Source: Streptomyces sp. NBC_00708 (GTDB taxonomy: Bacteria; Actinomycetota; Actinomycetes; Streptomycetales; Streptomycetaceae). From it: a DNA stretch of 64,000 nucleotides. A model generated the notes under the pieces. That model was not told where the DNA came from, did not search any database, and worked only from the letters and a program-made list of their open reading frames with translations. The stretch lies in NCBI GenBank assembly GCA_036226585.1, contig CP108997.1, positions 4,464,001 through 4,528,000 on the forward strand, written 5' to 3'. This document shows, one piece after another, positions 1-64,000 of the stretch (positions within the stretch are counted from its first letter, which is position 1; each line of letters starts with the position of its first letter). The translations under genes were made by a program, and so were the position numbers.

Positions 1-195
1 GACTCCGGCGTCTTCGACCTGGTCAAGTCGGTCAAGGACGGCAAGCCGCTGACCGGCACCCAGACGTACTCCCTGGCCAAGGGCGGCGTCAGCCTGACCC
101 CCACGGGTGACCACCTCAAGGACATCCAGACCCAGCTCGACGAGGCGAAGAAGAAGATCGTCGACGGCACCATCAAGGTCAAGACCACGACCTGA
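1..195 (+). CDS. BMP-family nucleoside-binding lipoprotein, C-terminal end only
   Basis: The window opens inside this gene; the last 64 codons are present and end in TGA at 193-195. The tail ends in Lys-rich helices (DEAKKKIVDG, then TIKVKTTT), as in the Bmp/Med family of substrate-binding lipoproteins. These proteins deliver nucleosides to an ABC importer. The following genes encode exactly that importer type, which is the main support for the call. The N-terminus with the signal peptide and lipobox lies outside the window, so substrate and length cannot be judged. Confidence 0.75.
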   Translation, partial: DSGVFDLVKSVKDGKPLTGTQTYSLAKGGVSLTPTGDHLKDIQTQLDEAKKKIVDGTIKVKTTT

Positions 196-207
196 TCCGG
201 TCCGTCG

Positions 208-254
208 ATCGGGGTCCGGGCGAGCGGCTTCGGCCGCCCGCTCCGGGCCCCGAT
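208..254. terminator. GC-rich stem-loop after the binding-protein gene
   Basis: Outer arms ATCGGGG (208-214) and CCCCGAT (248-254) enclose further pairing around a CTTCGG-type loop near 228-232. No T-run follows, as is common in Streptomyces. It lies 13 bases after the stop codon and could terminate or attenuate transcription into the transporter genes. Confidence 0.5.
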
Positions 255-310
255 TCACGTACCCCCGGCGGAGTGCGGGCCACCTGTGATCAGGTGGCCA
301 ACGATTCGGC

Positions 311-330
311 GACGCTACGCGCGTAGCGTC
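311..330. promoter_or_regulatory. Nucleoside-regulon palindrome, site 1 (ABC importer operon)
   Basis: GACGCTACGCGCGTAGCGTC is a perfect 20-base palindrome. Its core CTACGCGCGTAG recurs before deoA, add, deoC and the purine nucleoside phosphorylase gene. It lies in the only long gap (196-506) of the transporter cluster. The even symmetry with a central CG step is what LacI-family operators usually look like, but the regulator is not identified. Confidence 0.8.
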
Positions 331-506
331 GGGACTGGGACCGGCCCGGCGCGATACGTTTTCCGCCGCGCCCCGTACGCCTTCCCCCACCCCACCCGCC
401 GTACACCGCCCCACCCGCCGTCGACCGCCTTCCCGTCCTCACCGCCCCCGCCCTCCGCTCCTGTCAAGGAGAGTGCGCCATCAACGCGTCCAGCAGTCCC
501 AACGCC

Positions 507-2090
507 GTGGAGCTCCGCGGTATCACCAAGCGGTTCCCCGGGGTCGTGGCCAACCACGACATCGACATCACCGTGCGCCGCGGCACCGTCCACGCCCTCG
601 TCGGTGAGAACGGCGCCGGCAAGTCCACTCTGATGAAGATCCTGTACGGCATGCAGAAGCCGGACGAGGGCACCATCGCGGTGGACGGCGAGCAGGCCTC
701 GTTCTCCAACCCGGGCGACGCCATCGACCGCGGCATCGGCATGGTGCACCAGCACTTCATGCTCGCCGACTACCTCACCGTCCTGGAGAACGTCGTACTC
801 GGCTCCGAGAAGCTGTACGGCATCGGCGACCGGGCCCGCGCCAAGATCCGCGAGATCTCCGACGCGTACGGCCTCGGCGTCCGCCCGGACGCCATGGTCG
901 AGGACCTCGGTGTCGCCGACCGCCAGCGCGTGGAGATCCTCAAGGTCCTCTACCGGGGCGCCCGCACCCTGATCCTCGACGAGCCCACCGCGGTCCTCGT
1001 GCCGCAGGAGGTCGACGCGCTCTTCGACAACCTGCGCGAGCTCAAGGCCGAGGGTCTGACCGTCATCTTCATCTCGCACAAGCTGGGCGAGGTCCTGTCG
1101 GTCGCCGACGAGATCACCGTCATCCGGCGCGGCACCACCGTCGGCACCGCCGACCCGAAGCACACCACGACCAAGCAGCTCGCCGAGCTGATGGTCGGCA
1201 GCGAGCTGCCCTCGCCGGAGACCCGCGAGTCGACGGTCACCGACACGCCCATGCTCACCGTGGACGGCGTACGGCTCACCGCGACCGACCCGGACGGCGC
1301 CGTGCGCGCCGTGCTCGACGGCATCACCTTCACCATCCACAAGGGCGAGGTCCTGGGCATCGCCGGCGTGGAGGGCAACGGCCAGTCCGAACTGGTCGAC
1401 GCCATCATGGGCATGCGCACCCTGGACGCCGGCACCCTCACCCTGGACGCCGCGGACATCTCCCGCACCCCGACGCGCAAGCGCCGCGAGGGCGGCATGG
1501 CCGTCATCCCCGAGGACCGCCACCGGCACGGTCTCCTCCTGGAAGCCCCCCTCTGGGAGAACCGCATCCTCGGCCACGTCACGGAGCGCCCCAACAGCCG
1601 GGGCGCCTTCCTCGACATCAAGGCGGCCCGCACCGACACCGAGCGGATCGTGCGCGAGTACGACGTCCGCACCCCCGGGATCGACGTCACCGCGGCCTCC
1701 CTCTCCGGCGGCAACCAGCAGAAGCTGATCGTCGGCCGCGAGATGAGCCACGCGCCCAAGCTGCTGATCGCCGCGCACCCCACCCGGGGCGTGGACGTCG
1801 GCGCGCAGGCGCAGATCTGGGACCAGATCCGCGAGGCGCGCGGCGAGGGCCTGGCGGTACTCCTGATCTCCGCCGACCTGGACGAGCTCATCGGGCTCTC
1901 CGACACCCTGCGCGTCATGTACCGCGGCCGCCTGGTCGCGGACGCCGACCCGGCGACCATCACCCCCGAGGAGCTGGGCTCGGCGATGACGGGTGCGGCC
2001 AGCGGCCACCTCGAAGCGCCGGAGGAGGGCGGAGCCACCGCCGCCACGGACGACGACACCGACCCCCGCGAAGGGGGAGAGGACCGATGA
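507..2090 (+). CDS. Nucleoside ABC importer ATPase with two nucleotide-binding domains
   Basis: The 527-residue protein has two ABC domains, as in RbsA- and YufO-type importers. The first has Walker A GENGAGKST at residues 33-41 and Walker B LILDEPT. The second has a degenerate Walker A (GVEGNGQSE), the signature LSGGNQQK, and AAHPTRG where DEPTRG is expected; this asymmetry is usual for BMP-partner ATPases. It overlaps the permease gene by 4 bases. The start is uncertain. GTG 507 has no ribosome-binding site, whereas AAGGAG at 466-471 sits 8 bases before an in-frame ATC at 480 that would add nine residues. Confidence 0.9.
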   Translation: MELRGITKRFPGVVANHDIDITVRRGTVHALVGENGAGKSTLMKILYGMQKPDEGTIAVDGEQASFSNPGDAIDRGIGMVHQHFMLADYLTVLENVVLGSEKLYGIGDRARAKIREISDAYGLGVRPDAMVEDLGVADRQRVEILKVLYRGARTLILDEPTAVLVPQEVDALFDNLRELKAEGLTVIFISHKLGEVLSVADEITVIRRGTTVGTADPKHTTTKQLAELMVGSELPSPETRESTVTDTPMLTVDGVRLTATDPDGAVRAVLDGITFTIHKGEVLGIAGVEGNGQSELVDAIMGMRTLDAGTLTLDAADISRTPTRKRREGGMAVIPEDRHRHGLLLEAPLWENRILGHVTERPNSRGAFLDIKAARTDTERIVREYDVRTPGIDVTAASLSGGNQQKLIVGREMSHAPKLLIAAHPTRGVDVGAQAQIWDQIREARGEGLAVLLISADLDELIGLSDTLRVMYRGRLVADADPATITPEELGSAMTGAASGHLEAPEEGGATAATDDDTDPREGGEDR

Positions 2091-3202
2091 AGAAGATCGA
2101 CAAGGAGCGCCTGCTCCTGGGGATCGCGGCCCCCGTTCTCGCGATCGTGGTCGCCTTCCTGGTGACGGCACTCGTGCTCGCCGCCACCGGCAAGGAGCCG
2201 TTCAACGCCTTCGGCATCATGTTCGACTACGGACTGAAGTCGGACAGCCAGGTCTACATCCTGAACAAGGCGACGACGTACTACCTCGCGGGTCTCGCGG
2301 TGGCCGTCGGCTTCCGGATGAACCTCTTCAACATCGGCGTCGACGGGCAGTACCGCCTCGCCGCGTTCTTCGCCGCCGCGCTCGGCGGCGCGCTCACCCT
2401 GCCCGGCGCGCTGCAGATCCCGCTGATCATCCTCACCGCGATGATCGTCGGCGCCATGTGGGCCGGCATCGCCGGTCTGCTCAAGGTCACCCGGGGTGTC
2501 AGCGAGGTCGTCTCGACGATCATGCTGAACTCCATCGCGACCGCGGTCATCGGCTACCTGCTCCAGCAGAACCGCCTCGGCCACCTCGACGAGGCCGGCA
2601 CCAAGATCTCCACCAAGCCGCTCCCGGAGTCCTCGCACTTCTTCGAGTTCCCGACGACCCCGACCCCGGTCTGGGGCTTCATCGTCGTCGCCGTCGTCGC
2701 GGGCATCGCCTACTGGTTCACGCTCTCGCGCACCCGCTTCGGCTTCGACCTGCGCACGGTCGGCCAGTCCGGCTCCGCCGCCGAGGCCAGCGGGGTCAAC
2801 GTCCGCCGCATGGTCATCACCTCGATGCTCATCTCGGGCGCCGTCGCCGGCCTCATCGGCATGCCGACGCTGCTCAACGACAGCCACGAGTTCAGCGGCG
2901 ACTTCCCCGTGGGCATCGGCTTCACCGGCATCGCCATCGCCCTCCTCGGCCGCAACCACCCCGTCGGCATCGCGCTCGGCGCGCTGCTCTGGGGCTTCCT
3001 GGAGCGCGGCACCGGAAAGCTGGAGTTCGAGGGCTACGACAAGGAGATCGTCGGCGTGATCCAGGGCGTCATCGTCCTGTGCGTCGTCATCGCGTACGAA
3101 GTCGTCCGCCGCTACGGACTCAAGCGCCAGCAGAGCAAGGTCGGCGCGGAACTCGCCGCACAGGCCGCCCGTAACTCCGACCAGCAGGAGGTGTCGGCGT
3201 GA
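2087..3202 (+). CDS. Nucleoside ABC importer permease 1
   Basis: A 371-residue, multi-spanning inner-membrane protein of the BPD_transp_2 type (YufP/RbsC-like). Hydrophobic segments run from about residue 10 to 340, and the core motif FRMNLFNIGVDGQ is typical of the nucleoside subgroup. It starts with ATGA overlapping the ATPase stop and ends with GTGA overlapping the next permease, so the three are translationally coupled. Its neighbours (cdd, deoA) support nucleoside transport. Confidence 0.9.
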   Translation: MKKIDKERLLLGIAAPVLAIVVAFLVTALVLAATGKEPFNAFGIMFDYGLKSDSQVYILNKATTYYLAGLAVAVGFRMNLFNIGVDGQYRLAAFFAAALGGALTLPGALQIPLIILTAMIVGAMWAGIAGLLKVTRGVSEVVSTIMLNSIATAVIGYLLQQNRLGHLDEAGTKISTKPLPESSHFFEFPTTPTPVWGFIVVAVVAGIAYWFTLSRTRFGFDLRTVGQSGSAAEASGVNVRRMVITSMLISGAVAGLIGMPTLLNDSHEFSGDFPVGIGFTGIAIALLGRNHPVGIALGALLWGFLERGTGKLEFEGYDKEIVGVIQGVIVLCVVIAYEVVRRYGLKRQQSKVGAELAAQAARNSDQQEVSA

Positions 3203-4488
3203 CCGTCACGGCGACTTCCACCCCGCCCCCGGCGGCCCCCAAGGTCTCCGGCGGCAAGAGCGGCCGTTCCCGCCTCTCGTTCCCCGTCATCCTGCTGATC
3301 ATCGCGGGCGTCCTGCTCGCGCTGTCCGCCGTGCGCGCCATCACCGGCGCCCAGGACGTCACCTCGGCGGGCCAGATCAGCGCCGCGCTCGCCATGGCCG
3401 TGCCGATCGGCCTCGCCGGTCTCGGCGGTCTGTGGTCCGAGCGGGCCGGCGTGGTCAACATCGGCCTCGAAGGCATGATGATCCTCGGCACCTTCTTCGG
3501 TGCCTGGGCCGGCTGGCAGACCAGCCCCTGGCTCGGCGTCCTCGCCGGTGTCGTCGGCGGCATGCTCGGCGGTCTGCTCCACGCGGTCGCCACCATCACC
3601 TTCGGCGTCGACCACATCATCTCCGGTATCGCGATCAACATCCTGGCGCTCGGTTTCACCACCTACTTCGCCAAGCTGTGGTTCAACACCGGTGAGGCGG
3701 CGGCCAAGGGCGGCTCCCCGAAGCAGTCCCCGCCGGCCGACGAGATCACCTCGGTGACCATCCCGGGCCTCTCCGACGGACTGCACTCCATCGAGAAGCA
3801 CCACTGGTTCTTCGTCTCCGACCTGGCCGGCATCCTCGGCGGCCTGGTCACCAACCTCTCGCTGCTGACGATCCTGGCCATCGTGCTGTTCGTGGCGACC
3901 TTCTTCGTCCTGTGGAAGACCGCGTTCGGCCTGCGGCTGCGCTCCTGCGGCGAGAACCCGGTCGCCGCCGAATCGCTCGGCGTCAACGTCTACACGTACA
4001 AGTACGTGGCCGTGGTCGTCTCCGGCGGCCTCGCGGGCCTCGGCGGCGCCTTCCTCTCCCTGGTCACCTCGCACATCTACAACGAGGGCCAGACCGGCGG
4101 ACGCGGTTACATCGGTCTCGCCGCGATGATCTTCGGCAACTGGCGCCCCGGCGGACTCGCCATGGGCGCGGGCCTGTTCGGCTTCGCCGACGCGCTCCAG
4201 CTGCGCAACGGCGGCGAGTCCGTCCACGCGCTGCTCCTGCTGCTGTTCGTCGTCCTCGTCGGCATCGCCGCCTGGAAGCTCTACCGCAAGAGCTGGCTGC
4301 AGGGCGTCGTCAGCGCGGTCATCGCGGCCGTCGTCCTGGTCTGGTACCTCGGTACGGACAGCGTGCCCACCGAGTTCGTGAGCGCCACGCCGTACATCGT
4401 CACGCTGCTCGTCCTCTCGCTCTCCGCGCAGCGGCTGCGGATGCCGAAGGCGGACGGCATGCGCTACCGCAAGGGCCAGGGCAAGTGA
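3199..4488 (+). CDS. Nucleoside ABC importer permease 2
   Basis: A 429-residue permease of the same family (YufQ-like) with a Pro-rich cytoplasmic N-terminus (about 25 residues) before the first membrane span. The motif AGVVNIGLEGMM mirrors FNIGVDGQ of its partner. The two permeases presumably form the heterodimeric channel. It starts at GTG overlapping the upstream stop and overlaps the cytidine deaminase start by 4 bases. Confidence 0.9.
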   Translation: MTVTATSTPPPAAPKVSGGKSGRSRLSFPVILLIIAGVLLALSAVRAITGAQDVTSAGQISAALAMAVPIGLAGLGGLWSERAGVVNIGLEGMMILGTFFGAWAGWQTSPWLGVLAGVVGGMLGGLLHAVATITFGVDHIISGIAINILALGFTTYFAKLWFNTGEAAAKGGSPKQSPPADEITSVTIPGLSDGLHSIEKHHWFFVSDLAGILGGLVTNLSLLTILAIVLFVATFFVLWKTAFGLRLRSCGENPVAAESLGVNVYTYKYVAVVVSGGLAGLGGAFLSLVTSHIYNEGQTGGRGYIGLAAMIFGNWRPGGLAMGAGLFGFADALQLRNGGESVHALLLLLFVVLVGIAAWKLYRKSWLQGVVSAVIAAVVLVWYLGTDSVPTEFVSATPYIVTLLVLSLSAQRLRMPKADGMRYRKGQGK

Positions 4489-4889
4489 CGGCCCCGGCCT
4501 TCACCGAGGCCGACTGGGAGACCCTGCGGGCCGCCGCCCGGGACGCCATGTCCCGGGCGTACGCCCCGTACTCCGGCTACCCGGTCGGCGTCGCGGCCCG
4601 CGTCGACGACGGCCGTACGATCACCGGCTGCAACGTCGAGAACGCCTCGTACGGGATCGGCCTGTGCGCCGAGTGCGGTCTGGTCTCCCAGCTGCACGCC
4701 ACGGGCGGCGGCCGGCTGACCCACTTCACCTGCGTGGACGGGGCGGGCGAGAGCCTGGTCCCGTGCGGCCGGTGCCGGCAGCTGCTGTACGAGTTCGGCG
4801 GACCGGAACTGGTCCTGGAGACCCCGGACGGCCTGCGCACCCTGGACGAGATGCTGCCGCAGGCCTTCGGCCCGTCGCACCTCGGCTGA
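4485..4889 (+). CDS. cdd: Cytidine deaminase
   Basis: A 134-residue zinc enzyme that turns cytidine and deoxycytidine into uridine and deoxyuridine. The zinc site is complete: Cys61-Ala-Glu63 (in GLCAECG) and Cys94/Cys97 (PCGRC). Length matches the small homotetrameric class. The start is GTG 4485, overlapping the permease stop in a GTGA junction; the reading frame runs open further upstream, but that stretch is antisense-like shadow inside the permease. Being last in the importer operon, it acts directly on imported nucleosides. Confidence 0.93.
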   Translation: MTAPAFTEADWETLRAAARDAMSRAYAPYSGYPVGVAARVDDGRTITGCNVENASYGIGLCAECGLVSQLHATGGGRLTHFTCVDGAGESLVPCGRCRQLLYEFGGPELVLETPDGLRTLDEMLPQAFGPSHLG

Positions 4890-4941
4890 ACCCCCTCGCC
4901 GGGTGGGCCCCTTCCCGGGCCCACCCGGCGCCTCTTTCTCT

Positions 4942-4957
4942 CTCTATGCGCGTAGAG
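4942..4957. promoter_or_regulatory. Nucleoside-regulon palindrome, site 2 (deoA)
   Basis: CTCTATGCGCGTAGAG is a 16-base inverted repeat with one mismatched pair (T at 4947). The core differs from CTACGCGCGTAG at that base only. It sits about 50 bases before the deoA start, where it would cover a promoter. Confidence 0.7.
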
Positions 4958-5006
4958 TCAACGGGACCCACGCGTTTGTACGTACCGGCCGGAAGGACGC
5001 CAGACC

Positions 5007-6284
5007 ATGGACGCCATCTCCGTCATCCGCACCAAGCGGGACCGCGGCGAGCTGACACCCGAGCAGATCGACTGGGTCATCGACGCGTACACCCGCGGCG
5101 AGGTCGCCGACGAGCAGATGTCCGCGCTGGCCATGGCGATCCTGCTGAACGGCATGAACCGTACGGAGATCGCCCGCTGGACCGCCGCGATGATCGCCTC
5201 CGGCGAGCGGATGAACTTCGACAGCCTCTCCCGCCCCACCACGGACAAGCACTCCACCGGCGGCGTCGGCGACAAGATCACCCTCCCGCTCGCCCCGCTC
5301 GTCGCCGCCTGCGGCGCGGCCGTCCCCCAGCTCAGCGGACGCGGCCTCGGCCACACCGGCGGCACCCTGGACAAGCTGGAGTCCATCCCCGGCTGGCGCG
5401 CCCACCTCTCGAACGCCGAGATGCTGGACGTCCTCGACACCACCGGAGCGGTCATCTGCGCGGCGGGCGACGGCCTCGCCCCCGCCGACAAGAAGCTGTA
5501 CGCGCTGCGCGACGTCACCGGCACCGTCGAGGCGATCCCGCTCATCGCCAGCTCGATCATGTCCAAGAAGATCGCCGAGGGCACCGGCGCCCTCGTCCTG
5601 GACGTCAAGGTCGGCTCCGGCGCCTTCATGAAGACCCTGGACGACGCCCGCGAGCTCGCCTCCACCATGGTCGCCCTCGGCACCGACAGCGGCGTCCGCA
5701 CGGTCGCCCTGCTCACCGACATGTCCACCCCGCTCGGCCTCACCGCGGGCAACGCCCTGGAGGTCCGCGAGTCCGTCGAGGTCCTGGCCGGCGGCGGCCC
5801 CAGGGACGTCATCGACCTCACCCTGGCCCTCGCCCGCGAAATGCTGGACGCGGCCGGGCTCAAGGACGCCGACCCGGAGAAGGCCCTCGCGGACGGCTCC
5901 GCCATGGACGTCTGGCGCCGCATGATCTCCGCCCAGGGCGGCGACCCGGACGCCACGCTCCCGGTCGCCCGCGAGCAGCACGTCATCAAGGCATCCTCCT
6001 CCGGCATCCTGACCCGCCTGGACGCCTACGACATCGGCGTCGCCGCCTGGCGCCTCGGCGCGGGCCGCGCCCGCAAGGAGGACCCGGTCCAGGCCGGCGC
6101 CGGCATCGAGATCCACGCCAAGCCCGGCGACGTGGTCACCGACGGCCAGCCGCTGCTGACGCTGCACACGGACACCCCGGAGAAGTTCGACTACGCCCTC
6201 AAGGCCCTCCCGGACGCGTACGACATCGAGCCGTCGGGCACCCCGTTCACGGCGACCCCGGTCGTCCGGGAGCGCATCGCCTGA
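5007..6284 (+). CDS. deoA: Thymidine (pyrimidine-nucleoside) phosphorylase
   Basis: A 425-residue homodimeric enzyme that splits thymidine and deoxyuridine with phosphate, giving deoxyribose-1-phosphate. The family signature with the phosphate-binding KHSTGGVGDK is at residues 81-90, and the C-terminal domain is complete. ATG 5007 follows the ribosome-binding site GGAAGGA at 4990-4996. It has its own promoter region with the regulon palindrome rather than being read only from the importer operon. Its product feeds the phosphopentomutase/DeoC route; deoC is at 35-36 kb. Confidence 0.95.
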   Translation: MDAISVIRTKRDRGELTPEQIDWVIDAYTRGEVADEQMSALAMAILLNGMNRTEIARWTAAMIASGERMNFDSLSRPTTDKHSTGGVGDKITLPLAPLVAACGAAVPQLSGRGLGHTGGTLDKLESIPGWRAHLSNAEMLDVLDTTGAVICAAGDGLAPADKKLYALRDVTGTVEAIPLIASSIMSKKIAEGTGALVLDVKVGSGAFMKTLDDARELASTMVALGTDSGVRTVALLTDMSTPLGLTAGNALEVRESVEVLAGGGPRDVIDLTLALAREMLDAAGLKDADPEKALADGSAMDVWRRMISAQGGDPDATLPVAREQHVIKASSSGILTRLDAYDIGVAAWRLGAGRARKEDPVQAGAGIEIHAKPGDVVTDGQPLLTLHTDTPEKFDYALKALPDAYDIEPSGTPFTATPVVRERIA

Positions 6285-6328
6285 CCCGGATGCGATGACT
6301 TTTCGGCGCGCCGCCGGTCTCCTTGGAT

Positions 6329-6661
6329 ATGAACACCGAGCCGGCGGCCGTCGTCGTCCTCCCGGGCCACCTCACCCGGGACGACGTCCCCCGCCTCTGC
6401 GCCGAACTGCGGGCAGCCCTGGCCGCCTCGCCGACGGCAACACCGGCCTGCGACGTCAGCGCCGCGGTCCACCCCGACCTGACGACGATCGAGGCCCTGG
6501 CCCGCCTGTCCCTGGTCGCCCGCAGAGGCGGCGCATGCTTGCACCTGCACGGAACCCCACCGGAGCTGCGGGCCCTGCTGGACCTGGTCGGGCTGGGGGA
6601 GATGGCCGGGACGCCGCCGGGACGGGGCGCCCCGGCGCATCGGCGCCCCGCCACCGAGTAG
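6329..6661 (+). CDS. STAS-domain protein
   Basis: A 110-residue protein with an anti-sigma-factor-antagonist-like STAS fold: an N-terminal beta strand AAVVVLPGHLT, then DVSAAVHPDLTTIEALARL near the usual phosphorylation-site helix. A His-Pro-Asp triplet replaces the common D-S-S/T, so phosphorylation by a kinase is doubtful. TTG 6323 two codons upstream is an alternative start; neither has a strong ribosome-binding site. The last 20 residues are Pro/Arg-rich and probably disordered. Confidence 0.7.
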   Translation: MNTEPAAVVVLPGHLTRDDVPRLCAELRAALAASPTATPACDVSAAVHPDLTTIEALARLSLVARRGGACLHLHGTPPELRALLDLVGLGEMAGTPPGRGAPAHRRPATE

Positions 6662-6676
6662 CCGAACGCCGCCGCC

Positions 6677-7696
6677 TCACGCCCCGTCGTCGTCCAGATG
6701 GTCCGGCAGCCCGAACAGCGGGAACCACCGAGGCGTGTCCAGGAAGCAGTGCATGCCCGTGATCGCGCCGTCCGAGATGTCGATGACCTGGACCGCCCAC
6801 GGGACGAAGCCGGGGCCCTCCGGGTTCGGCTTGTAGTGGGCGAAGGCCGGGGTGCCGTTGGCGGAGGTCGCGATCAGGCGGGAGCCGGCGCAGCTCGCGC
6901 CCATGGTGGTCATGAAGCCGGTGATGTCGTCGTGGCCCCGGAGCCAGAGGTCGAACGGCGGCATCGTCATCACCGCGTCCTCGTGGAGGAGGGCGGTCAG
7001 GGCCTTCATGTCGTAGCCCTCGAACGCCGCCACGTACCGCTCCAGGAGCTTCGTCTGCTCCTCGTCCAGCGGGTTCGCCGCGTCGGCGGCCACCGCGTCC
7101 TGGTCGGTCAGCGTGGCCCGCGCGCGCTGGAGGGCGCTGTTCACCGAGGCGACCGAGGTGTCGAGCAGCTCCGCGACCTCCGCGGCCTTCCACGCCAGCA
7201 CCTCGCGCAGGATCAGCACGGCCCGCTGCTTCGGCGGCAGGTGCTGGAGCGCCGCGACGAACGCGAGGCGCACCGACTCGCGCGCCACCGCCGCCTCCGC
7301 CGGGTCGTCGGTCGTCGGGAGGATGCGGCCGTCGGGCATGGGCTCCAGCCAGGTGTTCTCCGGCAGCGGGTTGAGCGCGGCCTGCGCGAGCGGCGTCGGA
7401 CCGGTCAGGTCGACCGGCCGCGCCCGCTTCTTGCCCGCGTTGAGCATGTCCAGACAGACGTTGGTCGCGATGCGGTACAGCCAGGACCGCAGCGAGGACC
7501 GGCCCTCGAACTTGTCGAAGTTCCGCCAGGCCCGCACCAGCGTGTCCTGGACCGCGTCCTCCGCCTCGAAGGCCGAGCCGAGCATCCGGTAGCAGTAACC
7601 GGTCAGCTCGACCCGGTGTCCCTCCAGGCGGCTGTCGATGTCGCCCGACGGCGGGGTCCCCGTACCGGATCCCGCCGCCGCTGCCAGTTCACTCAT
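6677..7696 (-). CDS. ECF sigma factor with SnoaL-like C-terminal domain (SigG-like)
   Basis: A 339-residue sigma factor. Region 2 runs from about residue 30 to 100 (DAVQDTLVRAWRNF), region 4 from about 145 to 200 (LPPKQRAVLILREVL, then the helix-turn-helix VAELLDTSVASVNSAL). The last 130 residues form an NTF2/SnoaL-like domain. This architecture matches the ECF group containing mycobacterial SigG, whose C-terminal domain is thought to control activity in place of a classical anti-sigma factor. ATG 7696 is preferred because GGAGCGG precedes it; GTG 7708 is an alternative. Confidence 0.88.
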   Translation of the reverse strand: MSELAAAAGSGTGTPPSGDIDSRLEGHRVELTGYCYRMLGSAFEAEDAVQDTLVRAWRNFDKFEGRSSLRSWLYRIATNVCLDMLNAGKKRARPVDLTGPTPLAQAALNPLPENTWLEPMPDGRILPTTDDPAEAAVARESVRLAFVAALQHLPPKQRAVLILREVLAWKAAEVAELLDTSVASVNSALQRARATLTDQDAVAADAANPLDEEQTKLLERYVAAFEGYDMKALTALLHEDAVMTMPPFDLWLRGHDDITGFMTTMGASCAGSRLIATSANGTPAFAHYKPNPEGPGFVPWAVQVIDISDGAITGMHCFLDTPRWFPLFGLPDHLDDDGA

Positions 7697-7797
7697 CGCC
7701 CGCTCCACCCCTGTCGTGCTGTGACACCGCTCACTTCACGTAACACGTCGGAAGCTACAGCAGGGGACTGACAACGGGGCGGGAACAGCGGAAAGGG

Positions 7798-8532
7798 TCA
7801 GGTCCCCGGCTTGCGGCCGTACACGTAGACGTCGTCGCCGTTCTTCAACAGGTTCCAGTATGACTTCGCGTCCGCGGTGCGCACGTTGACGCAGCCGTGC
7901 GACCCCGGCGGGTTCCACATCTTCACGCCGACCGCGTGGAACGCCTGCCCGCCGTCGAAGAACTGCGAGTACGGCATCGACACGTGGTAGATCGACGACA
8001 CATGGTTCTTGTGGCGCCAGTAGATCTTCTTCGCACCCGTACGGGTCTCGTACTTGTCCCGCCCGGTGCGCACCGGCACCGGCCCGAACTTCAGCTTCTT
8101 GCCGTCCTGGATCCAGCTGATCTGCCGCGTCAGGTCGACGCAGGCGATGCGCCCCTTGTTGGTCGGGCACTTCCCGGCCTTGTTCGGGTTCTTGCCGGCC
8201 GCCTTCTGCGCGGTGAGCGTCTGCATGGTGCGCCAGGTGACGGGGCCCGCGTAACCGATGGTCGGGGTGACCCCGTAGGTGCTCTGGAACGAGCGGATCT
8301 TCTTGCAGTCGGCCGACGACTGCTTGCCGTCCACCTTCAGGTGCAGGTACTTCTCCACCTGCTTCTGGTACGGGCCCGTGGACGTCGTGCAGGACGCCGC
8401 CTGCGCGCTGCCGCCCGTACCGAGGACGAGCGCCGGTATCGCGGTCAGACCCGCGACCGACAGGACGAGCCCACGGCGGACCGTCATGCCGCCGATGTCT
8501 CGAATGTTCCGCATGTTCTTCCTGACTCCCAT
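7798..8532 (-). CDS. Secreted L,D-transpeptidase with peptidoglycan-binding domain
   Basis: A 244-residue exported enzyme that forms 3-3 peptidoglycan cross-links. Twin Arg (VRRG) and a hydrophobic stretch ending GGSAQA form the signal peptide at residues 16-46. A peptidoglycan-binding repeat follows (FQSTYGVTPTIGYAGPVTW). The YkuD domain has the catalytic SHGCVNV motif and an upstream HAVG. The chosen ATG has AGGGGAG just before it. A second enzyme of this class, with different domains, is at 59.2 kb. Confidence 0.9.
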   Translation of the reverse strand: MGVRKNMRNIRDIGGMTVRRGLVLSVAGLTAIPALVLGTGGSAQAASCTTSTGPYQKQVEKYLHLKVDGKQSSADCKKIRSFQSTYGVTPTIGYAGPVTWRTMQTLTAQKAAGKNPNKAGKCPTNKGRIACVDLTRQISWIQDGKKLKFGPVPVRTGRDKYETRTGAKKIYWRHKNHVSSIYHVSMPYSQFFDGGQAFHAVGVKMWNPPGSHGCVNVRTADAKSYWNLLKNGDDVYVYGRKPGT

Positions 8533-8617
8533 GTACGCCAACTCCCCTTCGCGCGCACTGCGGTGATTCCGCCTGCTAGACGCGCGAAGGGGAGCGGCTG
8601 GTTGTGCGCCGAATGTC

Positions 8618-9919
8618 TCAGTTCTGTACGGGCGCCACCGGTGCGAGCCGCAGCCGTTCGACGCGGGCGGCCCGGGTCCCGTACAGCGTGATGGACACGA
8701 CACCGAGGACCGCGAGCAGTCCGAGCGCGACCGTACCCGCCCAGCCGCCGGTGTGGAAGGCGATCGCACCGAGCGTGCCGCCCGCGCTGGAGCCGAGGTA
8801 GTACGCCGACTGGTACAGGGCCGACGCCTGGGCGCGGCCGGTGGTGGCCGTACGGCTCACCGAGGACGAGGCGACCGCGTGCCCGGCGAAGAACCCGGCC
8901 GTGATCAGGACCAGGCCCAGGAGCACGGCGGCCAGCTGGTCGGCCAGCGAGAGCAGCAGACCGGCGGCCGTGGTCGAGACGGCGAGGTACAGCGCGCCCC
9001 GGCGCCCGAGCCGGGCGACCAGCCGGCCGGCCGCGGCCGAGGAGACCGTACCGACCAGGTACACGAGGAAGACCGAACCGACCACGCCCTGCGGCAGGTT
9101 GAACGGAGCCTCGACGAGCCGGTAGCCGATGACCGTGTACACGGCCCCGAACACCGTCATGAACAGCGCGCCGATCGCGTACAGCCGCCGCAGCAGCGGA
9201 TTGGCGAGATGCGAACCGACGGTCCTCGCGAGCGCCTTCGGGTTCAGCGTCCCGGGGGTGAAGTTCCGCGCGCGCGGGATCATGAGGTGGAAGACGACCG
9301 CGCAGGCCACGGCCAGCAGCCCGACCGCGCCGAGCGCCGCCCGCCAGCCCCACAGCTGCGCGATCCAGCCGGTGAGGATACGGCCGCTCATCCCGCCGAT
9401 GCTGTTGCCGGCCACGAACAGCCCGATCGCGGCGACGAGCGCCTTGGGCCGCACCTCTTCCGCCAGGTACGCCATCGCGGAGGCGGGCAGTCCGGCGAGC
9501 GCGGCACCCTGCACGGCGCGCAGCGCGATCAGCGAGCCCAGCGAGGGCGCGAACGGTACGAACAGCCCGACCGTCACCGCGATCACCAGCGAGGCGGTCA
9601 TCATCTGCCGCCGCCCGAACCGTTCCGACAGCGCGCTCATCGGCAGGACGCACAGCGCCAGCGCGCCCGTCGCGGCGGAGACCGTCCAGCTCGCCTGCCC
9701 GGCCGTGGCGCCGAACGCGGCGGAGACGGAGGGCAGCAGCGCCTGCGTGGAGTAGAGGAGTGCGAACGTCGCGACACCGGCGGCGAAGAGGGCGAAGCTC
9801 ATCCGGCGGTAGCCGGGGCGCCCGGGTTCGAGCCGGTCGGTGGTGTCGGTGGTGACGGGGGACGACGGGGTCGAGGCGGCCACGGTGAGGGTGGACGCCC
9901 CGGTACTGGCGGGAGGCAT
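8618..9919 (-). CDS. MFS efflux transporter (YnfM/AraJ type)
   Basis: A protein of about 433 residues with 12 predicted membrane spans. The cytoplasmic loop motif LSERFGRRQMM between spans 2 and 3 and a second copy LVARLGRRGAL in the C-terminal half are major-facilitator signatures. It is transcribed divergently from the LysR gene at 9983, so that regulator probably controls it. ATG 9919 is chosen because residues after it start the conserved part; upstream in-frame starts to 9994 would run into the LysR gene. Substrate unknown. Confidence 0.85.
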   Translation of the reverse strand: MPPASTGASTLTVAASTPSSPVTTDTTDRLEPGRPGYRRMSFALFAAGVATFALLYSTQALLPSVSAAFGATAGQASWTVSAATGALALCVLPMSALSERFGRRQMMTASLVIAVTVGLFVPFAPSLGSLIALRAVQGAALAGLPASAMAYLAEEVRPKALVAAIGLFVAGNSIGGMSGRILTGWIAQLWGWRAALGAVGLLAVACAVVFHLMIPRARNFTPGTLNPKALARTVGSHLANPLLRRLYAIGALFMTVFGAVYTVIGYRLVEAPFNLPQGVVGSVFLVYLVGTVSSAAAGRLVARLGRRGALYLAVSTTAAGLLLSLADQLAAVLLGLVLITAGFFAGHAVASSSVSRTATTGRAQASALYQSAYYLGSSAGGTLGAIAFHTGGWAGTVALGLLAVLGVVSITLYGTRAARVERLRLAPVAPVQN

Positions 9920-9942
9920 GCGGAAACCGTAGGCCGGGACCG

Positions 9943-9972
9943 ATTCATGCGTCCAATGCACAAACAGCGAAT
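9943..9972. promoter_or_regulatory. Possible LysR binding site between MFS and LysR genes
   Basis: ATTC at 9943-9946 and GAAT at 9969-9972 are inverted partners in the 63-base gap between the two divergent starts. The stretch is AT-richer than its surroundings, as expected for the shared control region. Weak, position-based evidence. Confidence 0.3.
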
Positions 9973-9982
9973 AATCAATCCC

Positions 9983-10960
9983 ATGGTGCATCAACGCAGC
10001 TCACAGCCCCGGCTGTCACCGAGCAGTTACGAAGAAGACATTCGCGCGGTCCTCGCGCCCCGCCTCGCCTACTTCGAGGCGGTCGCCCGCCACGAGCACG
10101 TCACCCGCGCCGCGCAGGAGCTGGGCGTGCCGCAGTCCACGCTCTCCCGGGCGATGGTGCGGCTGGAGGACGACCTGGGCGTGGCCCTGTTCGCCCGCAA
10201 GGGCCGCACCGTCTCCCTCACTCCGGCCGGCCGCACCTTCCTCGCCTCCGCCGAACGCGCCCTGGCCGAGGTGGAGAAGGCCGCCGACTCGGTACGCGCC
10301 GACGCCGACCCCACGGCGGGCAAGGTGGCCTTCGGCTTCCTCCACACGATGGGCTCCGAAACGGTCCCCGCCCTCATCCGCGCCTTCCGGGCCGACCACC
10401 CCCGGGTCCGCTTCCAACTCGTCCAGAACTACGGCGAGGCCATGATCGAACGCCTCCGCGCCGGCGGCCTCGACCTCTGCCTCACCTCCCCGGTCCCGGA
10501 CGCCCCCGACCTCGTCACCCGCCGCCTCGACGAACAACGCCTCCGCCTGGTCGTCCCCGACGACCACCCCCTGGCCACCCGCCGCCGCATCCGCCTCGCC
10601 GAAGCCGCCGACGAAACCTTCGTCACCCTCGAACCCGGCTACGGCCTCCGCCGCATCACGGACGACCTCTGCACGGAGGCCGGCTTCGTCCCCCGCGTCG
10701 CCTTCGAGGGCGAAGAGGCGGAAACCCTGCGCGGCCTGGTAGCGGCGGGCCTGGGCGTGGCCCTGCTCCCGCCTCCGGCGGTGGCCCGCCCCGGGGTGGT
10801 CGAGCTGACGGTGACGGCCCCGAGGGCGGTACGCGAGATCGGCGTGGCCTGGCTGGACGGCCACCCGGACACGGCCCCGGTGGCGGCCTTCAAGAAGTTC
10901 CTGCTGGGGCGGCGGGGGAGTCTGCTGGCCCACGGGGCGCCTTGGCAGGGGCCCACTTGA
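9983..10960 (+). CDS. LysR-family transcriptional regulator
   Basis: A 325-residue regulator. The winged helix-turn-helix spans about residues 25-85 (FEAVARHEHVTRAAQELG, then PQSTLSRAMVRLE), and the effector-binding domain follows from about residue 110. It probably governs the divergent MFS gene. The stop TGA at 10958-10960 lies only 16 bases before the first CRISPR repeat remnant, so this gene marks the left edge of the CRISPR island. Confidence 0.9.
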   Translation: MVHQRSSQPRLSPSSYEEDIRAVLAPRLAYFEAVARHEHVTRAAQELGVPQSTLSRAMVRLEDDLGVALFARKGRTVSLTPAGRTFLASAERALAEVEKAADSVRADADPTAGKVAFGFLHTMGSETVPALIRAFRADHPRVRFQLVQNYGEAMIERLRAGGLDLCLTSPVPDAPDLVTRRLDEQRLRLVVPDDHPLATRRRIRLAEAADETFVTLEPGYGLRRITDDLCTEAGFVPRVAFEGEEAETLRGLVAAGLGVALLPPPAVARPGVVELTVTAPRAVREIGVAWLDGHPDTAPVAAFKKFLLGRRGSLLAHGAPWQGPT

Positions 10961-10976
10961 GGGCAGGCCTGCCAAG

Positions 10977-11064
10977 GGACCATCCCCGCGCGTGCGGGAG
11001 CAGACGACGGACCGTTCGGCCGTGACCGGGCGCGCGGGACCATCCCCGCGCGTGCGGGGAGCAG
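10977..11064 (-). CRISPR. One-spacer CRISPR remnant (two I-E repeats)
   Basis: Two repeats flank one 33-base spacer (11004-11036). The right repeat (11037-11064) is identical to the main-array repeat; the left one (10977-11003) has lost one G of GGGG. Written as in the main array it begins GGACCATCCCCGCG, so its crRNA strand is minus. Any leader would have to lie on the right, but the XRE gene's stop codon is 7 bases away, so the remnant appears leaderless. Opposite-strand and same-strand open frames crossing it are artefacts. Confidence 0.88.
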
Positions 11065-11071
11065 GGCTGCG

Positions 11072-11935
11072 TCACGCGCGAGGTGAGTCCAGGGCGGCTG
11101 TAGCGGTGAGGACGAGGGCGCGCGCTTGCGCTCCGTACACGGCCATGCCTCGCAGCTGCTCGAACGCTGCGAGGTAGAGCTGGATCTCGCTGGGCGTCGT
11201 GATGTTCACCTGCGCGGAGAGGAGCTCGACCGAGGCGAGCGTGTCGTCGTAGACGTGGAAGATCTCCTGCGGCCAGATCGCGCGGTCCGGGGTCGACATG
11301 GGGATGATGCCCAGCGACACGGCGGGCAGTGCGCCGACCGTCAGCAGGTGACCGAGCTGGGCGGCCATCGCCGCCGTGTCACCGAGCTGGTAGTAGAGGG
11401 CTGCCTCCTCGATGAGGAACAGGCAGCGATGGCCCGGCTCATGGATCACCTGCGACCGCTTGACGCGGGATGCTGCCGCGTCGGCCCCGTCGTCGGGGAC
11501 GCCGAGCAGACGGGCGTTGGCACCGAGGAGCGCTGCCGCGTATCCCTGGGTCTGGATGAGGCCCGGCACCAGGGTGGGTGAGTAGACCCGGAAGACCCGG
11601 GTCGCGCGGTACAGCTCCACGTAGCTGGTCTGTAGGTGCCGCATCCCGGTCCGGGTCCGGCGCCGCCACTCGGTGTACAGCATCTCGGCGTGGCGCGAGG
11701 TGGCGATCAGGTCGTCCGCGCGGGCCGATGTCCGGCAGGCGTCGCACCAGGCGCGGATGTCCCGGGCCGAGGGCGGCGTGCGCGCGTTCTCGATCCGGGA
11801 TGTCTTCGCGTGGTGCCACCCGCACAGGGCGGCCAGCTGGGTCACGGTCAGACCGGCATCCTGCCGCAGCTCCCGGAGCTGCCGGGCCACGCCCTCGCGG
11901 GCGGACTGCGCCGAGGACGACGGGGAGACGGACAT
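11072..11935 (-). CDS. WhiJ-like XRE regulator (helix-turn-helix plus DUF5753)
   Basis: A 287-residue protein. The N-terminal Xre/HTH_31 domain spans about residues 15-70 (LRQDAGLTVTQLAALCGWHH); the DUF5753 ligand-like domain fills residues 95-280 (YSPTLVPGLIQTQGYA). Streptomyces encode many such WhiJ-type paralogues, usually next to small partner genes that antagonise them or act with them in development. It is the last gene of a three-gene minus-strand operon with DUF6879 and an 84-residue protein. It sits between two pieces of CRISPR array. Confidence 0.85.
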   Translation of the reverse strand: MSVSPSSSAQSAREGVARQLRELRQDAGLTVTQLAALCGWHHAKTSRIENARTPPSARDIRAWCDACRTSARADDLIATSRHAEMLYTEWRRRTRTGMRHLQTSYVELYRATRVFRVYSPTLVPGLIQTQGYAAALLGANARLLGVPDDGADAAASRVKRSQVIHEPGHRCLFLIEEAALYYQLGDTAAMAAQLGHLLTVGALPAVSLGIIPMSTPDRAIWPQEIFHVYDDTLASVELLSAQVNITTPSEIQLYLAAFEQLRGMAVYGAQARALVLTATAALDSPRA

Positions 11936-11953
11936 GCTGGTGCGGTGCTCCTG

Positions 11954-12484
11954 TCAGCGGAGGGTGTACTGGTTGTGCGGTACGGCGCGCTCCCACACCG
12001 CGTCGAACGCGGCAGCGCACTGCTTCACGAGGTCGGGTTCGGTGCACAGTTCGAAGCCGGGGTCGGACCAGTCGCCGCAGCCGGTGAAGTGGTTGAAGAG
12101 CAGCGTCTGCCCGTCGAATATCCACAGGTCATTGCCAGGGAGGAGAAGGTCCGAGGCGCGGCGGCGGGCCAGCCAGCGCACGTCTTCCCCCGCGTGAATG
12201 TTGACGGCAGTGCCGGCGTGCTCGTAGCGGATGTATTCGCTGACCGGCTCGGACACGATACGAGCCCGGCGCACGGAGACGCCCCGTGTCGTGGCGTCCC
12301 GGACGCGGCGAACCCACGGAGCCCAGTAGGCGGACTCCGGGTCGACGTCGCGGGCGCCGGTGTTTCTCCACCGTTCGAAGTCGGCTGCCTCGTCGCCCAG
12401 TCCGTAGGCGTCGCGCATCTCCAGATGCAGGGCGGACTCCTGGGCGCTGACGAGGAGGTCGTCAAAGCTGACGTTCGACGGCAT
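11954..12484 (-). CDS. DUF6879 protein, partner of XRE regulator
   Basis: A 176-residue soluble protein of the DUF6879 family, commonly encoded beside WhiJ-type regulators. Visible features are an N-terminal helix (FDDLLVSAQESALHLEMRDAYG) and a Trp/Phe-rich C-terminal half (DLWIFDGQTLLFNHFTG). No enzymatic motif is evident. GGGAGG stands six bases before ATG 12484. It overlaps the upstream 84-residue gene by 23 bases and precedes the XRE gene by 18, so all three are co-expressed. Function unknown; a toxin, sensor or regulatory partner role is inferred from context only. Confidence 0.75.
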   Translation of the reverse strand: MPSNVSFDDLLVSAQESALHLEMRDAYGLGDEAADFERWRNTGARDVDPESAYWAPWVRRVRDATTRGVSVRRARIVSEPVSEYIRYEHAGTAVNIHAGEDVRWLARRRASDLLLPGNDLWIFDGQTLLFNHFTGCGDWSDPGFELCTEPDLVKQCAAAFDAVWERAVPHNQYTLR

Positions 12485-12716
12485 CGCATGCCTCCCTGAG
12501 CGCCGGCACCATGCGGGCCGGGATGCGGATGACGGTCTCGTGACCGGGGATGCCGAGGGCATGGCCTGGGGCGGTGTTGCGGGCGCACTCTGCCCGCGTT
12601 GCCTCGTCGGCCGTATAGCTCTGCATCACGATGTCGTGGGTCTCGGGGTCCACCCACACCGTGGGAGACCCGGTCTGCCCGGACTCCGGATCAATCCCGA
12701 TGAACTCTAAGAACAT
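12462..12716 (-). CDS. Small hypothetical protein heading the XRE/DUF6879 operon
   Basis: An 84-residue protein, MFLEFIGIDPESGQTGSPTV at the N-terminus, with no signal peptide or membrane span. The C-terminal helix (IPARMVPALREACDAV) looks amphipathic. I do not recognise its family. It is first in the minus-strand operon and its 3' end overlaps the DUF6879 start. It faces the divergent small genes at 12913 across a 196-base control region. Confidence 0.65.
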   Translation of the reverse strand: MFLEFIGIDPESGQTGSPTVWVDPETHDIVMQSYTADEATRAECARNTAPGHALGIPGHETVIRIPARMVPALREACDAVERQL

Positions 12717-12822
12717 CGCTGCCTCCAGCGGTAGGGCGGTGCGCTGATGTGCATCAATCTGACGCGCCCACAGCTACCGGTCAAGGCCGCTTCTCAGCCG
12801 TCCTCACCCGCGAGAGGGCTCT

Positions 12823-12840
12823 TGTGCACACTGGTGCACA
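12823..12840. promoter_or_regulatory. Palindromic operator in the XRE cassette control region
   Basis: TGTGCAC and GTGCACA (12823-12829, 12834-12840) are perfect inverted arms around ACTG. A second palindrome, GCGTGCACGC, follows at 12847-12856 and a third, GATGTGCATC, lies at 12746-12755. All three share a GTGCA-like core and lie between the divergent transcription units. They are natural candidates for autoregulation by the XRE protein. Confidence 0.5.
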
Positions 12841-12912
12841 TCACTGGCGTGCACGCACGGCCCCTACCTACGGTCAGCCGTATCCACCGGCCGCGAACGC
12901 GGGGAGACGCCC

Positions 12913-13107
12913 ATGGCAACTGCGTTACCGGATCCCGCCACGCTGTCGGACTCACAGCAGCGCGGTGCGGCGTGTGTCTGGTGCGCCGCTCCGCTGACCA
13001 ACACCGACGCCCACGACCTCGGCGTGCGACCGCACCCCGAGTTCGGCCCCACGGTGCGCTGGTATCCCCGCTGCTGCCCCGCCGCCTGTCGAGAGGACCG
13101 GGCATGA
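12913..13107 (+). CDS. Small Cys-rich protein of the XRE cassette
   Basis: A 64-residue protein with CVWC at residues 21-24 and CCPAAC near the C-terminus, a spacing that could bind zinc. GGGGAGA precedes ATG 12913 by seven bases. Its stop overlaps the next start in an ATGA junction. Similar tiny genes accompany WhiJ/DUF6879 cassettes; the role is unknown. Confidence 0.6.
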   Translation: MATALPDPATLSDSQQRGAACVWCAAPLTNTDAHDLGVRPHPEFGPTVRWYPRCCPAACREDRA

Positions 13108-13253
13108 CACAGACGAAGACGAAGAAGTCGGCCGGCGACGCGGCATACCGCGCCTGGATCGGACACACCGTGGCATGCGCGACGTGCCGCGCCGGTGCGC
13201 CGTGCGTGACGGCCATACGGCTCGGGCGGGTCTGGCGCCAGGAACGAGCATGA
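13104..13253 (+). CDS. Very small Cys-containing protein of the XRE cassette
   Basis: A 49-residue product starting MTQTKTKKSAGDAAYRAW, with CATCRAGAPC (three cysteines) in the middle and a basic C-terminus. ATG 13104 overlaps the upstream stop by 4 bases, which is the best evidence that it is real. Family not recognised. The pair may form a metal-binding module, but that is inference from cysteine content. Confidence 0.5.
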   Translation: MTQTKTKKSAGDAAYRAWIGHTVACATCRAGAPCVTAIRLGRVWRQERA

Positions 13254-13301
13254 TGCGCGCACGCTGCGACTGACCGATGCGGGCTGAAGAGTCCAAGGTG
13301 T

Positions 13302-13329
13302 ACGACATCCCCGGCGCGACGGGGACCGG
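13302..13329 (-). repeat. Possible eroded CRISPR repeat
   Basis: The stretch keeps CATCCCCG and CGGGGA at the same distance as in the array repeat but has a changed loop and ends. It lies 119 bases left of the degenerate repeat at 13421, close to two 61-base units. It may be a fossil of a longer array; chance similarity cannot be excluded in such GC-rich DNA. The rest of 13254-13420 shows no gene. Confidence 0.3.
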
Positions 13330-13420
13330 CATCTCGATCCGCGTCCACCAGGAGCCGTGCGAGCCGCCGCGAGATACCCGTCCAGGCACGTACCCGACCT
13401 GATCTCCTGCCCGTCCGCGT

Positions 13421-13448
13421 CCCCGAGGCCGGCGGTGGCGGGGAGCAG
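13421..13448 (-). CRISPR. Degenerate terminal repeat of the main array
   Basis: The right end GCGGGGAGCAG matches the array repeat, the left half is mostly changed, and exactly 33 bases (13449-13481) separate it from the first intact repeat. It lies at the leader-distal end, where the last repeat of an array usually decays. Confidence 0.7.
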
Positions 13449-13481
13449 GCCTTCGCGTTCATCCTGCACGTCCCGATCCAG

Positions 13482-13998
13482 GGACCATCCCCGCGCGTGC
13501 GGGGAGCAGATGTTGAGAGTGCACCGGCCGGCGGCGGTGGGGGGACCATCCCCGCGCGTGCGGGGAGCAGCGCGGCGGCCAAGAGGCCGCGCGCCCGTCG
13601 CTGGGACCATCCCCGCGCGTGCGGGGAGCAGCCTGCTGGAGACGCACGGCGAGAGCCTGGATCGGGACCATCCCCGCGCGTGCGGGGAGCAGCGTACAAG
13701 GGCGTTTCGGCGGTAGACGTGGAAGGGGACCATCCCCGCGCGTGCGGGGAGCAGGCGCTCCGCGGCCGTGTAGCTCTCGTCCATCAGGGACCATCCCCGC
13801 GCGTGCGGGGAGCAGAGGGCCTGGATGTCCGACTGGTTGGGGGTGGCGGGACCATCCCCGCGCGTGCGGGGAGCAGACCTTCGAGAGAAAAAGTGCGAGG
13901 CTGTGACAAGGACCATCCCCGCGCGTGCGGGGAGCAGCTCCCAGCGCCCGCGGTCGTCCATCATCAGCGCGGACCATCCCCGCGCGTGCGGGGAGCAG
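13482..13998 (-). CRISPR. Main type I-E CRISPR array, nine repeats and eight spacers
   Basis: Nine identical 28-base repeats start at 13482, 13543, 13604, 13665, 13727, 13788, 13849, 13910 and 13971. They begin GGACCATCCCCGCG and end TGCGGGGAGCAG on the plus strand. Spacers are 33 bases, one 34 (13693-13726). By comparison with the E. coli I-E repeat (stem CCCCGC/GCGGGG followed by AT-containing 3' handle), crRNA is read from the minus strand, with the leader on the right toward cas3. Spacer 13877-13909 is clearly AT-richer than the others. No spacer could be matched by eye to sequence in this window. Confidence 0.97.
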
Positions 13999-14067
13999 AC
14001 TGCGTGACCTGCGGCTTTACTCGGCGAGGGCCGGGTTTCTGACCACTTTCACAGAATCCGGCATAAC
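13999..14067 (-). promoter_or_regulatory. Leader of the main CRISPR array
   Basis: Read on the minus strand, it contains TATGCCGGATTC followed by TGTGAAAGTGGT (14041-14065) and ends GCAGGTCACGCAGT at the first repeat. The leader of the second array has the same two blocks at nearly the same distance (42 against 43 bases from block to repeat). Conservation between two separate leaders marks these as the integration and promoter signals read by Cas1-Cas2 or transcription factors. Confidence 0.75.
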
Positions 14068-14226
14068 GGCTCCAAGCTACTCATTCGCTTACCAAGTCCC
14101 CAAGTCGAGAGGGGATTTTAGCCGTAAGTCATCCTCGTGATTGAAGCTTCACGGCAACTACCCCTGAATCTATGCAACTTCATCGTATGAACATCTCGCC
14201 TTACCCTCCTCATGTATTCATGATTC
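14068..14226 (+). promoter_or_regulatory. AT-rich control region of the cas operon
   Basis: This gap is the most AT-rich stretch near the island. It holds the inverted repeat TTCAT-CGT-ATGAA (14179-14191) and a tandem ATTCATG pair (14216-14229) that runs into the cas3 start codon. No Shine-Dalgarno sequence precedes ATG 14227, so cas3 mRNA may be leaderless. The inverted repeat is a candidate operator for a repressor of the cas operon. Confidence 0.5.
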
Positions 14227-17121
14227 ATGACCACCGCAAGCCACCCCGGCCTCCGTGTCAGGCTCACCGCCCCCGCCCGCACCGTGTGGGCCAAGCACGA
14301 CCGGGGCACCGACGGGTGGTTGCCGTTGTGGCGGCACATGGAGGACAGTGCGGCGGTTGCCGGGTTGCTTTGGGACACGTGGTTGCCCCGCAACGTTCGG
14401 GCGCTCATCAGTTCGGAGCTCCCCGAAGGGGAGCGTGACGGGCGGCGGCTCGCCGTCTGGCTCGCCGGGGTCCACGACATCGGGAAGGCGACGCCCGCCT
14501 TCGCCTGCCAGGTCGATCAGCTCGCCGACTGCATGCGGGACGCCGGGCTGGAGATGCGCTCCGCCAAGGCTCTCGGCCCGGACCGCCGGATTGCCCCGCA
14601 CGGGCTCGCCGGCCAGGCGCTGCTCGGGGAGTGGCTGCGGGAGCGGCACGGCTGGGCCGGGAAGCAGGTCGGTCAGCTGACCGTCGTCGTTGGTGGGCAT
14701 CACGGCGTGCCCCCGGAGGCCGGACAGATCACCGCACTGCAGCGGCACGGGCACCTCTTACGCAGCCCTGGCCCGAGCCGCGAGACCTGGCAGCGCGTGC
14801 AGGGCGAGTTCCTCGACGCCTGCGCCGACGAGTACCACGTACGGGACCGGCTGGATGCTTGGCGGGACGTGCGGCTGCCGCAGACCGCGCAAGTACTGCT
14901 CACTTCGCTCGTGATCGTCGCCGACTGGATCGCAAGCAACGCCGACCTCTTCCCCTACTTCCCGCAGGACGCCGCCCGTAGCAGTGAGGAACGCGTGGCC
15001 GCCGCCTGGCGAGGGCTCGACCTTCCCCGTCCCTGGGCTCCTGAAGAGCCCACCGAGGACGCCCAGCAGCTCATCGGTTCTCGGTTCGGTCTGCCCGACG
15101 GGGCGAAGGCGCGGCCGGTGCAGGAGGCGGCCGTCGAGCTGGCCCGTTCCATGGGCGGACCGGGGCTGATGGTGATCGAGGCGCCCATGGGCGAGGGCAA
15201 GACCGAGGCCGCGCTCGCCGTCGCCGAGATCTTCGCCGCCCTCTCCGGCGCCGGCGGTGTCTTCTTCGCCCTTCCCACCATGGCCACCGGCAACGCGATG
15301 TTCCCCCGTCTGCTGGACTGGATCGACAGGCTCCCCTCAACCTTCGGCGCTCAGCACTCCGTACTCCTCGCTCACTCCAAGGCCGCGCTGAACGAGCACT
15401 TCGCCGACCTCATGCGCGACAGCGCCCAGAAGATCGTCGCCGTCGACCTCGACGCCCCGAAGACGCCGCACGCCGCATCCGCCGAACTCGTCGCGCATGC
15501 CTGGCTGCGGGGACGCAAGAAAGCCATGCTCGCGTCCTTCGTCGCCGGGACCATCGACCAGCTCCTCTTTGCCGGCCTCAAGAGCCGCCACCTGGCGATG
15601 CGTCACCTCGCCGTGGCGGGGAAGGTCGTCGTCATCGACGAGGCGCACGCGTACGACACGTACATGAGCGTCTATCTGGATCGCGTGCTGGCGTGGCTCG
15701 GTGCCTACGGGGTGCCCGTGGTGGTGCTGTCCGCGACTCTTCCCGCTCGCAGGCGGCGTGAACTCGTCGAGGCGTATGCGGGAGCGGCCGCGCGGGAGGA
15801 GGCGTGCGAGGCGGTGGCCGGGGCCACCGCCTATCCGTTGCTCACCGCCGTGAGGCACGGCAACTCGCCGGTCATGCGCACCCCCGGCGCCTCCGGGCGC
15901 GGCACGGACGTCGTTCTCGAGCCGTTCGACGACGACATGGACGTCCTCGTCGAGCGTCTCGCTCACGAACTGGAGGGCGGTGGCTGCGCGCTGGTCGTAC
16001 GCAACACCGTCAAGCGAGTGCTGGAGACGGCGAAGGCGCTCAGGACCAGGTTCGGCGACGAGAACGTGACGGTCGCGCACTCGTGCTTCGTCGACATCGA
16101 CCGGGCCGCCAAGGACGCGTCCCTCCTCAGACGCTTCGGGCCTCCCGGCACGGCACAGGGCCGTCCCCCGGGCCCGCACATCGTCGTGGCCAGCCAGGTG
16201 GCGGAGCAGTCCCTCGATGTCGACTTCGACCTGCTCGTCAGCGATCTCTGCCCGGTCGACCTCCTGCTCCAGCGCATGGGCCGTCTGCACCGCCACCAAC
16301 GCGGCATGGACCAGCAGGACCGTCCCGAGCGGCTTCGTCGCGCCCGCTGTCTGGTCACGGGCGTCGACTGGGATGCCGAGGTGCCTGTGCCCGTACGAGG
16401 GTCGGTCGCCGTGTACGGGGCGTATGCGCTCCTGCGGTCCGCCGCAGCCCTGCTGCCGCACTTCGAGCAGGGGGAGGTTCGTCCCGTACGACTGCCCGAC
16501 GACATCAGCCCCCTGGTTCAGGCCGCGTACGCGGACGACACCGGCGAGCCCGCCGGCTGGGCGGACGCGTTGACCGCCGCGCGCGAACGCTACGAAGACC
16601 ACCGCGCCGATCAGTCCGACCGGGCGTCCGTGTTCCGGCTGGGGAAGGTGGGCGCGCCCGGCAAGCCGCTCTTCGGGTGGGTCGCCGCGGGAGTGGGGGA
16701 CACGGACGACACCCCTGCCGGGCGTGCGCAGGTCCGCGACAGCCGAGAGAACCTGGAGGTCGTCGTGGTGCAGCGGAAGGGCGACGGGACGCTGACGACC
16801 CTCCCGTGGCTCGCTCCCGACCGGCACGGCAAGGCGCTCGGCGGGCTGGAGCTGCCCCGGGATCAGGTGCCGACCCGGCGGGCGGCGAGGGCGGCGGCTA
16901 GTTGTGGGCTGAGGCTGCCGATGCAGTTCTCGTACGCCGACGTCATGGAGCGGGCCATCACCGAACTGGAGGAACTGTACGTGCCCGCCTGGCAGATGAA
17001 GGACAGCCATTGGCTCGCTGGCCAGCTGATTCTCGCGCTCGACGAGGATTGTCAGACCCGGCTGGCAGGCTTTTCCCTGAGCTACAGCGAGAGCGACGGC
17101 CTTGAGGTGACCCGTGACTGA
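14227..17121 (+). CDS. cas3: CRISPR-associated helicase-nuclease Cas3 (type I-E)
   Basis: A 964-residue effector that unwinds and degrades DNA recognised by Cascade. The N-terminal HD nuclease has His37, His83-Asp84 (GVHDIGK), His158-His159 (GGHHG) and ADWIAS (232-237). The SF2 helicase has Walker A APMGEGKT (319-326), DEAH (471-474), SATLP (502-506) and a QRMGRLHRH motif VI. All catalytic residues are present. First gene of an eight-gene plus-strand operon; its 3' end overlaps cas8e by 8 bases. Confidence 0.97.
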   Translation: MTTASHPGLRVRLTAPARTVWAKHDRGTDGWLPLWRHMEDSAAVAGLLWDTWLPRNVRALISSELPEGERDGRRLAVWLAGVHDIGKATPAFACQVDQLADCMRDAGLEMRSAKALGPDRRIAPHGLAGQALLGEWLRERHGWAGKQVGQLTVVVGGHHGVPPEAGQITALQRHGHLLRSPGPSRETWQRVQGEFLDACADEYHVRDRLDAWRDVRLPQTAQVLLTSLVIVADWIASNADLFPYFPQDAARSSEERVAAAWRGLDLPRPWAPEEPTEDAQQLIGSRFGLPDGAKARPVQEAAVELARSMGGPGLMVIEAPMGEGKTEAALAVAEIFAALSGAGGVFFALPTMATGNAMFPRLLDWIDRLPSTFGAQHSVLLAHSKAALNEHFADLMRDSAQKIVAVDLDAPKTPHAASAELVAHAWLRGRKKAMLASFVAGTIDQLLFAGLKSRHLAMRHLAVAGKVVVIDEAHAYDTYMSVYLDRVLAWLGAYGVPVVVLSATLPARRRRELVEAYAGAAAREEACEAVAGATAYPLLTAVRHGNSPVMRTPGASGRGTDVVLEPFDDDMDVLVERLAHELEGGGCALVVRNTVKRVLETAKALRTRFGDENVTVAHSCFVDIDRAAKDASLLRRFGPPGTAQGRPPGPHIVVASQVAEQSLDVDFDLLVSDLCPVDLLLQRMGRLHRHQRGMDQQDRPERLRRARCLVTGVDWDAEVPVPVRGSVAVYGAYALLRSAAALLPHFEQGEVRPVRLPDDISPLVQAAYADDTGEPAGWADALTAARERYEDHRADQSDRASVFRLGKVGAPGKPLFGWVAAGVGDTDDTPAGRAQVRDSRENLEVVVVQRKGDGTLTTLPWLAPDRHGKALGGLELPRDQVPTRRAARAAASCGLRLPMQFSYADVMERAITELEELYVPAWQMKDSHWLAGQLILALDEDCQTRLAGFSLSYSESDGLEVTRD

Positions 17122-18832
17122 GACCGATGAGAACGCGGCCCGCGCGCTGTCGTTCGACCTCACATCGGAGCCATGGATTCCGGTTCTGCGTCTGAACGGC
17201 GAACACGACGAGATGTCGCTGCGGCAGGTATTCGACGAGGCCCGCGGGCTGCGGCGGATCGTCGGTGACCTGCCCACCCAGGAGTTCGCTCTGTTACGAC
17301 TCCTGCTCGCCGTCGGCCACGACGCGCTCGACGGACCCCGGGACACCGATCACTGGGCGGAGTTGTGGGACAACGACGACTGCTTCGCGCCGCTCGGGGA
17401 TTACCTCGATGAGTATCGCGACCGCTTCGACCTCTTGCACGACCGTACGCCGTTCTTCCAGGTGGCCGGGCTGCGCACGGAGAGGGGCGAGGTGGCGTCG
17501 CTCAACCGCATCGTGGCCGACGTGCCCAACGGGGACCCCTTCTTCAGCTCGCGCATGCCGGGCGTCGACCGGCTTACGTACGCGGAGGCCGCCCGCTGGA
17601 TCGTGCACGCGCACGCGTACGACACCTCCGGCATCAAAAGCGGTGTCGTCGGCGACGACCGGGCCAAGAAGGGCAAGGTCTACCCGCTCGGGGTCGGCTG
17701 GGCAGGCAATCTGGGAGGCGTCTTCGCGGAAGGGGAAACGCTGCGGGAAACCCTCCTGCTCAACATGGTGTCGCCCGCGGACACGGTAGGTCTCAGAGAC
17801 TGGGATGCCGGCGACGACCTCCCCGCCTGGCGACGGAAGGCCTGCGGGCCGGGGGCGGAGCCCGTACGTCGTCCCACCGGTGTCCGCGACCTCTACACCT
17901 GGCAGACCCGGCGCATCCAGCTGCACGCGGACGTCGACGGCGTCCACGGCGTGGTACTCGGCTACGGAGACCCGCTCACCGCGCGCAACAAACACGGCTG
18001 TGAACCGATGACCGCCTGGCGGCGCAGCAAGGCGCAGGAGAAGAAGCACGGCGAGGCGACCGCCTATATGCCCCGCGAGCACGACCCAGCCCGCTCGGCA
18101 TGGCGGGGGCTCGAGTCCCTGATCGCCAACAGGGGCGCACCCGCACAGGGCGCGGAAGCCGCCGACTACCTCCCGCCCAGGCTCTTCGAGTGGATCGCAC
18201 AACTGGTGACGGACGACGAGCTGGACGAGGGCTACCTGATCAGGGCGCGGATCGTCGGCGCCCAGTACGGGACGCAGCAGTCGGTGATCGACGAGGTCGT
18301 CGACGACCACGTGTCCATGGCGGTCGTCCTGCTCCACGAACACAAGAGGGAGTACGCGGAGCAGGCGATCAGCGCCGTGGCCGACGCCGACAACGCCGTC
18401 ATGGCACTCGGGGACCTCGCGACGAACCTCGCCCGCGCCGCCGGCACCGAAAGCGACGGCCCCCGGGCCACGGCACGCGACGCGGGATTCCACGTGCTGG
18501 GCTCCCACTACCGGACCTGGCTCGCAGCCCTGGACACCGGCGCGGATCCGTACGCCGCACGCGCCGACTGGCAGAGACAGGTGCACGAGATCGTGTCCCG
18601 GCTGGGCAACGGCCTCATCGACCGGGCCGGCGATGCCGCCTGGCAGGGCGTACTCATCACGGTCAAGTCGCGTACGGAATGGCTGAACGCCGGTCTCGCC
18701 GGCAACTGGTTCCGTCACCGTATCGACAGCTGTCTGGGCCATCCCGCGGATTCCGAACAACCGACGGACACGGGCAGTGGACAAGAGGCCGCCACGCCCG
18801 CCGCCGCGCTTGCCACCAAGGAACACGTATGA
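17114..18832 (+). CDS. cas8e: Cascade large subunit Cas8e (Cse1/CasA)
   Basis: A 572-residue large subunit that reads the PAM and recruits Cas3. The N-terminus FDLTSEPWIPVLRLNGE is the typical Cse1 opening, and length is near the family's 500-570. GTG 17114 overlaps cas3; its stop overlaps cse2 in an ATGA junction. Large subunits diverge quickly, but operon position and the N-terminal motif make the call firm. Confidence 0.95.
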   Translation: MTETDENAARALSFDLTSEPWIPVLRLNGEHDEMSLRQVFDEARGLRRIVGDLPTQEFALLRLLLAVGHDALDGPRDTDHWAELWDNDDCFAPLGDYLDEYRDRFDLLHDRTPFFQVAGLRTERGEVASLNRIVADVPNGDPFFSSRMPGVDRLTYAEAARWIVHAHAYDTSGIKSGVVGDDRAKKGKVYPLGVGWAGNLGGVFAEGETLRETLLLNMVSPADTVGLRDWDAGDDLPAWRRKACGPGAEPVRRPTGVRDLYTWQTRRIQLHADVDGVHGVVLGYGDPLTARNKHGCEPMTAWRRSKAQEKKHGEATAYMPREHDPARSAWRGLESLIANRGAPAQGAEAADYLPPRLFEWIAQLVTDDELDEGYLIRARIVGAQYGTQQSVIDEVVDDHVSMAVVLLHEHKREYAEQAISAVADADNAVMALGDLATNLARAAGTESDGPRATARDAGFHVLGSHYRTWLAALDTGADPYAARADWQRQVHEIVSRLGNGLIDRAGDAAWQGVLITVKSRTEWLNAGLAGNWFRHRIDSCLGHPADSEQPTDTGSGQEAATPAAALATKEHV

Positions 18833-19500
18833 CGACGATCACCACCACCGCTCTGCCGACTCCTCGCAAGCGGGTTGAGGAACTCGCCGGTGCACGCATC
18901 GGCGTGTTCCAACGCGGATACCTGGCCGACGAGTCGAACGCCGTCGCGGCCCTCGCCCGGCTGCGCAGAGGTGCCGGACAGAAGCCGGAGCGCCTGCCCG
19001 ACCTGTGGGCTCTGGTCGACACCTCGCCTCTGCACGTCCCCGCCGACAACGCCCGCGAGCTGAGCGAACCCGAACTCGAACGCGCGGAGAACGCCCTCCA
19101 CACGGCTCTCACGCTGTGGGCGCTGCATCAGCAGTCCCGACGCGACACGGGCATGCATGAACGGGGCGGTCGCGGTAAACCACGCGGCGTCGGCTCCGCC
19201 GTGCGCCGCATGATGAAGCCGGACGAGATCGACGACTCGCTGCGCAAGCGGCTGGTCCGGGCCGGTACGGCGCCGGACCTGTCCACGCTCGCCCAGCGCT
19301 TGCGGGACATCGTTCTGCTGCTGCGCCGCGAGCAGTTCCCCCTCGACTACGCACTGCTCGCCGGGCAGCTCTACACGTGGCAGTGGCCTGACGGCCCTGA
19401 CCGGGTGCGCAGGGAATGGGGGCGGTCCTTCCACGCCCGGCAGGGGGATAAACCGAGGGATGACCTGCAGCCGGGCGACGACGGGCCGGCGGGCGAATGA
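18829..19500 (+). CDS. cse2: Cascade small subunit Cse2/CasB (Cas11e)
   Basis: A 223-residue, Arg-rich helical protein that forms the belly dimer of Cascade and steadies target and non-target strands. The segment GVGSAVRRMMKP and the Arg-rich helices around LRDIVLLLRRE fit the family. The last 25 residues are charged and likely disordered. ATG 18829 lies within the cas8e stop overlap; a longer open frame upstream is a shadow of cas8e. A 91-base gap before cas7e is the longest in the operon. Confidence 0.93.
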   Translation: MTTITTTALPTPRKRVEELAGARIGVFQRGYLADESNAVAALARLRRGAGQKPERLPDLWALVDTSPLHVPADNARELSEPELERAENALHTALTLWALHQQSRRDTGMHERGGRGKPRGVGSAVRRMMKPDEIDDSLRKRLVRAGTAPDLSTLAQRLRDIVLLLRREQFPLDYALLAGQLYTWQWPDGPDRVRREWGRSFHARQGDKPRDDLQPGDDGPAGE

Positions 19501-19591
19501 CACCCGGCTGCCCTCAAGCCCCCTCCGAACCAACGGTGTTCCGCCGAACTCGGCAGCACCCACACATCAGCCAGTACGACAAGGACGCCTC

Positions 19592-20809
19592 GTGAACCGT
19601 TTCTACCTCGATGTCCATGCCCTGCAGACCGTCCCACCGAGCAATCTGAACCGTGACGACACCGGTTCTCCCAAGTCGTCGGTGTACGGGGGAGTACCCC
19701 GCGCCCGGGTCTCCAGCCAGGCGTGGAAGAAGGCCACCCGGGACTACTTCAAGTCCGAGAGCCTCCTCGACCCGAGCGAACTGGGCGTGCGGACCAAGAA
19801 GGTCGTCGAGGTGCTGGCCGACCGGATCCACGAGCGCGACGAGACCATCGACGAGGCAGACGCCCTGGAGTTGGCGGCCGAGGTCATCGCGGCCACGGGG
19901 CTCAAGATCGAGGTCCCCAAGCGCAAGAGCTCTGCGAAGAAGTCGGCCGCAGAGGGAGAGGGGGACGAAGAGACCCAGGATGCGCTGCCCCAGGCCAAGT
20001 ACCTGGTCTTTCTCAGCGCGCGGCAGCTCGACGGACTGGCCCGGTTCGCCGTCGAAGGCGCGGCCGACATCGCGGGCTTCCTGAAGGACAAGGAAAACAA
20101 GGCCCGGGTGAAGCAGATCGCGGACACCCGGCACTCCGTCGACATCGCGCTGTTCGGACGCATGGTCGCGGATGCCACCGACTTCAACGTGGACGCGGCG
20201 GTGCAGGTCGCCCACGCCATCAGCGTCCACCGCGTGGACAACGAGTCCGACTACTACACGGCGGTCGACGACCGCAACAAGGACTCCGAACCGGGCGCCG
20301 GAATGATCGGCACCGTCGACTTCAACTCGGCGACGCTCTACCGATACGCGGCCCTCGGCGTGCACCAGTTGGCGGCCAACCTGGGGGAGGGGCTGCGCGA
20401 GGAGGAGTCCGAGGCGACCCCGGTGCGCCGGGCCGCCGAGGCGTTCGTCCAGGGCTTCGTCGAGTCCCTGCCCACCGGAAAGATCAACACGTTCGGCCAT
20501 CACACGCTGCCCGACGCCGTCGTCGTGAAGCTTCGCACCACCCGGCCCATCAGCTTCGTCGCGGCCTTCGAGGAGCCGGTGCGCGGAGACCTCGGCGGGC
20601 ACATGTCCGAGGCGTGCGCGCGCCTCGCGGAGTACATCCCGGACGTCGAGCGGGCGTACGGCGACGAAGGATCCACCCTCACGTGGGTCCTCCGCGTCGG
20701 TCCGAACACCCGGAAGCTCGCGGGCATCGGTACGGAGTCCCGGAACATCGGCGAACTCGTCGCCTCGGTGGGGCAGGCCGTCGCCGAACGCCTGGAGAAG
20801 CCCGAGTGA
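19592..20809 (+). CDS. cas7e: Cascade backbone subunit Cas7e (Cse4/CasC)
   Basis: A 405-residue RAMP-type protein, six copies of which normally coat the crRNA. It opens NRFYLDVHALQTVPPSNLNR, the Cse4 hallmark, and contains GTVDFNSATLYRYAAL and INTFGHHTLP. A Lys/Glu-rich insert at about residues 110-130 is a likely loop. GTG 19592 follows AAGGA (19581-19585); upstream in-frame codons lie in cse2 and lack support. Confidence 0.95.
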   Translation: MNRFYLDVHALQTVPPSNLNRDDTGSPKSSVYGGVPRARVSSQAWKKATRDYFKSESLLDPSELGVRTKKVVEVLADRIHERDETIDEADALELAAEVIAATGLKIEVPKRKSSAKKSAAEGEGDEETQDALPQAKYLVFLSARQLDGLARFAVEGAADIAGFLKDKENKARVKQIADTRHSVDIALFGRMVADATDFNVDAAVQVAHAISVHRVDNESDYYTAVDDRNKDSEPGAGMIGTVDFNSATLYRYAALGVHQLAANLGEGLREEESEATPVRRAAEAFVQGFVESLPTGKINTFGHHTLPDAVVVKLRTTRPISFVAAFEEPVRGDLGGHMSEACARLAEYIPDVERAYGDEGSTLTWVLRVGPNTRKLAGIGTESRNIGELVASVGQAVAERLEKPE

Positions 20810-21534
20810 GCGTGCTGACCCTGCGGCTCGCGGGTCCTCTCCAGTCATGGGGTTCGTCCGCCCGCTTCACTCGTCGCACCACGGAATCGGCGCCCACGAA
20901 GAGTGGCGTGGTCGGACTCCTCGCGGCTGCGGCAGGCATCGAAAGGGGCGACGACGCGGCGCTTGCTGCCCTGGCCGGCCTGCGGTTCGGTGTCCGGATC
21001 GACCAACCGGGGAGCCGGGTCAGGGACTTCCAGACGGCACACCACGGCGACACCGGCGCTTCCATGCCGCTATCCGAACGCTTCTACCTGGCCGATGCGG
21101 TGTTCGTCGCGGCGGTCGCGGGTGAGACCGGCCTGCTCACGCGCCTGCACGCGGCTCTGCGGGCTCCGGTGTATCCACCGTTCCTCGGCCGCCGTTCCTG
21201 CCCGCCCGCACAGCCGGTGGAGCTGGGGATACGCGACGGGGCTTCGCTCCACCAGGCGTTGGCGGACGAGCCGTGGCAGGCGGCCGCCTGGTATCGCCGT
21301 CGGCACAGGGGCGAGGCGACGGTGTCCCTGACGGTGCTCCGCGAGGCCGACGAGAAGGAGGCCGACGCGGACTACCAGCGCGACCAGCCGCTCAGCTTCT
21401 CCGCCGAGCAACGTCGGCACGCCCTGCGCACGGTGGTCAGCAGGACGGTGACCGTTCCCAACCCGGACGCCGCGCTCCGGCAGGCCGTACGGCCCCGGCA
21501 CGAGCCGTTCGACGCCCTGGAGGAGAGCGTCTGA
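20806..21534 (+). CDS. cas5e: Cascade 5'-handle subunit Cas5e (CasD)
   Basis: A 242-residue RAMP protein that caps the 5' end of crRNA. The N-terminus LTLRLAGPLQSWGSSARF and TESAPTKSGVVGLLAAAAG are typical of Cas5e, as is SERFYLADAVF. GTG 20806 overlaps the cas7e stop by 4 bases and its own stop shares one base with cas6e, so translation is coupled throughout. Confidence 0.95.
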   Translation: MSVLTLRLAGPLQSWGSSARFTRRTTESAPTKSGVVGLLAAAAGIERGDDAALAALAGLRFGVRIDQPGSRVRDFQTAHHGDTGASMPLSERFYLADAVFVAAVAGETGLLTRLHAALRAPVYPPFLGRRSCPPAQPVELGIRDGASLHQALADEPWQAAAWYRRRHRGEATVSLTVLREADEKEADADYQRDQPLSFSAEQRRHALRTVVSRTVTVPNPDAALRQAVRPRHEPFDALEESV

Positions 21535-22304
21535 TGTTCCTGACCCGCTTCCGCATGAACACCGCGCGCACGGGCGCACGCCGACTGCTGTCCTCTCCAC
21601 AGGTGCTGCACGCCGCCGTCATGGCGTCGTTCCCCGGACTCCTGCCGACAGAGCCCGCTGCCGCCGCCGACGGCCCCCGGGTGCTGTGGCGCCTCGACCA
21701 GAACGCGCGGGCCGAGGTACTGCTGTACGTGGTCAGCCCCGACAGGCCCGATCTGACCCACCTGGTGGAACAGGCCGGCTGGCCCGCGGTCGCCGACGCG
21801 CAGTCCCCGGGCTGGCAGACCCGGCCGTACGCTCCGTTCCTCGACCGTCTGGCCAAGGGACAGAAGTGGGCGTTCCGGTTGACCGCCAATCCGGTCCACG
21901 ACATACGGCGTAAGCCGGACGAGCCCCGTAAGCGCACCGCCCACCTCACCCCCGTTCACCAGATGCGGTGGCTCATCGACCGTCAGGAGCGCTGCGGTTT
22001 CCAGGTGGTCGAGAAGCCGCAGAGCGAACGCCTGCTCCCGTCCGGGACCACGCACCGGGGTCACGAGCACCACGGTGACCGGTACCGGCTGACGGTCGGC
22101 GACCGTCGTGGACTTGCCTTCGACAAGGGGCGAGGCGAGGGCAAGCGGCCCGGCCGCGTCAGCATCGTGACCGTGACGTTCGACGGCCATCTGGAGGTGA
22201 GGGACCCGGCCGTGTTCCGGCGGGCACTCACCCGGGGAATCGGCAAGGCGAAGGCGTACGGCTGTGGTCTGCTGACGCTGGCGCCGCTCGACGGAACGGA
22301 CTGA
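21534..22304 (+). CDS. cas6e: CRISPR RNA endonuclease Cas6e (CasE)
   Basis: A 256-residue RAMP nuclease that cuts pre-crRNA 3' of the repeat hairpin. His26 (QVLHAAVM) corresponds to the general-acid histidine of Cas6e enzymes, and the Gly-rich loop GIGKAKAYGCGLLTL is at the C-terminus. The N-terminus is FLTRFRMNTARTGARRLL. It must process hairpins with two loop versions, since the two arrays differ in the loop. Confidence 0.95.
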   Translation: MFLTRFRMNTARTGARRLLSSPQVLHAAVMASFPGLLPTEPAAAADGPRVLWRLDQNARAEVLLYVVSPDRPDLTHLVEQAGWPAVADAQSPGWQTRPYAPFLDRLAKGQKWAFRLTANPVHDIRRKPDEPRKRTAHLTPVHQMRWLIDRQERCGFQVVEKPQSERLLPSGTTHRGHEHHGDRYRLTVGDRRGLAFDKGRGEGKRPGRVSIVTVTFDGHLEVRDPAVFRRALTRGIGKAKAYGCGLLTLAPLDGTD

Positions 22305-22308
22305 GCCG

Positions 22309-23253
22309 ATGGTCACGGTCTCCCAACGCAACGCCCTGACGCCCCGCCACCTGACTCGTACCGGTGAACGGCTGTCCTTCATCTACCTGGAGCGCTGTGT
22401 GGTGCACCGGGACTCCAACGCGATCACGGCCGAGGACGCGGAGGGAACGACCCACATCCCCTCCGCGACGATTGGCACCCTGCTCCTGGGGCCCGGTACC
22501 CGGATCACGCATCAGGCGATGAGTGTGCTGGGCGAGACAGGCGCCGCCGTTGCCTGGGTCGGTGAACAGGGCGTGCGGTACTACGCGGGTGGCCGCGCGC
22601 TGACCCGCTCGTCCGCACTCGCCGAGGCACAGGCGGTCCAGTGGGCCAACGCGCGCAGCCGCCTGTCCGTGGCTCGTGCGATGTACCGGCTGCGCTTCCC
22701 GGACGAGGACCCCGACGGGCTCACCCGCAAAGGGCTCCTCGGCAGTGAGGGCCGCCGGGTGAAGGACTGCTACCGAGCGCAGGCGGCCCGTACGGGCGTC
22801 CGCTGGCGGGGCCGTAAGTACGTCCCTGGCGACTTCTCCGCAGGCGACGCGGTCAACCAGGCGATCACTGCCGCCGCCCAGTGCATGTACGGAGTGGCCC
22901 ATGCGGTCGTCTCCTCCCTCGGGTGCAGCCCTGCCCTGGGCTTCGTCCACTCCGGTCACGAACTCTCCTTCGTCCTTGACATAGCCGACCTGTACAAGAC
23001 GGAGATCGGCATCCCGCTCGCCTTCGACGTGGCTGCGGTAAGCGAGGAGGACGTGGCGTCCCGGACCCGGAGAGCCTTGCGCGACCGCATCAATGAGACT
23101 TCGCTGCTGGACCGGTGCGTGGACGACATCAAGGGCCTGCTGGGCGTGACCAGGGCCCCAGGTGACCGGGATGTGGTCACGCTCCAGAGCGACGGCGGGG
23201 AGACAGTCGCCGCTGGCCGCAACTACGGCGAGCCCGAGGAGATGCTCTGGTGA
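22309..23253 (+). CDS. cas1: CRISPR integrase Cas1 (type I-E)
   Basis: A 314-residue integrase. Active-site residues are Glu147 (LLGSEGRRVK), His214 (FVHSGHE), and Asp224/Asp227 (LDIADLYK), matching E. coli Glu141, His208, Asp218 and Asp221. All are intact, so adaptation is probably functional. It starts 4 bases after cas6e and overlaps cas2. Confidence 0.96.
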   Translation: MVTVSQRNALTPRHLTRTGERLSFIYLERCVVHRDSNAITAEDAEGTTHIPSATIGTLLLGPGTRITHQAMSVLGETGAAVAWVGEQGVRYYAGGRALTRSSALAEAQAVQWANARSRLSVARAMYRLRFPDEDPDGLTRKGLLGSEGRRVKDCYRAQAARTGVRWRGRKYVPGDFSAGDAVNQAITAAAQCMYGVAHAVVSSLGCSPALGFVHSGHELSFVLDIADLYKTEIGIPLAFDVAAVSEEDVASRTRRALRDRINETSLLDRCVDDIKGLLGVTRAPGDRDVVTLQSDGGETVAAGRNYGEPEEMLW

Positions 23254-23609
23254 CGGTGATCGTGCTCACCAACTGCCCGGCCGGCCTCCGGGGCTTCCTC
23301 ACGCGCTGGCTCCTGGAGATCTCGGCGGGCGTCTTCATCGGCAACCCCTCGGCGAGGATCCGCGACGTGCTTTGGGCGGAGGTCCAGCAGTACGCGGACC
23401 AGGGCCGTGCCCTGCTGGCCCACACCACCGACAACGAACAGGGTTTCACCTTCCGCACCCACGACCACAAGTGGCACCCCACCGACCACGAGGGCCTGAC
23501 CCTGATCCGCCGCCCGAACGACCGAGCCCTGACGACTCCGAAACCTTCAGAGGGCCCGAAGCCGGGCTGGAGCAGAGCGGCGAAGAGACGGCGGTTCGGG
23601 AGAGGCTGA
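23250..23609 (+). CDS. cas2: CRISPR adaptation protein Cas2 (type I-E)
   Basis: A 119-residue protein of the Cas2e subfamily that bridges the Cas1 dimers. The opening VIVLTNCPAGLRGFLTRW and EISAGVFIGNPSARIRDVLW are diagnostic. The last 25 residues are a basic tail (ending RAAKRRRFGRG) beyond the 94-residue E. coli protein. GTG 23250 overlaps the cas1 stop. The array leader follows directly. Confidence 0.95.
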   Translation: MTVIVLTNCPAGLRGFLTRWLLEISAGVFIGNPSARIRDVLWAEVQQYADQGRALLAHTTDNEQGFTFRTHDHKWHPTDHEGLTLIRRPNDRALTTPKPSEGPKPGWSRAAKRRRFGRG

Positions 23610-23708
23610 GTGGTTCGAGGTATTCGGTGATGGTCGGGGGCTATGCCGGTTTCAGTGAAAGTGGTGCGGAACGGCTCTGCGGAGCGGTACACATGCAGGT
23701 CGCGAAGG
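23610..23708 (+). promoter_or_regulatory. Leader of the second CRISPR array
   Basis: Between cas2 and the first repeat. TATGCCGGTTTC and AGTGAAAGTGGT (23642-23665) match the main-array leader, and GCAGGTCGCG stands close to the repeat in both. This fixes array orientation as plus and shows both leaders descend from one sequence. Confidence 0.75.
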
Positions 23709-23919
23709 CTGCTCCCCGCGCGTGCGGGGATGGTCCCAGCCCGTCCCCGGGCGGCTTCCCCCGTTACTGCTGCTCCCCGCGCGTGCGGGGATGGTCCCCG
23801 CCCGGGACGCGGCGCCCGCACAGACCTGAACTGCTCCCCGCGCGTGCGGGGATGGTCCCGAGGATATCCGCGACGGTGACGTGCTCGTCATCTGCTCCCC
23901 GCACACGCGGGGCCCCGGC
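23709..23919 (+). CRISPR. Second type I-E CRISPR array, four repeats and three spacers
   Basis: Repeats start at 23709, 23770, 23831 and 23892. The first three begin CTGCTCCCCGC and end GCGGGGATGGTCC around loop GCGT. The fourth has a changed loop and loses its last seven to nine bases, as expected for the leader-distal end. Three 33-base spacers lie between. The crRNA strand is plus, opposite to the main array. In the main array the same strand reads loop ACGC, so the repeats differ at two bases. Confidence 0.96.
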
Positions 23920-23949
23920 ATACGACCTGAGGCGGACCCGTCCGCCCCC

Positions 23950-24714
23950 TCACCCCGCCCCCAACGACTCCCCGAACCCCACCGCCAGCGGCATCCGCAA
24001 CCCCAGCGGCGGGGGAGCCGCCAGGGCGTCCGTGACCGGGCGGGCATACGCGTGGCCGAACAGGGCGCCCCGGACGAAGTCGGCGGCCAGTGCCGCGACT
24101 TCCGCGCGGTGCTGGCGTAGCCCATGCCCGTCCGAGTGGACCTCGAAGCGGCAGGTGTCGCGGTTGGCCTTCTTGGCGCGTTCGGCGAGGCGGAAGGACA
24201 ACTCCGGGTCGCAGCGGGTGTCGTTGGTGCCGTGGGCCAGCAGGACCGGGCGGCCGACCAGGTGTTTGACCGGTTCGGGGTCGGCCGACGGGTCGGCCGG
24301 GAGCCAGGGGGCCAGGGCCAGGACCGCGCCGACCGACGGGTGGCCGCCGGCGCGCAGGGCCGCGCGGGCGCCCATGCCGTGGCCGGCCAGGCAGACGGGG
24401 ACGTCGCCGTAGCGGCGTACCGCCTCGTCCACCGCCCACTCCGCGTCCGCCGCGAGGTGGGCGTCGTCCTCGTTCCAGCCGCGGCAGCGGTAGCGCACGA
24501 TGTGGGCGGCCAGGCCGTCGGTGCGGGCCGCGTGCGTCAGGGCGCGGGCCAGCGGGAGCAGGCGGGCGTGGGAGAGGGAGGAGGGGCGGCGCCGGGAATG
24601 GGGTTCGCCGTCCGGGAGCAGCAGGACCACGCCGCCGACCGTTGTTGCTCCGGCCGCCGCTCCGACGGTCCGTCCCAGCCGTGCCGCCGGCTGGGGGAGT
24701 GCGCGCTGTGCCAT
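23950..24714 (-). CDS. Alpha/beta-hydrolase-fold protein lacking the nucleophile serine
   Basis: A 254-residue alpha/beta-hydrolase (dienelactone-hydrolase-like) protein. The nucleophile elbow reads Gly111-His-Gly113-Met-Gly115 where GxSxG is expected, so serine is replaced by glycine. Likely acid and base partners are in HGTNDTRCD and SDGHGLR. It may be a non-catalytic member or use another mechanism. It ends 30 bases right of the second CRISPR array and is divergent from add. No ribosome-binding site was decisive for the start. Confidence 0.8.
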   Translation of the reverse strand: MAQRALPQPAARLGRTVGAAAGATTVGGVVLLLPDGEPHSRRRPSSLSHARLLPLARALTHAARTDGLAAHIVRYRCRGWNEDDAHLAADAEWAVDEAVRRYGDVPVCLAGHGMGARAALRAGGHPSVGAVLALAPWLPADPSADPEPVKHLVGRPVLLAHGTNDTRCDPELSFRLAERAKKANRDTCRFEVHSDGHGLRQHRAEVAALAADFVRGALFGHAYARPVTDALAAPPPLGLRMPLAVGFGESLGAG

Positions 24715-24836
24715 GGCGTAACAGTGTCAGACGTGTGCGTGTACGCCACCCCTGTTCGCGGTGTCTGTTACGTGCTGCCGCCGCTCGCGTCGCGGCCGGA
24801 GAATGGACCGTTCCGTTATGTAACGACAAGCGCGCT

Positions 24837-24848
24837 CTACGCGCGTAG
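24837..24848. promoter_or_regulatory. Nucleoside-regulon palindrome, site 3 (add)
   Basis: CTACGCGCGTAG, perfect 12-base palindrome, 16 bases before the add start codon. At this distance a bound repressor would block transcription start or elongation. Confidence 0.75.
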
Positions 24849-24864
24849 GCGTTAGAGTGCGTGG

Positions 24865-26019
24865 ATGATGAGCCCCACCCTCAATGTGCCCGGCCCGGAC
24901 CAGATCCGGCGTGCTCCCAAGGTCCTTCTGCACGACCACCTCGACGGCGGGCTGCGGCCCGGCACGATCGTCGAACTCGCCGCCGCGAGCGGTTACGACG
25001 CCCTTCCCGAGACCGAGCCGGACAAACTCGGTATCTGGTTCCGGGAGGCCGCCGACTCCGGTTCGCTGGAGCGGTATCTGGAGACGTTCGCCCACACGTG
25101 TGCGGTCATGCAGACCCGTGACGCGCTCGTCCGGGTCGCGGCCGAGTGCGCGGAGGATCTGGCCGCCGACGGTGTCGTGTACGCCGAGGTGCGGTACGCC
25201 CCCGAGCAGCACCTGGAGGCCGGGCTGACCCTCGAAGAGGTCGTCGAGGCCGTCAACGAGGGGTTCCGGGAGGGCGAGCGGCGGGCCCGCCGGGACGGGA
25301 ACCGTATCCGGGTCGGCGCCCTGCTCACCGCGATGCGGCACGCCGCGCGGTCGCTGGAGATCGCGGAGCTGGCCAACCGCTACCGCGACCAGGGCGTCGC
25401 CGGCTTCGACATCGCGGGCGCCGAGGCCGGGTTCCCTCCCACCCGGCATCTGGACGCGTTCGAGTACCTCAAGCGCGAGAACAACCACTTCACGATCCAC
25501 GCGGGCGAGGCGTTCGGCCTGCCGTCGATCTGGCAGGCGATCCAGTGGTGCGGCGCCGACCGGCTCGGCCACGGGGTCCGCATCATCGACGACATCGAGG
25601 TCGCCGAAGACGGCTCCGTGAAGCTGGGGCGGCTCGCCTCCTACGTACGGGACAAGCGCATCCCGCTGGAGATGTGCCCGACGTCCAACCTGCAGACGGG
25701 CGCCGCGTCCTCGTACGCCGAGCACCCCATCGGGCTGCTGCGCAAGCTGCACTTCCGGGCGACCGTGAACACGGACAACCGGCTGATGAGCGGTACGAGC
25801 ATGAGCCAGGAATTCGAGAAGCTGACCGAGACCTTCGGATACACGCTCGACGACATGCAGTGGTTCACCGTCAATGCGATGAAATCAGCATTCATTCCTT
25901 TCGATGAACGTCTGGCGATGATCAATGACGTCATCAAGCCCGGATATGCCGAGCTGAAGTCCGAATGGCTTTTCGAGCAGACCGCTGCGACCAGCGTGTC
26001 TTCCTCGGTGGCCGGCTGA
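24865..26019 (+). CDS. add: Adenosine deaminase
   Basis: A 384-residue zinc enzyme converting adenosine and deoxyadenosine to inosine forms. Zinc and catalytic motifs are complete: [10 protein letters not shown] near residue 23, the THxGE-like [10 protein letters not shown], and HGVRI after GADRLG; SNLQTGA closes the active site. Length fits bacterial Add. The second ATG (24868) is an equally good start. It carries the regulon palindrome, and its product feeds the purine nucleoside phosphorylase at 41.5 kb. Confidence 0.95.
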
Positions 26020-26035
26020 CGGACAGGTGCGGGGA

Positions 26036-26067
26036 ACGGCCGGGGAGAGGTTTTCCCGGCCGTTTTT
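26036..26067 (+). terminator. Rho-independent terminator of add
   Basis: ACGGCCGGG (26036-26044) pairs with CCCGGCCGT (26055-26063), followed by TTTTT. This is a classical intrinsic terminator, 16 bases after the add stop codon. Confidence 0.88.
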
Positions 26068-26153
26068 CGTGGTTGCGGATGTTTGCGGTCGGGGGTGGCG
26101 GCTGACTACGTTGCTAAGCCGCTCACATCCCCTTCCCCAAGGATGAATGTCAT

Positions 26154-26468
26154 ATGAAGCAGTCTGCTGCCAGGACTCTCGGTGTCGCCGCTCTCGGTGC
26201 CGCTTTCGCCGCTGCCGCCGCCGGTACGGCCTCGGCCTCCGCGCTGCCGCTGGAGACCGCGACCAGCGTCCTGCCCGTCGCCGGCGCCCTGGCCGACGCC
26301 ACCTCGACGCTGCCGGTCCAGGACACCGCCGACCAGCTCCTCGGCACCAGCCAGACGAAGGTCCTGGGCGACGCCACCACCCCCGTCAAGGGCCTCCTCG
26401 GCGGCATGCCGGCCGGCGGCGTCACCGCCAACGGCCTGACCGCCAACGGTCTGCCGCTCGGCCGCTGA
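26154..26468 (+). CDS. Small secreted protein
   Basis: A 104-residue protein with an Ala-rich signal peptide (MKQSAARTLGVAALGAAF, cleavage after TASA near residue 29). The mature part is Leu/Thr/Ala-rich with repeated NGLTANGL near the end and no cysteines. AAGGA precedes the start. The gene at 32325 encodes a protein of similar style and could be a distant relative. Function unknown. Confidence 0.7.
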   Translation: MKQSAARTLGVAALGAAFAAAAAGTASASALPLETATSVLPVAGALADATSTLPVQDTADQLLGTSQTKVLGDATTPVKGLLGGMPAGGVTANGLTANGLPLGR

Positions 26469-26485
26469 GCCGACGCCGGAACGCG

Positions 26486-26524
26486 CCTGTGGGCGGACAC
26501 CCCGACCGGGTGTCCGCCCACAGG
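26486..26524. terminator. Long stem-loop terminator between convergent genes
   Basis: CCTGTGGGCGGACACCC and GGGTGTCCGCCCACAGG form a perfect 17-base stem with a 5-base loop. It sits between the secreted-protein gene and the convergent PspC gene and can serve both. Confidence 0.85.
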
Positions 26525-26540
26525 CATGTGTACGGGGTCG

Positions 26541-26747
26541 TCACCAGGCGGCCGCCGAGGACGACGGCCTCTCCTGGGGCAGCAGCAGCCACAGCGCCAG
26601 ATAGAGCAGGAACTGCGGCCCCGGCAGCAGGCACGAGACCAGGAAGATGACGCGCATGGTCGTCGCCGATGTGCCGAAGCGCCGCGCCAGCGCTGCGCAC
26701 ACTCCGCCGATCATGCGTCCGTCACGGGGGCGGGCAAGTGCGGCCAT
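26541..26747 (-). CDS. PspC-domain membrane protein
   Basis: A 68-residue single-domain PspC protein: RDGRMIGGVCAALARRFG, then one hydrophobic span (VIFLVSCLLPGPQFLLYLAL). PspC domains are tied to envelope-stress sensing. GAAGGAG lies just before the start codon. Monocistronic, convergent with the secreted-protein gene. Confidence 0.8.
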   Translation of the reverse strand: MAALARPRDGRMIGGVCAALARRFGTSATTMRVIFLVSCLLPGPQFLLYLALWLLLPQERPSSSAAAW

Positions 26748-26838
26748 GGTGGGCTCCTTCGCGAACCGGTCCGGGGAGCGGTCGGTTGTGCTCCCGATAC
26801 CTCCATGGTCGCGCGACGAACAGGGGCAAAGCGTCGCT

Positions 26839-27387
26839 CTACGGGGCCATCCCGACCCTGGAAATCGTCGGGGTCGAACCCTGAGCCGCCTCGTGGCCCC
26901 TGCGTGGCGCCACCCGGGCCCCGGATCCGCCGCGCCGCCGCAGGCGCGTCCGGCAGGCCGGCACGATCAGGACATGGGCGAGCGCGACGCCCGCCGTGTT
27001 CAGGAACAGCGAGTCGACGTCGACGACCTGGCCCGGCACCCCGGTCTGCCCCAGCTCGATGGCCAGCGAGATCAGCGAACCGGCCGCGACCGTCCGGGCC
27101 AGCGACAGCCACGGGGACACGTACAGCCGCCCGCCGGCCATCGGGAGCAGCACGCCCAGCGGCGCGAGCAGCAGCAGTCCGCCGCCGATCCGGCGCAGCG
27201 CGGCGGCCGGACCCAGGGACAGGTCGGCCTTGATACCGGCGAACGGTGAGAGGTTGGCGGCGTTCATCCACGGCACGTCCAGCGGGCGCAGAGTGAGCCA
27301 CCCGACGAGCAGCAGATGCGCGAGGAGCAGCGACACTCCGACCGCGCGGAAGCGGATGACGGCCTGGCCGTCCGTACCTTGACGCAC
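26839..27387 (-). CDS. VanZ-family membrane protein
   Basis: A 182-residue membrane protein with four or five spans and the VanZ features LRPLDVPWMNAANLSPF and a VDSLFLNTAGVALA loop. VanZ-like proteins are linked to teicoplanin resistance and envelope traits, but most Streptomyces members are uncharacterised. The start is GTG 27387. The 35-residue Arg-rich tail is probably cytoplasmic. Confidence 0.75.
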   Translation of the reverse strand: MRQGTDGQAVIRFRAVGVSLLLAHLLLVGWLTLRPLDVPWMNAANLSPFAGIKADLSLGPAAALRRIGGGLLLLAPLGVLLPMAGGRLYVSPWLSLARTVAAGSLISLAIELGQTGVPGQVVDVDSLFLNTAGVALAHVLIVPACRTRLRRRGGSGARVAPRRGHEAAQGSTPTISRVGMAP

Positions 27388-27507
27388 GATGCCCTAGACG
27401 CGGGCGGCGGCAGGATCGGTTCCGCAGGGAGCGGGGAGACCTGGCTCACGGCGGCGGGGGACGCGTTCCGTTCCCGCCCGCGCGGGCCCGTACGCCTCCG
27501 CGGTCCC

Positions 27508-28119
27508 CTACGGCACCCCGATCGAACTCGGTACCGCCTTCGGGCTGGCCTTCGTCTCCGTCGTGCAGAGGTAACCGCGTGCCGGGTAGTTCCCCGGGCC
27601 GCCCAGCGTCACCGTCTCGCCGGTGGTCAGCGGCTCGCTCTCCGTGAAGGTGCAGACGATCTGGGCCAGGGCCTCGGCCGGCAGGTCCTCCGGCTGCTCG
27701 CTGAGCCGCAGCGCGTCCTTCGCGTCGCCCGCGTGCGGACCGGAGACCCTGAGCGACTTCGGGACGTCCGTGGAGAAGCCCGCCCGGCGCTCGTCGGCCG
27801 TGGGCCGTACGCGCAGCTCGTCCAGGAGCGCGGTGGCGATCCGCAGCCGGTCGGACTTGGCCTCCTGGACCTGCACCGCCCGGTCCACCGCCACCAGCTG
27901 CGAGGCGCAGACCAGATAGACCTGTACGGGGATGCCCTGCTCGGCCTGGGACGCGACGTCCTCGGCCGGCATCGCGCACGGCACCCGGGACGGTGCGGCA
28001 CCGGCGTCCACCGGCACCGAGGTCGTACGGATGCCGCAGCCCGTCGCCAGCACGGCACAGAGTGCGGCACCTGCCAGGGCGGCGGCGGTTCGGTGTCCCC
28101 GGCGTTCGCTGCGCCTCAC
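27508..28119 (-). CDS. GerMN-like lipoprotein of the AfsQ operon
   Basis: A 203-residue lipoprotein. The signal peptide with lipobox LATGC puts the lipidated Cys at about residue 27. A sporulation/germination-type GerMN-like domain follows (VQVYLVCASQLVAVDR, with LRVRPTADERRAGF). GTG 28119 overlaps the afsQ2 stop by 4 bases, so it is translated with the kinase. As in S. coelicolor it is likely part of the AfsQ signalling unit at the membrane. Confidence 0.85.
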   Translation of the reverse strand: MRRSERRGHRTAAALAGAALCAVLATGCGIRTTSVPVDAGAAPSRVPCAMPAEDVASQAEQGIPVQVYLVCASQLVAVDRAVQVQEAKSDRLRIATALLDELRVRPTADERRAGFSTDVPKSLRVSGPHAGDAKDALRLSEQPEDLPAEALAQIVCTFTESEPLTTGETVTLGGPGNYPARGYLCTTETKASPKAVPSSIGVP

Positions 28120-29657
28120 GTCGGGTCGTCCTCCTGGTGGTCCGGTATCGATGCGTCGGGATCGTCGGCGGTACGGCTCAGCGCCTCGGCGTCGCGCGGC
28201 AGGCGCAGGACGAAGATCGCGCCGTCGCCGTCCGGCGAGTTCCGGGCGGTGATGTCGCCGTTGTGGATGTGGGCGTTCTCCATGGCGATGGAGAGCCCGA
28301 GCCCGCTGCCTTCCGAACGCGGCCTGGAGGCGCTGGCCTTGTAGAACCGGTCGAAGACGTGCGGCAGCACGTCCTCCGGGATGCCGGGCCCGTGGTCCCG
28401 GACCTCGATGACCAGCTCCTCGCCCTCGATGCGCACCGCGACCCGGACCGGCGAACCGCCGTGCTTGAGCGCGTTGCCGATCAGGTTCGCGAGGATCACG
28501 TCGAGCCGGCGGGGGTCGAGGCGGACCATCATGCCGCGCTCGGCGTCCAGTTCGACCGCGTCCAGCCACGCGCGGGCGTCGATGCAGGCGGTGACCTGGT
28601 CGGCCACGTCCACGTCGTCGAGCACCAGACGGGCCGTGCCCGCGTCGAAGCGGGTCACCTCCATCAGGTTCTCCACCAGGTCGTTGAGGCGCCGGGTCTC
28701 GCTGACCACCAGGTGCACGGCGGGCGCGATCATCGGGTCGAGGCTGTCCGCCTCCTCCTCCAGGACCTCCGCGACGGCGGTGATCGCGGTGAGGGGCGTA
28801 CGCAGCTCGTGCGACATGTCGGCGACGAACCGGCGGCTGGCCTCCTCGCGGGCGCTCATGTCCGCGACCTTCTTCTCCAGCGAGCTGGCCGTCCGGTTGA
28901 ACGTCCGGGAGAGATCGGCCAGTTCGTCGGTGCCGGACACCACGAGCCGGGTGTCGAGCTTGCCCTCGCCGAGCTTGCGGGCCGCGTCCCCGAGCCGCTG
29001 CACCGGCCGCAGCACGGTGGTGGCCGCCGCCTGCGCGAGCAGCGCGGAGCCGACCAGGGCGAGCGCCGTGGCGATCCCGAGCGACCAGGCGAGGGAGCTG
29101 AGGTCCTGGCGCTCCTGGTCGAGCGACTTCAGCATGTAACCGGTCGGCCCGCCGCCGATGATCTTCGTACCGGCGACGAGGTACGGCGTACCGCGGATCG
29201 AGGTGCGCTGCCAGAACAGGTGGTACTCGTACTTGTTGCCCGCCTTGACCGGCTGCTTGCGGTCCACCTGCTCCTGGAGCGACACCGGTACGTTGCTGCG
29301 CGTGAAGGTGTCCAGGTCGGAGTTGCCGACGATGGGCTTGCCCGGGTCGCGCTCGTCGATCAGGAGCACGCTGTAGCCGGGGCTGCTGCTCGCCATCTGC
29401 ACGGCGGCCGTCTGCAGGTCCTCCTTGGTGGGACGCAGCGGCAGCGAGGCCGCCCGGGTCTGCATCTCCTGGCGGAAGTCCCCGAGCGCCGCGTCCTGCG
29501 TACGCGTCAGCACGGCCTCGCGGTTGAGCCAGTACGCGATGCCGGAGGCCGAGACCGCTGCGGTCAGCGCGACCAGGGCGAACACGATGACGAGCCGCAG
29601 CCGCAGGCTGGTCCAGCGGAGCCCGGCGAGCAGGCCCCGCCGTACAGCCGTGCTCAC
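28116..29657 (-). CDS. afsQ2: Sensor histidine kinase AfsQ2
   Basis: A 513-residue membrane kinase: first span at about residues 20-45, extracellular sensor to about residue 180, second span, HAMP domain, HisKA with phosphorylatable His in FVADMSHELRTPLTAI, and HATPase motifs (NLIGNALKHG, DHGPGIP, GSGLGLSI). Encoded after afsQ1 with a 4-base overlap. In S. coelicolor, AfsQ1/Q2 link nitrogen or glutamate signals to antibiotic production. Confidence 0.93.
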   Translation of the reverse strand: MSTAVRRGLLAGLRWTSLRLRLVIVFALVALTAAVSASGIAYWLNREAVLTRTQDAALGDFRQEMQTRAASLPLRPTKEDLQTAAVQMASSSPGYSVLLIDERDPGKPIVGNSDLDTFTRSNVPVSLQEQVDRKQPVKAGNKYEYHLFWQRTSIRGTPYLVAGTKIIGGGPTGYMLKSLDQERQDLSSLAWSLGIATALALVGSALLAQAAATTVLRPVQRLGDAARKLGEGKLDTRLVVSGTDELADLSRTFNRTASSLEKKVADMSAREEASRRFVADMSHELRTPLTAITAVAEVLEEEADSLDPMIAPAVHLVVSETRRLNDLVENLMEVTRFDAGTARLVLDDVDVADQVTACIDARAWLDAVELDAERGMMVRLDPRRLDVILANLIGNALKHGGSPVRVAVRIEGEELVIEVRDHGPGIPEDVLPHVFDRFYKASASRPRSEGSGLGLSIAMENAHIHNGDITARNSPDGDGAIFVLRLPRDAEALSRTADDPDASIPDHQEDDPT

Positions 29658-30331
29658 TGCGGCGAGTCCAGCCGGTAACCCACGCCCCGCACGGTACGGA
29701 TCAGGGTCGGCGACGACGGTACGTCCTCGACCTTGGCGCGCAGGCGCTGGACACAGGCGTCCACCAGCCGGGAGTCACCGAGGTAGTCGTGTTCCCAGAC
29801 CAGGCGCAGCAGTTGCTGCCGCGACAGGGCCTGGCCGGGCCGGCGGCTCAGTTCGAGCAGGAGTCGCAGCTCGGTCGGCGTGAGCTGGAGATCCTCGCCG
29901 TTCTTCGTGACGGTCATGGCGGAGCGGTCGATGACCACGTTCCCGAACGTCGCGGAGTCGGTCGACTCCCGTTCGCCGCGGCGCAGCACCGCGCGGATAC
30001 GGGCGTCGAGCACCCGCCCCTGCACGGGCTTGACCACGTAGTCGTCGGCGCCGGACTCCAGGCCCACCACGACGTCGATGTCGTCGCTGCGGGCGGTCAG
30101 CAGGATGATCGGCAGCTGGTCGGTGCGACGGATGCGCCGGCACACCTCGAATCCGTCGATCCCGGGCAGCATCACATCCAGCACGACCAGGTCCGGGCGC
30201 TGCTCGCGCAGCAGGTTGAGGCCGTCCTCTCCCGTCGCCGCGGTGGCCACACGGTGGCCCTGGCGTGACAGCGAGAGTTCGAGGGCCGTGCGGATGGCGT
30301 CGTCGTCCTCGATCAGCAACAGGAAAGGCAC
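29654..30331 (-). CDS. afsQ1: Response regulator AfsQ1
   Basis: A 225-residue OmpR-type regulator. The receiver domain has the acidic pocket LIEDDD, phosphorylated Asp in LVLDVMLPG, and Lys in DYVVKPV. The winged helix ends in RTVRGVGYRLDSPQ. GTG 30331 gives the length remembered for S. coelicolor AfsQ1; an in-frame ATG at 30349 would add six residues. Divergent from sigQ, with the AfsQ1 box between them. Confidence 0.94.
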   Translation of the reverse strand: MPFLLLIEDDDAIRTALELSLSRQGHRVATAATGEDGLNLLREQRPDLVVLDVMLPGIDGFEVCRRIRRTDQLPIILLTARSDDIDVVVGLESGADDYVVKPVQGRVLDARIRAVLRRGERESTDSATFGNVVIDRSAMTVTKNGEDLQLTPTELRLLLELSRRPGQALSRQQLLRLVWEHDYLGDSRLVDACVQRLRAKVEDVPSSPTLIRTVRGVGYRLDSPQ

Positions 30332-30444
30332 TTGGTCATTCTGACCCATGGGGCGCCCCAGTTCGACAGTTGGTCCCCCCTGATGCGTGCCCCATACGTC
30401 CCTCATGCATCAGGAAGCACGGGTTCGTGCCACCGCCAGGCCCT

Positions 30445-30460
30445 GTGACAGGCCTGTGAC
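30445..30460. promoter_or_regulatory. AfsQ1 binding box upstream of sigQ
   Basis: GTGAC (30445-30449), six bases, GTGAC (30456-30460). This matches the published GTnAC-n6-GTnAC AfsQ1 consensus exactly and lies in the afsQ1/sigQ divergent region (30332-30544). Confidence 0.85.
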
Positions 30461-30544
30461 AGTCGGCGGACAGCGCCATGAAACTGCCCCGGCAAGCTCA
30501 TTGGCACAAGGAACGGACGGACTCCACCCGATGGGGGGCGCGAG

Positions 30545-31288
30545 ATGAACGCAACTCACAGCATCAACGCAAGCGCAGTTGTCACGCGTCTCCACGATGT
30601 CGGGCGGAGCACCGAGAAGTCCGGCGCCGCAGTGAACGGACGGGGGTGCGTTCGAGGCGCCGGGCGTCAGCACACGTCATTCATGACGGTGGTTGACGCG
30701 GGTAGCGGGGGAAGCGCATACGGGGAGGGCACGGGGGAGCGGAAGGCACCGGAACGGTCCGAGGACGCCGAAGCGGCGTTCACGGCCTACGTCCGGGAGC
30801 GCCGCGCCTCCCTGTACGCCACCGCCTACCACCTGACCGGTGACCGGTTCGAGGCCGAGGACCTGCTGCAGAGCGCCCTCTTCTCGACGTACCGGGCCTG
30901 GGACCGCATCAGCGACAAGGCCGCTGTCGGCGGTTATCTGCGCCGCACGATGACCAATCTGCACATCAGCGCCTGGCGCAGGCGCAAGCTGAACGAATAC
31001 CCGACCGAGGAGCTGCCGGAGACGGCGGGCGACACGGACGCGATGCGTGGTACGGAGCTGCGCGCCGTGCTCTGGCAGGCGCTGGCGCGCCTGCCGGAAC
31101 TGCAGCGCACGATGCTCGTCCTGCGGTACTACGAGGGCCGTACGGACCCGGAGATCGCGTCCATCCTCGACATCAGTGTCGGCACGGTGAAGTCGAGCAT
31201 CTGGCGGTCGCTCCGCCGGCTGCGCGAGGACGAGGTCCTCAGCTTCGGCCGTGACGAGGAGGAGTCCTTCGGCGAGCTGGTGGCCTGA
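30545..31288 (+). CDS. sigQ: ECF sigma factor SigQ
   Basis: A 247-residue SigE-subfamily sigma factor. Region 2 is at about residues 90-150 (RFEAEDLLQSALFSTYRAWD) and region 4 at about 180-235 (LPELQRTMLVLRYYEG, then IASILDISVGTVKSSIWRSL). The first 70 residues are a Gly/Arg-rich extension absent from most ECFs; ATG 30683 (MTVVDAG) is a shorter alternative start. The AfsQ1 box upstream and divergent afsQ1 place it under AfsQ control, as in S. coelicolor. Confidence 0.88.
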   Translation: MNATHSINASAVVTRLHDVGRSTEKSGAAVNGRGCVRGAGRQHTSFMTVVDAGSGGSAYGEGTGERKAPERSEDAEAAFTAYVRERRASLYATAYHLTGDRFEAEDLLQSALFSTYRAWDRISDKAAVGGYLRRTMTNLHISAWRRRKLNEYPTEELPETAGDTDAMRGTELRAVLWQALARLPELQRTMLVLRYYEGRTDPEIASILDISVGTVKSSIWRSLRRLREDEVLSFGRDEEESFGELVA

Positions 31289-31447
31289 AGGCTGGGGGGA
31301 ACGGGGGCGCTGCCGCTTCGGGGGACGCGGTGGTGTTGTTACGGGGGAGAGAACGGGGGCCCGGGGGATACGGGGGTATCGGGGGATACGGGGAAGCTGT
31401 GGGGTCGGACGGGCCGGGGGGTCCTGTCCGGCCCTTCGGCGCGTTTC

Positions 31448-31497
31448 GGGGGCTCTGCCCCCGTGCCCCCGCTCCTCAATCGCCGGAGGGGCTTGAG
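31448..31497. repeat. Streptomyces intergenic repeat, copy A
   Basis: GGGGGCTCTGCCCCC hairpin, then CCCCCGCTCCTCAATCGCC and GGAGGGGCTTGA. Recurs at 41.4, 45.8 and 49.8 kb. Between convergent sigQ and the kinase gene; the G-rich tract 31310-31400 beside it carries no gene. Confidence 0.85.
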
Positions 31498-32249
31498 TGT
31501 GCGCGTGATGGGCTTGAGTGTGCGCGTGATGGGCTTGAGTGCACGCCGGAGGGGCTTGAGTGTGCCGGCATCCGGCACCGCCCCGCCGCCGCCGCGGCCA
31601 GGCGGCCCAGGGCCTCCGGCTTGGCGCAGGCGTGCGCGCCCAGCGCGACATGGCGGGCCACGATGCGGCGTTCGGTGCGCATGAGGCGCCAGCCGCGCCG
31701 CAGCAGGAACGGGACCGACTTGCGGCCCTCGCGCAGATCGCGCAGGAGGCGGCGGCGGAACGTCGTCGAGGGGCGGCCGCGCAGACAGAGCGCGTCGGCG
31801 AGCAGGTCCAGCGACCGGCAGCGGTCGATGATGTCCGCCGCGAAGATGCCCTCGGCCACGAAGAGCGGGGTGCGCCCGATGTGCAGGTCCTCGTGCCCGG
31901 TGCGGGAGCTGGTGGAGATGTCGTACACCGGGACGTCGGTGCGGCCGGTGCGGCAGAGTTCCCCGATCGCGGCGACCGCGGCCTCGGCGTCCCAGGAGTC
32001 CGGGGAGTCCCAGTCGATGTCCGTACTGCCCCCGACGAGCGGCAGGGTGGGGTCGCCGGCCTCCTTGTAGAAGTCGTCGAGCCGCAGGACCGGGAGGCCG
32101 GTACGGGCGGCGAGGGACGACTTGCCGGAGCCGGAGGGGCCCGTCAACAGGACGACACGGGTCGAAAGCGCTTGGGAACTCACAGGACACGAGTGTGAGG
32201 CATTGACCCGCACAGGGGACCCCCCGGAGGTCCTGTTGGTATCGCGCAT
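31476..32249 (-). CDS. Uridine-kinase-like P-loop protein with repeat-derived tail
   Basis: A P-loop NTPase of the uridine kinase family, probably phosphorylating uridine or cytidine. Walker A is GPSGSGKSS; the substrate/metal segment is LRLDDFYKE, followed by DWDSPDSWD and VAEGIFAADII. The C-terminal tail of about 30 residues (HSSPSR units ending SSPSGD) comes from tandem DNA repeats and a genomic repeat that supplies the stop codon. ATG 32249 has GAGGTG close before it; GTG codons at about 32213 and 32174 are alternatives. Confidence 0.8.
   Translation of the reverse strand: MRDTNRTSGGSPVRVNASHSCPVSSQALSTRVVLLTGPSGSGKSSLAARTGLPVLRLDDFYKEAGDPTLPLVGGSTDIDWDSPDSWDAEAAVAAIGELCRTGRTDVPVYDISTSSRTGHEDLHIGRTPLFVAEGIFAADIIDRCRSLDLLADALCLRGRPSTTFRRRLLRDLREGRKSVPFLLRRGWRLMRTERRIVARHVALGAHACAKPEALGRLAAAAAGRCRMPAHSSPSGVHSSPSRAHSSPSRAHSSPSGD
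31489..31572 (-). repeat. Four 21-base tandem repeats inside the kinase 3' end
   Basis: Units at 31489-31509, 31510-31530, 31531-31551 and 31552-31572 all begin GGGCTTGAGTG. They extend the GGGGCTTGA end of the intergenic repeat. On the minus strand each encodes seven residues (AHSSPSR type). Confidence 0.85.
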
Positions 32250-32324
32250 CACACCTCAACTACTCTGTGCATTCGGTTGATTACGAGACCGATGGTTCGA
32301 TCGGCCCGATCAGGTGGGAAATCC

Positions 32325-32753
32325 ATGGCACGTCACGCACTTTCCAAGTCCCGGCGCCGCACCCTGCTGCGCGCAGGCCTGACCGTCACCGCGGTCGGCG
32401 CCGCGCTCGGCGCGGGGGGTGCGGCGGCCCAGGCGGCCCCACTGCCCGTCGTCCAGGAGACCGGCACCGACGCCGTCCTCGGGGAGGCCACCGGGGCGAC
32501 CGGCAGTGCGGTCACCGGGGCGCTCGGCCACGCCCTGGGGAACGGCATCGCGCCCGTGACCCAGCTGCGGCTCGACCCGCTGGCCGGCACCGGCACGGAC
32601 CCGCTGAACAACGCGGTGGGCACCCAGGTCGCCGACTTCAAGCCGCTCTCCACGGCGCTGGTCACCGACCCGCTGACCAGCGGCGGCGCTCTGAAGGACC
32701 TGCCGGTGGCGGGCCCGGTCGTGGACGGCTTCGTGGGCGGGCTGCGCCCCTGA
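32325..32753 (+). CDS. Small secreted protein
   Basis: A 142-residue exported protein. Basic N-terminus SKSRRRTLLRAG, hydrophobic core and cleavage after AAAQA near residue 38. The mature part is Gly/Thr/Leu-rich without cysteines and has segments such as LDPLAGTGTDPLNNAVG. AGGTGGG precedes ATG 32325. Similar in style to the product at 26154. Function unknown. Confidence 0.7.
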   Translation: MARHALSKSRRRTLLRAGLTVTAVGAALGAGGAAAQAAPLPVVQETGTDAVLGEATGATGSAVTGALGHALGNGIAPVTQLRLDPLAGTGTDPLNNAVGTQVADFKPLSTALVTDPLTSGGALKDLPVAGPVVDGFVGGLRP

Positions 32754-32760
32754 CAGCGTG

Positions 32761-32800
32761 ACGGCCCGTTCCCCGGAGGCGTCTCCGGGAAACGGGCCGT
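32761..32800. terminator. Stem-loop terminator between convergent genes
   Basis: ACGGCCCGTTCCCCGGAG pairs with CTCCGGGAAACGGGCCGT across a 4-base loop with one mismatch. It separates the secreted-protein gene from the convergent aldehyde-dehydrogenase operon. Confidence 0.85.
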
Positions 32801-32822
32801 GCCCGTTACGCGCCTCGCGCGG

Positions 32823-33776
32823 TCAGTACGAGGAGCCCGACGCGCCCAGCGCGCCCGTCGGGTGCCAGACCGTCTTGGTCTCCAGGAACGCCGTCAGGCG
32901 GTGCGTGCCCGGGTCGGCCGTCCAGTCGTCGCCGTCACCGTCCACAGCCTGTGGATGAGCAGCGCTCTGCGCTTCCTTCTCGGGGTGGCGGCGGGAGACG
33001 GGTGGGCGGGAAACGCGCTTCAGGTTGTCGGCCGCCGCGATCTCCAGCTCCTTCGCCAGCTCCGCGTCCGCGCCCGTGAGGTCGATGCCGTTCACGTCCT
33101 GGTGGGCGGCGAGCGGCGTCGCGATCTCCGCGGTCTTCCCCGACAGGATGTTGACCACACCGCCCGGCAGGTCCGAGGTGGCTAGCACCTCGCCCAGCGA
33201 CAGCGCCGGCAGCGGGGACTTCGCGGAGGCCACGACGACCACCGTGTTGCCGGCCGCGATCACCGGGGCCACCACCGAGACCAGGCCCAGGAACGACGAC
33301 TCCTGCGGGGCGAGAACCGTGACCACGCCGGTCGGCTCGGGCGTCGAGAGGTTGAAGAACGGGCCCGCCACCGGGTTGGCGCCGCCCACGATCTGGGCGA
33401 TCTTGTCCGTCCAGCCCGCGTACCAGACCCAGCGGTCCACCGCCGCGTCCACGACGGCCGCCGCCTTGGACTTCGACAGGCCCTCCGCCTCGGCCACTTC
33501 GCGGACGAACTGCTCGCGGCGGCCCTCCAGCATCTCCGCGATGCGGTAGAGGATCTGGCCGCGGTTGTACGCGGTCGCGCCCGACCAGCCGCCGAACGCC
33601 TTGCGGGCGGCCACGACCGCGTCGCGCGCGTCCTTGCGGGAGGACTGGGGCGCGTTCGCCAGCCACTTGCCCTTCGAGTCCGTCACCTCGTACACCCGGC
33701 CGCTCTCGGAGCGGGGGAACTTGCCCCCGACGTACAGCTTGTAGGTCTTGAAGACGCTCAGACGGTTATCGGACAT
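32823..33776 (-). CDS. Truncated aldehyde dehydrogenase homologue, no catalytic domain
   Basis: A 317-residue protein matching only the NAD-binding half of aldehyde dehydrogenases (usual length about 480). It has the cofactor-domain segment TGVVTVLAPQESSFLG and GNTVVVVASAKSPLP, but then stops short of the catalytic Cys region. A Lys/Arg/Pro-rich stretch follows, then a conserved-looking end TVWHPTGALGASGSSY. It overlaps the full-length enzyme gene by 11 bases. A structural or regulatory partner of that enzyme is plausible. Confidence 0.8.
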   Translation of the reverse strand: MSDNRLSVFKTYKLYVGGKFPRSESGRVYEVTDSKGKWLANAPQSSRKDARDAVVAARKAFGGWSGATAYNRGQILYRIAEMLEGRREQFVREVAEAEGLSKSKAAAVVDAAVDRWVWYAGWTDKIAQIVGGANPVAGPFFNLSTPEPTGVVTVLAPQESSFLGLVSVVAPVIAAGNTVVVVASAKSPLPALSLGEVLATSDLPGGVVNILSGKTAEIATPLAAHQDVNGIDLTGADAELAKELEIAAADNLKRVSRPPVSRRHPEKEAQSAAHPQAVDGDGDDWTADPGTHRLTAFLETKTVWHPTGALGASGSSY

Positions 33777-35205
33777 CGAGGTACGCCTCCAGGCCGTGGC
33801 GGCCGCCTTCGCGGCCGAAGCCCGACTCCTTGTAGCCGCCGAAGGGCGAGGTCGGGTCGAACTTGTTGAACGTGTTGGCCCAGACGACGCCCGCGCGGAG
33901 TTTGTTCGCCACCGCGAGGATGCGGGAGCCCTTCTCCGTCCAGATGCCGGCCGACAGGCCGTACTGGCTGTTGTTGGCCTTGGCGACCGCCTCGTCCGGC
34001 GTACGGAACGACAGCACGGAGAGCACCGGGCCGAAGATCTCGTCGCGGGCGATCGTGTGCGCCTGGGTGACGTTCGTGAAGAGCGTCGGGGCGAACCAGT
34101 AACCGGCCGAGGGCAGCTCGCACGGGGCGCTCCAGCGCTCCGCGCCCTCCGCCTCGCCGGTCTCCACGAGCGCGGTGATCCGGGCCAGCTGCTCCGAGGA
34201 GTTGATCGCGCCGATGTCGGTGTTCTTGTCCAGCGGGTCGCCGAGGCGCAGCGTGGACAGCCGGCGCTTGAGCGCGTCCAGCAGCTCGTCCTGGACCGAC
34301 TCCTGCACCAGCAGCCGGGAGCCCGCGCAGCAGACCTGGCCCTGGTTGAAGAAGATGCCGGTGACGATGCCCTCGACGGCCTGGTCGATGGGGGCGTCGT
34401 CGAAGACGATGTTGGCGCCCTTGCCGCCCAGTTCGAGCGTGACCTTCTTGTCGGTCCCGGCGACGCTGCGGGCGATGGCCTTGCCGACGGCGGTCGAACC
34501 GGTGAAGGCGACCTTGTCGACGTCCCCGTGCTCCACGAGCGCCCGGCCCGCGTCGCCGTACCCCGTCAGGATGTTGACGACACCCTTGGGCAGGCCCGCC
34601 TGGCGGCAGATGTCCGCGAAGAACAGCGCCGACAGGGGCGTCGTCTCGGCGGGCTTCAGGACCACCGTGTTGCCCGTGGCGAGCGCCGGGGCGATCTTCC
34701 ACGCGAGCATCAGGAGCGGGAAGTTCCACGGGATGACCTGGCCGGCCACGCCCAGCGGGCGCGGGTCGGGCCCGTAGCCCGCGTGGTCCAGTTTGTCGGC
34801 CCAGCCCGCGTAGTAGAAGAAGTGCGCGGCGACCAGCGGGAGGTCCGCGTCGCGGGTCTCCTTGATCGGCTTGCCGTTGTCCAGCGTCTCCAGGACGGCC
34901 AGCTCGCGGCTGCGTTCCTGGATGATCCGGGCGATCCGGAACAGGTACTTGGCGCGCTCGGAACCGGGCAGCGCCGACCACTTCTCGAACGCGCGGCGGG
35001 CCGCCTTCACGGCCCGGTCCACGTCCTCGGTGCCGGCCCGCGCGACCTCGGACAGCACCTCCTCGCTGCTCGGCGAGACCGTCTTGAAGACCTTGCCGTC
35101 GGCCGCGTCGGTGAACTCACCGTCGATGAACAGGCCGTACGAAGGGGCGATGTCGACGACGGAACGGGACTCCGGCGCCGGTGCGTACTCAAATGCGGAT
35201 GCCAT
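33766..35205 (-). CDS. Aldehyde dehydrogenase
   Basis: A 479-residue NAD-dependent enzyme. PWNFP (159-163), catalytic Glu258 in LELGGKGAN and catalytic Cys at 292/293 in GQVCCAGSR are all present. It follows deoC by five bases, so the likely substrate is acetaldehyde released by DeoC, completing deoxyribose breakdown to acetate. Longer in-frame starts run into deoC; ATG 35205 is chosen. Confidence 0.92.
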   Translation of the reverse strand: MASAFEYAPAPESRSVVDIAPSYGLFIDGEFTDAADGKVFKTVSPSSEEVLSEVARAGTEDVDRAVKAARRAFEKWSALPGSERAKYLFRIARIIQERSRELAVLETLDNGKPIKETRDADLPLVAAHFFYYAGWADKLDHAGYGPDPRPLGVAGQVIPWNFPLLMLAWKIAPALATGNTVVLKPAETTPLSALFFADICRQAGLPKGVVNILTGYGDAGRALVEHGDVDKVAFTGSTAVGKAIARSVAGTDKKVTLELGGKGANIVFDDAPIDQAVEGIVTGIFFNQGQVCCAGSRLLVQESVQDELLDALKRRLSTLRLGDPLDKNTDIGAINSSEQLARITALVETGEAEGAERWSAPCELPSAGYWFAPTLFTNVTQAHTIARDEIFGPVLSVLSFRTPDEAVAKANNSQYGLSAGIWTEKGSRILAVANKLRAGVVWANTFNKFDPTSPFGGYKESGFGREGGRHGLEAYLDVR

Positions 35206-35210
35206 GGGTA

Positions 35211-36158
35211 TCAGTCCACCGTCACGTAATCGGGGCCGGAGTAACGGCCGGTGCTGAGCTTCTGGCGCTGCATCAGCAGATCGTTCAGCAGGCTGGAGGC
35301 GCCGAAGCGGAACCAGTGGTTGTCCAGCCAGTCCTCGCCCGCCGTCTCGTTCACCAGCACCAGGAACTTGATCGCGTCCTTGGAGGTGCGGATGCCGCCG
35401 GCCGGCTTCACGCCGATCTGGACGCCGGTCTGCGCGCGGAAGTCGCGCACCGCCTCCAGCATCAGCAGGGTGTTCGCGGGCGTGGCGTTCGTCGCCACCT
35501 TGCCGGTCGAGGTCTTGATGAAGTCCGCGCCCGCCAGCATCCCGAGCCAGGAGGCCCGCCGGATGTTGTCGTACGTGGACAGCTCGCCGGTCTCGAAGAT
35601 CACCTTGAGGCGGGCGGACCCGCACTCCGCCTTCACGGCGAGGATCTCCTCGTACACCTTCAGATAGCGGCCGGCGAGGAACGCCCCCCGGTCGATCACC
35701 ATGTCGATCTCGTCGGCACCGGCCGCCACGGCGTCCCGGACGTCCGCGAGCTTCACGTCGAGCGCGGCGCGCCCGGCGGGGAAGGCCGTGGCGACGGACG
35801 CCACCTTCACGCCGGAGCCGGCCAGGGCCTCGGCGGCGGTGGCCGCCATGTCGGGGTAGACGCAGACCGCGGCGGTGCGCGGGGTCGTCCGGTCGGTGGG
35901 GTCGGGGTTGACGGCCTTGGCGGCGAGCGCCCGGACCTTGCCGGGGGTGTCCGCGCCTTCCAGCGTCGTCAGGTCGATCATCGAGATGGCGAGGTCGATG
36001 GCGTACGCCTTGGCCGTCGTCTTGATCGACCTGGTTCCGAGGGCGGCTGCGCGCGCTTCGAGGCCGACCGCGTCGACGCCGGGCAGCCCGTGCAGGAAGC
36101 GGCGCAGCGCACTGTCGGACGCCGTCGCGTCGGCGAATGCGGGGAGGGTGGTGGGCAT
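35211..36158 (-). CDS. deoC: Deoxyribose-phosphate aldolase
   Basis: A 315-residue aldolase splitting deoxyribose-5-phosphate into glyceraldehyde-3-phosphate and acetaldehyde. The Schiff-base lysine is in GADFIKTSTGK; GVKPAGGIRT carries the second lysine. It is longer than the E. coli enzyme (259) through an N-terminal extension usual in actinobacteria. First gene of the deoC-ALDH-ALDH' operon and preceded by the regulon palindrome. GTG 36167 and 36164 are alternative starts. Confidence 0.94.
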   Translation of the reverse strand: MPTTLPAFADATASDSALRRFLHGLPGVDAVGLEARAAALGTRSIKTTAKAYAIDLAISMIDLTTLEGADTPGKVRALAAKAVNPDPTDRTTPRTAAVCVYPDMAATAAEALAGSGVKVASVATAFPAGRAALDVKLADVRDAVAAGADEIDMVIDRGAFLAGRYLKVYEEILAVKAECGSARLKVIFETGELSTYDNIRRASWLGMLAGADFIKTSTGKVATNATPANTLLMLEAVRDFRAQTGVQIGVKPAGGIRTSKDAIKFLVLVNETAGEDWLDNHWFRFGASSLLNDLLMQRQKLSTGRYSGPDYVTVD

Positions 36159-36177
36159 GGTCACCACCTGAGCATAT

Positions 36178-36189
36178 CTACGCGCGTAG
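36178..36189. promoter_or_regulatory. Nucleoside-regulon palindrome, site 4 (deoC)
   Basis: CTACGCGCGTAG, perfect, 19 bases before the deoC start on the minus strand. The flank TCTACGCGCGTAGC is not extended further. Confidence 0.75.
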
Positions 36190-36293
36190 CGACCTGTACA
36201 GGGGCCCAGGTCACCGGGGGATCCCCCGGCCCGCCCCCGCCGCGGGTGAAGCCGCCACCGCGCCCCCGTGGCGCGTCAGGCACAATCGGGCTC

Positions 36294-36932
36294 ATGACGA
36301 GCCCCACGCCTGCCGACGAGCCCACCTACGCCGACCGGACCTTCCGGTCGCCCGCCGGGCTGGCCGGGGGCGCCCTGCTCCTCGTGCTCGTCTGCTGGAT
36401 CGGCGTCGACGCCGCCTTCCGGGGCGAGGGCCGGGCGCCGTGGATGGCGCTCGCCGGGCTGCTGACCGTCGTGCCGCTGATCGTCGCCTTCACACTGCGC
36501 CCGGTGGTGTACGCCAACGACCGGCGCATCCGCATCCGCAACCCGTTCCGCACGATCACGCTGCCGTGGAGCGACGTCGCCGATGTGCGGGCCGGGTACT
36601 CCACCGAGCTGTTCACCCAGGAGGGCACGAAGTACCAGCTGTGGGCCGTGCCCGTCTCGCTGCGCCAGCGCAAGAAGGCCGCCCGCCAGCAGTCCCGGCA
36701 GGCGATGGACGACCCCTACCGCCGTACGTCCACGACCGCCGACGTACGCGACAGCAAGGTCCGCACGGCCGCCGCCGACCAGACCGTGGCCGACCTGCGC
36801 GAGCTGTCCGAGCGCGCCGGTGACAAGCCCCTGCCCGACACCCCCCGCGCGTCGGTGCGCTGGGCGTACGAGATCATCGCCCCCGCCGCCGTCGGCGCGG
36901 TGCTGCTCATCGTGCTGGGCGCGATCGGCTGA
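36294..36932 (+). CDS. Membrane-anchored PH-domain protein
   Basis: A 212-residue protein: two hydrophobic spans at about residues 20-60, a bacterial PH-like domain (YANDRRIRIRNPFRTITLPW), a charged middle, and a final span (VGAVLLIVLGAIG). Start ATG 36294. The gene is divergent from deoC. PH-domain proteins of this kind are common in actinobacteria without known function. Confidence 0.8.
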   Translation: MTSPTPADEPTYADRTFRSPAGLAGGALLLVLVCWIGVDAAFRGEGRAPWMALAGLLTVVPLIVAFTLRPVVYANDRRIRIRNPFRTITLPWSDVADVRAGYSTELFTQEGTKYQLWAVPVSLRQRKKAARQQSRQAMDDPYRRTSTTADVRDSKVRTAAADQTVADLRELSERAGDKPLPDTPRASVRWAYEIIAPAAVGAVLLIVLGAIG

Positions 36933-36994
36933 GAGGGCGGACCTGCGTCGCGCGGCAGAGGGGGGTTTGAAGACAGGCTCTAGGGGCGGCCCCG

Positions 36995-37987
36995 TCACAG
37001 CCAGCCCTGGCGCTGGGCCTGCAGCGCCAGCTGGAAGCGGTTCGACGCGCCGAGACCGGCCATCAGGATCTGCAGCCGCCGGAACAGCGTGCGGCGGCTG
37101 ATCCCCAGCTCACGTGCGATGACCTCGTCGCTCGTGCCGCCCGCCAGGAGCCACAGCAGCCGCCGGTCCGCGGGCGCGAGACCGCCCGGCAGCGTGGTGC
37201 GGCCACTGAACGGCAGGGCGCTCTGCCAGTACTGCTCGAACAGGGCGATGAGCGCCGACAGCAGACCGCACGGCTGCACCACCAGCATCGTGTTGTGCAC
37301 ATCGGCCTCCCTGATCGACAGCGAGACCAGCGCGGACGCGTCGTCGATGATCACCAGCTTCACCGGCACCGCCGGCGCCACTCTGGCCTGCTCGCCCGCC
37401 CGGACGCACGGCTCGATGACGTCCTTCAGATGCCCGGGGTGCTCCAGGGACTCCCGCGAGTACACGACGCGCTGCGTCACCCCACGGGCCAGCGTGGCCA
37501 GCGCGTCCTCCGTCGCCCCGGGCAGCGGGACGTACGGCGGTGACTCCAGCTGCCGGATCTGCTCCCGCGCGCTCGCCCAGGCCCGCCGGATCCTCGGACC
37601 GACCGCGTCACCGGTGACGGACTCGACGAGATCGTCGTTGTACGCGGCCAGCCGCTGCCGCCGGAACGCGTCGAACGCGCCCCCGACGGCGAGACGGGAC
37701 TCCTCGACCTCGCTCGCCCGCTGCCTGGCCAGGATCTCCAGACCGGCGGCCGGCGGGACCGGGGCGACCACGTCCTCGTCCGTCCCGGCGCCGCCGACCA
37801 GACCGGCGTCGGCCAGCTCCCCGTACGCCGCCGCGAGCGCCGGGCCGTCCAGACCGGCCGCCCGGCCGATCGCGGTCAGGGGAGCGGGCGCCCGGTCGAG
37901 CAGCGCCAGATAGACCCGGCCGGCCGCTTCCCCCACCCCCAGGAGCCGGAGCGCCTCGGCCAGCTTCTCGTTCGTCATGTACGGCAT
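36995..37987 (-). CDS. TrmB/LuxR-type transcriptional regulator
   Basis: A 330-residue regulator with an N-terminal TrmB-like winged helix (LRLLGVGEAAGRVYLALLD) and a C-terminal LuxR-type helix-turn-helix (GTSDEVIARELGISRRTLFRRL), a Streptomyces pairing. The middle may sense a ligand. ATG 37978 (MTNEKLAE) is as likely a start; neither has a Shine-Dalgarno sequence. Divergent from the aminopeptidase gene at 38173, which it may control. Confidence 0.8.
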   Translation of the reverse strand: MPYMTNEKLAEALRLLGVGEAAGRVYLALLDRAPAPLTAIGRAAGLDGPALAAAYGELADAGLVGGAGTDEDVVAPVPPAAGLEILARQRASEVEESRLAVGGAFDAFRRQRLAAYNDDLVESVTGDAVGPRIRRAWASAREQIRQLESPPYVPLPGATEDALATLARGVTQRVVYSRESLEHPGHLKDVIEPCVRAGEQARVAPAVPVKLVIIDDASALVSLSIREADVHNTMLVVQPCGLLSALIALFEQYWQSALPFSGRTTLPGGLAPADRRLLWLLAGGTSDEVIARELGISRRTLFRRLQILMAGLGASNRFQLALQAQRQGWL

Positions 37988-38172
37988 TGTCCGCCGGGGA
38001 AGGGCCGCGGTGGTGGCCCCGCCGTCCCCTGCGCCGGGCTGTACGGCGAGGAGCGCTTGGCCGATCGGTGCCACTGGCACAGCCGTGCACCCGCGCGCCC
38101 GCCCCGGCGATAGCTTCCGGGTGCCGTCGGTGAGGACCCGGCGGTCCAACACGTCCAGAGAGGGAGCATGAC

Positions 38173-39585
38173 GTGGCGAAAGGCCGGAAGAACGGGCTCT
38201 ACACGGAGATCTCCGCGGAACTCTCCGCCCTGATGCGGACCGGGTGGGCGGACACCGAACGGCACGACCTGCTACCCGACGAACAGGCCCCCCATGCCGC
38301 CGCCCGGCGCGCGAAGCTCTCCGCGCTCTTCCCCGGCGAACGCCTCGTCATACCCTCCGGGAACCTCAAGACCCGGTCGAACGACGACGACTATCCGTTC
38401 CGGCCCTACTCCGGTTACGTCCACATGACCGGCGACCAGGCCCGCGACGGCGCGCTCGTGCTCGAACCTCGGGACGGCGGCGGCCACGACGCCTACTGCT
38501 TCCAGCTGCCCCGGGACAGCAGGGACGACGACGTGTTCTGGACCGGCGCCACGGCCGAGCTGTGGACCGGCCGGCGACGCTCGCTCGCCGAGTCCGCCCG
38601 CGTCCTCGGCCTCCCCTGCCGCGACGTCCGTACCGCCGCCGACGAGCTGGCGGCGGCCCCCGGTGCGCCGACCCGGATCGTCCGGGGCATCGACCCCGCC
38701 CTGGAGCGGGCCGTCACCACCGACGAGGACCGCGACGAGGAACTGGCGGAGGCGCTGAGCGGCCTGCGCCTCGTCAAGGACGCGTGGGAACTCGGTGAGC
38801 TGCGCAAGGCCGTGGACTCCACCGTGCGCGGCTTCACCGACGCGATCGCCGACCTGTCCACAGCCGTGGCGACCTCCGAGCGGTGGATCGAGGGCACGTT
38901 CTTCCGCCGCGCCCGCCTGGAGGGCAACGCCGTCGGCTACGGCTCCATCTGCGCCGCCGGTGAGCACGCCACGATCATGCACTGGACCGACAACGACGGC
39001 CCGGTGCGCCCCGGCGACCTGCTCCTGTTCGACGCGGGCGTGGAGACGCGCACCCTCTACACCGCCGACGTCACGCGCACCCTTCCCATCAGCGGCACGT
39101 TCACACCGCTCCAGCGCAAGGTCTACGACGCGGTGTACGAGGCGCAGGAGGCGGGAATGGCCGCGGTGAAGCCGGGCGCCCACTACCGCGACTTCCACGA
39201 GGCGGCCCAGCGCCACCTCGCCGTCCGGCTCGTCGAGTGGGGCTTCATCGAGGGCCCGGCCGAGCGGGCGTACGCACTCGGCCTCCAGCGCCGCTTCACC
39301 ATGGCCGGCACCGGTCACATGCTCGGCCTGGACGTCCACGACTGCGCCCGCGCGCGCAACGAGGAGTACGTCGACGGGGTGCTGGAGCCGGGCATGGTGC
39401 TGACCGTCGAGCCGGGCCTGTACTTCCAGCCGGACGACCTGACGGTCCCCGAGGAGTGGCGCGGCATCGGCGTGCGCATCGAGGACGACCTCGTCGTGAC
39501 GGAGTCCGGCCACGAGAACCTGTCGGCGGGGCTGCCGCGCTCGGCGGACGAGGTCGAGGCGTGGATGGCGCGGGTGTCGGGCTGA
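38173..39585 (+). CDS. pepP: Xaa-Pro aminopeptidase (aminopeptidase P)
   Basis: A 470-residue M24 metallopeptidase cleaving N-terminal residues before proline. Metal ligands are visible: two Asp in LLLFDAGVETRTLYTADVTRT, His in GTGHMLGLDVHD, Glu in LTVEPGLYF and Glu in GVRIEDDLVV. The N-terminal pita-partner domain precedes them. GTG 38173 with GAGGGAG about 8 bases upstream is chosen. Confidence 0.93.
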   Translation: MAKGRKNGLYTEISAELSALMRTGWADTERHDLLPDEQAPHAAARRAKLSALFPGERLVIPSGNLKTRSNDDDYPFRPYSGYVHMTGDQARDGALVLEPRDGGGHDAYCFQLPRDSRDDDVFWTGATAELWTGRRRSLAESARVLGLPCRDVRTAADELAAAPGAPTRIVRGIDPALERAVTTDEDRDEELAEALSGLRLVKDAWELGELRKAVDSTVRGFTDAIADLSTAVATSERWIEGTFFRRARLEGNAVGYGSICAAGEHATIMHWTDNDGPVRPGDLLLFDAGVETRTLYTADVTRTLPISGTFTPLQRKVYDAVYEAQEAGMAAVKPGAHYRDFHEAAQRHLAVRLVEWGFIEGPAERAYALGLQRRFTMAGTGHMLGLDVHDCARARNEEYVDGVLEPGMVLTVEPGLYFQPDDLTVPEEWRGIGVRIEDDLVVTESGHENLSAGLPRSADEVEAWMARVSG

Positions 39586-39637
39586 CGGTGCGTACGGGGG
39601 AGGGTCCGGGCGCACCGGACCTCCCCCGTACGGCGAC

Positions 39638-41284
39638 TCAGATACCGGCCGCGGCGGCCAGGTCGCGCTTGATGCCGTTCAGCAGCTCCGTGGCGCGGGC
39701 GCGGGCCGCCGGCAGCCCGGCGGCCGAGGCGACCGGCACCACGACCTCCAGGTAGCACTTCAGCTTCGGCTCGGTGCCGCTCGGGCGGACGATCACCCGG
39801 GCGCCGTCGAGGTGGTAGCGCAGCCCGTCGGTGGGCGGCAGCAGGTCCGTGCCGCGCGACAGGTCCTCGGCCGTGGCGACGGCCAGCCCCGCCAGGGCCG
39901 CGGGCGGCTGTTCGCGCAGCCGGCGCATGGCGTCCGCGATGACGGACAGGTCCTCCACCCGCACCGACAGCTGGTCGGTGGCGTGCAGCCCGTGCTCCAC
40001 GGCGAGGTCGTCCAGCAGGTCCAGGAGCGTACGGCCCCGCTCCTTCAGTACGGAGGCGAGTTCGGCGACGAGCAGCGCGGCCGTGATGCCGTCCTTGTCA
40101 CGGACGCCCTCCGGGTCGACGCAGTAGCCGAGCGCCTCCTCGTACCCGTACCGCAGCCCCTCCACGCGGGCGATCCACTTGAATCCCGTCAGGGTCTCCT
40201 CGTAGCCCAGGCCCGCCTTGTCAGCGATCCGGCCCAGGAGCGAGGACGAGACGATCGACTCGGCGAACACGCCGGTGGCGCCCCGGCGCACCAGGTGTGC
40301 GGCGAGCAGCGCGCCGACCTCGTCGCCCCGCAGCATCCGCCAGCCGCCGTCCGCGGCCGGGTCCGGGACGGCGACGGCGCAGCGGTCGGCGTCCGGGTCG
40401 TTGGCGATGACGAGATCGGGGTTCACCCGGCGCGCGGTGGTGAACGCGAGGTCCATCGCGCCGGGCTCCTCCGGATTGGGGAAGGCCACGGTGGGGAACG
40501 CGGGGTCCGGCTCGGCCTGCTCCGCGACGAGCACCGGGGCGGGGAAGCCAGCGCGGTCGAAGGCGGCGGTGAGCACGGAGGTGCCGACGCCGTGCATCGC
40601 GGTGTACACGACGCGGGCGGTGCGCGGCGACCGGGCGTCGAGCACGGCGTCCGTACGCGCCAGGTACGCGTCCAGCACCTCGTCGCCCAGGGTCTCCCAG
40701 CCGGCGTCGGGACGGGGCACGGTGTCCAGCGGGCCGACCGCCGCGATGGCCGCGGCGATCTCGCCGTCCGCCGGCGGCACGATCTGCGAGCCGTCGCCGA
40801 GGTAGACCTTGTAGCCGTTGTCGCGGGGCGGGTTGTGGCTGGCGGTCACCTCGACGCCGGCGACGGCGCCCAGGTGCCTTATGGCGTACGCGAGCACGGG
40901 GGTGGGCAGCGGGCGGGGGAGCACCGCGGCGCGCAGACCGGCGCCGGTCATCACGGCGGCGGTGTCCCGCGCGAAGTCGGCGGACTTGTAACGGGCGTCG
41001 TAGCCGATGACGACGAGACCGCCGGTCCGCCCCTGGTCCTTCAGGTACGCGGCGAGGCCGGCGGCGGCGCGGATGACCACGGCGCGGTTCATGCGCATGG
41101 GGCCGGCGCCGAGTTCGCCCCGCAGGCCGGCGGTGCCGAACTGGAGCGTTCCCGCGAAGCGGGCGGACAGCTCGTCGAGGTCCTCGGCGTCGATGAGCTT
41201 GGCGAGCTCGTCGCGGGTGTCGGGGTCGGGGTCCTCGGCGAGCCAGGCGCCGGCGAGGGCGAGGAGGTCCGGGGGTGTCGTCAC
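39638..41284 (-). CDS. Phosphoglucomutase/phosphomannomutase family enzyme
   Basis: A 548-residue alpha-phosphohexomutase. The phosphoserine loop VTASHNPPRDNGYK, the metal loop NDPDADRCA and the phosphate-binding RPSGTEPKLK are intact. It may act as phosphopentomutase in nucleoside breakdown, since it lies just before the purine nucleoside phosphorylase gene, though no regulon palindrome precedes it. Sugar specificity cannot be read from sequence. Confidence 0.9.
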   Translation of the reverse strand: MTTPPDLLALAGAWLAEDPDPDTRDELAKLIDAEDLDELSARFAGTLQFGTAGLRGELGAGPMRMNRAVVIRAAAGLAAYLKDQGRTGGLVVIGYDARYKSADFARDTAAVMTGAGLRAAVLPRPLPTPVLAYAIRHLGAVAGVEVTASHNPPRDNGYKVYLGDGSQIVPPADGEIAAAIAAVGPLDTVPRPDAGWETLGDEVLDAYLARTDAVLDARSPRTARVVYTAMHGVGTSVLTAAFDRAGFPAPVLVAEQAEPDPAFPTVAFPNPEEPGAMDLAFTTARRVNPDLVIANDPDADRCAVAVPDPAADGGWRMLRGDEVGALLAAHLVRRGATGVFAESIVSSSLLGRIADKAGLGYEETLTGFKWIARVEGLRYGYEEALGYCVDPEGVRDKDGITAALLVAELASVLKERGRTLLDLLDDLAVEHGLHATDQLSVRVEDLSVIADAMRRLREQPPAALAGLAVATAEDLSRGTDLLPPTDGLRYHLDGARVIVRPSGTEPKLKCYLEVVVPVASAAGLPAARARATELLNGIKRDLAAAAGI

Positions 41285-41376
41285 GGGGTGCCTTTCGGGG
41301 TGCGGCCGGTGGGTGGACGGGGTGCGGGTGGGGCGCCTGCGGCGGGCCTGTTCCCCTCCCCGCCCCTTCCCGAAAC

Positions 41377-41490
41377 CGGGGCTCCGCCCCGGACCCCGCG
41401 CCTCAAACGCCGGCGGGGCTGGTCAGGGTCGCGCCACAGTCAAGCCTCTCCGGCGATTGAGGAGCGGGGGTACGGGGGCAGCGCCCCCGA
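41377..41490. repeat. Inverted pair of Streptomyces intergenic repeats, copy B
   Basis: A variant copy on the plus strand (41377-41421, with CCTCAAACGCCGGCGGGGCT) faces an inverted copy (41440-41490, with CCTCTCCGGCGATTGAGGAG). Each has its own GGGGC-type hairpin. They fill the 210-base gap between the mutase and nucleoside phosphorylase genes. Confidence 0.8.
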
Positions 41491-41494
41491 AGCG

Positions 41495-42319
41495 TCAGAT
41501 GCGGTCCAGCACCCGCGCCAGCAACGACCCCATCCGCGCGGCGGAGTCGCGACCCGCCTGCAGAACCTCCTCATGGTTCAGCGGCTCACCGCTCAGCCCC
41601 GCCGCCAGGTTCGTCACCAGGGACAGGCCGAGCACCTCGGCCCCCGCCTCCCGGGCGGCGATCGCTTCCAGGACCGTGGACATGCCGACGAGGTCGCCGC
41701 CCATCACACGGACCATGTTGATCTCGGCCGGCGTCTCGTAGTGCGGGCCGGGGAACTGCACGTACACGCCCTCTTCGAGCGTCTCGTCGATCTCCTTGCA
41801 CAGGGCCCGGAGCCGGGGCGAGTACAGGTCCGTCAGGTCGACGAAGTTGGCGCCGACGATCGGGGACGCCGCCGTGAGGTTGATGTGGTCGCTGATCAGG
41901 ACCGGCTGGCCGGGGCGCATGCCCTCGCGCAGGCCGCCGCAGCCGTTCGTCAGGACCACGGTCCGGACGCCCGCGGCCACGGCGGTACGCACGCCGTGGG
42001 CGACGGCGGCGACGCCGCGACCCTCGTAGAAGTGCGTGCGGCCCAGGAACACCAGGGCGCGCTTGCCGCCGATCACGTGCGAGCGGACCGTGCCGCCGTG
42101 GCCCTCGACGGCGGGCGCCGGGAAGCCGGGCAGGGCGGTCACCGGGAACTCGGCCTCCGGAACACCGAGCGCCGCCGCGGCGGGCGCCCAGCCGGAGCCC
42201 ATCACGAGGGCGACGTCGTGAGTCTCGGCACCGGTCAGCTCGCGCAGGCGGGCGGCGGCGTCGGCGGCGGCGGCGTGCGGGTCGCCCTGGATGTGGTCCG
42301 GAATAAGTGATGCGTTCAC
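41495..42319 (-). CDS. punA: Purine nucleoside phosphorylase
   Basis: A 274-residue trimeric-type phosphorylase that splits inosine and guanosine (and deoxy forms). Family landmarks are [14 protein letters not shown], the substrate stretch [14 protein letters not shown] and [14 protein letters not shown]. With add it forms the purine arm of nucleoside breakdown. Preceded by the regulon palindrome. Confidence 0.93.
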
Positions 42320-42344
42320 GCGGATGAGCGTAACCGCTGATTCC

Positions 42345-42356
42345 CTACGCGCGTAG
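42345..42356. promoter_or_regulatory. Nucleoside-regulon palindrome, site 5 (punA)
   Basis: CTACGCGCGTAG, perfect, 25 bases before the punA start on the minus strand. Nothing else resembling an operator was seen in the 165-base gap to the next gene. Confidence 0.75.
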
Positions 42357-42484
42357 ATGCTCCCGTACAGAGTCTGGCCGCGTCCGTTCGTGTGTTCCCA
42401 CAGCCGAGCCCGGGGGCGAGGTGCGAACGGCCCCGAAAGGGGCAGGTCGGGGCGGTGCCGCGCGGCGGCCGGAGCGCCCCGCGC

Positions 42485-42922
42485 TCAGCAGGGACGCTTG
42501 CGGAGTTCCATCACATAATCGTGCGGCGCGCCGGCCGAATCCGCCGCGTCCGCGATCTCGCCGAGATACCGGGCGGACGGCAGCCCGCCCTCGTACCCGT
42601 TCAGCACATAGATCCAGGCCGGCTCCTCGCCGTCCAGGGTGTGCACCCGGATGCGCATGCGGCGGTAGATGTCCAGGCCGACGCCCTCCCAGCGGTCCAT
42701 GGAGTCCTCGTCCATGGGGGCCAGGTCGTACAGGGCCACGAACACCTGCGAACGGGGCGCCTCCACCACGGTGGCCAGCGCTCCCTCCCAGCCCATCTGC
42801 TCCCCGCCGAAGGTCAGCCGCCAGCCGTTCAGCCAGCCGGTGCCGCGCAGCGGTGAGTGCGGGGCGCGGCGCGTCATCAGCCGCGCGTCGAGGTTGCCGG
42901 CGTACGCGGCGTAGAGCGACAT
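42485..42922 (-). CDS. Gamma-glutamylcyclotransferase-like protein
   Basis: A 145-residue GGCT/AIG2-fold protein. The N-terminal YAAYAGNLDARLM matches the YGSNL-type substrate loop and LYDLAPMDEDSMDRWEG carries the acidic residues of the family. Start ATG 42922 gives the compact fold; the open frame runs further upstream without support. It may act on gamma-glutamyl or related amide substrates. Confidence 0.8.
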   Translation of the reverse strand: MSLYAAYAGNLDARLMTRRAPHSPLRGTGWLNGWRLTFGGEQMGWEGALATVVEAPRSQVFVALYDLAPMDEDSMDRWEGVGLDIYRRMRIRVHTLDGEEPAWIYVLNGYEGGLPSARYLGEIADAADSAGAPHDYVMELRKRPC

Positions 42923-43029
42923 GGGTTCGAGGGTACGGGAGGTGACGGCGGGAGCGGCGGTTCCTGTGCGGAAGGCCCCCGCGAGAGGGGGACCGGGGGT
43001 GGGGCGCAGGGGTGGATCCACCGGCCGCG

Positions 43030-43060
43030 ATACGTGCGCCGTGCGCCCCGGCGCACGTAT
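43030..43060. promoter_or_regulatory. Strong inverted repeat between GGCT and lpdA genes
   Basis: ATACGTGCGCCG (43030-43041) and CGGCGCACGTAT (43049-43060) are perfect 12-base arms around a 7-base loop in the divergent intergenic region. It could be an operator or an RNA hairpin. Confidence 0.5.
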
Positions 43061-43194
43061 GGAGGGCCCCGGGGAGAAGCACCTTGGCGCGTGCGGGACA
43101 ATGAAGTACGTACTGCATTCCCCCGGGGCGATCCCCCGGACCCCGGCCGGGGCAGCAGACGGCCGTGGGACGAGAAACGCGAGGCGGACTTTTC

Positions 43195-44634
43195 GTGACC
43201 CGGATCGTGATCATCGGCGGCGGACCCGGCGGGTACGAGGCGGCACTGGTGGGCGCCCAGCTCGGCGCGGAGGTGACCGTCGTCGACTGCGACGGCCTCG
43301 GCGGCGCGTCCGTCCTCACCGACTGCGTGCCCTCGAAGACCCTGATCGCGACGGCCGAGGTGATGACCACCTTCGACTCCTCGTACGAGGAGCTGGGCAT
43401 CATCGTCGCGGACGACACCCCGCACATAGAGCAGGCCGCGCGGGTGGTCGGCGTCGATCTGGGGAAGGTCAACCGCCGTGTGAAGCGCCTGGCGCTCGCC
43501 CAGTCCCACGACATCACCGCGTCCGTCACGCGCGCCGGCGCACGCGTGATGCGCGGGCGCGGCCGTCTGGAGGGCCTCCAGGCCGCCGACGGCTCCCGCC
43601 AGGTCGTCGTCACGGCCGCCGACGGTACGGAGGAGACGCTCACCGCGGACGCCGTGCTCATCGCGACCGGCGGTCACCCCCGGGAGATCCCCGACGCGCA
43701 GCCCGACGGCGAGCGCATCCTGAACTGGACCCAGGTCTACGACCTCGACGAGCTGCCGCAGGAGCTCATCGTCGTCGGTTCCGGTGTGACGGGCGCCGAG
43801 TTCGCCGGTGCCTACCAGGCCCTCGGCTCGCACGTCACCCTCGTCTCGTCCCGCGACCGGGTGCTGCCCGGCGAGGACCCCGACGCCGCCGCCGTCCTGG
43901 AGGACGTCTTCCGGCGGCGCGGCATGAACGTCATGGCCCGCTCCCGCGCGCAGTCCGCCAAGCGCGTCGGCGACCGGGTCGAGGTGACCCTCGCCGACGG
44001 CCGGGTCATCTCCGGCACGCACTGCCTGATGGCCGTCGGCGCCATCCCGAACACCGCCGGCATGGGCCTGGAGGAGGCCGGTGTCCGGCTCAAGGACTCC
44101 GGGCACATCCGGACCGACAAGGTCTCCCGCACCAGCGCCCCCGGCGTCTACGCGGCCGGTGACGTCACGGGCATCTTCGCTCTCGCCTCCGTCGCCGCCA
44201 TGCAGGGCCGGATCGCGATGTACCACTTCCTCGGCGACGCGGTGGCCCCGCTGAACCTGAAGACGGTCTCCTCGAACGTCTTCACCGACCCGGAGATCGC
44301 CACCGTCGGCTACAGCCAGGCCGACGTCGACGCGGGCAAGATCGAGGCCCTGGCCGTCAAGCTGCCGCTGCTGCGCAACCCGCGCGCCAAGATGCAGGGC
44401 ATCCGGGACGGCTTCGTCAAGATCTTCTGCCGCCCCGGCACCGGCATCGTGGTCGGCGGCTGTGTCGTCGCCCCCCGGGCGAGCGAGCTGATCCACCCCA
44501 TCTCGATCGCGGTCGACAACAATCTGACGGTCGAGCAGATCGCAAACGCCTTCACTGTGTACCCGTCCCTGTCGGGATCGATCGCCGAAGTGGCCCGCCA
44601 GTTGCACAGCCGTAAGCGCACGGGCGAGGCGTAA
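43195..44634 (+). CDS. lpdA: NAD(P)H-quinone dehydrogenase LpdA-type flavoprotein
   Basis: A 479-residue FAD protein of the dihydrolipoamide-dehydrogenase superfamily. FAD-binding IIGGGPGGYEAA is at the N-terminus and the second FAD motif GVYAAGDVTG near residue 320. The redox-disulfide site reads ASVLTDCVPSK, with only one of the two cysteines, as in Mycobacterium LpdA, which reduces quinones rather than lipoamide. GTG 43195 has GAGGCGGA before it; GTG 43165 is an alternative. Confidence 0.88.
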   Translation: MTRIVIIGGGPGGYEAALVGAQLGAEVTVVDCDGLGGASVLTDCVPSKTLIATAEVMTTFDSSYEELGIIVADDTPHIEQAARVVGVDLGKVNRRVKRLALAQSHDITASVTRAGARVMRGRGRLEGLQAADGSRQVVVTAADGTEETLTADAVLIATGGHPREIPDAQPDGERILNWTQVYDLDELPQELIVVGSGVTGAEFAGAYQALGSHVTLVSSRDRVLPGEDPDAAAVLEDVFRRRGMNVMARSRAQSAKRVGDRVEVTLADGRVISGTHCLMAVGAIPNTAGMGLEEAGVRLKDSGHIRTDKVSRTSAPGVYAAGDVTGIFALASVAAMQGRIAMYHFLGDAVAPLNLKTVSSNVFTDPEIATVGYSQADVDAGKIEALAVKLPLLRNPRAKMQGIRDGFVKIFCRPGTGIVVGGCVVAPRASELIHPISIAVDNNLTVEQIANAFTVYPSLSGSIAEVARQLHSRKRTGEA

Positions 44635-44644
44635 CCGTACGGAA

Positions 44645-44678
44645 GTGCCGGGCCCGGGAGCCGTCCCGGGCCGGGCAT
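44645..44678. terminator. GC stem-loop after lpdA
   Basis: GCCGGGCCCGGGA and TCCCGGGCCGGGC form an imperfect stem about 10 bases after the lpdA stop. No T-run. It separates lpdA from the next gene, whose own control region occupies the rest of 44679-44843. Confidence 0.6.
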
Positions 44679-44843
44679 TCCCGGCAACTCCCGCCGGGCC
44701 GGGCGCCTTCGTGAACGCTGTCCGATCAGGACGCGACAACAACGTGGCCGCGTATACCACTTGGCGACCACCTGTATGTACAACTTCTGCTATTCGGCGC
44801 AAACTGCTGAAAACTCTCGCGCGGTCACGTTACTGTCAGTTTC

Positions 44844-45809
44844 GTGTTCGCTGCAGAACGTCGTCAGTTGATCCTCGAAATGGTGCGCGCCAACGGGGCG
44901 GTATCGCTCCGTGAGCTCGCCCGCGTCGTCCAGACCTCCGAAGTGACCGTACGGCGGGACGTGCGGGCACTGGAGGCAGAAGGACTCCTCGACCGCCGGC
45001 ACGGCGGTGCGGTCTTGCCGGGCGGTTTTACGCGGGAGTCCGGCTTTCCGCAGAAATCCCATCTCGCGACCGCGGAGAAAACGGCCATCGCCGACCTGGC
45101 GGCCGGCCTCGTCGAAGAGGGCGAGGCCATCGTCGTCGGCGCCGGTACGACCACGCAGGAGCTGGCCCGCCGGCTCGCGCGCGTCCCCGGCCTGACCGTC
45201 GTCACCAACTCGCTGCTCGTCGCCCAGGCACTGGCCCATGCCAACCGGGTGGAAGTGGTGATGACCGGCGGCACCCTGCGCGGGTCCAACTACGCCCTCG
45301 TGGGCAGCGGGGCCGAGCAGTCCCTCCAGGGGCTGCGGGTCTCGCGCGCCTTCCTGTCCGGGAGTGGGCTCACCGCCGAGCGCGGGCTCTCCACGTCCAA
45401 CATGCTCTCCGCGAGCGTGGACCGGGCGCTGGTGCAGGCCGCCGCGGAGGTGGTGGTCCTCGCGGACCACACGAAGCTCGGCTCCGACACGATGTTCCAG
45501 ACCGTGCCGACGGACCTCATCACCCATCTGGTGACGGACGAGCCCGCCGCGCACGACGACCGGGCGGCGGCGGAGCTGCAGGCGCTGGCGGACCAGGGCG
45601 TGCGGATCGCTGTCGCGGGCGGGGGGGCGGGGGCGGCCTCGTCGGCCGCCGCGGAATCGGGCGCGGGCGGGCGGGCCGCCAGGCGCGAGATGCCGTTGCC
45701 CGGGCAGCGGCGTACGCAGGGGCAGCCGTTGCGGGCGCTCGGTGAGGCGGCCGGTGAGCGGGACCGGGACCGGGACCGCGCGCGGGTGGCGGATCTGCGG
45801 CGGCGGTAG
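44844..45809 (+). CDS. DeoR-family regulator (SdrA-like)
   Basis: A 321-residue regulator. The DeoR helix-turn-helix spans residues 5-60 (RQLILEMVRANGAVSLREL, VTVRRDVRALEAEGLL), and the sugar-phosphate-sensing domain follows (IVVGAGTTTQELARRL, TNSLLVAQAL). The last 70 residues are a Gly/Ala/Arg-rich tail, unusual for the family. Context resembles S. avermitilis sdrA, a developmental and antibiotic regulator. It is the only DeoR protein in the window, but nothing ties it to the nucleoside palindromes. Confidence 0.85.
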   Translation: MFAAERRQLILEMVRANGAVSLRELARVVQTSEVTVRRDVRALEAEGLLDRRHGGAVLPGGFTRESGFPQKSHLATAEKTAIADLAAGLVEEGEAIVVGAGTTTQELARRLARVPGLTVVTNSLLVAQALAHANRVEVVMTGGTLRGSNYALVGSGAEQSLQGLRVSRAFLSGSGLTAERGLSTSNMLSASVDRALVQAAAEVVVLADHTKLGSDTMFQTVPTDLITHLVTDEPAAHDDRAAAELQALADQGVRIAVAGGGAGAASSAAAESGAGGRAARREMPLPGQRRTQGQPLRALGEAAGERDRDRDRARVADLRRR

Positions 45810-45812
45810 CGC

Positions 45813-45861
45813 GGGGGCTCTGCCCCCGGACCCCCGCTCCTCAATCGCCGGAGGGGCTTGA
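45813..45861. repeat. Streptomyces intergenic repeat, copy C
   Basis: GGGGGCTCTGCCCCC hairpin, then CTCCTCAATCGCCGGAGG and GGCTTGA. It lies at the meeting point of two convergent genes and contains the stop codon of the TetR gene. Confidence 0.85.
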
Positions 45862-46440
45862 TTCGGCCAGGCCCTTCAGCGTCAGCGTCAGCAGGCGGTC
45901 CGCCAGTTGGGGGTCGTCCGGGGACTGTTCCGCGGCCAGGGCGATGGCGTTCGTGAGCTGCATCAGGTCGTCGATCGAGACGTCCGGGCGGACCGAGCCC
46001 GTCGACTGGGCGCGGGTCAGGAGCACCGAACCCGCCTCGCGCAGCGGCGTATTGCACCGTGCGAGGGCCGAACTCTCGTCGTGGCACGTCGACATGAGCG
46101 CCTGGGCCAGGCCCCGGTACTCACCCGCATGAGTGACGATCGCACCCAGCCACTCCACCAGGGCGGCACACGGCCGCTCCGCCTCCGCCAGTTCGCGGGA
46201 GCGGGTGATCAGGGAGGTCACCGCCTCCTGGAAGACCGCGCTCATCAGCGCGTGCCGGGTCGGGAAGTGGCGGTACAGCGTGCCGATGCCCACCCCCGCG
46301 CGCCGTGCGACGTCCTCCAGGGACGCGTCGGTGCCGTGTTCCGCGAAGGCCGTACGGGCCTCCGTCAGCAGCCGGCCGTAGTTGCGGCGCGCGTCGGCAC
46401 GCATGGGCCGGGCCGGCGTTCCTGCCGTGCTCATCGCCAT
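45841..46440 (-). CDS. TetR-family regulator
   Basis: A 199-residue repressor. The helix-turn-helix is at about residues 30-60 (SLEDVARRAGVGIGTLYRHF); the rest is the ligand domain. AGGAGG stands nine bases before ATG 46440. The final residues SSPSGD are encoded by the intergenic repeat. The likely target is its own promoter or the divergent or neighbouring carboxylase genes; no operator was identified. Confidence 0.88.
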   Translation of the reverse strand: MAMSTAGTPARPMRADARRNYGRLLTEARTAFAEHGTDASLEDVARRAGVGIGTLYRHFPTRHALMSAVFQEAVTSLITRSRELAEAERPCAALVEWLGAIVTHAGEYRGLAQALMSTCHDESSALARCNTPLREAGSVLLTRAQSTGSVRPDVSIDDLMQLTNAIALAAEQSPDDPQLADRLLTLTLKGLAESSPSGD

Positions 46441-46564
46441 GGTGCGGTCCCTCCTGTCTCCCCGGTCTCCAGGATGCCATCGCGCGGGCGGCGGCCGGTC
46501 CCCGAATGCACCGGTGCCCCGGCCACGTCCGAGGACATGACCGGGGCACCGGTGGGGAAGAGCC

Positions 46565-48319
46565 TCAGTCCTTGATCTCACAGATGACGGCACCGGAGGA
46601 GATCGAGCTGCCCACCTCGGCGGCCAGACCCTTGACCGTGCCGGAGCGGTGCGCGTTCAGCGGCTGCTCCATCTTCATGGCCTCCAGGACGACGATCAGG
46701 TCGCCCTCCTTGACCTCCTGGCCCTCCTCCACGGCGATCTTCACGATCGTGCCCTGCATCGGGGAGGCGAGGGTGTCGCCGGAGACGGCCGAGCCGGACT
46801 TCTTCGCCGCGCGGCGCTTGGGCTTGGCGCCCGCCGCGAGGCCGGTACGGGCCAGGCTCATGCCGAGCGAGGAGGGCAGCGAGACCTCCAGGCGCTTGCC
46901 GCCGACCTCGACGACCACCGTCTCGCGACCGGCCTCGTCGTCCGCGTCCGCCTCGGCGGGAGCGGCGAACGGCTTGATCTCGTTGACGAACTCCGTCTCG
47001 ATCCAGCGGGTGTGGACGCGGAACGGGTCGGCGGTGAACGCCGGGTCCGTCACGACCGCACGGTGAAACGGGATGGCGGTGGCCATGCCCTCGACGTGGA
47101 ACTCGGCCAGGGCGCGGGACGCGCGCTGGAGCGCCTGCTCACGCGTCGCACCGGTCACGATGAGCTTCGCCAGCAGCGAGTCCCAGGCGGGGCCGATGAC
47201 CGAGCCGGACTCCACGCCCGCGTCCAGACGGACGCCCGGACCGCTCGGGGCGTCGAACCGGGTGACGGTGCCGGGGGCCGGCAGGAAGCCGCGGCCCGGG
47301 TCCTCGCCGTTGATCCGGAACTCGAACGAGTGACCGCGCGAGGCGGGGTCGTCGTAACCCAGCTCCTCGCCGTCGGCGATCCGGAACATCTCGCGGACGA
47401 GGTCGATGCCGGAGACCTCCTCGGTCACCGGGTGCTCCACCTGGAGGCGCGTGTTGACCTCCAGGAAGGAGATCGTGCCGTCCAGGCCGACCAGGAACTC
47501 GACCGTGCCGGCGCCGACGTAGCCGGCCTCCTTCAGGATCGCCTTGGAGGCCGCGTACAGCTCGGCGTTCTGCGCGTCGGACAGGAAGGGCGCCGGGGCC
47601 TCCTCCACGAGCTTCTGGTGGCGGCGCTGGAGCGAGCAGTCACGGGTCGAGACGACGACCACGTTGCCGTGGGTGTCGGCCAGGCACTGGGTCTCCACGT
47701 GGCGCGGCTTGTCGAGGTAGCGCTCGACGAAGCACTCCCCGCGCCCGAACGCGGCGACGGCCTCACGGACCGCGGAGTCGTACAGCTCCGGGATCTCCTC
47801 CAGCGTGCGGGCGACCTTCAGGCCGCGGCCGCCGCCACCGAAGGCGGCCTTGATCGCGATCGGCAGGCCGTGCTCCTCGGCGAAGGCGACGACCTCCTCG
47901 GAGCCCGAGACCGGGTCCGGGGTGCCCGCGACCAGCGGGGCACCGGCGCGCTGCGCGATGTGGCGGGCGGCGACCTTGTCACCGAGGTCCCGGATCGCGT
48001 GCGGCGGCGGGCCGATCCAGGTCAGACCGGCGTCCAGTACGGCCTGGGCGAACTCGGCGTTCTCCGAGAGGAAGCCGTAACCCGGGTGGATCGCGTCCGC
48101 CCCGGAGTCCTTGGCAGCCTGGAGCACCTTGGCGATGTCCAGGTAACTGGCCGCCGGGGTGTCACCGCCCAGAGCGAATGCCTCGTCGGCCGCACGGACG
48201 TGCAGAGCGTCACGGTCCGGGTCGGCGTAGACGGCCACGCTCCCGATCCCCGCGTCCCGGCAGGCCCGAGCAACACGGACAGCAATTTCGCCACGGTTGG
48301 CGATGAGCACCTTGCGCAC
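46565..48319 (-). CDS. accA2: Acyl-CoA carboxylase alpha subunit (biotin carboxylase plus biotin carrier)
   Basis: A 584-residue subunit that carboxylates its own biotin with ATP and bicarbonate. Biotin-carboxylase domain runs to about residue 450 ([10 protein letters not shown] for [17 protein letters not shown] for catalysis); the biotin attachment site EAMKMEQP is near the C-terminus. GTG 48319 has AAGGAGGG upstream. It pairs with the beta and epsilon subunits at 50-52 kb to make malonyl- or methylmalonyl-CoA, the building units of lipids and polyketides. Confidence 0.94.
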
Positions 48320-48700
48320 GATGGCTCCCTCCTTGAAACAAGCTGAGTTTAGGGACAACCGACACGGTCCTACGACCCGTCCCCAATGGTGAGCTTGCCC
48401 ACACGGAGTGTGATTCGAGGCGTGCTCGAGTCGCGGAATCCCTTGTGCCACCACGGTACGCCGGGTTCTGAAACCGCACAGTAGCGACCAGGTGTGGCCC
48501 AGGTCTCTATCGGCACGATCAGCGACTTACGGTGATTCTTTGTGGAGTTCCCACTAAGGGGTGGGCAATTCTTTGCCCGGCGCACGAAAGCCGGGACGGG
48601 TAGGGGTGCGCCGGGGTTCTCGCGGGCTCTTGTCGTGGCCATTACCCATTAGTAAGGTCCGCGCTATCGCACGTACTGCTGGTAACAGGGGGTGAACGTC
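48320..48700. other. Intergenic region, divergent promoters
   Basis: No gene is supported in these 381 bases. They separate accA2 from the divergent membrane-protein gene and must hold both promoters. TTAC-CCATTA-GTAA (48644-48657 area) is an AT-rich inverted repeat, possibly an operator. Confidence 0.4.
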
Positions 48701-49174
48701 GTGGTGCGCAGACTGGTGGCCTTCATAGCCGCGCTCGTGCTGGCCGTGGAAGCCGTGGGCATCGTGATCATCAACGTGGTCATGGGCACGGTCGTGAAGA
48801 ACCAGGACATGTCCCTGGCGGGTACGGACCCCGCGATGATGTCCAAGGGCACCTGGGCGCTCGGCGGCGTCTCCGGGGTGTTCCTGCTCCTGTGCGCCGT
48901 GCTCCTCGTGCTGGCGGGCGCCCGCGACCGGGCTCCGGGGCGTGTGGCGCGGATCGTGCTGATCTGCTGCGCGGTCGTCCACGGGGTGCTCGGCGCGCTG
49001 ACGGTCGGACTCGTCGGCTGGACGGCGTTCGCGTGGATGATGGTCGTGCTCGGCCTGATCGTGCTCGCCCTGGTGGCGTACGGCCCCGAGAGCGCCGCAC
49101 CGGCCGCCGCCGGGACGAAGGAGGCCGGCCCCGGGCCGGAGCCCGAGCAGCCGGCCGCGCCCGCGCCGGCCTGA
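48701..49174 (+). CDS. Four-span membrane protein, hypothetical
   Basis: A protein of about 157 residues with four hydrophobic spans (for example LVAFIAALVLAVEAVGIVII and GVFLLLCAVLLVLAGA) and a short Pro/Ala/Glu-rich cytoplasmic tail. GTG 48701 is preferred because AGGGGG lies at a proper distance; GTG 48692 would sit on top of it. Conserved next to carboxylase genes in Streptomyces as I recall; function unknown. Confidence 0.7.
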   Translation: MVRRLVAFIAALVLAVEAVGIVIINVVMGTVVKNQDMSLAGTDPAMMSKGTWALGGVSGVFLLLCAVLLVLAGARDRAPGRVARIVLICCAVVHGVLGALTVGLVGWTAFAWMMVVLGLIVLALVAYGPESAAPAAAGTKEAGPGPEPEQPAAPAPA

Positions 49175-49193
49175 GCGGCCCGCCGCCCCCGGC

Positions 49194-49796
49194 TCAGGCC
49201 CAGAGGTCGGTGACCGAGATCCCCAGTTCGCCCAGGAGGCGCCGCAGCAGCGGCAGCGACAGTCCGATGACGTTGCCCGGGTCGCCGTCGATGGAGTCCA
49301 CGAAGGGCGCCGAGCGCCCGTCGAGGGTGAACGCGCCCGCCACGTGCAGCGGTTCGCCCGAGGCCACGTAGGCGGCGATCTCGGCGTCCGAGGGCTCGCC
49401 GAAGCGGACCGTCGTGGACGCCGTCCGCGAGACCGTGCGGCCGGTCGTGGTGTCCGTGAGGCTGTGCCCGGTCCGCAGGATTCCGGCCCGGCCGCGCATC
49501 GACTTCCAGCGGGCGGTGGCCTCCTCGGCGTCGGCGGGCTTGCCGAGCGCCTCGCCGTCGAGCTCCAGCACCGAGTCGCAGCCGATGACCAGGGCGCCGG
49601 CGGCCTCGGGGAGCGCGGCGACGACGGTCGCCTTGGCCTCGGCGAGGACGAGGGCGAGTTCGGCGGGGGTGGGGGCGGTGAGGGCGTCCTCGTCGACGCC
49701 GCTGACGATGACTTCCGGCTGGAAGCCGGACTGGCGGAGCAGGCCGAGGCGGGCCGGAGAAGCGGAGGCTAGTACGAGGCGGCGGGGTGCGGTCAT
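49194..49796 (-). CDS. maf: Maf-family nucleotide pyrophosphatase
   Basis: A 200-residue house-cleaning enzyme that hydrolyses non-canonical or methylated nucleoside triphosphates. The phosphate loop [18 protein letters not shown] is at the N-terminus, and the catalytic [10 protein letters not shown] and [17 protein letters not shown] end are present. ATG 49805 is an alternative start. Lies between carboxylase genes, as in other Streptomyces. Confidence 0.92.
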
Positions 49797-49826
49797 GGGC
49801 GCCATCGTACGGAGGCGGGCCGTTGC

Positions 49827-49874
49827 GGGGGCGCTGCCCCCGAGCCCCCGCTCCTCAATCGCCGGAGGGGCTTG
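49827..49874. repeat. Streptomyces intergenic repeat, copy D
   Basis: GGGGGCGCTGCCCCC hairpin, CCCCCGCTCCTCAATCGCC and GGAGGGGCTTGG between maf and the 42-residue membrane-protein gene. Genes flanking it point the same way, unlike at copies A and C. Confidence 0.85.
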
Positions 49875-49922
49875 GTTTGCCCGCCGGGTGAGCGATTGCG
49901 TCTGCGAGAGGCAGACAGGTGA

Positions 49923-50051
49923 TCAGCGTGTGCCCAGTACGAGCATGGCGATGACCATGGCCAGGGCCAGGATCAGGCCTGCGCGGCGCATCATGTTCTC
50001 CGCGTCGCGGAGTTCCTTGGGGGGCTTGTTCTCGGGGTCGGACCAGAGCAT
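49923..50051 (-). CDS. mmpB: Small single-span membrane protein, MmpB-like
   Basis: A 42-residue protein: polar MLWSDPENKPPKELRDAENM, then one hydrophobic helix (AGLILALAMVIAMLVLG) and TR. This is the layout of the small morphogenic membrane protein MmpB of Streptomyces, recalled rather than checked. TCCCAGCAGGATCAAGTC upstream has AGGA near the start. Too short for most gene finders; position before accE and pccB on the same strand suggests co-transcription. Confidence 0.65.
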   Translation of the reverse strand: MLWSDPENKPPKELRDAENMMRRAGLILALAMVIAMLVLGTR

Positions 50052-50130
50052 GACTTGATCCTGCTGGGAGGGCCTTGGGCGGCGCCTGAGTACGCGTACT
50101 CAACCGCCGCCCCCACCGCGTCACCAGGGG

Positions 50131-50337
50131 CTATGCGGGCCAGTACGTACGGGCCCAGGCGCGCGGGCCCGGCAGGTGGCGGCCGCGTCGGGCCAGGCGG
50201 CTCGGGTGGGACCAGCCGGCGGGCGGTTCCGGGGTGCCGGACGACACGGCGGAGACCGCCGCCGCACGGGCTTGGACCACCGCGAGCGCGGCGGCCAGCT
50301 CCTCCGGGGTCGGGTTGCCCCGTACGACCTTGATCAT
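50131..50337 (-). CDS. accE: Acyl-CoA carboxylase epsilon subunit
   Basis: A 68-residue accessory subunit found only in actinobacterial acyl-CoA carboxylases, where it joins alpha and beta and raises activity. The core KVVRGNPTPEELAAALAVV and Trp-rich end (WSHPSRLARR, ARTYWPA) are diagnostic. It follows the beta subunit by 14 bases. Confidence 0.9.
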   Translation of the reverse strand: MIKVVRGNPTPEELAAALAVVQARAAAVSAVSSGTPEPPAGWSHPSRLARRGRHLPGPRAWARTYWPA

Positions 50338-50351
50338 GGCCAGGACCCTTT

Positions 50352-51935
50352 CTAGAGGGGGATGTTGCCGTGCTTCTTGGGCGGCAGGGACTCGCGCTTG
50401 GTGCGGAGCTGGCGCAGGCCCTTGACGATGTGCGCCCGGGTGTCGGACGGCATGATCACCGCGTCCACGTACCCGCGTTCGGCCGCCACGTACGGGTTGA
50501 GCAGCGCGTCCTCGTAGTCCGCCATCAGCTCGGCGCGGGTCGCGTCCTGATCCTCGGCGGCGGCGATCGTCCGGCGGTGCAGGATGTTGACCGCGCCCTG
50601 GGCGCCCATGACGGCGATCTGGGCGGTCGGCCAGGCGACGTTGATGTCGGCGCCCAGGTGCTTGGAGCCCATCACGTCGTACGCGCCGCCGAACGCCTTG
50701 CGCGTGATCACCGTGATCAGCGGGACGGTCGCCTCCGCGTACGCGTAGATCAGTTTGGCGCCGCGCCGGATGATGCCGCCGTACTCCTGGTCGACGCCCG
50801 GCAGGAAGCCCGGCACGTCCACGAACGTCAGCACCGGCACGTTGAACGCGTCGCAGGTGCGGACGAAACGCGCCGCCTTCTCACTGGCGTCGATGTCCAG
50901 ACAGCCGGCGAACTGCATCGGCTGGTTGGCGACGATGCCGACGGGGTAGCCCTCGACGCGGCCGAAACCGGTGATGATGTTCGGCGCGAACAGGGCCTGG
51001 GTCTCCAGGAATTCACCGTCGTCCAGCACGTGCTCGATCGCGGTGTGCATGTCGTACGGCTGGTTCGCCGAGTCCGGGATCAGTGTGTCCAGCTCGCGGT
51101 CCTCGTCGCTGACCGCCAGGTCCGCCTCCTCCGGGAAGGCCGGGGCCTCCGAGAGGTTGTTCGACGGGAGGTAGGACAGCAGCGACTTGACGTACTCGAT
51201 CGCGTCCTTCTCGTCGCCCGCCATGTGGTGCGCGACGCCGGACGTCGTGTTGTGCGTACGGGCGCCGCCCAGCTCCTCGAAGCCGACGTCCTCACCGGTG
51301 ACCGTCTTGATGACGTCGGGGCCGGTGATGAACATGTGCGAGGTCTGGTCGACCATCACCGTGAAGTCGGTGATCGCGGGGGAGTACACCGCGCCGCCCG
51401 CGCACGGGCCGACGATCAGCGAGATCTGCGGGATCACACCCGAGGCGTGCACATTGCGCCGGAAGATCTCCGCGAAGAGACCCAGCGCCGCCACGCCCTC
51501 CTGGATGCGGGCGCCGCCTCCGTCATTGATGCCGATGACCGGGCAGCCGGTCTTCAGCGCGAAGTCCATCACCTTGACGATCTTCTCACCGTAGACCTCG
51601 CCCAGCGAGCCGCCGAAGATGGTGAAGTCCTGCGAGTACACGCAGACGGGACGGCCGTCGACCGTGCCGTAGCCGGTGACGACACCGTCCCCGTACGGCC
51701 GGTTCTTCTCGATGCCGAAGTTCGTCGACCGGTGCCGGGCGAACTCGTCGAGCTCCACGAAGGAACCCTCGTCGAGCAGGAGACCGACGCGCTCGCGCGC
51801 CGTCAGCTTGCCCTTCGCGTGCTGCTTCTCCACCGCGCGCGCCGACCCCGCGTGGGTCGCCTCGTCGATACGGCGCTGCAGGTCCGCGAGCTTGCCCGCG
51901 GTCGTGTGGATGTCGATCTCTTCCGGCTCGGACAT
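50352..51935 (-). CDS. pccB: Propionyl/acetyl-CoA carboxylase beta subunit
   Basis: A 527-residue carboxyltransferase that moves CO2 from biotin to propionyl- or acetyl-CoA. The two oxyanion regions are visible ([13 protein letters not shown] and [23 protein letters not shown]). Asp in GCLDID lies where the substrate-selecting residue of PccB is found. ATG 51935 is used; the longer open frame overlaps the birA promoter. Divergent from birA. Confidence 0.95.
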
Positions 51936-52068
51936 CGGGTGGCGGCTCCCTGCCTGGTCACGGGGACGACTTGGCTGCTGATCAGCGGGTGAACAGCTAC
52001 TGAGCCGTAGCGTATCGGCGCGGATACGGTTCGGCAGTGCGTCCTTTGACACACCTAGGGTGGGTTGC

Positions 52069-52932
52069 ATGACACCTTCGGATGCGCCACAGAGCCGTTG
52101 GTCGGACCTGGACCGGCCGCCCCTCAACGTCCCCGCGCTGCGCCGCGGACTGCTGCGGCCGGGCGCGCTGTGGACCGCCCTCGACGTGGTCGAGTCCACC
52201 GGTTCCACCAACACCGACCTCGCCGCGCGCGCGGGCTCCCTCAGTGAGGGCACCGTCCTCGTCGCGGAGGAGCAGACCGCGGGCCGCGGGCGGCTGGAAC
52301 GCACCTGGACGGCCCCGGCCCGCTCCGGCCTGTTCTTCTCCGTCTACCTGACTCCGGGGAACGTGCCCGCCGAGCGCTGGGGCTGGCTGCCGCTGCTCAC
52401 CGGCGTCGCCGCGGCCACCGGTCTGGCCCGCGCGGCGGGCGTCGACATGGCCCTGAAGTGGCCCAACGACCTGCTGGTCAGGGTCGAGGGCCAGGAGCGC
52501 AAGACCGGCGGCATCCTCGCCGAGCGGGCCGGCGACGGCGTCGTCATCGGCATCGGCCTCAACGTCTCGCTGCGCGCCGACGAACTCCCCGCCCCCACCG
52601 CCGCGTCCCTCGCCCTGGCCGGCGCGGTCTCCGTCGACCGGGAGACGCTGCTGCGGGGCGTCCTGCGCTCCCTGGAACACTGGTACGGGCTCTGGCGCGA
52701 CGCGGACGGCGACGCGGCGGCGAGCGGGCTCCAGGAGGCGTACGCGGCCGGCTGCGCGACCCTCGGCAAGGCGGTACGGGCCCAGCTGCCCGGCGACCGC
52801 GTGCTCACCGGGGAGGCCGTGGCGATCGACGGGGACGGCCGGCTGGTCCTGTCCACCGGCGACGGACTGCGCGAACCGGTCTCGGCGGGCGACATCGTGC
52901 ACCTGCGCGGCGCGGAGGGCGGCCTGACCTGA
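52069..52932 (+). CDS. birA: Biotin-protein ligase
   Basis: A 287-residue ligase that attaches biotin to the carrier domain of the carboxylase. The ATP/biotin loop GRGRLERTW, substrate stretch LKWPNDLLV and KTGGILAE are complete. No N-terminal DNA-binding domain, so it is not a repressor. Its place beside the carboxylase genes is functionally sensible. ATG 52069 follows AGGGTGGG. Confidence 0.93.
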
Positions 52933-52966
52933 ACCGCCGGGGCCCCGTCCGCGTGCCCTGAGGACG

Positions 52967-52985
52967 TGAGGTAGGGCACACCTGC
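52967..52985. promoter_or_regulatory. Possible iron box upstream of adenylate cyclase gene
   Basis: AGGTAGGGCACACCT matches 12 of 15 bases of the IdeR/DmdR1 iron-box core AGGTTAGGCTCACCT. It lies about 75 bases before the cya start. One site by eye, so tentative. Confidence 0.3.
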
Positions 52986-53057
52986 CGTATCGTTGAGGTG
53001 ATCCACCGACGGACAGATCGGCAGGGCAGTGCGCAGGGAACGGGCAGGAGGCGGCTG

Positions 53058-54239
53058 GTGACCGTCGACGACACGACCTCCGGCGATGGTGCGCAGCATT
53101 CGTCGGAACCCTCGGTGCACGCCACACCGCACCACGAAGTCGACCATACGGCCGAGCCGACCGACGATCCCCTCGCGATCCGGCTGGAACAGCTGATCCT
53201 GGGCGCCGACCGGCGGTACACCCCCTTCCAGGCGGCCCGCACCGCCGGTGTCTCGATGGACCTGGCCTCCCGCTTCTGGCGGGCCATGGGCTTCGCGGAC
53301 ATCGGCCAGGCCAAGGCGCTCACCGAGGCCGATGTGCTGGCCCTGCGACGGCTCTCCGGTCTGGTCGAGGCCGGGCTGCTCAGCGAGCCGATGGCGATCC
53401 AGGTGGCCCGGTCGACCGGGCAGACCACCGCCCGGCTGGCCGAGTGGCAGATCGATTCCTTCCTGGAGGGCCTGACCGAGCCCCCCGAGCCGGGCATGAC
53501 CCGCACCGAGGTCACGTATCCCCTGGTCGAACTGCTCCTGCCCGAGCTGGAGGAGTTCCTGGTGTACGTGTGGCGGCGCCAGCTCGCCGCCGCCACGGGC
53601 CGGGTCGTGCAGGCGGCCGACGACGAGGAGATGGTCGACCGGCGCCTCGCCGTCGGCTTCGCGGACCTCGTTGGCTTCACCCGGCTGACCCGGCGCCTGG
53701 AGGAGGAGGAGCTCGGCGAGCTGGTCGAGTCCTTCGAGACCACCTGCGCCGACCTGGTCGCCGCGCACGGCGGACGGCTGATCAAGACCCTCGGCGACGA
53801 GGTCCTGTTCGCCGCCGACGACGCGGGCACCGCCGCGGAGATCGCGCTGCGCCTCGTCGAGGCGATGACCGTGGACGAGACCATGCCCGCGCTGCGGGTC
53901 GGCATCGCCTTCGGCACGGTCACCACCCGGATGGGCGATGTCTTCGGCACGACGGTGAACCTCGCCAGCCGGCTGACCTCGATAGCGCCGAAGGACGCGG
54001 TGCTGGTCGACGGCGCGTTCGCCGAGGAGCTGACGCGTACGGGCGAGGCGCCGGTCTCGGAGGCGCGGGCGGCCGAGGAGGCCGCGGCGGCGGCCGAGCG
54101 GGCCGAGAAGGAGGGCCCGGACGCCGAGGTCGTCCCCGTGCCCAAGTACCGCTACGGGCTCCAGCCGATGTGGCAGCGCCCGGTCCGCGGCCTCGGCGTG
54201 GTCGAGCCCTGGCTGCTGGCCCGCCGCGGCACGTCCTGA
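53058..54239 (+). CDS. cya: Class III adenylate cyclase
   Basis: A 393-residue cyclase making cAMP, which in Streptomyces affects germination and development. The cyclase domain spans about residues 195-330: metal Asp in VGFADLVGFTRLT and the second Asp in KTLGDEVLFA; dimerisation around FGTTVNLASRLTS. The N-terminal half is a helical, non-membrane domain (RYTPFQAARTAGVS). Acidic/Ala-rich linker at about 335-365. GTG 53058 follows AGGAGG. Confidence 0.92.
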   Translation: MTVDDTTSGDGAQHSSEPSVHATPHHEVDHTAEPTDDPLAIRLEQLILGADRRYTPFQAARTAGVSMDLASRFWRAMGFADIGQAKALTEADVLALRRLSGLVEAGLLSEPMAIQVARSTGQTTARLAEWQIDSFLEGLTEPPEPGMTRTEVTYPLVELLLPELEEFLVYVWRRQLAAATGRVVQAADDEEMVDRRLAVGFADLVGFTRLTRRLEEEELGELVESFETTCADLVAAHGGRLIKTLGDEVLFAADDAGTAAEIALRLVEAMTVDETMPALRVGIAFGTVTTRMGDVFGTTVNLASRLTSIAPKDAVLVDGAFAEELTRTGEAPVSEARAAEEAAAAAERAEKEGPDAEVVPVPKYRYGLQPMWQRPVRGLGVVEPWLLARRGTS

Positions 54240-54283
54240 CCTGTTCCGTACACCCTTTCGGGGCGGAGCCCTAGGATCCCTTC

Positions 54284-54300
54284 GGTAACGCTCGTTAACC
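54284..54300. promoter_or_regulatory. Palindrome before the enoyl-CoA hydratase gene
   Basis: GGTAACG-CT-CGTTAACC is a near-perfect inverted repeat 14 bases before the start codon, just after a possible -10 box TAGGAT (54272-54277). It resembles operators of TetR-type fatty-acid regulators in layout. Confidence 0.45.
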
Positions 54301-54314
54301 GACAGGGGTGCAGC

Positions 54315-55127
54315 ATGACCGTCACGTCCGAGCAGCGGTTCGGGGAGTTCGTCGTCGTCCGGGCCCACGAGGGCCTGGAGCACGTCGCCGAGCTGGTTCT
54401 CGACCGGCCGAAGGCCATGAACGCCGTGTCCACGGACATGGCCCGCTCCATCGGCGCCGCCTGCGACGCGCTCGCCGCCGACCGGGACGTACGGGTCACC
54501 GTCCTCACCTCCAGCCACGAGCGGGCCTTCTGCGTGGGCGCGGACCTCAAGGAGCGCAACTCCTTCACCGACGCCGAGCTGGTGCGCCAGCGGCCCACCG
54601 CGCGTGCCGCCTACACCGGAGTCCTGGAGCTGCCCATGCCGACGATTGCCGCGGTGCACGGCTTCGCGCTGGGCGGCGGCTTCGAGCTGGCCCTGTCCTG
54701 CGACCTGATCGTCGCCGACCCGACCGCCGTGGTGGGCCTGCCCGAGGTCTCCGTCGGCGTCATCCCGGGCGGCGGCGGCACCCAGCTGCTGCCCCGCCGG
54801 GTCGGGGCCGCGCGCGCCGCCGAACTGATCTTCAGCGCCCGCCGGGTGCCGGGCCCCGAGGCGCGGGAGCTGGGCCTGGTCGACGAGCTGGTGGCGGAGG
54901 GCGAGGACCGGGCCGAGGCGCTGGCCCTGGCCGGCCGCATCGCCGCGAACTCGCCGGTGGGGCTGCGGGCGGCCAAGCGGGCGCTGCGGCTCGGGCACGG
55001 GCTCGACCTGCGGGCGGGCCTGGAGGTGGAGGACTCCGCGTGGCGGTCGGTGGCCTTCTCCGGGGACCGGGCGGAGGGGGTGGCCGCGTTCAACGAGAAG
55101 CGGAAGCCGAACTGGCCCGGGGAGTGA
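54315..55127 (+). CDS. Enoyl-CoA hydratase/isomerase
   Basis: A 270-residue crotonase-fold enzyme. Oxyanion-hole segments AFCVGADLKERN and HGFALGGGFELALS are present. One catalytic glutamate is seen (LPEVSVGVIPGGGGTQ), which fits a hydratase of fatty-acid or branched-chain breakdown. It is alone between cya and the GGDEF gene. Confidence 0.9.
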   Translation: MTVTSEQRFGEFVVVRAHEGLEHVAELVLDRPKAMNAVSTDMARSIGAACDALAADRDVRVTVLTSSHERAFCVGADLKERNSFTDAELVRQRPTARAAYTGVLELPMPTIAAVHGFALGGGFELALSCDLIVADPTAVVGLPEVSVGVIPGGGGTQLLPRRVGAARAAELIFSARRVPGPEARELGLVDELVAEGEDRAEALALAGRIAANSPVGLRAAKRALRLGHGLDLRAGLEVEDSAWRSVAFSGDRAEGVAAFNEKRKPNWPGE

Positions 55128-55212
55128 CCCGGGGTAGTCGTGTGCGGCCGAATGGTCACGCTGCGGAGTTTCCCGATGACTCGCGTGTCGTCCATCGACC
55201 TAAAATGGGGCA

Positions 55213-56400
55213 ATGGGTGACGACGCGCGGCTGCGGGCCGTGGTTTCGCTGGCGCAGACGATGGCCGCGGCGCACACCCCCCGGGAGTGCTGGCGAGCTG
55301 CCGCCCGGGGGGCCTGCGAGGCGCTGGGCGGCAGCTTCGGCGCGCTGTCGGTCTGGGAGCGCGGTCCGGGCCGGCTGAGGGTCCTGGTCAACGCGGGCGA
55401 GCGGGCCGAGGGCGAGGAGGAGTTCCCCGAGGAGGAGGTCTACCCCGTCCACCGGTTCCCGGAGATCACCGAGTTCCTGCACGAGCGGTGGGCCGGGGGC
55501 GGTGAGCCGGACGCCTGGGTGGAGACCGCCGAGGGGCCGGTGGACGGCGGGCCCGGCGGGGAACCGGACGCGGGGGCGGGCGGTGCGCACGGGTACGGGC
55601 CGGGCTACTGCCACCAGCGCGTGGCGGCCCTGCGGCGGCGCGGGCGGGGCTGCTGTGTCGTCGCGCCGATCGTGCTGCACGGGCGGGCCTGGGGCGAGCT
55701 GTATGTGGCGCGGCCGACGGGGGTGCCGGTGTTCGGGCGCGCGGACGCCGACTTCGCGACCGTGCTGGCCGCCGTGGTGGCCGCGGGGCTGGCCCAGACC
55801 GAGCGCCTGGAGGAGGTCCGCAAGCTGGCCTTCACCGATCCGCTGACCGGCCTCGCCAACCGGCGGGCCGTCGACATGCGGCTGGACGAGGCGGTGGAGC
55901 GGCACCGGGCGGACGGTGCGGTGGTCAGCCTGGTCGTCTGCGACCTGAACGGGCTGAAGTGGGTCAACGACACCCATGGCCACGCGGTGGGCGACCGGCT
56001 GCTGGAACGTTTCGGCTCGGTGCTCTCGCGGTGCGCGGCCATACTGCCCGGCGCGCTGGCGGCCCGGCTCGGCGGTGACGAGTTCTGCCTGCTGGCGGTG
56101 GGCCCCGGGGCGGACGAGGTGGTCGCCGTGGCCACCGAACTGTGCGAGCGGGCGGCCGGGCTCGAACTCGGCAACGGGGTCGCCTGCGGGATCGCGTCCA
56201 GCGGCGACCCCATCGGGCCCGAGGTCTCGGCCCGGCGGCTGTTCCGGCTGGCGGACGCGGCCCAGTACCGGGCCAAGGCCGCCCGCTCCGGGCGCCCGGT
56301 GGTGGCGGGTCGCGACGGCGAGGTCATCCGGCTGGCCGACTCCCCGCCCAAGTCCCCGCACGACCGCCGGCGGCTGCGCGGCAACCGCCCCGAACTGTGA
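55213..56400 (+). CDS. GAF-GGDEF diguanylate cyclase
   Basis: A 395-residue soluble protein. A GAF-like sensor fills residues 5-200; a Gly/Glu-rich insert interrupts it at about 100-130. The catalytic GGDEF domain follows (FTDPLTGLANRRAVD, active site RLGGDEFCLL intact). It should make cyclic di-GMP, which in Streptomyces binds BldD and delays development. No RxxD inhibitory site was noted. Confidence 0.88.
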   Translation: MGDDARLRAVVSLAQTMAAAHTPRECWRAAARGACEALGGSFGALSVWERGPGRLRVLVNAGERAEGEEEFPEEEVYPVHRFPEITEFLHERWAGGGEPDAWVETAEGPVDGGPGGEPDAGAGGAHGYGPGYCHQRVAALRRRGRGCCVVAPIVLHGRAWGELYVARPTGVPVFGRADADFATVLAAVVAAGLAQTERLEEVRKLAFTDPLTGLANRRAVDMRLDEAVERHRADGAVVSLVVCDLNGLKWVNDTHGHAVGDRLLERFGSVLSRCAAILPGALAARLGGDEFCLLAVGPGADEVVAVATELCERAAGLELGNGVACGIASSGDPIGPEVSARRLFRLADAAQYRAKAARSGRPVVAGRDGEVIRLADSPPKSPHDRRRLRGNRPEL

Positions 56401-56445
56401 CCGTGCGTCCGGGCCCTGCGTAAGGGGTCAACCCGCATTCCACTG

Positions 56446-56474
56446 GTGACATGAAGGGTTTCAATCCGTACGCT
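56446..56474 (+). promoter_or_regulatory. hutH: Predicted hutH promoter, leaderless mRNA
   Basis: GTGACA (56446-56451), 17 bases, TACGCT (56469-56474). The hutH ATG begins 8 bases after the -10 box, so transcription and translation probably start at the same base. No Shine-Dalgarno sequence is present. Confidence 0.6.
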
Positions 56475-56481
56475 GCTGAAT

Positions 56482-58032
56482 ATGGATATGCATACAGTCG
56501 TGGTGGGGACGTCCGGTACCACTGCTCAGGACGTCATCGCCGTGGCCCGCGGCAACGCCCGTGTCGAGCTCTCCGCCGCCGCGGTGGCCGCGCTGGCCGC
56601 CGCGCGCGAGATCGTGGACGCGCTCGCCGCCAAGCCCGAGCCGGTCTACGGCGTCTCGACCGGCTTCGGCGCCCTGGCCAGCCGCCACATCAGCCCGGAG
56701 CTGCGCGCACAGCTCCAGCGCAACATCGTCCGCTCGCACGCCGCCGGCATGGGCCCGCGCGTCGAGCGCGAGGTCGTCCGGGCGCTGATGTTCCTCCGGC
56801 TGAAGACGGTCGCCTCCGGCCACACCGGCGTACGCCCCGAGGTCGCGCAGACCATGGCGGACGTGCTGAACGCCGGGATCACCCCCGTCGTCCACGAGTA
56901 CGGCTCGCTCGGCTGCTCCGGCGACCTGGCGCCCCTGTCGCACTGCGCGCTGGCCCTGATGGGCGAGGGCGACGCGGAGGGCCCCGACGGCACCGTCCGC
57001 CCCGCGGGCGAACTGCTCGCCGCGCACGGCATCACCCCGGTCGAGCTGCGCGAGAAGGAGGGCCTGGCCCTCCTCAACGGCACCGACGGCATGCTCGGCA
57101 TGCTGATCATGGCCCTTGCCGATCTGCGGACGCTCTACACCTCGGCCGACATCACGGCCGCTCTCTCCCTGGAGGCCCTGCTCGGCACGGACAAGGTCCT
57201 CGCGCCCGAGCTGCACGCCATCCGCCCGCACCCCGGCCAGGGGGCCAGCGCGGACAACATGCTGCGGGTGCTCGCGGGATCGGGTCTCACCGGTCACCAC
57301 CAGGACGACGCGCCGCGCGTCCAGGACGCCTACTCGGTGCGGTGCGCGCCGCAGGTCAACGGGGCCGGGCGGGACACCCTGGCGTACGCCGCGACCGTCG
57401 CGGACCGTGAGCTGGCCTCCGCCGTGGACAATCCGGTGGTCCTCCCCGATGGCCGGGTGGAGTCGAACGGCAACTTCCACGGGGCGCCCGTCGCCTATGT
57501 GCTGGACTTCCTGGCCATCGCCGCCGCGGACCTCGGCTCGATCACCGAGCGCCGCACGGACCGGCTGCTGGACAAGAACCGCTCGCACGGGCTGCCGCCG
57601 TTCCTCGCGGACGACGCGGGCGTCGACTCGGGCCTGATGATCGCCCAGTACACCCAGGCCGCCCTGGTCAGCGAGATGAAGCGGCTCGCCGTCCCGGCCT
57701 CCGCCGACTCCATCCCGTCCTCCGCGATGCAGGAGGACCACGTCTCCATGGGCTGGTCGGCCGCGCGCAAGCTGCGTACCGCCGTCGGCAACCTCGCCCG
57801 GATCGTCGCCGTCGAGCTGTACGCGGCGACCCGTGCCGTCGAGCTGCGCGCCCAGCAGGGGCTGACCCCGGCCCCCGCCACGCGCGCCGTCATCGAGGCG
57901 CTGCGGGCGGCGGGCGTCGAGGGCCCGGGGCCGGACCGCTTCCTCTCGCCGGACCTGGCCGCCGCCGACGCCTTCGTGCGGGCGGGCGGACTGGTCTCGG
58001 CGGCGGAGCCGGTCACCGGGCCGCTGGCCTGA
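56482..58032 (+). CDS. hutH: Histidine ammonia-lyase
   Basis: A 516-residue enzyme converting histidine to urocanate. The MIO cofactor forms from three residues; here Cys145-Ser146-Gly147 in GSLGCSGDLAPLSH, where most lyases have Ala-Ser-Gly. Catalytic Tyr56 is in VYGVSTGFG. Length is standard. Apparently leaderless. The remaining hut genes are not in the window, as usual in Streptomyces. Confidence 0.95.
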   Translation: MDMHTVVVGTSGTTAQDVIAVARGNARVELSAAAVAALAAAREIVDALAAKPEPVYGVSTGFGALASRHISPELRAQLQRNIVRSHAAGMGPRVEREVVRALMFLRLKTVASGHTGVRPEVAQTMADVLNAGITPVVHEYGSLGCSGDLAPLSHCALALMGEGDAEGPDGTVRPAGELLAAHGITPVELREKEGLALLNGTDGMLGMLIMALADLRTLYTSADITAALSLEALLGTDKVLAPELHAIRPHPGQGASADNMLRVLAGSGLTGHHQDDAPRVQDAYSVRCAPQVNGAGRDTLAYAATVADRELASAVDNPVVLPDGRVESNGNFHGAPVAYVLDFLAIAAADLGSITERRTDRLLDKNRSHGLPPFLADDAGVDSGLMIAQYTQAALVSEMKRLAVPASADSIPSSAMQEDHVSMGWSAARKLRTAVGNLARIVAVELYAATRAVELRAQQGLTPAPATRAVIEALRAAGVEGPGPDRFLSPDLAAADAFVRAGGLVSAAEPVTGPLA

Positions 58033-58064
58033 CGGGGCGCCGCCCCAGGATTCGTACGGCCCGA

Positions 58065-58110
58065 TACGGGGAAGCGGCCACCGGGACCTTCCGGTGGCCG
58101 CTTCCCCGTA
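58065..58110. terminator. Bidirectional terminator between hutH and the next gene
   Basis: TACGGGGAAGCGGCCACCGG (58065-58084) pairs perfectly with its complement ending CGCTTCCCCGTA, with a 6-base loop. It separates two convergent genes. Confidence 0.9.
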
Positions 58111-58118
58111 TCCACGCG

Positions 58119-58409
58119 TCAGACGGCGGCCCGCGGGCCCGTACGGCGGGGCGAGTACGTCACGAAGCCCGCCCCGATGCCCAGGAAGGCCGCGCCGCCG
58201 AGCACGTACGGGGTGGAGTCGCCGCCCGGTCCGCCGGTGTGCGATGCGGCCCGGTCCGCGCCGTCTCCGGCCGTCGTGGCGCCGCTGCCGGCCGTACCGG
58301 GCGCGGTGCCCGTATCGCCCGTGGCGTTGGCCGAAGGGACGAACCACAGGGCGCACAGCAGCGTCCCCGCGGCGATGGCGGTCAGGAGCGGGCGACGGGT
58401 GATGGCCAC
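58119..58409 (-). CDS. Small exported membrane-anchored protein
   Basis: A 96-residue protein: N-terminal signal (RRPLLTAIAAGTLLCALWF, cleavage near SANA), a Gly/Thr/Ala-rich extracellular stretch, one C-terminal span (YVLGGAAFLGIGAGFVTY) and a basic tail. It looks like a surface-displayed or sortase-like anchored protein but lacks an LPxTG motif. Function unknown. Confidence 0.7.
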   Translation of the reverse strand: MAITRRPLLTAIAAGTLLCALWFVPSANATGDTGTAPGTAGSGATTAGDGADRAASHTGGPGGDSTPYVLGGAAFLGIGAGFVTYSPRRTGPRAAV

Positions 58410-58514
58410 GGAAACGGTCCCCTTTGCGACGGCCGGGACTCCGGCTCGTGCCGATGCTAATGAACGCAGCGGGTCGCGGGGAAGGCATGACGGCCGGGAC
58501 TTACGCTCCGCCCC

Positions 58515-58973
58515 ATGAGCACTTCCGAGACAGCTGGATCATCGCGTTTCGTCCGCCTGAAGGTGGACATGGTGGTGGAGATCACCGACCCCGACGCCCT
58601 CAGCGGCACCGCCCTGGAAAGCCTCGCGGCCGAGTACGGCGAACCCGGCGGCGAAGGAGCCGAGGAACGCGTGCATGCCGAGGAGGCGGTACGGGAAGAC
58701 GGAGCGGAGGCCCTCGCCTCGCTGATCGACCCGTTCGACCTGGTGGGCGAGGTGCCCGGGGTCGAGCTGGCCCAGGCCTCCTGGAGCAGCGAGAGCATCG
58801 ACTACGACCCCGACGAGCCGGGCGACTGGGACCTCGACGAGGACGGGGACGAGGACGCCGTAGAGGGGTACGAGGAGGGGTCCGGACAGGACGTGACCGG
58901 CGGGGGCGCTTCGGGCGTCCCGCACAATGGGAGGGAGGCCGACGGCGACGACGGCACGGAGCGGCGGGTCTGA
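58515..58973 (+). CDS. Acidic hypothetical protein
   Basis: A 152-residue soluble protein. The first 100 residues look folded (FVRLKVDMVVEITDPDAL, SLIDPFDLVGEVPGVEL); the rest is a very acidic Asp/Glu/Gly tail. Conserved in this position in Streptomyces as I recall. No recognised function. Confidence 0.7.
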   Translation: MSTSETAGSSRFVRLKVDMVVEITDPDALSGTALESLAAEYGEPGGEGAEERVHAEEAVREDGAEALASLIDPFDLVGEVPGVELAQASWSSESIDYDPDEPGDWDLDEDGDEDAVEGYEEGSGQDVTGGGASGVPHNGREADGDDGTERRV

Positions 58974-59204
58974 CCTGTGGGAACACGGCCCCGGCCCGCT
59001 CGTGGCGGACCGGGGCCGGCCTGTGCCGCGGACGCGGGAACCACCGCCCCCGGCACGGCGTCGATGAGTGGTGTTCCCCACACATTCGACGGACGTGGAA
59101 CGGGAATCCCGTACAAGGGGTTCTTGGAACATTGACGGGGTTTCGCCATTGGGCGGCCTTGCTCGGGGTTTTTGGGGATTTCGGCAACGATGGAGAAGCG
59201 TGTG

Positions 59205-60455
59205 ATGACGGACAGCAAGCGGCGCAAGGGTCTGATGGCCGCGTCCGCACTGCTCGGCGGCGTACTGGTGCTTTCCGCCTGTGACGACGGCGGCGACAAG
59301 GGCGGTCCCAGCCCCGAGAGCTCCAAGTCCCAGGCGGCCGACGTCGACAAGGCGGCGGCCCAGGAGTCGTCCGAGGCACAGATAGCGATCTCGCCCAAGA
59401 ACGGCGCGACCAACGCGAGCATCAACAACGCCGCCAAGGTCACCGTCACCAAGGGCAAGCTGACCGCCGTCACCATGACCACCGCGGCCGGGGAGAGCGT
59501 CAAGGGCACCCTCTCCGCCGACGGCACGAGCTGGCAGCCGGACGCCCAGCTGGAGCGCTCGACCACGTACAAGATCAACGCGACGGCGAAGGACTCCAAG
59601 GGCCGCGAGGCCCACGAGAACTCCTCCTTCACCACCGTCTCGCCGGACAAGAGCTTCATCGGGAACTTCACCCCCGAGGACGGCTCCACCGTCGGCGTCG
59701 GCATGCCCGTCTCGATCAACTTCAACAAGCCGATCACCGACACCAAGGCCGTCCAGGCCGGCATCAAGGTGACGTCCAGCAGCGGCCAGCAGGTCGTCGG
59801 CCACTGGTTCAACTCGCAGCGCCTCGACCTGCGCCCCGAGGACTACTGGCAGGCCGGCTCCACGGTCACCCTGAAGCTCGCCCTGGACGGCGTCGAGGGC
59901 TCCGACGGCGTCTACGGCGTGCAGCAGAAGACGGTCACCTTCAAGATCGGCCGCAACCAGGTCTCCACGGTGGACGCCAAGACGCACATGATGACCGTCA
60001 CCCGGGACGGCAAGACGATCAAGACCATCCCGATCTCCGCCGGTTCGCCCGACAACCCGACGTACAACGGCCAGATGGTGATCTCCGAGAAGTACAAGGA
60101 GACCCGGATGGACGGTTCGACGGTCGGCTTCACGGACGACGACGGCAAGGGCGAGTACGACATCAAGGACGTGCCGCACGCCATGCGGCTGTCCACGTCG
60201 GGCACCTTCATCCACGGCAACTACTGGGGCAAGGGCATCTTCGGCAGCGTCAACACCAGCCACGGCTGCGTCGGGCTCGCCGACGTCAAGGGTGCGGGCG
60301 ACGCCAACCAGCCCGCCGCCTGGTTCTACAACAACTCCATGATCGGTGACGTCGTCACCGTGAAGAACTCCCCGGACAAGACCATCCAGCCCTCCAACGG
60401 CCTCAACGGCTGGAACATGAGCTGGGCCCAGTGGACGGCGGGCTCCACCGCCTGA
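59205..60455 (+). CDS. Lipoprotein L,D-transpeptidase with Ig-like domains
   Basis: A 416-residue lipoprotein. Lipobox LVLSAC puts the anchored Cys at about residue 26. Two Ig-like domains (residues 55-265) precede the YkuD catalytic domain, with the active-site block FIHGNYWGKGIFG and TSHGCVGLAD. This matches mycobacterial LdtMt2-like architecture making 3-3 cross-links. ATG 59205 has GGAGAAG before it; ATG 59190 is the alternative. Confidence 0.92.
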   Translation: MTDSKRRKGLMAASALLGGVLVLSACDDGGDKGGPSPESSKSQAADVDKAAAQESSEAQIAISPKNGATNASINNAAKVTVTKGKLTAVTMTTAAGESVKGTLSADGTSWQPDAQLERSTTYKINATAKDSKGREAHENSSFTTVSPDKSFIGNFTPEDGSTVGVGMPVSINFNKPITDTKAVQAGIKVTSSSGQQVVGHWFNSQRLDLRPEDYWQAGSTVTLKLALDGVEGSDGVYGVQQKTVTFKIGRNQVSTVDAKTHMMTVTRDGKTIKTIPISAGSPDNPTYNGQMVISEKYKETRMDGSTVGFTDDDGKGEYDIKDVPHAMRLSTSGTFIHGNYWGKGIFGSVNTSHGCVGLADVKGAGDANQPAAWFYNNSMIGDVVTVKNSPDKTIQPSNGLNGWNMSWAQWTAGSTA

Positions 60456-60484
60456 CCGGTTTCCCCGGCCGGACTCCCCACCCC

Positions 60485-60546
60485 GTACGCCGAAGGCGGC
60501 GGCACCGCGACCCCCACCGGGTCCGGCGCCGCCGCCTTCGGCGTAC
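60485..60546. terminator. Long stem-loop terminator after L,D-transpeptidase
   Basis: GTACGCCGAAGGCGGCGGC pairs perfectly with GCCGCCGCCTTCGGCGTAC across a 24-base loop. It ends 68 bases before the permease start. Confidence 0.88.
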
Positions 60547-60614
60547 CCACGGTTCTCATCCTGCTCTCACGGTGCCCTTAACCCACCATCACAAGCCGTT
60601 CCTAATCTCGCGCC

Positions 60615-62075
60615 ATGTTCTTCACCTACCTCCGGCGCGAGCTGCGCCGCCGCAGAAAGGCGGCGCTCGTCGTCGCCTCGGGGCTCGCCCTCGGTATTGC
60701 GCTGGTCATCATCGTCAGCTCGGTCTCCTCGGGCATGAGCAAGGCCCAGGACAAGGTCCTGGAATCGCTGTACGGCCTCGGCACGGACATGACCGTCACC
60801 AAGGCGGCAGCGGCGCCCAAGTCCGGCTCCACGGAACGCCCCAGGTTCGAGTTCGACGCCAAGGACAGCGACGACGACGCGACCCAGAGCACCGACCGGG
60901 TCATGGTCCAGGGCTTCCAGACCCTGGCCTCCTCCACCGTCGACAAGGTCGGCGGCCAGGACGGCGTCGCCGGTGCGGTCGGCGGTCTGAGCCTGAACGT
61001 CATGAAGGTGGACGGGCAGTTCAAGCGCGGCGAGTTCAAGCAGGAGGGCGGCACGAGCCAGGGCGGCGGACGCGGACCCGGCGGCGGGAGCGGCCAGCCG
61101 CAGGGCGAGGTCAGGGGCGGCGGCGCCTCCTTCGACGTCAACTCCTACACGGTGTACGGCACCGACGTCACCCACCAGGACCTCGGCCCGCTCACCTCGT
61201 CGAAGATCACCTCGGGCCGTACGTTCAAGGCGACCGAGACCAACGCCAAGGTGGCCGTCGTCGACTCCGCCTACGCCAAGGAGAAGACCCTCTCCACCGG
61301 CAAGACGGTGACCGTGCACGGCACCAAGTTCACGATCATCGGCGTCTCGACGGCCGACAGCGGCGACGCGGCTGCCAACCTCTACATCCCGCTTCAGCAG
61401 GCGCAGACCCTCGCCGACTCGAAGAACAAGGTCACCACGGTCTATGTGAAGGCTGCGGACTCGCAGAAGATCGACAGCGTCAAGTCGGCCATCCAGAAGA
61501 ACGTCTCGGGCACCACGGTCACCACCTCCGCCGACCTCGCGGATACCGTCTCCGGGTCCCTGTCCACCGCGTCCGACCTCGCGGCCGGCGTCGGCAAGTG
61601 GCTCTCCATCGCCGTCCTGGTCGCCGCGTTCCTGGTCGCCGGGCTCCTCACCTCCTCCGCCGTCAGCCGCCGGGTGCGCGAGTTCGGCACGCTCAAGGCG
61701 CTCGGCTGGAAGAGCGGCCGGGTCACCCGGCAGGTCATCGGCGAGGCCCTGGTCAACGGCCTGATCGGCGGCGTTCTCGGCATCGCGGTCGGCCTGGCCG
61801 GCGCCTACGCTGTCACCACGGTCAGCCCCACCCTCACCGCGGAGCTGGGCTCCTCGGGCGGCGGCGGGATGCGCGGCGGCATGATGGGCGGCGGCGGCTT
61901 CGGCCGGCAGAGCGCGTCCAAGACCCTCGACATCGCGCTGTCCGCGCCCGTCTCCCTCTCCATCATCCTGATCGCCGTCGCCCTGGCCGTGGCGGGCGGG
62001 CTGATCGCGGGCGCCTTCGGCGGCTGGCGCGCCTCCCGGCTGCGCCCGGCGGACGCGCTGCGCCGCGTCGAGTAG
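60615..62075 (+). CDS. FtsX-like ABC transporter permease
   Basis: A 486-residue MacB/FtsX-type permease: one span near the N-terminus (ALVVASGLALGIALVIIVSS), a large extracellular domain with a Gly-rich loop (about 150-175), then three C-terminal spans with the FtsX core (RVREFGTLKALGWKSGRVTR). A Gly/Met-rich loop sits before the last span. Encoded just before its ATPase; probably an envelope-stress or peptide exporter. Confidence 0.88.
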   Translation: MFFTYLRRELRRRRKAALVVASGLALGIALVIIVSSVSSGMSKAQDKVLESLYGLGTDMTVTKAAAAPKSGSTERPRFEFDAKDSDDDATQSTDRVMVQGFQTLASSTVDKVGGQDGVAGAVGGLSLNVMKVDGQFKRGEFKQEGGTSQGGGRGPGGGSGQPQGEVRGGGASFDVNSYTVYGTDVTHQDLGPLTSSKITSGRTFKATETNAKVAVVDSAYAKEKTLSTGKTVTVHGTKFTIIGVSTADSGDAAANLYIPLQQAQTLADSKNKVTTVYVKAADSQKIDSVKSAIQKNVSGTTVTTSADLADTVSGSLSTASDLAAGVGKWLSIAVLVAAFLVAGLLTSSAVSRRVREFGTLKALGWKSGRVTRQVIGEALVNGLIGGVLGIAVGLAGAYAVTTVSPTLTAELGSSGGGGMRGGMMGGGGFGRQSASKTLDIALSAPVSLSIILIAVALAVAGGLIAGAFGGWRASRLRPADALRRVE

Positions 62076-62136
62076 GGCCGGTCCGGCCACCACCTGCCGG
62101 AGAGGCCCGGCCCGTACCCCCTTCAGGAGATCACCC

Positions 62137-62820
62137 ATGTACACGCTTCAAGGCGTCACCAAGCAGTACCGGCGCGGCAAGTCCACCGTGCACGCCCTGG
62201 CCGGCGTCGACCTCACCATCGAGGACGGCGGCCGTCTGGTCATCCAGGGCCCCACCGGCGGCGGCAAGTCCACCCTGCTCCAGATGCTCGGCGGCCTGGA
62301 CCGCCCCACGGCCGGCAGCGTCGAACTCGACGGGATGGACCTCGCCAGGCTGAGCGAGGCCAAGCTCACCAAGGTGCGCGCCCAGAACATCGGCTTCGTC
62401 TTCCAGAGCTTCAACCTCATCCCCACGCTCACCGCCCAGGAGAACGTCGAGACGGCCCTCGTCCCCCTCGGCGTCAAGGCGTCCGAGCGGCGCAGAAGAG
62501 CCGCCGAGGCGCTGGACTCCGTCGGACTCGGCGAACGGCTCGGCCATGTGCCCGGCGAGATGTCCGGCGGCCAGCAGCAGCGCGTCGCCATCGCCCGCGC
62601 CCTGGTCAAGCGGCCCAAGGTGCTCCTCGCCGACGAGCCCACCGGCAACCTCGACGAGTCCATGCGCGACGAGATCATGGAGGTGCTGGAGACCCTCTGG
62701 AAGGAGCACGGGCTGACCTTCATCATGGTCACCCACGACAGCGCGATCGCCCGCCGTGCCCCGCGCCTGGCCACCATCCGCAAGGGCAAGGTCACCATCA
62801 CGGAGAACGCCGCGGCCTGA
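62137..62820 (+). CDS. ABC transporter ATPase, LolD/MacB type
   Basis: A 227-residue ATPase pairing with the FtsX-like permease 61 bases upstream. Walker A GPTGGGKST, Q-loop FVFQSFNLIPT, signature MSGGQQQRVAIARAL and Walker B VLLADEPTGNLD are complete. MacB/LolD-type ATPases work by mechanotransmission without moving substrate through the membrane. Confidence 0.93.
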   Translation: MYTLQGVTKQYRRGKSTVHALAGVDLTIEDGGRLVIQGPTGGGKSTLLQMLGGLDRPTAGSVELDGMDLARLSEAKLTKVRAQNIGFVFQSFNLIPTLTAQENVETALVPLGVKASERRRRAAEALDSVGLGERLGHVPGEMSGGQQQRVAIARALVKRPKVLLADEPTGNLDESMRDEIMEVLETLWKEHGLTFIMVTHDSAIARRAPRLATIRKGKVTITENAAA

Positions 62821-62891
62821 CCCGTCCCGCACCCGTCCCCAGCCGCCGTCGGCGGGCCCGCGCGCCCCCGGCGGCGGTTCCGCGTGCCCGT

Positions 62892-63503
62892 TCAGGCCGT
62901 CCGGCCGCCCGCGCCCGCGACGGCCCTGCGGTACGCGACGAGGTCGCCCCGGCGCACCTGGCGCAGGCCGAGCGGGTCCGCGTACGAGACGCCCTCCTCG
63001 CAGGTGCGCACCAGGGGGCAGCCGGTCTCGTCCCGCTGCCCGGTGCCGGCGCGCAGCCCGTACCAGGGGCGCAGGGGCAGCCAGGCCAGCCCGTAGAGCC
63101 AGCGCCGCACCAGCCGGCCGGGGCCGGGGCGCCGGACGTCCGGCAGGCTCACCACCCGGATGCCCATGATCAGCTTGCCCGCGCCCGCCCCGAGGAACGC
63201 GGTGAGCACCACCTGGTTGACGAACGAGAGCACGAGCACCGGGCCGGCCAGCAGCGCCACGGCCTCGGGCAGGGGCACGGTGTCCACGTACGGTCGGACC
63301 AGCAGCCCGGCCGTGAGCACGCACAGATAGCAGTCCAGGCCCACGGCGAGGCAGCGGCGCGTCTCACCGGCGCGCGGCGGCGTGCGCGGGCCGGGGCGTA
63401 AGGACCCGGCGGCGTGCCCGCTGTGCCCGGACCGGGCGGGCAGGACGGTCCCGGCGGGCCTACGAGGACCGAGACCCCGGTGGTCTCCCCGTATGTATGT
63501 CAT
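62892..63503 (-). CDS. RDD-family membrane protein
   Basis: A 203-residue protein. A Pro/Arg/Gly-rich cytoplasmic N-terminus of about 45 residues is followed by an RDD-type membrane domain (LAVGLDCYLCVLTAGLL, then GAGAGKLIMGIRVV). The usual Arg-Asp-Asp appears as GLD here. ATG 63503 is used. Function of RDD proteins is mostly unknown. Confidence 0.75.
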   Translation of the reverse strand: MTYIRGDHRGLGPRRPAGTVLPARSGHSGHAAGSLRPGPRTPPRAGETRRCLAVGLDCYLCVLTAGLLVRPYVDTVPLPEAVALLAGPVLVLSFVNQVVLTAFLGAGAGKLIMGIRVVSLPDVRRPGPGRLVRRWLYGLAWLPLRPWYGLRAGTGQRDETGCPLVRTCEEGVSYADPLGLRQVRRGDLVAYRRAVAGAGGRTA

Positions 63504-63940
63504 GCCCGAATCATGTCTGATGAGCCGTCACCGCGTCCCGGGGTCGGCGCGGAGTGTTCCGCGCGACCTCGCGGGCCGTCGGCACCTCCCGGTGGGGGCG
63601 GGCGCCGCCCCGATGGCGTAACGGCTGGATTTCCGAATACTCACCGTCGACCCCGGGCGACTGTGAGCTTCACCACTTCGGCGGCTCCGCCGACGCGGCC
63701 CCGACCCGGCCAATCGGGCCCGGAACCGGCCTCGCACAAGGCCGTTGGCCAGGTCCGGGGCGTCAGAAGGCCCGATCACCCCGCGGATGCCACGGGCCGG
63801 GGAGCCGGCCCCCTGGGAGAATCGGTACGCCACGACGGTCCTGTACGCCGCGGTCGCGCGCGCGGTACGCGCGATGTTCCGGCGACGCCCTCAACGGGGA
63901 GGGGGACCTGGCGCCCCTCGGGACGGGGGCGCCCCCGCGT
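63504..63940. other. Unassigned region
   Basis: No gene could be supported. Several open frames overlap here on both strands, none with recognisable domains. ATG 63513 opens a frame starting MSDEPSPRPG with a Pro/Gly-rich run that resembles N-termini of RDD proteins, but no membrane domain follows; it may be a decayed remnant. Confidence 0.3.
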
Positions 63941-64000
63941 ATGAGCCGACCCATGGAAGGTCTTGATCAGATGCCGGTCACCCCTGACTCCGCCACCTCG
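63941..64000 (+). CDS. Start of a gene cut by the window edge
   Basis: In-frame ATG codons at 63941, 63953 and 63971 open a frame (MEGLDQMPVTPDSATS from 63953) that continues past the end. GGAAGG at 63955-63960 would serve the 63971 start. Too short to identify. Confidence 0.35.
   Translation, partial: MSRPMEGLDQMPVTPDSATS

Follow-up and report, generated by a model that had tools for sequence, protein, structure and literature searches.

A palindromic nucleoside and purine operator of the Streptomycetaceae and a candidate LacI-family regulator beside glnR

The 12-base palindrome CTACGCGCGTAG is probably a nucleoside and purine operator used throughout the Streptomycetaceae and bound by the product of a LacI-family gene located beside glnR (SCO4158 type), as judged from comparison of sequences, the assignment of this LacI protein being correlational. 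A scan of the whole 7.65-Mb genome of Streptomyces sp. NBC_00708 returned four exact copies, all inside the window (the 64,000-nucleotide stretch of DNA analysed here) and placed before an importer operon, add, deoC and punA, exactly where an earlier note had put them. The one-mismatch copy noted before deoA is also present, although it starts at 4944 and not 4942, and the perfect palindrome at the first site is 22 bases long instead of 20. The sites and genes concerned are as follows.

310 to 331, forward strand: operator, perfect 22-bp palindrome with the core CTACGCGCGTAG at 315-326, before the nucleoside ABC importer/cdd operon
507 to 4488, forward strand: ABC importer (ATPase 507-2090; permeases 2087-3202 and 3199-4488)
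4485 to 4889, forward strand: cdd, cytidine-deaminase-like ORF, named from its translation by inspection and from the earlier note's label
4944 to 4955, forward strand: one-mismatch operator copy CTATGCGCGTAG before deoA, its right arm continuing into a -10-like TAGAGT
5007 to 6284, forward strand: deoA, thymidine phosphorylase (NCBIfam PRK05820, 644.8 bits)
24837 to 24848, forward strand: exact operator before add, with a -10-like TTAGAGT 3 bases downstream
24865 to 26019, forward strand: add, adenosine deaminase (NCBIfam PRK09358, 644.4 bits)
35211 to 36167 (alternative ATG 36158), reverse strand: deoC, deoxyribose-phosphate aldolase (TIGR00126, 177.8 bits)
36178 to 36189, reverse strand: exact operator before deoC
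41495 to 42319, reverse strand: punA, purine-nucleoside phosphorylase (TIGR01698, 319.1 bits)
42345 to 42356, reverse strand: exact operator before punA, with a -10-like TTACGCT 11 bases downstream
44844 to 45809, forward strand: DeoR-family regulator gene (Pfam DeoRC, 169.7 bits), SCO4920 in S. coelicolor
45841 to 46593: TetR-family gene
G000:C1:3889493-3890536, minus strand, outside the window: LacI-family candidate regulator, directly downstream of glnR

A substrate-binding gene of Bmp/PnrA-like type, situated at the left edge outside the window and reaching to about position 195, precedes the importer, whose substrates are presumed to be nucleosides from its family and its neighbours. The distance from site to first listed start codon is 180 bases for the ABC ATPase, 51 for deoA, 16 for add, whose transcript is probably leaderless, and 25 for punA; for deoC it is 10 bases to the first GTG and 19 to the ATG. 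A Markov-5 model predicts 0.0066 exact copies in 64 kb and 0.79 in 7.65 Mb, compared with four observed in each case. Looser matches carry no such signal: with up to one mismatch the genome holds 29 forward matches (the 4 exact ones included) versus 32 for the reversed pattern, which is the background level, and the 7 matches within two mismatches in the window are unremarkable (16 of 100 shuffles reach 7). The core is an even palindrome of the halves CTACGC and GCGTAG with a central CpG, which fits what is expected of a LacI-family operator; a Streptomyces LacI site documented in PMC12292694, RTCATWCGYATGAY, spans 14 bp and also has a central CG. Twelve columns are invariant across the aligned sites and the flanks are more variable, but as the aligned sites were selected by exact match, this invariance rests on the punA and deoC locus counts and on the retention in collinear regions given below.

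Concerning promoter placement in this genome, the right arm of the site merges with a -10-like box at deoA (TAGAGT), purS (TAGAAT), bmp (TTACGAT) and the LacI gene (TAGACT), while at deoC, add and punA such a box follows the site by 1-11 bases. These boxes were read by eye, that of the importer being uncertain; sites that overlap or abut them imply repression. The earlier description as a nucleoside-salvage regulon holds for the salvage genes but is incomplete. The site also stands before purSQL: of 30 family genomes, 21 have it within two mismatches at a distance of 65-103 bases from purS, and in NBC_00708 it reads CTACCCGCGTAG. In some genera it is found before purF as well (two loci, plus 5 of 14 further purF promoters within two mismatches), so that the regulon is a nucleoside and purine one. 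In some genomes, genes for an extracellular-nuclease-like protein, a 5'-nucleotidase-like protein or a second adenosine deaminase are preceded by the site as well.

The pattern CTAYGCGCGTAG was found in all 150 congeneric genomes and in 120 of 121 family genomes, covering 16 of the 17 Streptomycetaceae genera, versus just 25 of 354 genomes from other families. Retention at orthologues was followed in 16 collinear regions, 10 of them picked without regard to the motif: a site with at most one mismatch was kept before add in 15/15, deoC in 15/15 and punA in 14/14 (exact copies in 14/15, 10/15 and 11/14 respectively), compared with a site within two mismatches at only 1 of 101 control starts. The exact operator was present at 80 of 80 punA loci; these loci contain 58 deoC genes, and 57 of them have it too. 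Retention was partial for the importer site (7 of 12 collinear genomes, at most one mismatch) and for deoA's own site (3 of 13). In a tally of 65 stored loci from three pattern scans, limited to family members (21 other-family loci were left out), 52 lie at assigned targets, a figure that is partly circular for 10 of them since the classes for nuclease, nucleotidase, HAD and second deaminase were drawn up on the same loci. The other 13 comprise 2 purF loci, 3 that match no assigned target (L061, L211 and L215) and 8 in which the pattern falls inside a transporter-lipoprotein-like coding sequence, where it encodes TTRIAL and is regarded as a coincidence. G233, a genome from another family with three exact copies, was set aside, its adjacent listed ORFs including no nucleoside genes by inspection of their names. 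The occurrence of the same site before functionally linked genes together with its conservation across species points to a single regulon. The dedicated regulon proposed before is thereby borne out by the 16 genera and the retained orthologous sites, and neither of the outcomes named as counting against it, many copies at unrelated genes or a lack of conservation, was encountered.

As to the regulator, the suggestion that none lies in the window stood as far as LacI proteins are concerned, since none of the 30 LacI domains scoring over the cut-off in the genome is located there, but DeoR- and TetR-family genes are present. The LacI guess itself gained support, short of proof, from the gene beside glnR, which matches the range of the motif and carries a half-operator in its own promoter. 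The predicted protein has an N-terminal LacI helix-turn-helix and hinge (PF00356, 52.3 bits, cut-off 27) and a periplasmic-binding-protein-like effector domain (PF13377, 101.1 bits); an alignment of 47 rows, representing 46 genomes, shows almost no variation at the residues of the DNA-binding part and the hinge. All 17 family genera have the gene (69-100% identity), each time with a GlnR-like gene adjoining it, and so do 31 of 31 Streptomyces genomes, one of them as two frames; in 13 other-family genomes no orthologue was found, 12 giving paralogue-level matches only (at most 38% identity where listed) and one none. No sugar operon was seen next to it. When 28 LacI proteins of this genome (30 over the cut-off, less 2 that gene calling missed) were compared with three LacI-poor family genomes, 4 were reciprocal-best in all three, one at just 37% in one genome, and among these four only the glnR-linked one has an operator-like upstream copy at a fixed place.

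This copy, with 2-3 mismatches, lies 21-22 bases before the GTG in 14 of 17 genera; CGCGTAG is found there in 13 of 17, compared with 6 of 542 starts taken as background, and all 30 Streptomyces loci show CGCGTAGACT. The self-copy is missing from three genera (G535, G538 and G543), in which the purS site is absent too and the number of canonical copies is 0-2. The self-site nevertheless amounts to no more than a half-operator, its conserved portion coinciding in part with the -10 box, and finding a best copy at 3 mismatches in a stretch of 290 bases is not rare (63 of 585 starts). The correlation with purS is also imperfect, as G542 and G548 keep the lacI copy with poor purS sites (4 and 3 mismatches), and few canonical copies are seen in genomes retaining the self-copy too, for example G537. 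G010 carries four motif copies though two frames make up its LacI gene, perhaps owing to a sequencing error.

Two other regulator genes were considered and rejected. A first lead was the LacI gene of L020 (motif at G000:C1:2418872), whose helix-turn-helix codons are preceded at 166 bp by a one-mismatch copy; it was dropped on account of a glycoside-hydrolase-like neighbour bearing a TGGGAGCGCTCCCA box, and because one-mismatch matches are at background. The gene is probably CebR-like. The one-mismatch copy near a MarR gene (L078) is ascribed to chance on the same background grounds.

Among known systems, E. coli PurR shares the LacI architecture with the candidate (PDB PurR chains match at E of about 1e-42, CcpA chains slightly better) and has a palindromic operator with a central CG and purine biosynthesis genes in its regulon, the operator sequence being unlike CTACGCGCGTAG. 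In contrast to PurR, nucleoside uptake and breakdown dominate the NBC_00708 regulon, and the candidate is not a PurR equivalog by the NCBIfam model (173.9 bits, cut-off 501). PurR residues R190 and T192 of the corepressor pocket and hinge L54 are replaced by T/S/I, P and M in 47 aligned rows with alignment gaps nearby; with positions 190 and 192 not conserved, the ligand is not deducible by homology. E. coli CytR governs nucleoside transport, cdd and deo genes, much the same set as here, through weakly conserved sites acting with CRP, unlike the nearly invariant core-promoter site described here, and the candidate is no CytR orthologue either (160.9 bits, NCBIfam cut-off 436). PMC4052901 reports PurR from three gammaproteobacterial orders only; Corynebacterium UriR and the LacI proteins AdeR and HpxR, likewise for nucleoside use, are termed local regulators there. 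Unlike these, the candidate has scattered predicted targets, and it scores below the UriR model (118.8 bits, NCBIfam cut-off 550). Its S. coelicolor counterpart, likened by position and family, is SCO4158; a 2012 work by Meng et al. deals with pigment effects. In the excerpted text of PMC9739823, SCO4158 is a LacI gene downstream of glnR/SCO4159, suggested as a possible glnR regulator and abundant in phosphate limitation, and that text gives no target regulon for it. No such Streptomyces regulon was found in the literature searched, mostly without subscription papers, and neither the 2 papers containing CTACGCGCGTAG nor the 8 containing TACGCGCGTA concerned Streptomyces or nucleoside control, as judged by titles and abstracts.

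Several other explanations were weighed. It is rather unlikely, but the most serious of them, that another regulator (a different LacI, TetR, GntR, MarR or similar protein) reads the operator, the SCO4158-type half-site being a -10-box coincidence. Profiling covered LacI genes together with the DeoR gene of the window, many regulators must be family-universal, and a gapless 12-bp palindrome is compatible with TetR or GntR types too; against this, the glnR-linked candidate fits the range, the central CpG and its own half-site, with no sugar operon adjoining. On a further view, the repressor would be the window's DeoR-family protein, encoded about 2.5 kb from punA and doing the job of E. coli DeoR, which controls deoxynucleoside catabolism, at a different site. 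DeoR-family tradition favours such a repressor; 79 of 80 punA loci have the gene nearby; among 14 other family genomes its distance from punA is at most 3.1 kb in 10 and 9 kb in one, the two lying on different contigs in three; and orthologues of at least 74% identity occur in all 18 family genomes searched. However, orthologues at 54-70% identity exist in four f17 genomes (G202, G347, G321 and G185) with 0-1 motif copies, sharing the helix stretch SEVTVRRDVR though neighbouring helix-turn-helix residues differ; the promoter of the gene has strongly conserved blocks devoid of the motif; and the protein scores 71.5 bits against the DeoR equivalog model (cut-off 244). The DeoR-family regulator thus fits worse than the LacI candidate as reader of the operator, and its being the repressor is quite improbable.

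Binding of an activator instead of a repressor is likewise improbable: the purF sites (two plus five loci), some 73-95 bases before the start and well upstream of a -10-like box, are compatible with activation, whereas the remaining sites examined in this genome overlap or abut such a box, with the reservation made above for the importer. That the copies are no operator at all, arising by chance or as a structural or methylation motif, is scarcely credible; the background level of one-mismatch copies and the TTRIAL cases (8 of 65 loci) speak for it, but the exact copies at punA and deoC compared with the control starts have largely refuted it already.

Under the favoured assignment to the glnR-linked LacI protein, a dimer would clamp the 12-14-bp site, which has a central CpG, and, sitting on or beside the -10 box, would shut out RNA polymerase until a nucleoside-derived ligand releases it. 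The regulon would comprise the importer with its binding protein, cdd, deoA, add, deoC, punA and purSQL, with purF in some genera, and would serve the use of products of nucleic-acid breakdown; the repressor would probably also limit its own gene through the half-operator fused with that gene's -10 box. A more tentative reading, somewhat short of an even chance, is that one glnR-linked repressor confined to the Streptomycetaceae does the jobs of both CytR and PurR, coupling scavenging of outside nucleic acids to de novo purine synthesis with an unrelated operator and an effector pocket of its own. The scavenging side would here consist of nuclease, nucleotidase, importer and phosphorylases. 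On that reading, the place beside glnR and the reported abundance in phosphate limitation suggest that nucleic-acid feeding may be linked to nitrogen or phosphate status.

Taken together, the analysis yields an exact operator, a target list over a 17-genus family and a named candidate of the SCO4158 type, so that an orphan regulator beside glnR gains a predicted regulon in Streptomyces, where the metabolism of nucleosides supplies both the making of purine and nucleoside antibiotics and the ability to grow on decaying matter.

A sequence scan of the window returned four exact copies of the 12-base palindrome CTACGCGCGTAG, the proposed operator, and a copy with one mismatch at 4944, and the genes behind the sites encode an ABC importer, thymidine phosphorylase (deoA), adenosine deaminase (add), deoxyribose-phosphate aldolase (deoC) and purine-nucleoside phosphorylase (punA). 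The claim of the earlier note that one palindrome stands before scattered nucleoside genes was borne out, and the genome scan that it had proposed for copies at unrelated genes found no further exact copy elsewhere in the three contigs (7.65 Mb). One-mismatch copies are at background genome-wide (29 forward, exact copies counted in, versus 32 for the reversed pattern). Since 0.79 exact copies are expected per genome under a Markov-5 model trained on the window and the relatives' collinear regions, the case rests on clustering and gene setting rather than on count alone. Other features observed in the window are the following:

6677-7708, opposite strand, just downstream of deoA: sigma-70 protein (region 2/4) that also carries a fused SnoaL-like domain
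13472-23865, between deoA and add: type I-E CRISPR-Cas locus (Cas3, Cas8e, Cas11e, Cas7e, Cas6e, Cas1e, Cas2e), flanked by CRISPR arrays in opposite orientation (9 + 3 repeats found)
28116-31288: adjacent histidine kinase, OmpR-type response regulator and sigma factor, which we take to be probably AfsQ2-AfsQ1-SigQ by S. coelicolor order
44700-44845: promoter of the DeoR-family gene, with very conserved blocks TATACCACTTGG and TATTCGGCGCAAACTGCTGAAAA (79 loci)

Most of the sites are kept before orthologues in other species. The best 80 punA loci from a protein scan of named genomes carry the label Streptomyces in all but one case, a Kitasatospora. In 80/80 of them the exact 12-mer precedes punA; deoC could be located in 58 of these loci, and in 57 it too is preceded by the 12-mer. 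The search pattern for the same site, CTAYGCGCGTAG, occurs in 150/150 congeneric genomes and 120/121 from the Streptomycetaceae (16/17 genera), the sole family genome lacking it (G543) having close variants at its punA, add and deoC. A scan of the class gave 40/40 genus genomes versus 25/354 others, the latter positives each being single-copy except for one genome with three (G233). Upstream of punA, a copy with at most two mismatches was found in 14/14 non-Streptomyces genomes of the family (10 exact) and in 0/16 genomes of other families, one of which has only a distant punA relative.

Retention was followed in 16 collinear regions (that of this genome, eight placed via punA coordinates, two via DeoR and five via the motif), with genes located by tblastn. 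A copy with at most one mismatch was present at the start of add in 15/15, deoC in 15/15, punA in 14/14, the importer ATPase in 7/12 and deoA in 3/13; the importer's substrate-binding gene bmp carries the same fixed variant CTACGCGCGTTA, two mismatches off consensus, in 12/12, and control starts had a copy with at most two mismatches in 1/101. Counting just the ten regions whose placement did not use the motif gives 9/9 for add, 10/10 for deoC, 9/9 for punA, 7/7 for bmp, 3/7 for the importer and 1/8 for deoA, whose low figure would fit a gene often in one operon with cdd. This range and retention support the earlier proposal of one regulon shared across nucleoside genes, and by comparative sequence evidence the operator and its regulon are secure.

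Loci of other species recruited by the pattern have the site before purSQL and before genes for a secreted, extracellular-nuclease-like lamin-tail-domain protein, a 5'-nucleotidase-like product and another adenosine deaminase. In Streptomyces sp. NBC_00708, CTACCCGCGTAG lies upstream of purS (G000:C1:3773371), and in the 31 family genomes searched 21 of 30 purS loci have a site with at most two mismatches 65-103 bases before the start, the remainder being one with a stray copy at -250 and eight without a site. A purF site was found in two genomes and, at up to two mismatches, in 5/14 further promoters (16 stretches fetched; purF not found in two), none of them among the three Streptomyces of those 14. 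The purS, bmp and purF sites usually have one half perfect and the other degenerate.

In several family genomes (loci L188, L189, L193, L198, L202, L206, L208, L213) the pattern falls within the codons for TTRIAL in a transporter-lipoprotein-like gene, which was read as coincidence. Copies near position 1501 of L061, L211 and L215, from three genomes, have no recognised linked nucleoside gene.

By eye, the right arm GTAG often opens a -10-like box (TAGAGT at deoA, TAGAAT at purS), and at bmp the two fixed changes yield such a box, TTACGAT. In front of add and punA, 3 and 11 bases respectively separate the site from the box, with the start codon close behind, a spacing as in leaderless transcripts. 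A protein bound to such sites would block RNA polymerase; from their position on or near the -10-like boxes we infer that the regulator is likely a repressor.

The obvious rival for reader of the operator is the window's DeoR-family gene, which is found near punA in 79/80 punA loci and within 3.1 kb of it in 10/14 other family genomes; however, the motif is absent from its own promoter, which is well conserved, and orthologues with the same helix stretch and differing neighbouring residues occur in four genomes of family f17 having 0-1 motif copies. The earlier suggestion of a LacI-like regulator rested on the central CpG of the site, a feature of LacI-family operators; a documented Streptomyces LacI site of 14 bp also has a central CG (PMC12292694). 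LacI domains above cut-off number 30 in this genome, and when 28 of its LacI proteins were compared with three LacI-poor family genomes (29 matches in all), four had reciprocal-best hits in all three:

L037 (G000:C1:3889493-3890536, minus strand): 75-88% identity
L043: 80-87% identity
L033: 49-73% identity
L035: 37-77% identity

Among these, only L037 has an operator-like upstream copy at a fixed place, some L043 and L033 orthologues being without usable start calls; in its promoter the motif's right half is fused to TAGACT. A GlnR-like gene stands immediately upstream of L037 in 17/17 genera, a position that identifies L037 with SCO4158 (PMC9739823). Its type occurs in 17/17 family genera and 31/31 Streptomyces genomes, and in 13 genomes of other families there were only paralogue-level matches (12) or none (one). 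The L037-promoter copy and the purS site are both absent in three genera; G542 and G548 keep the promoter copy without a good purS site. In G010 (C2:3170764-3171865) the gene of the LacI candidate appears split between two overlapping frames, and motif copies are still present. The SCO4158-type regulator is, with moderate confidence, our best candidate reader of the operator.

No description of a regulon with this motif was found in the literature searched. In the excerpts available, SCO4158 lies beside glnR and is abundant in phosphate limitation (PMC9739823), and appears in an ArgR-box listing and in a carbon-response listing, and a promoter that may serve the following gene is also reported; those excerpts name no nucleoside targets for it. 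A LacI survey assigns AdeR, HpxR and UriR to nucleosides, and PurR to purines (PMC4052901). The excerpted Streptomyces iModulon paper mentions a purine iModulon without detail (PMC11538686), which may overlap the nucleoside/purine regulon described here.
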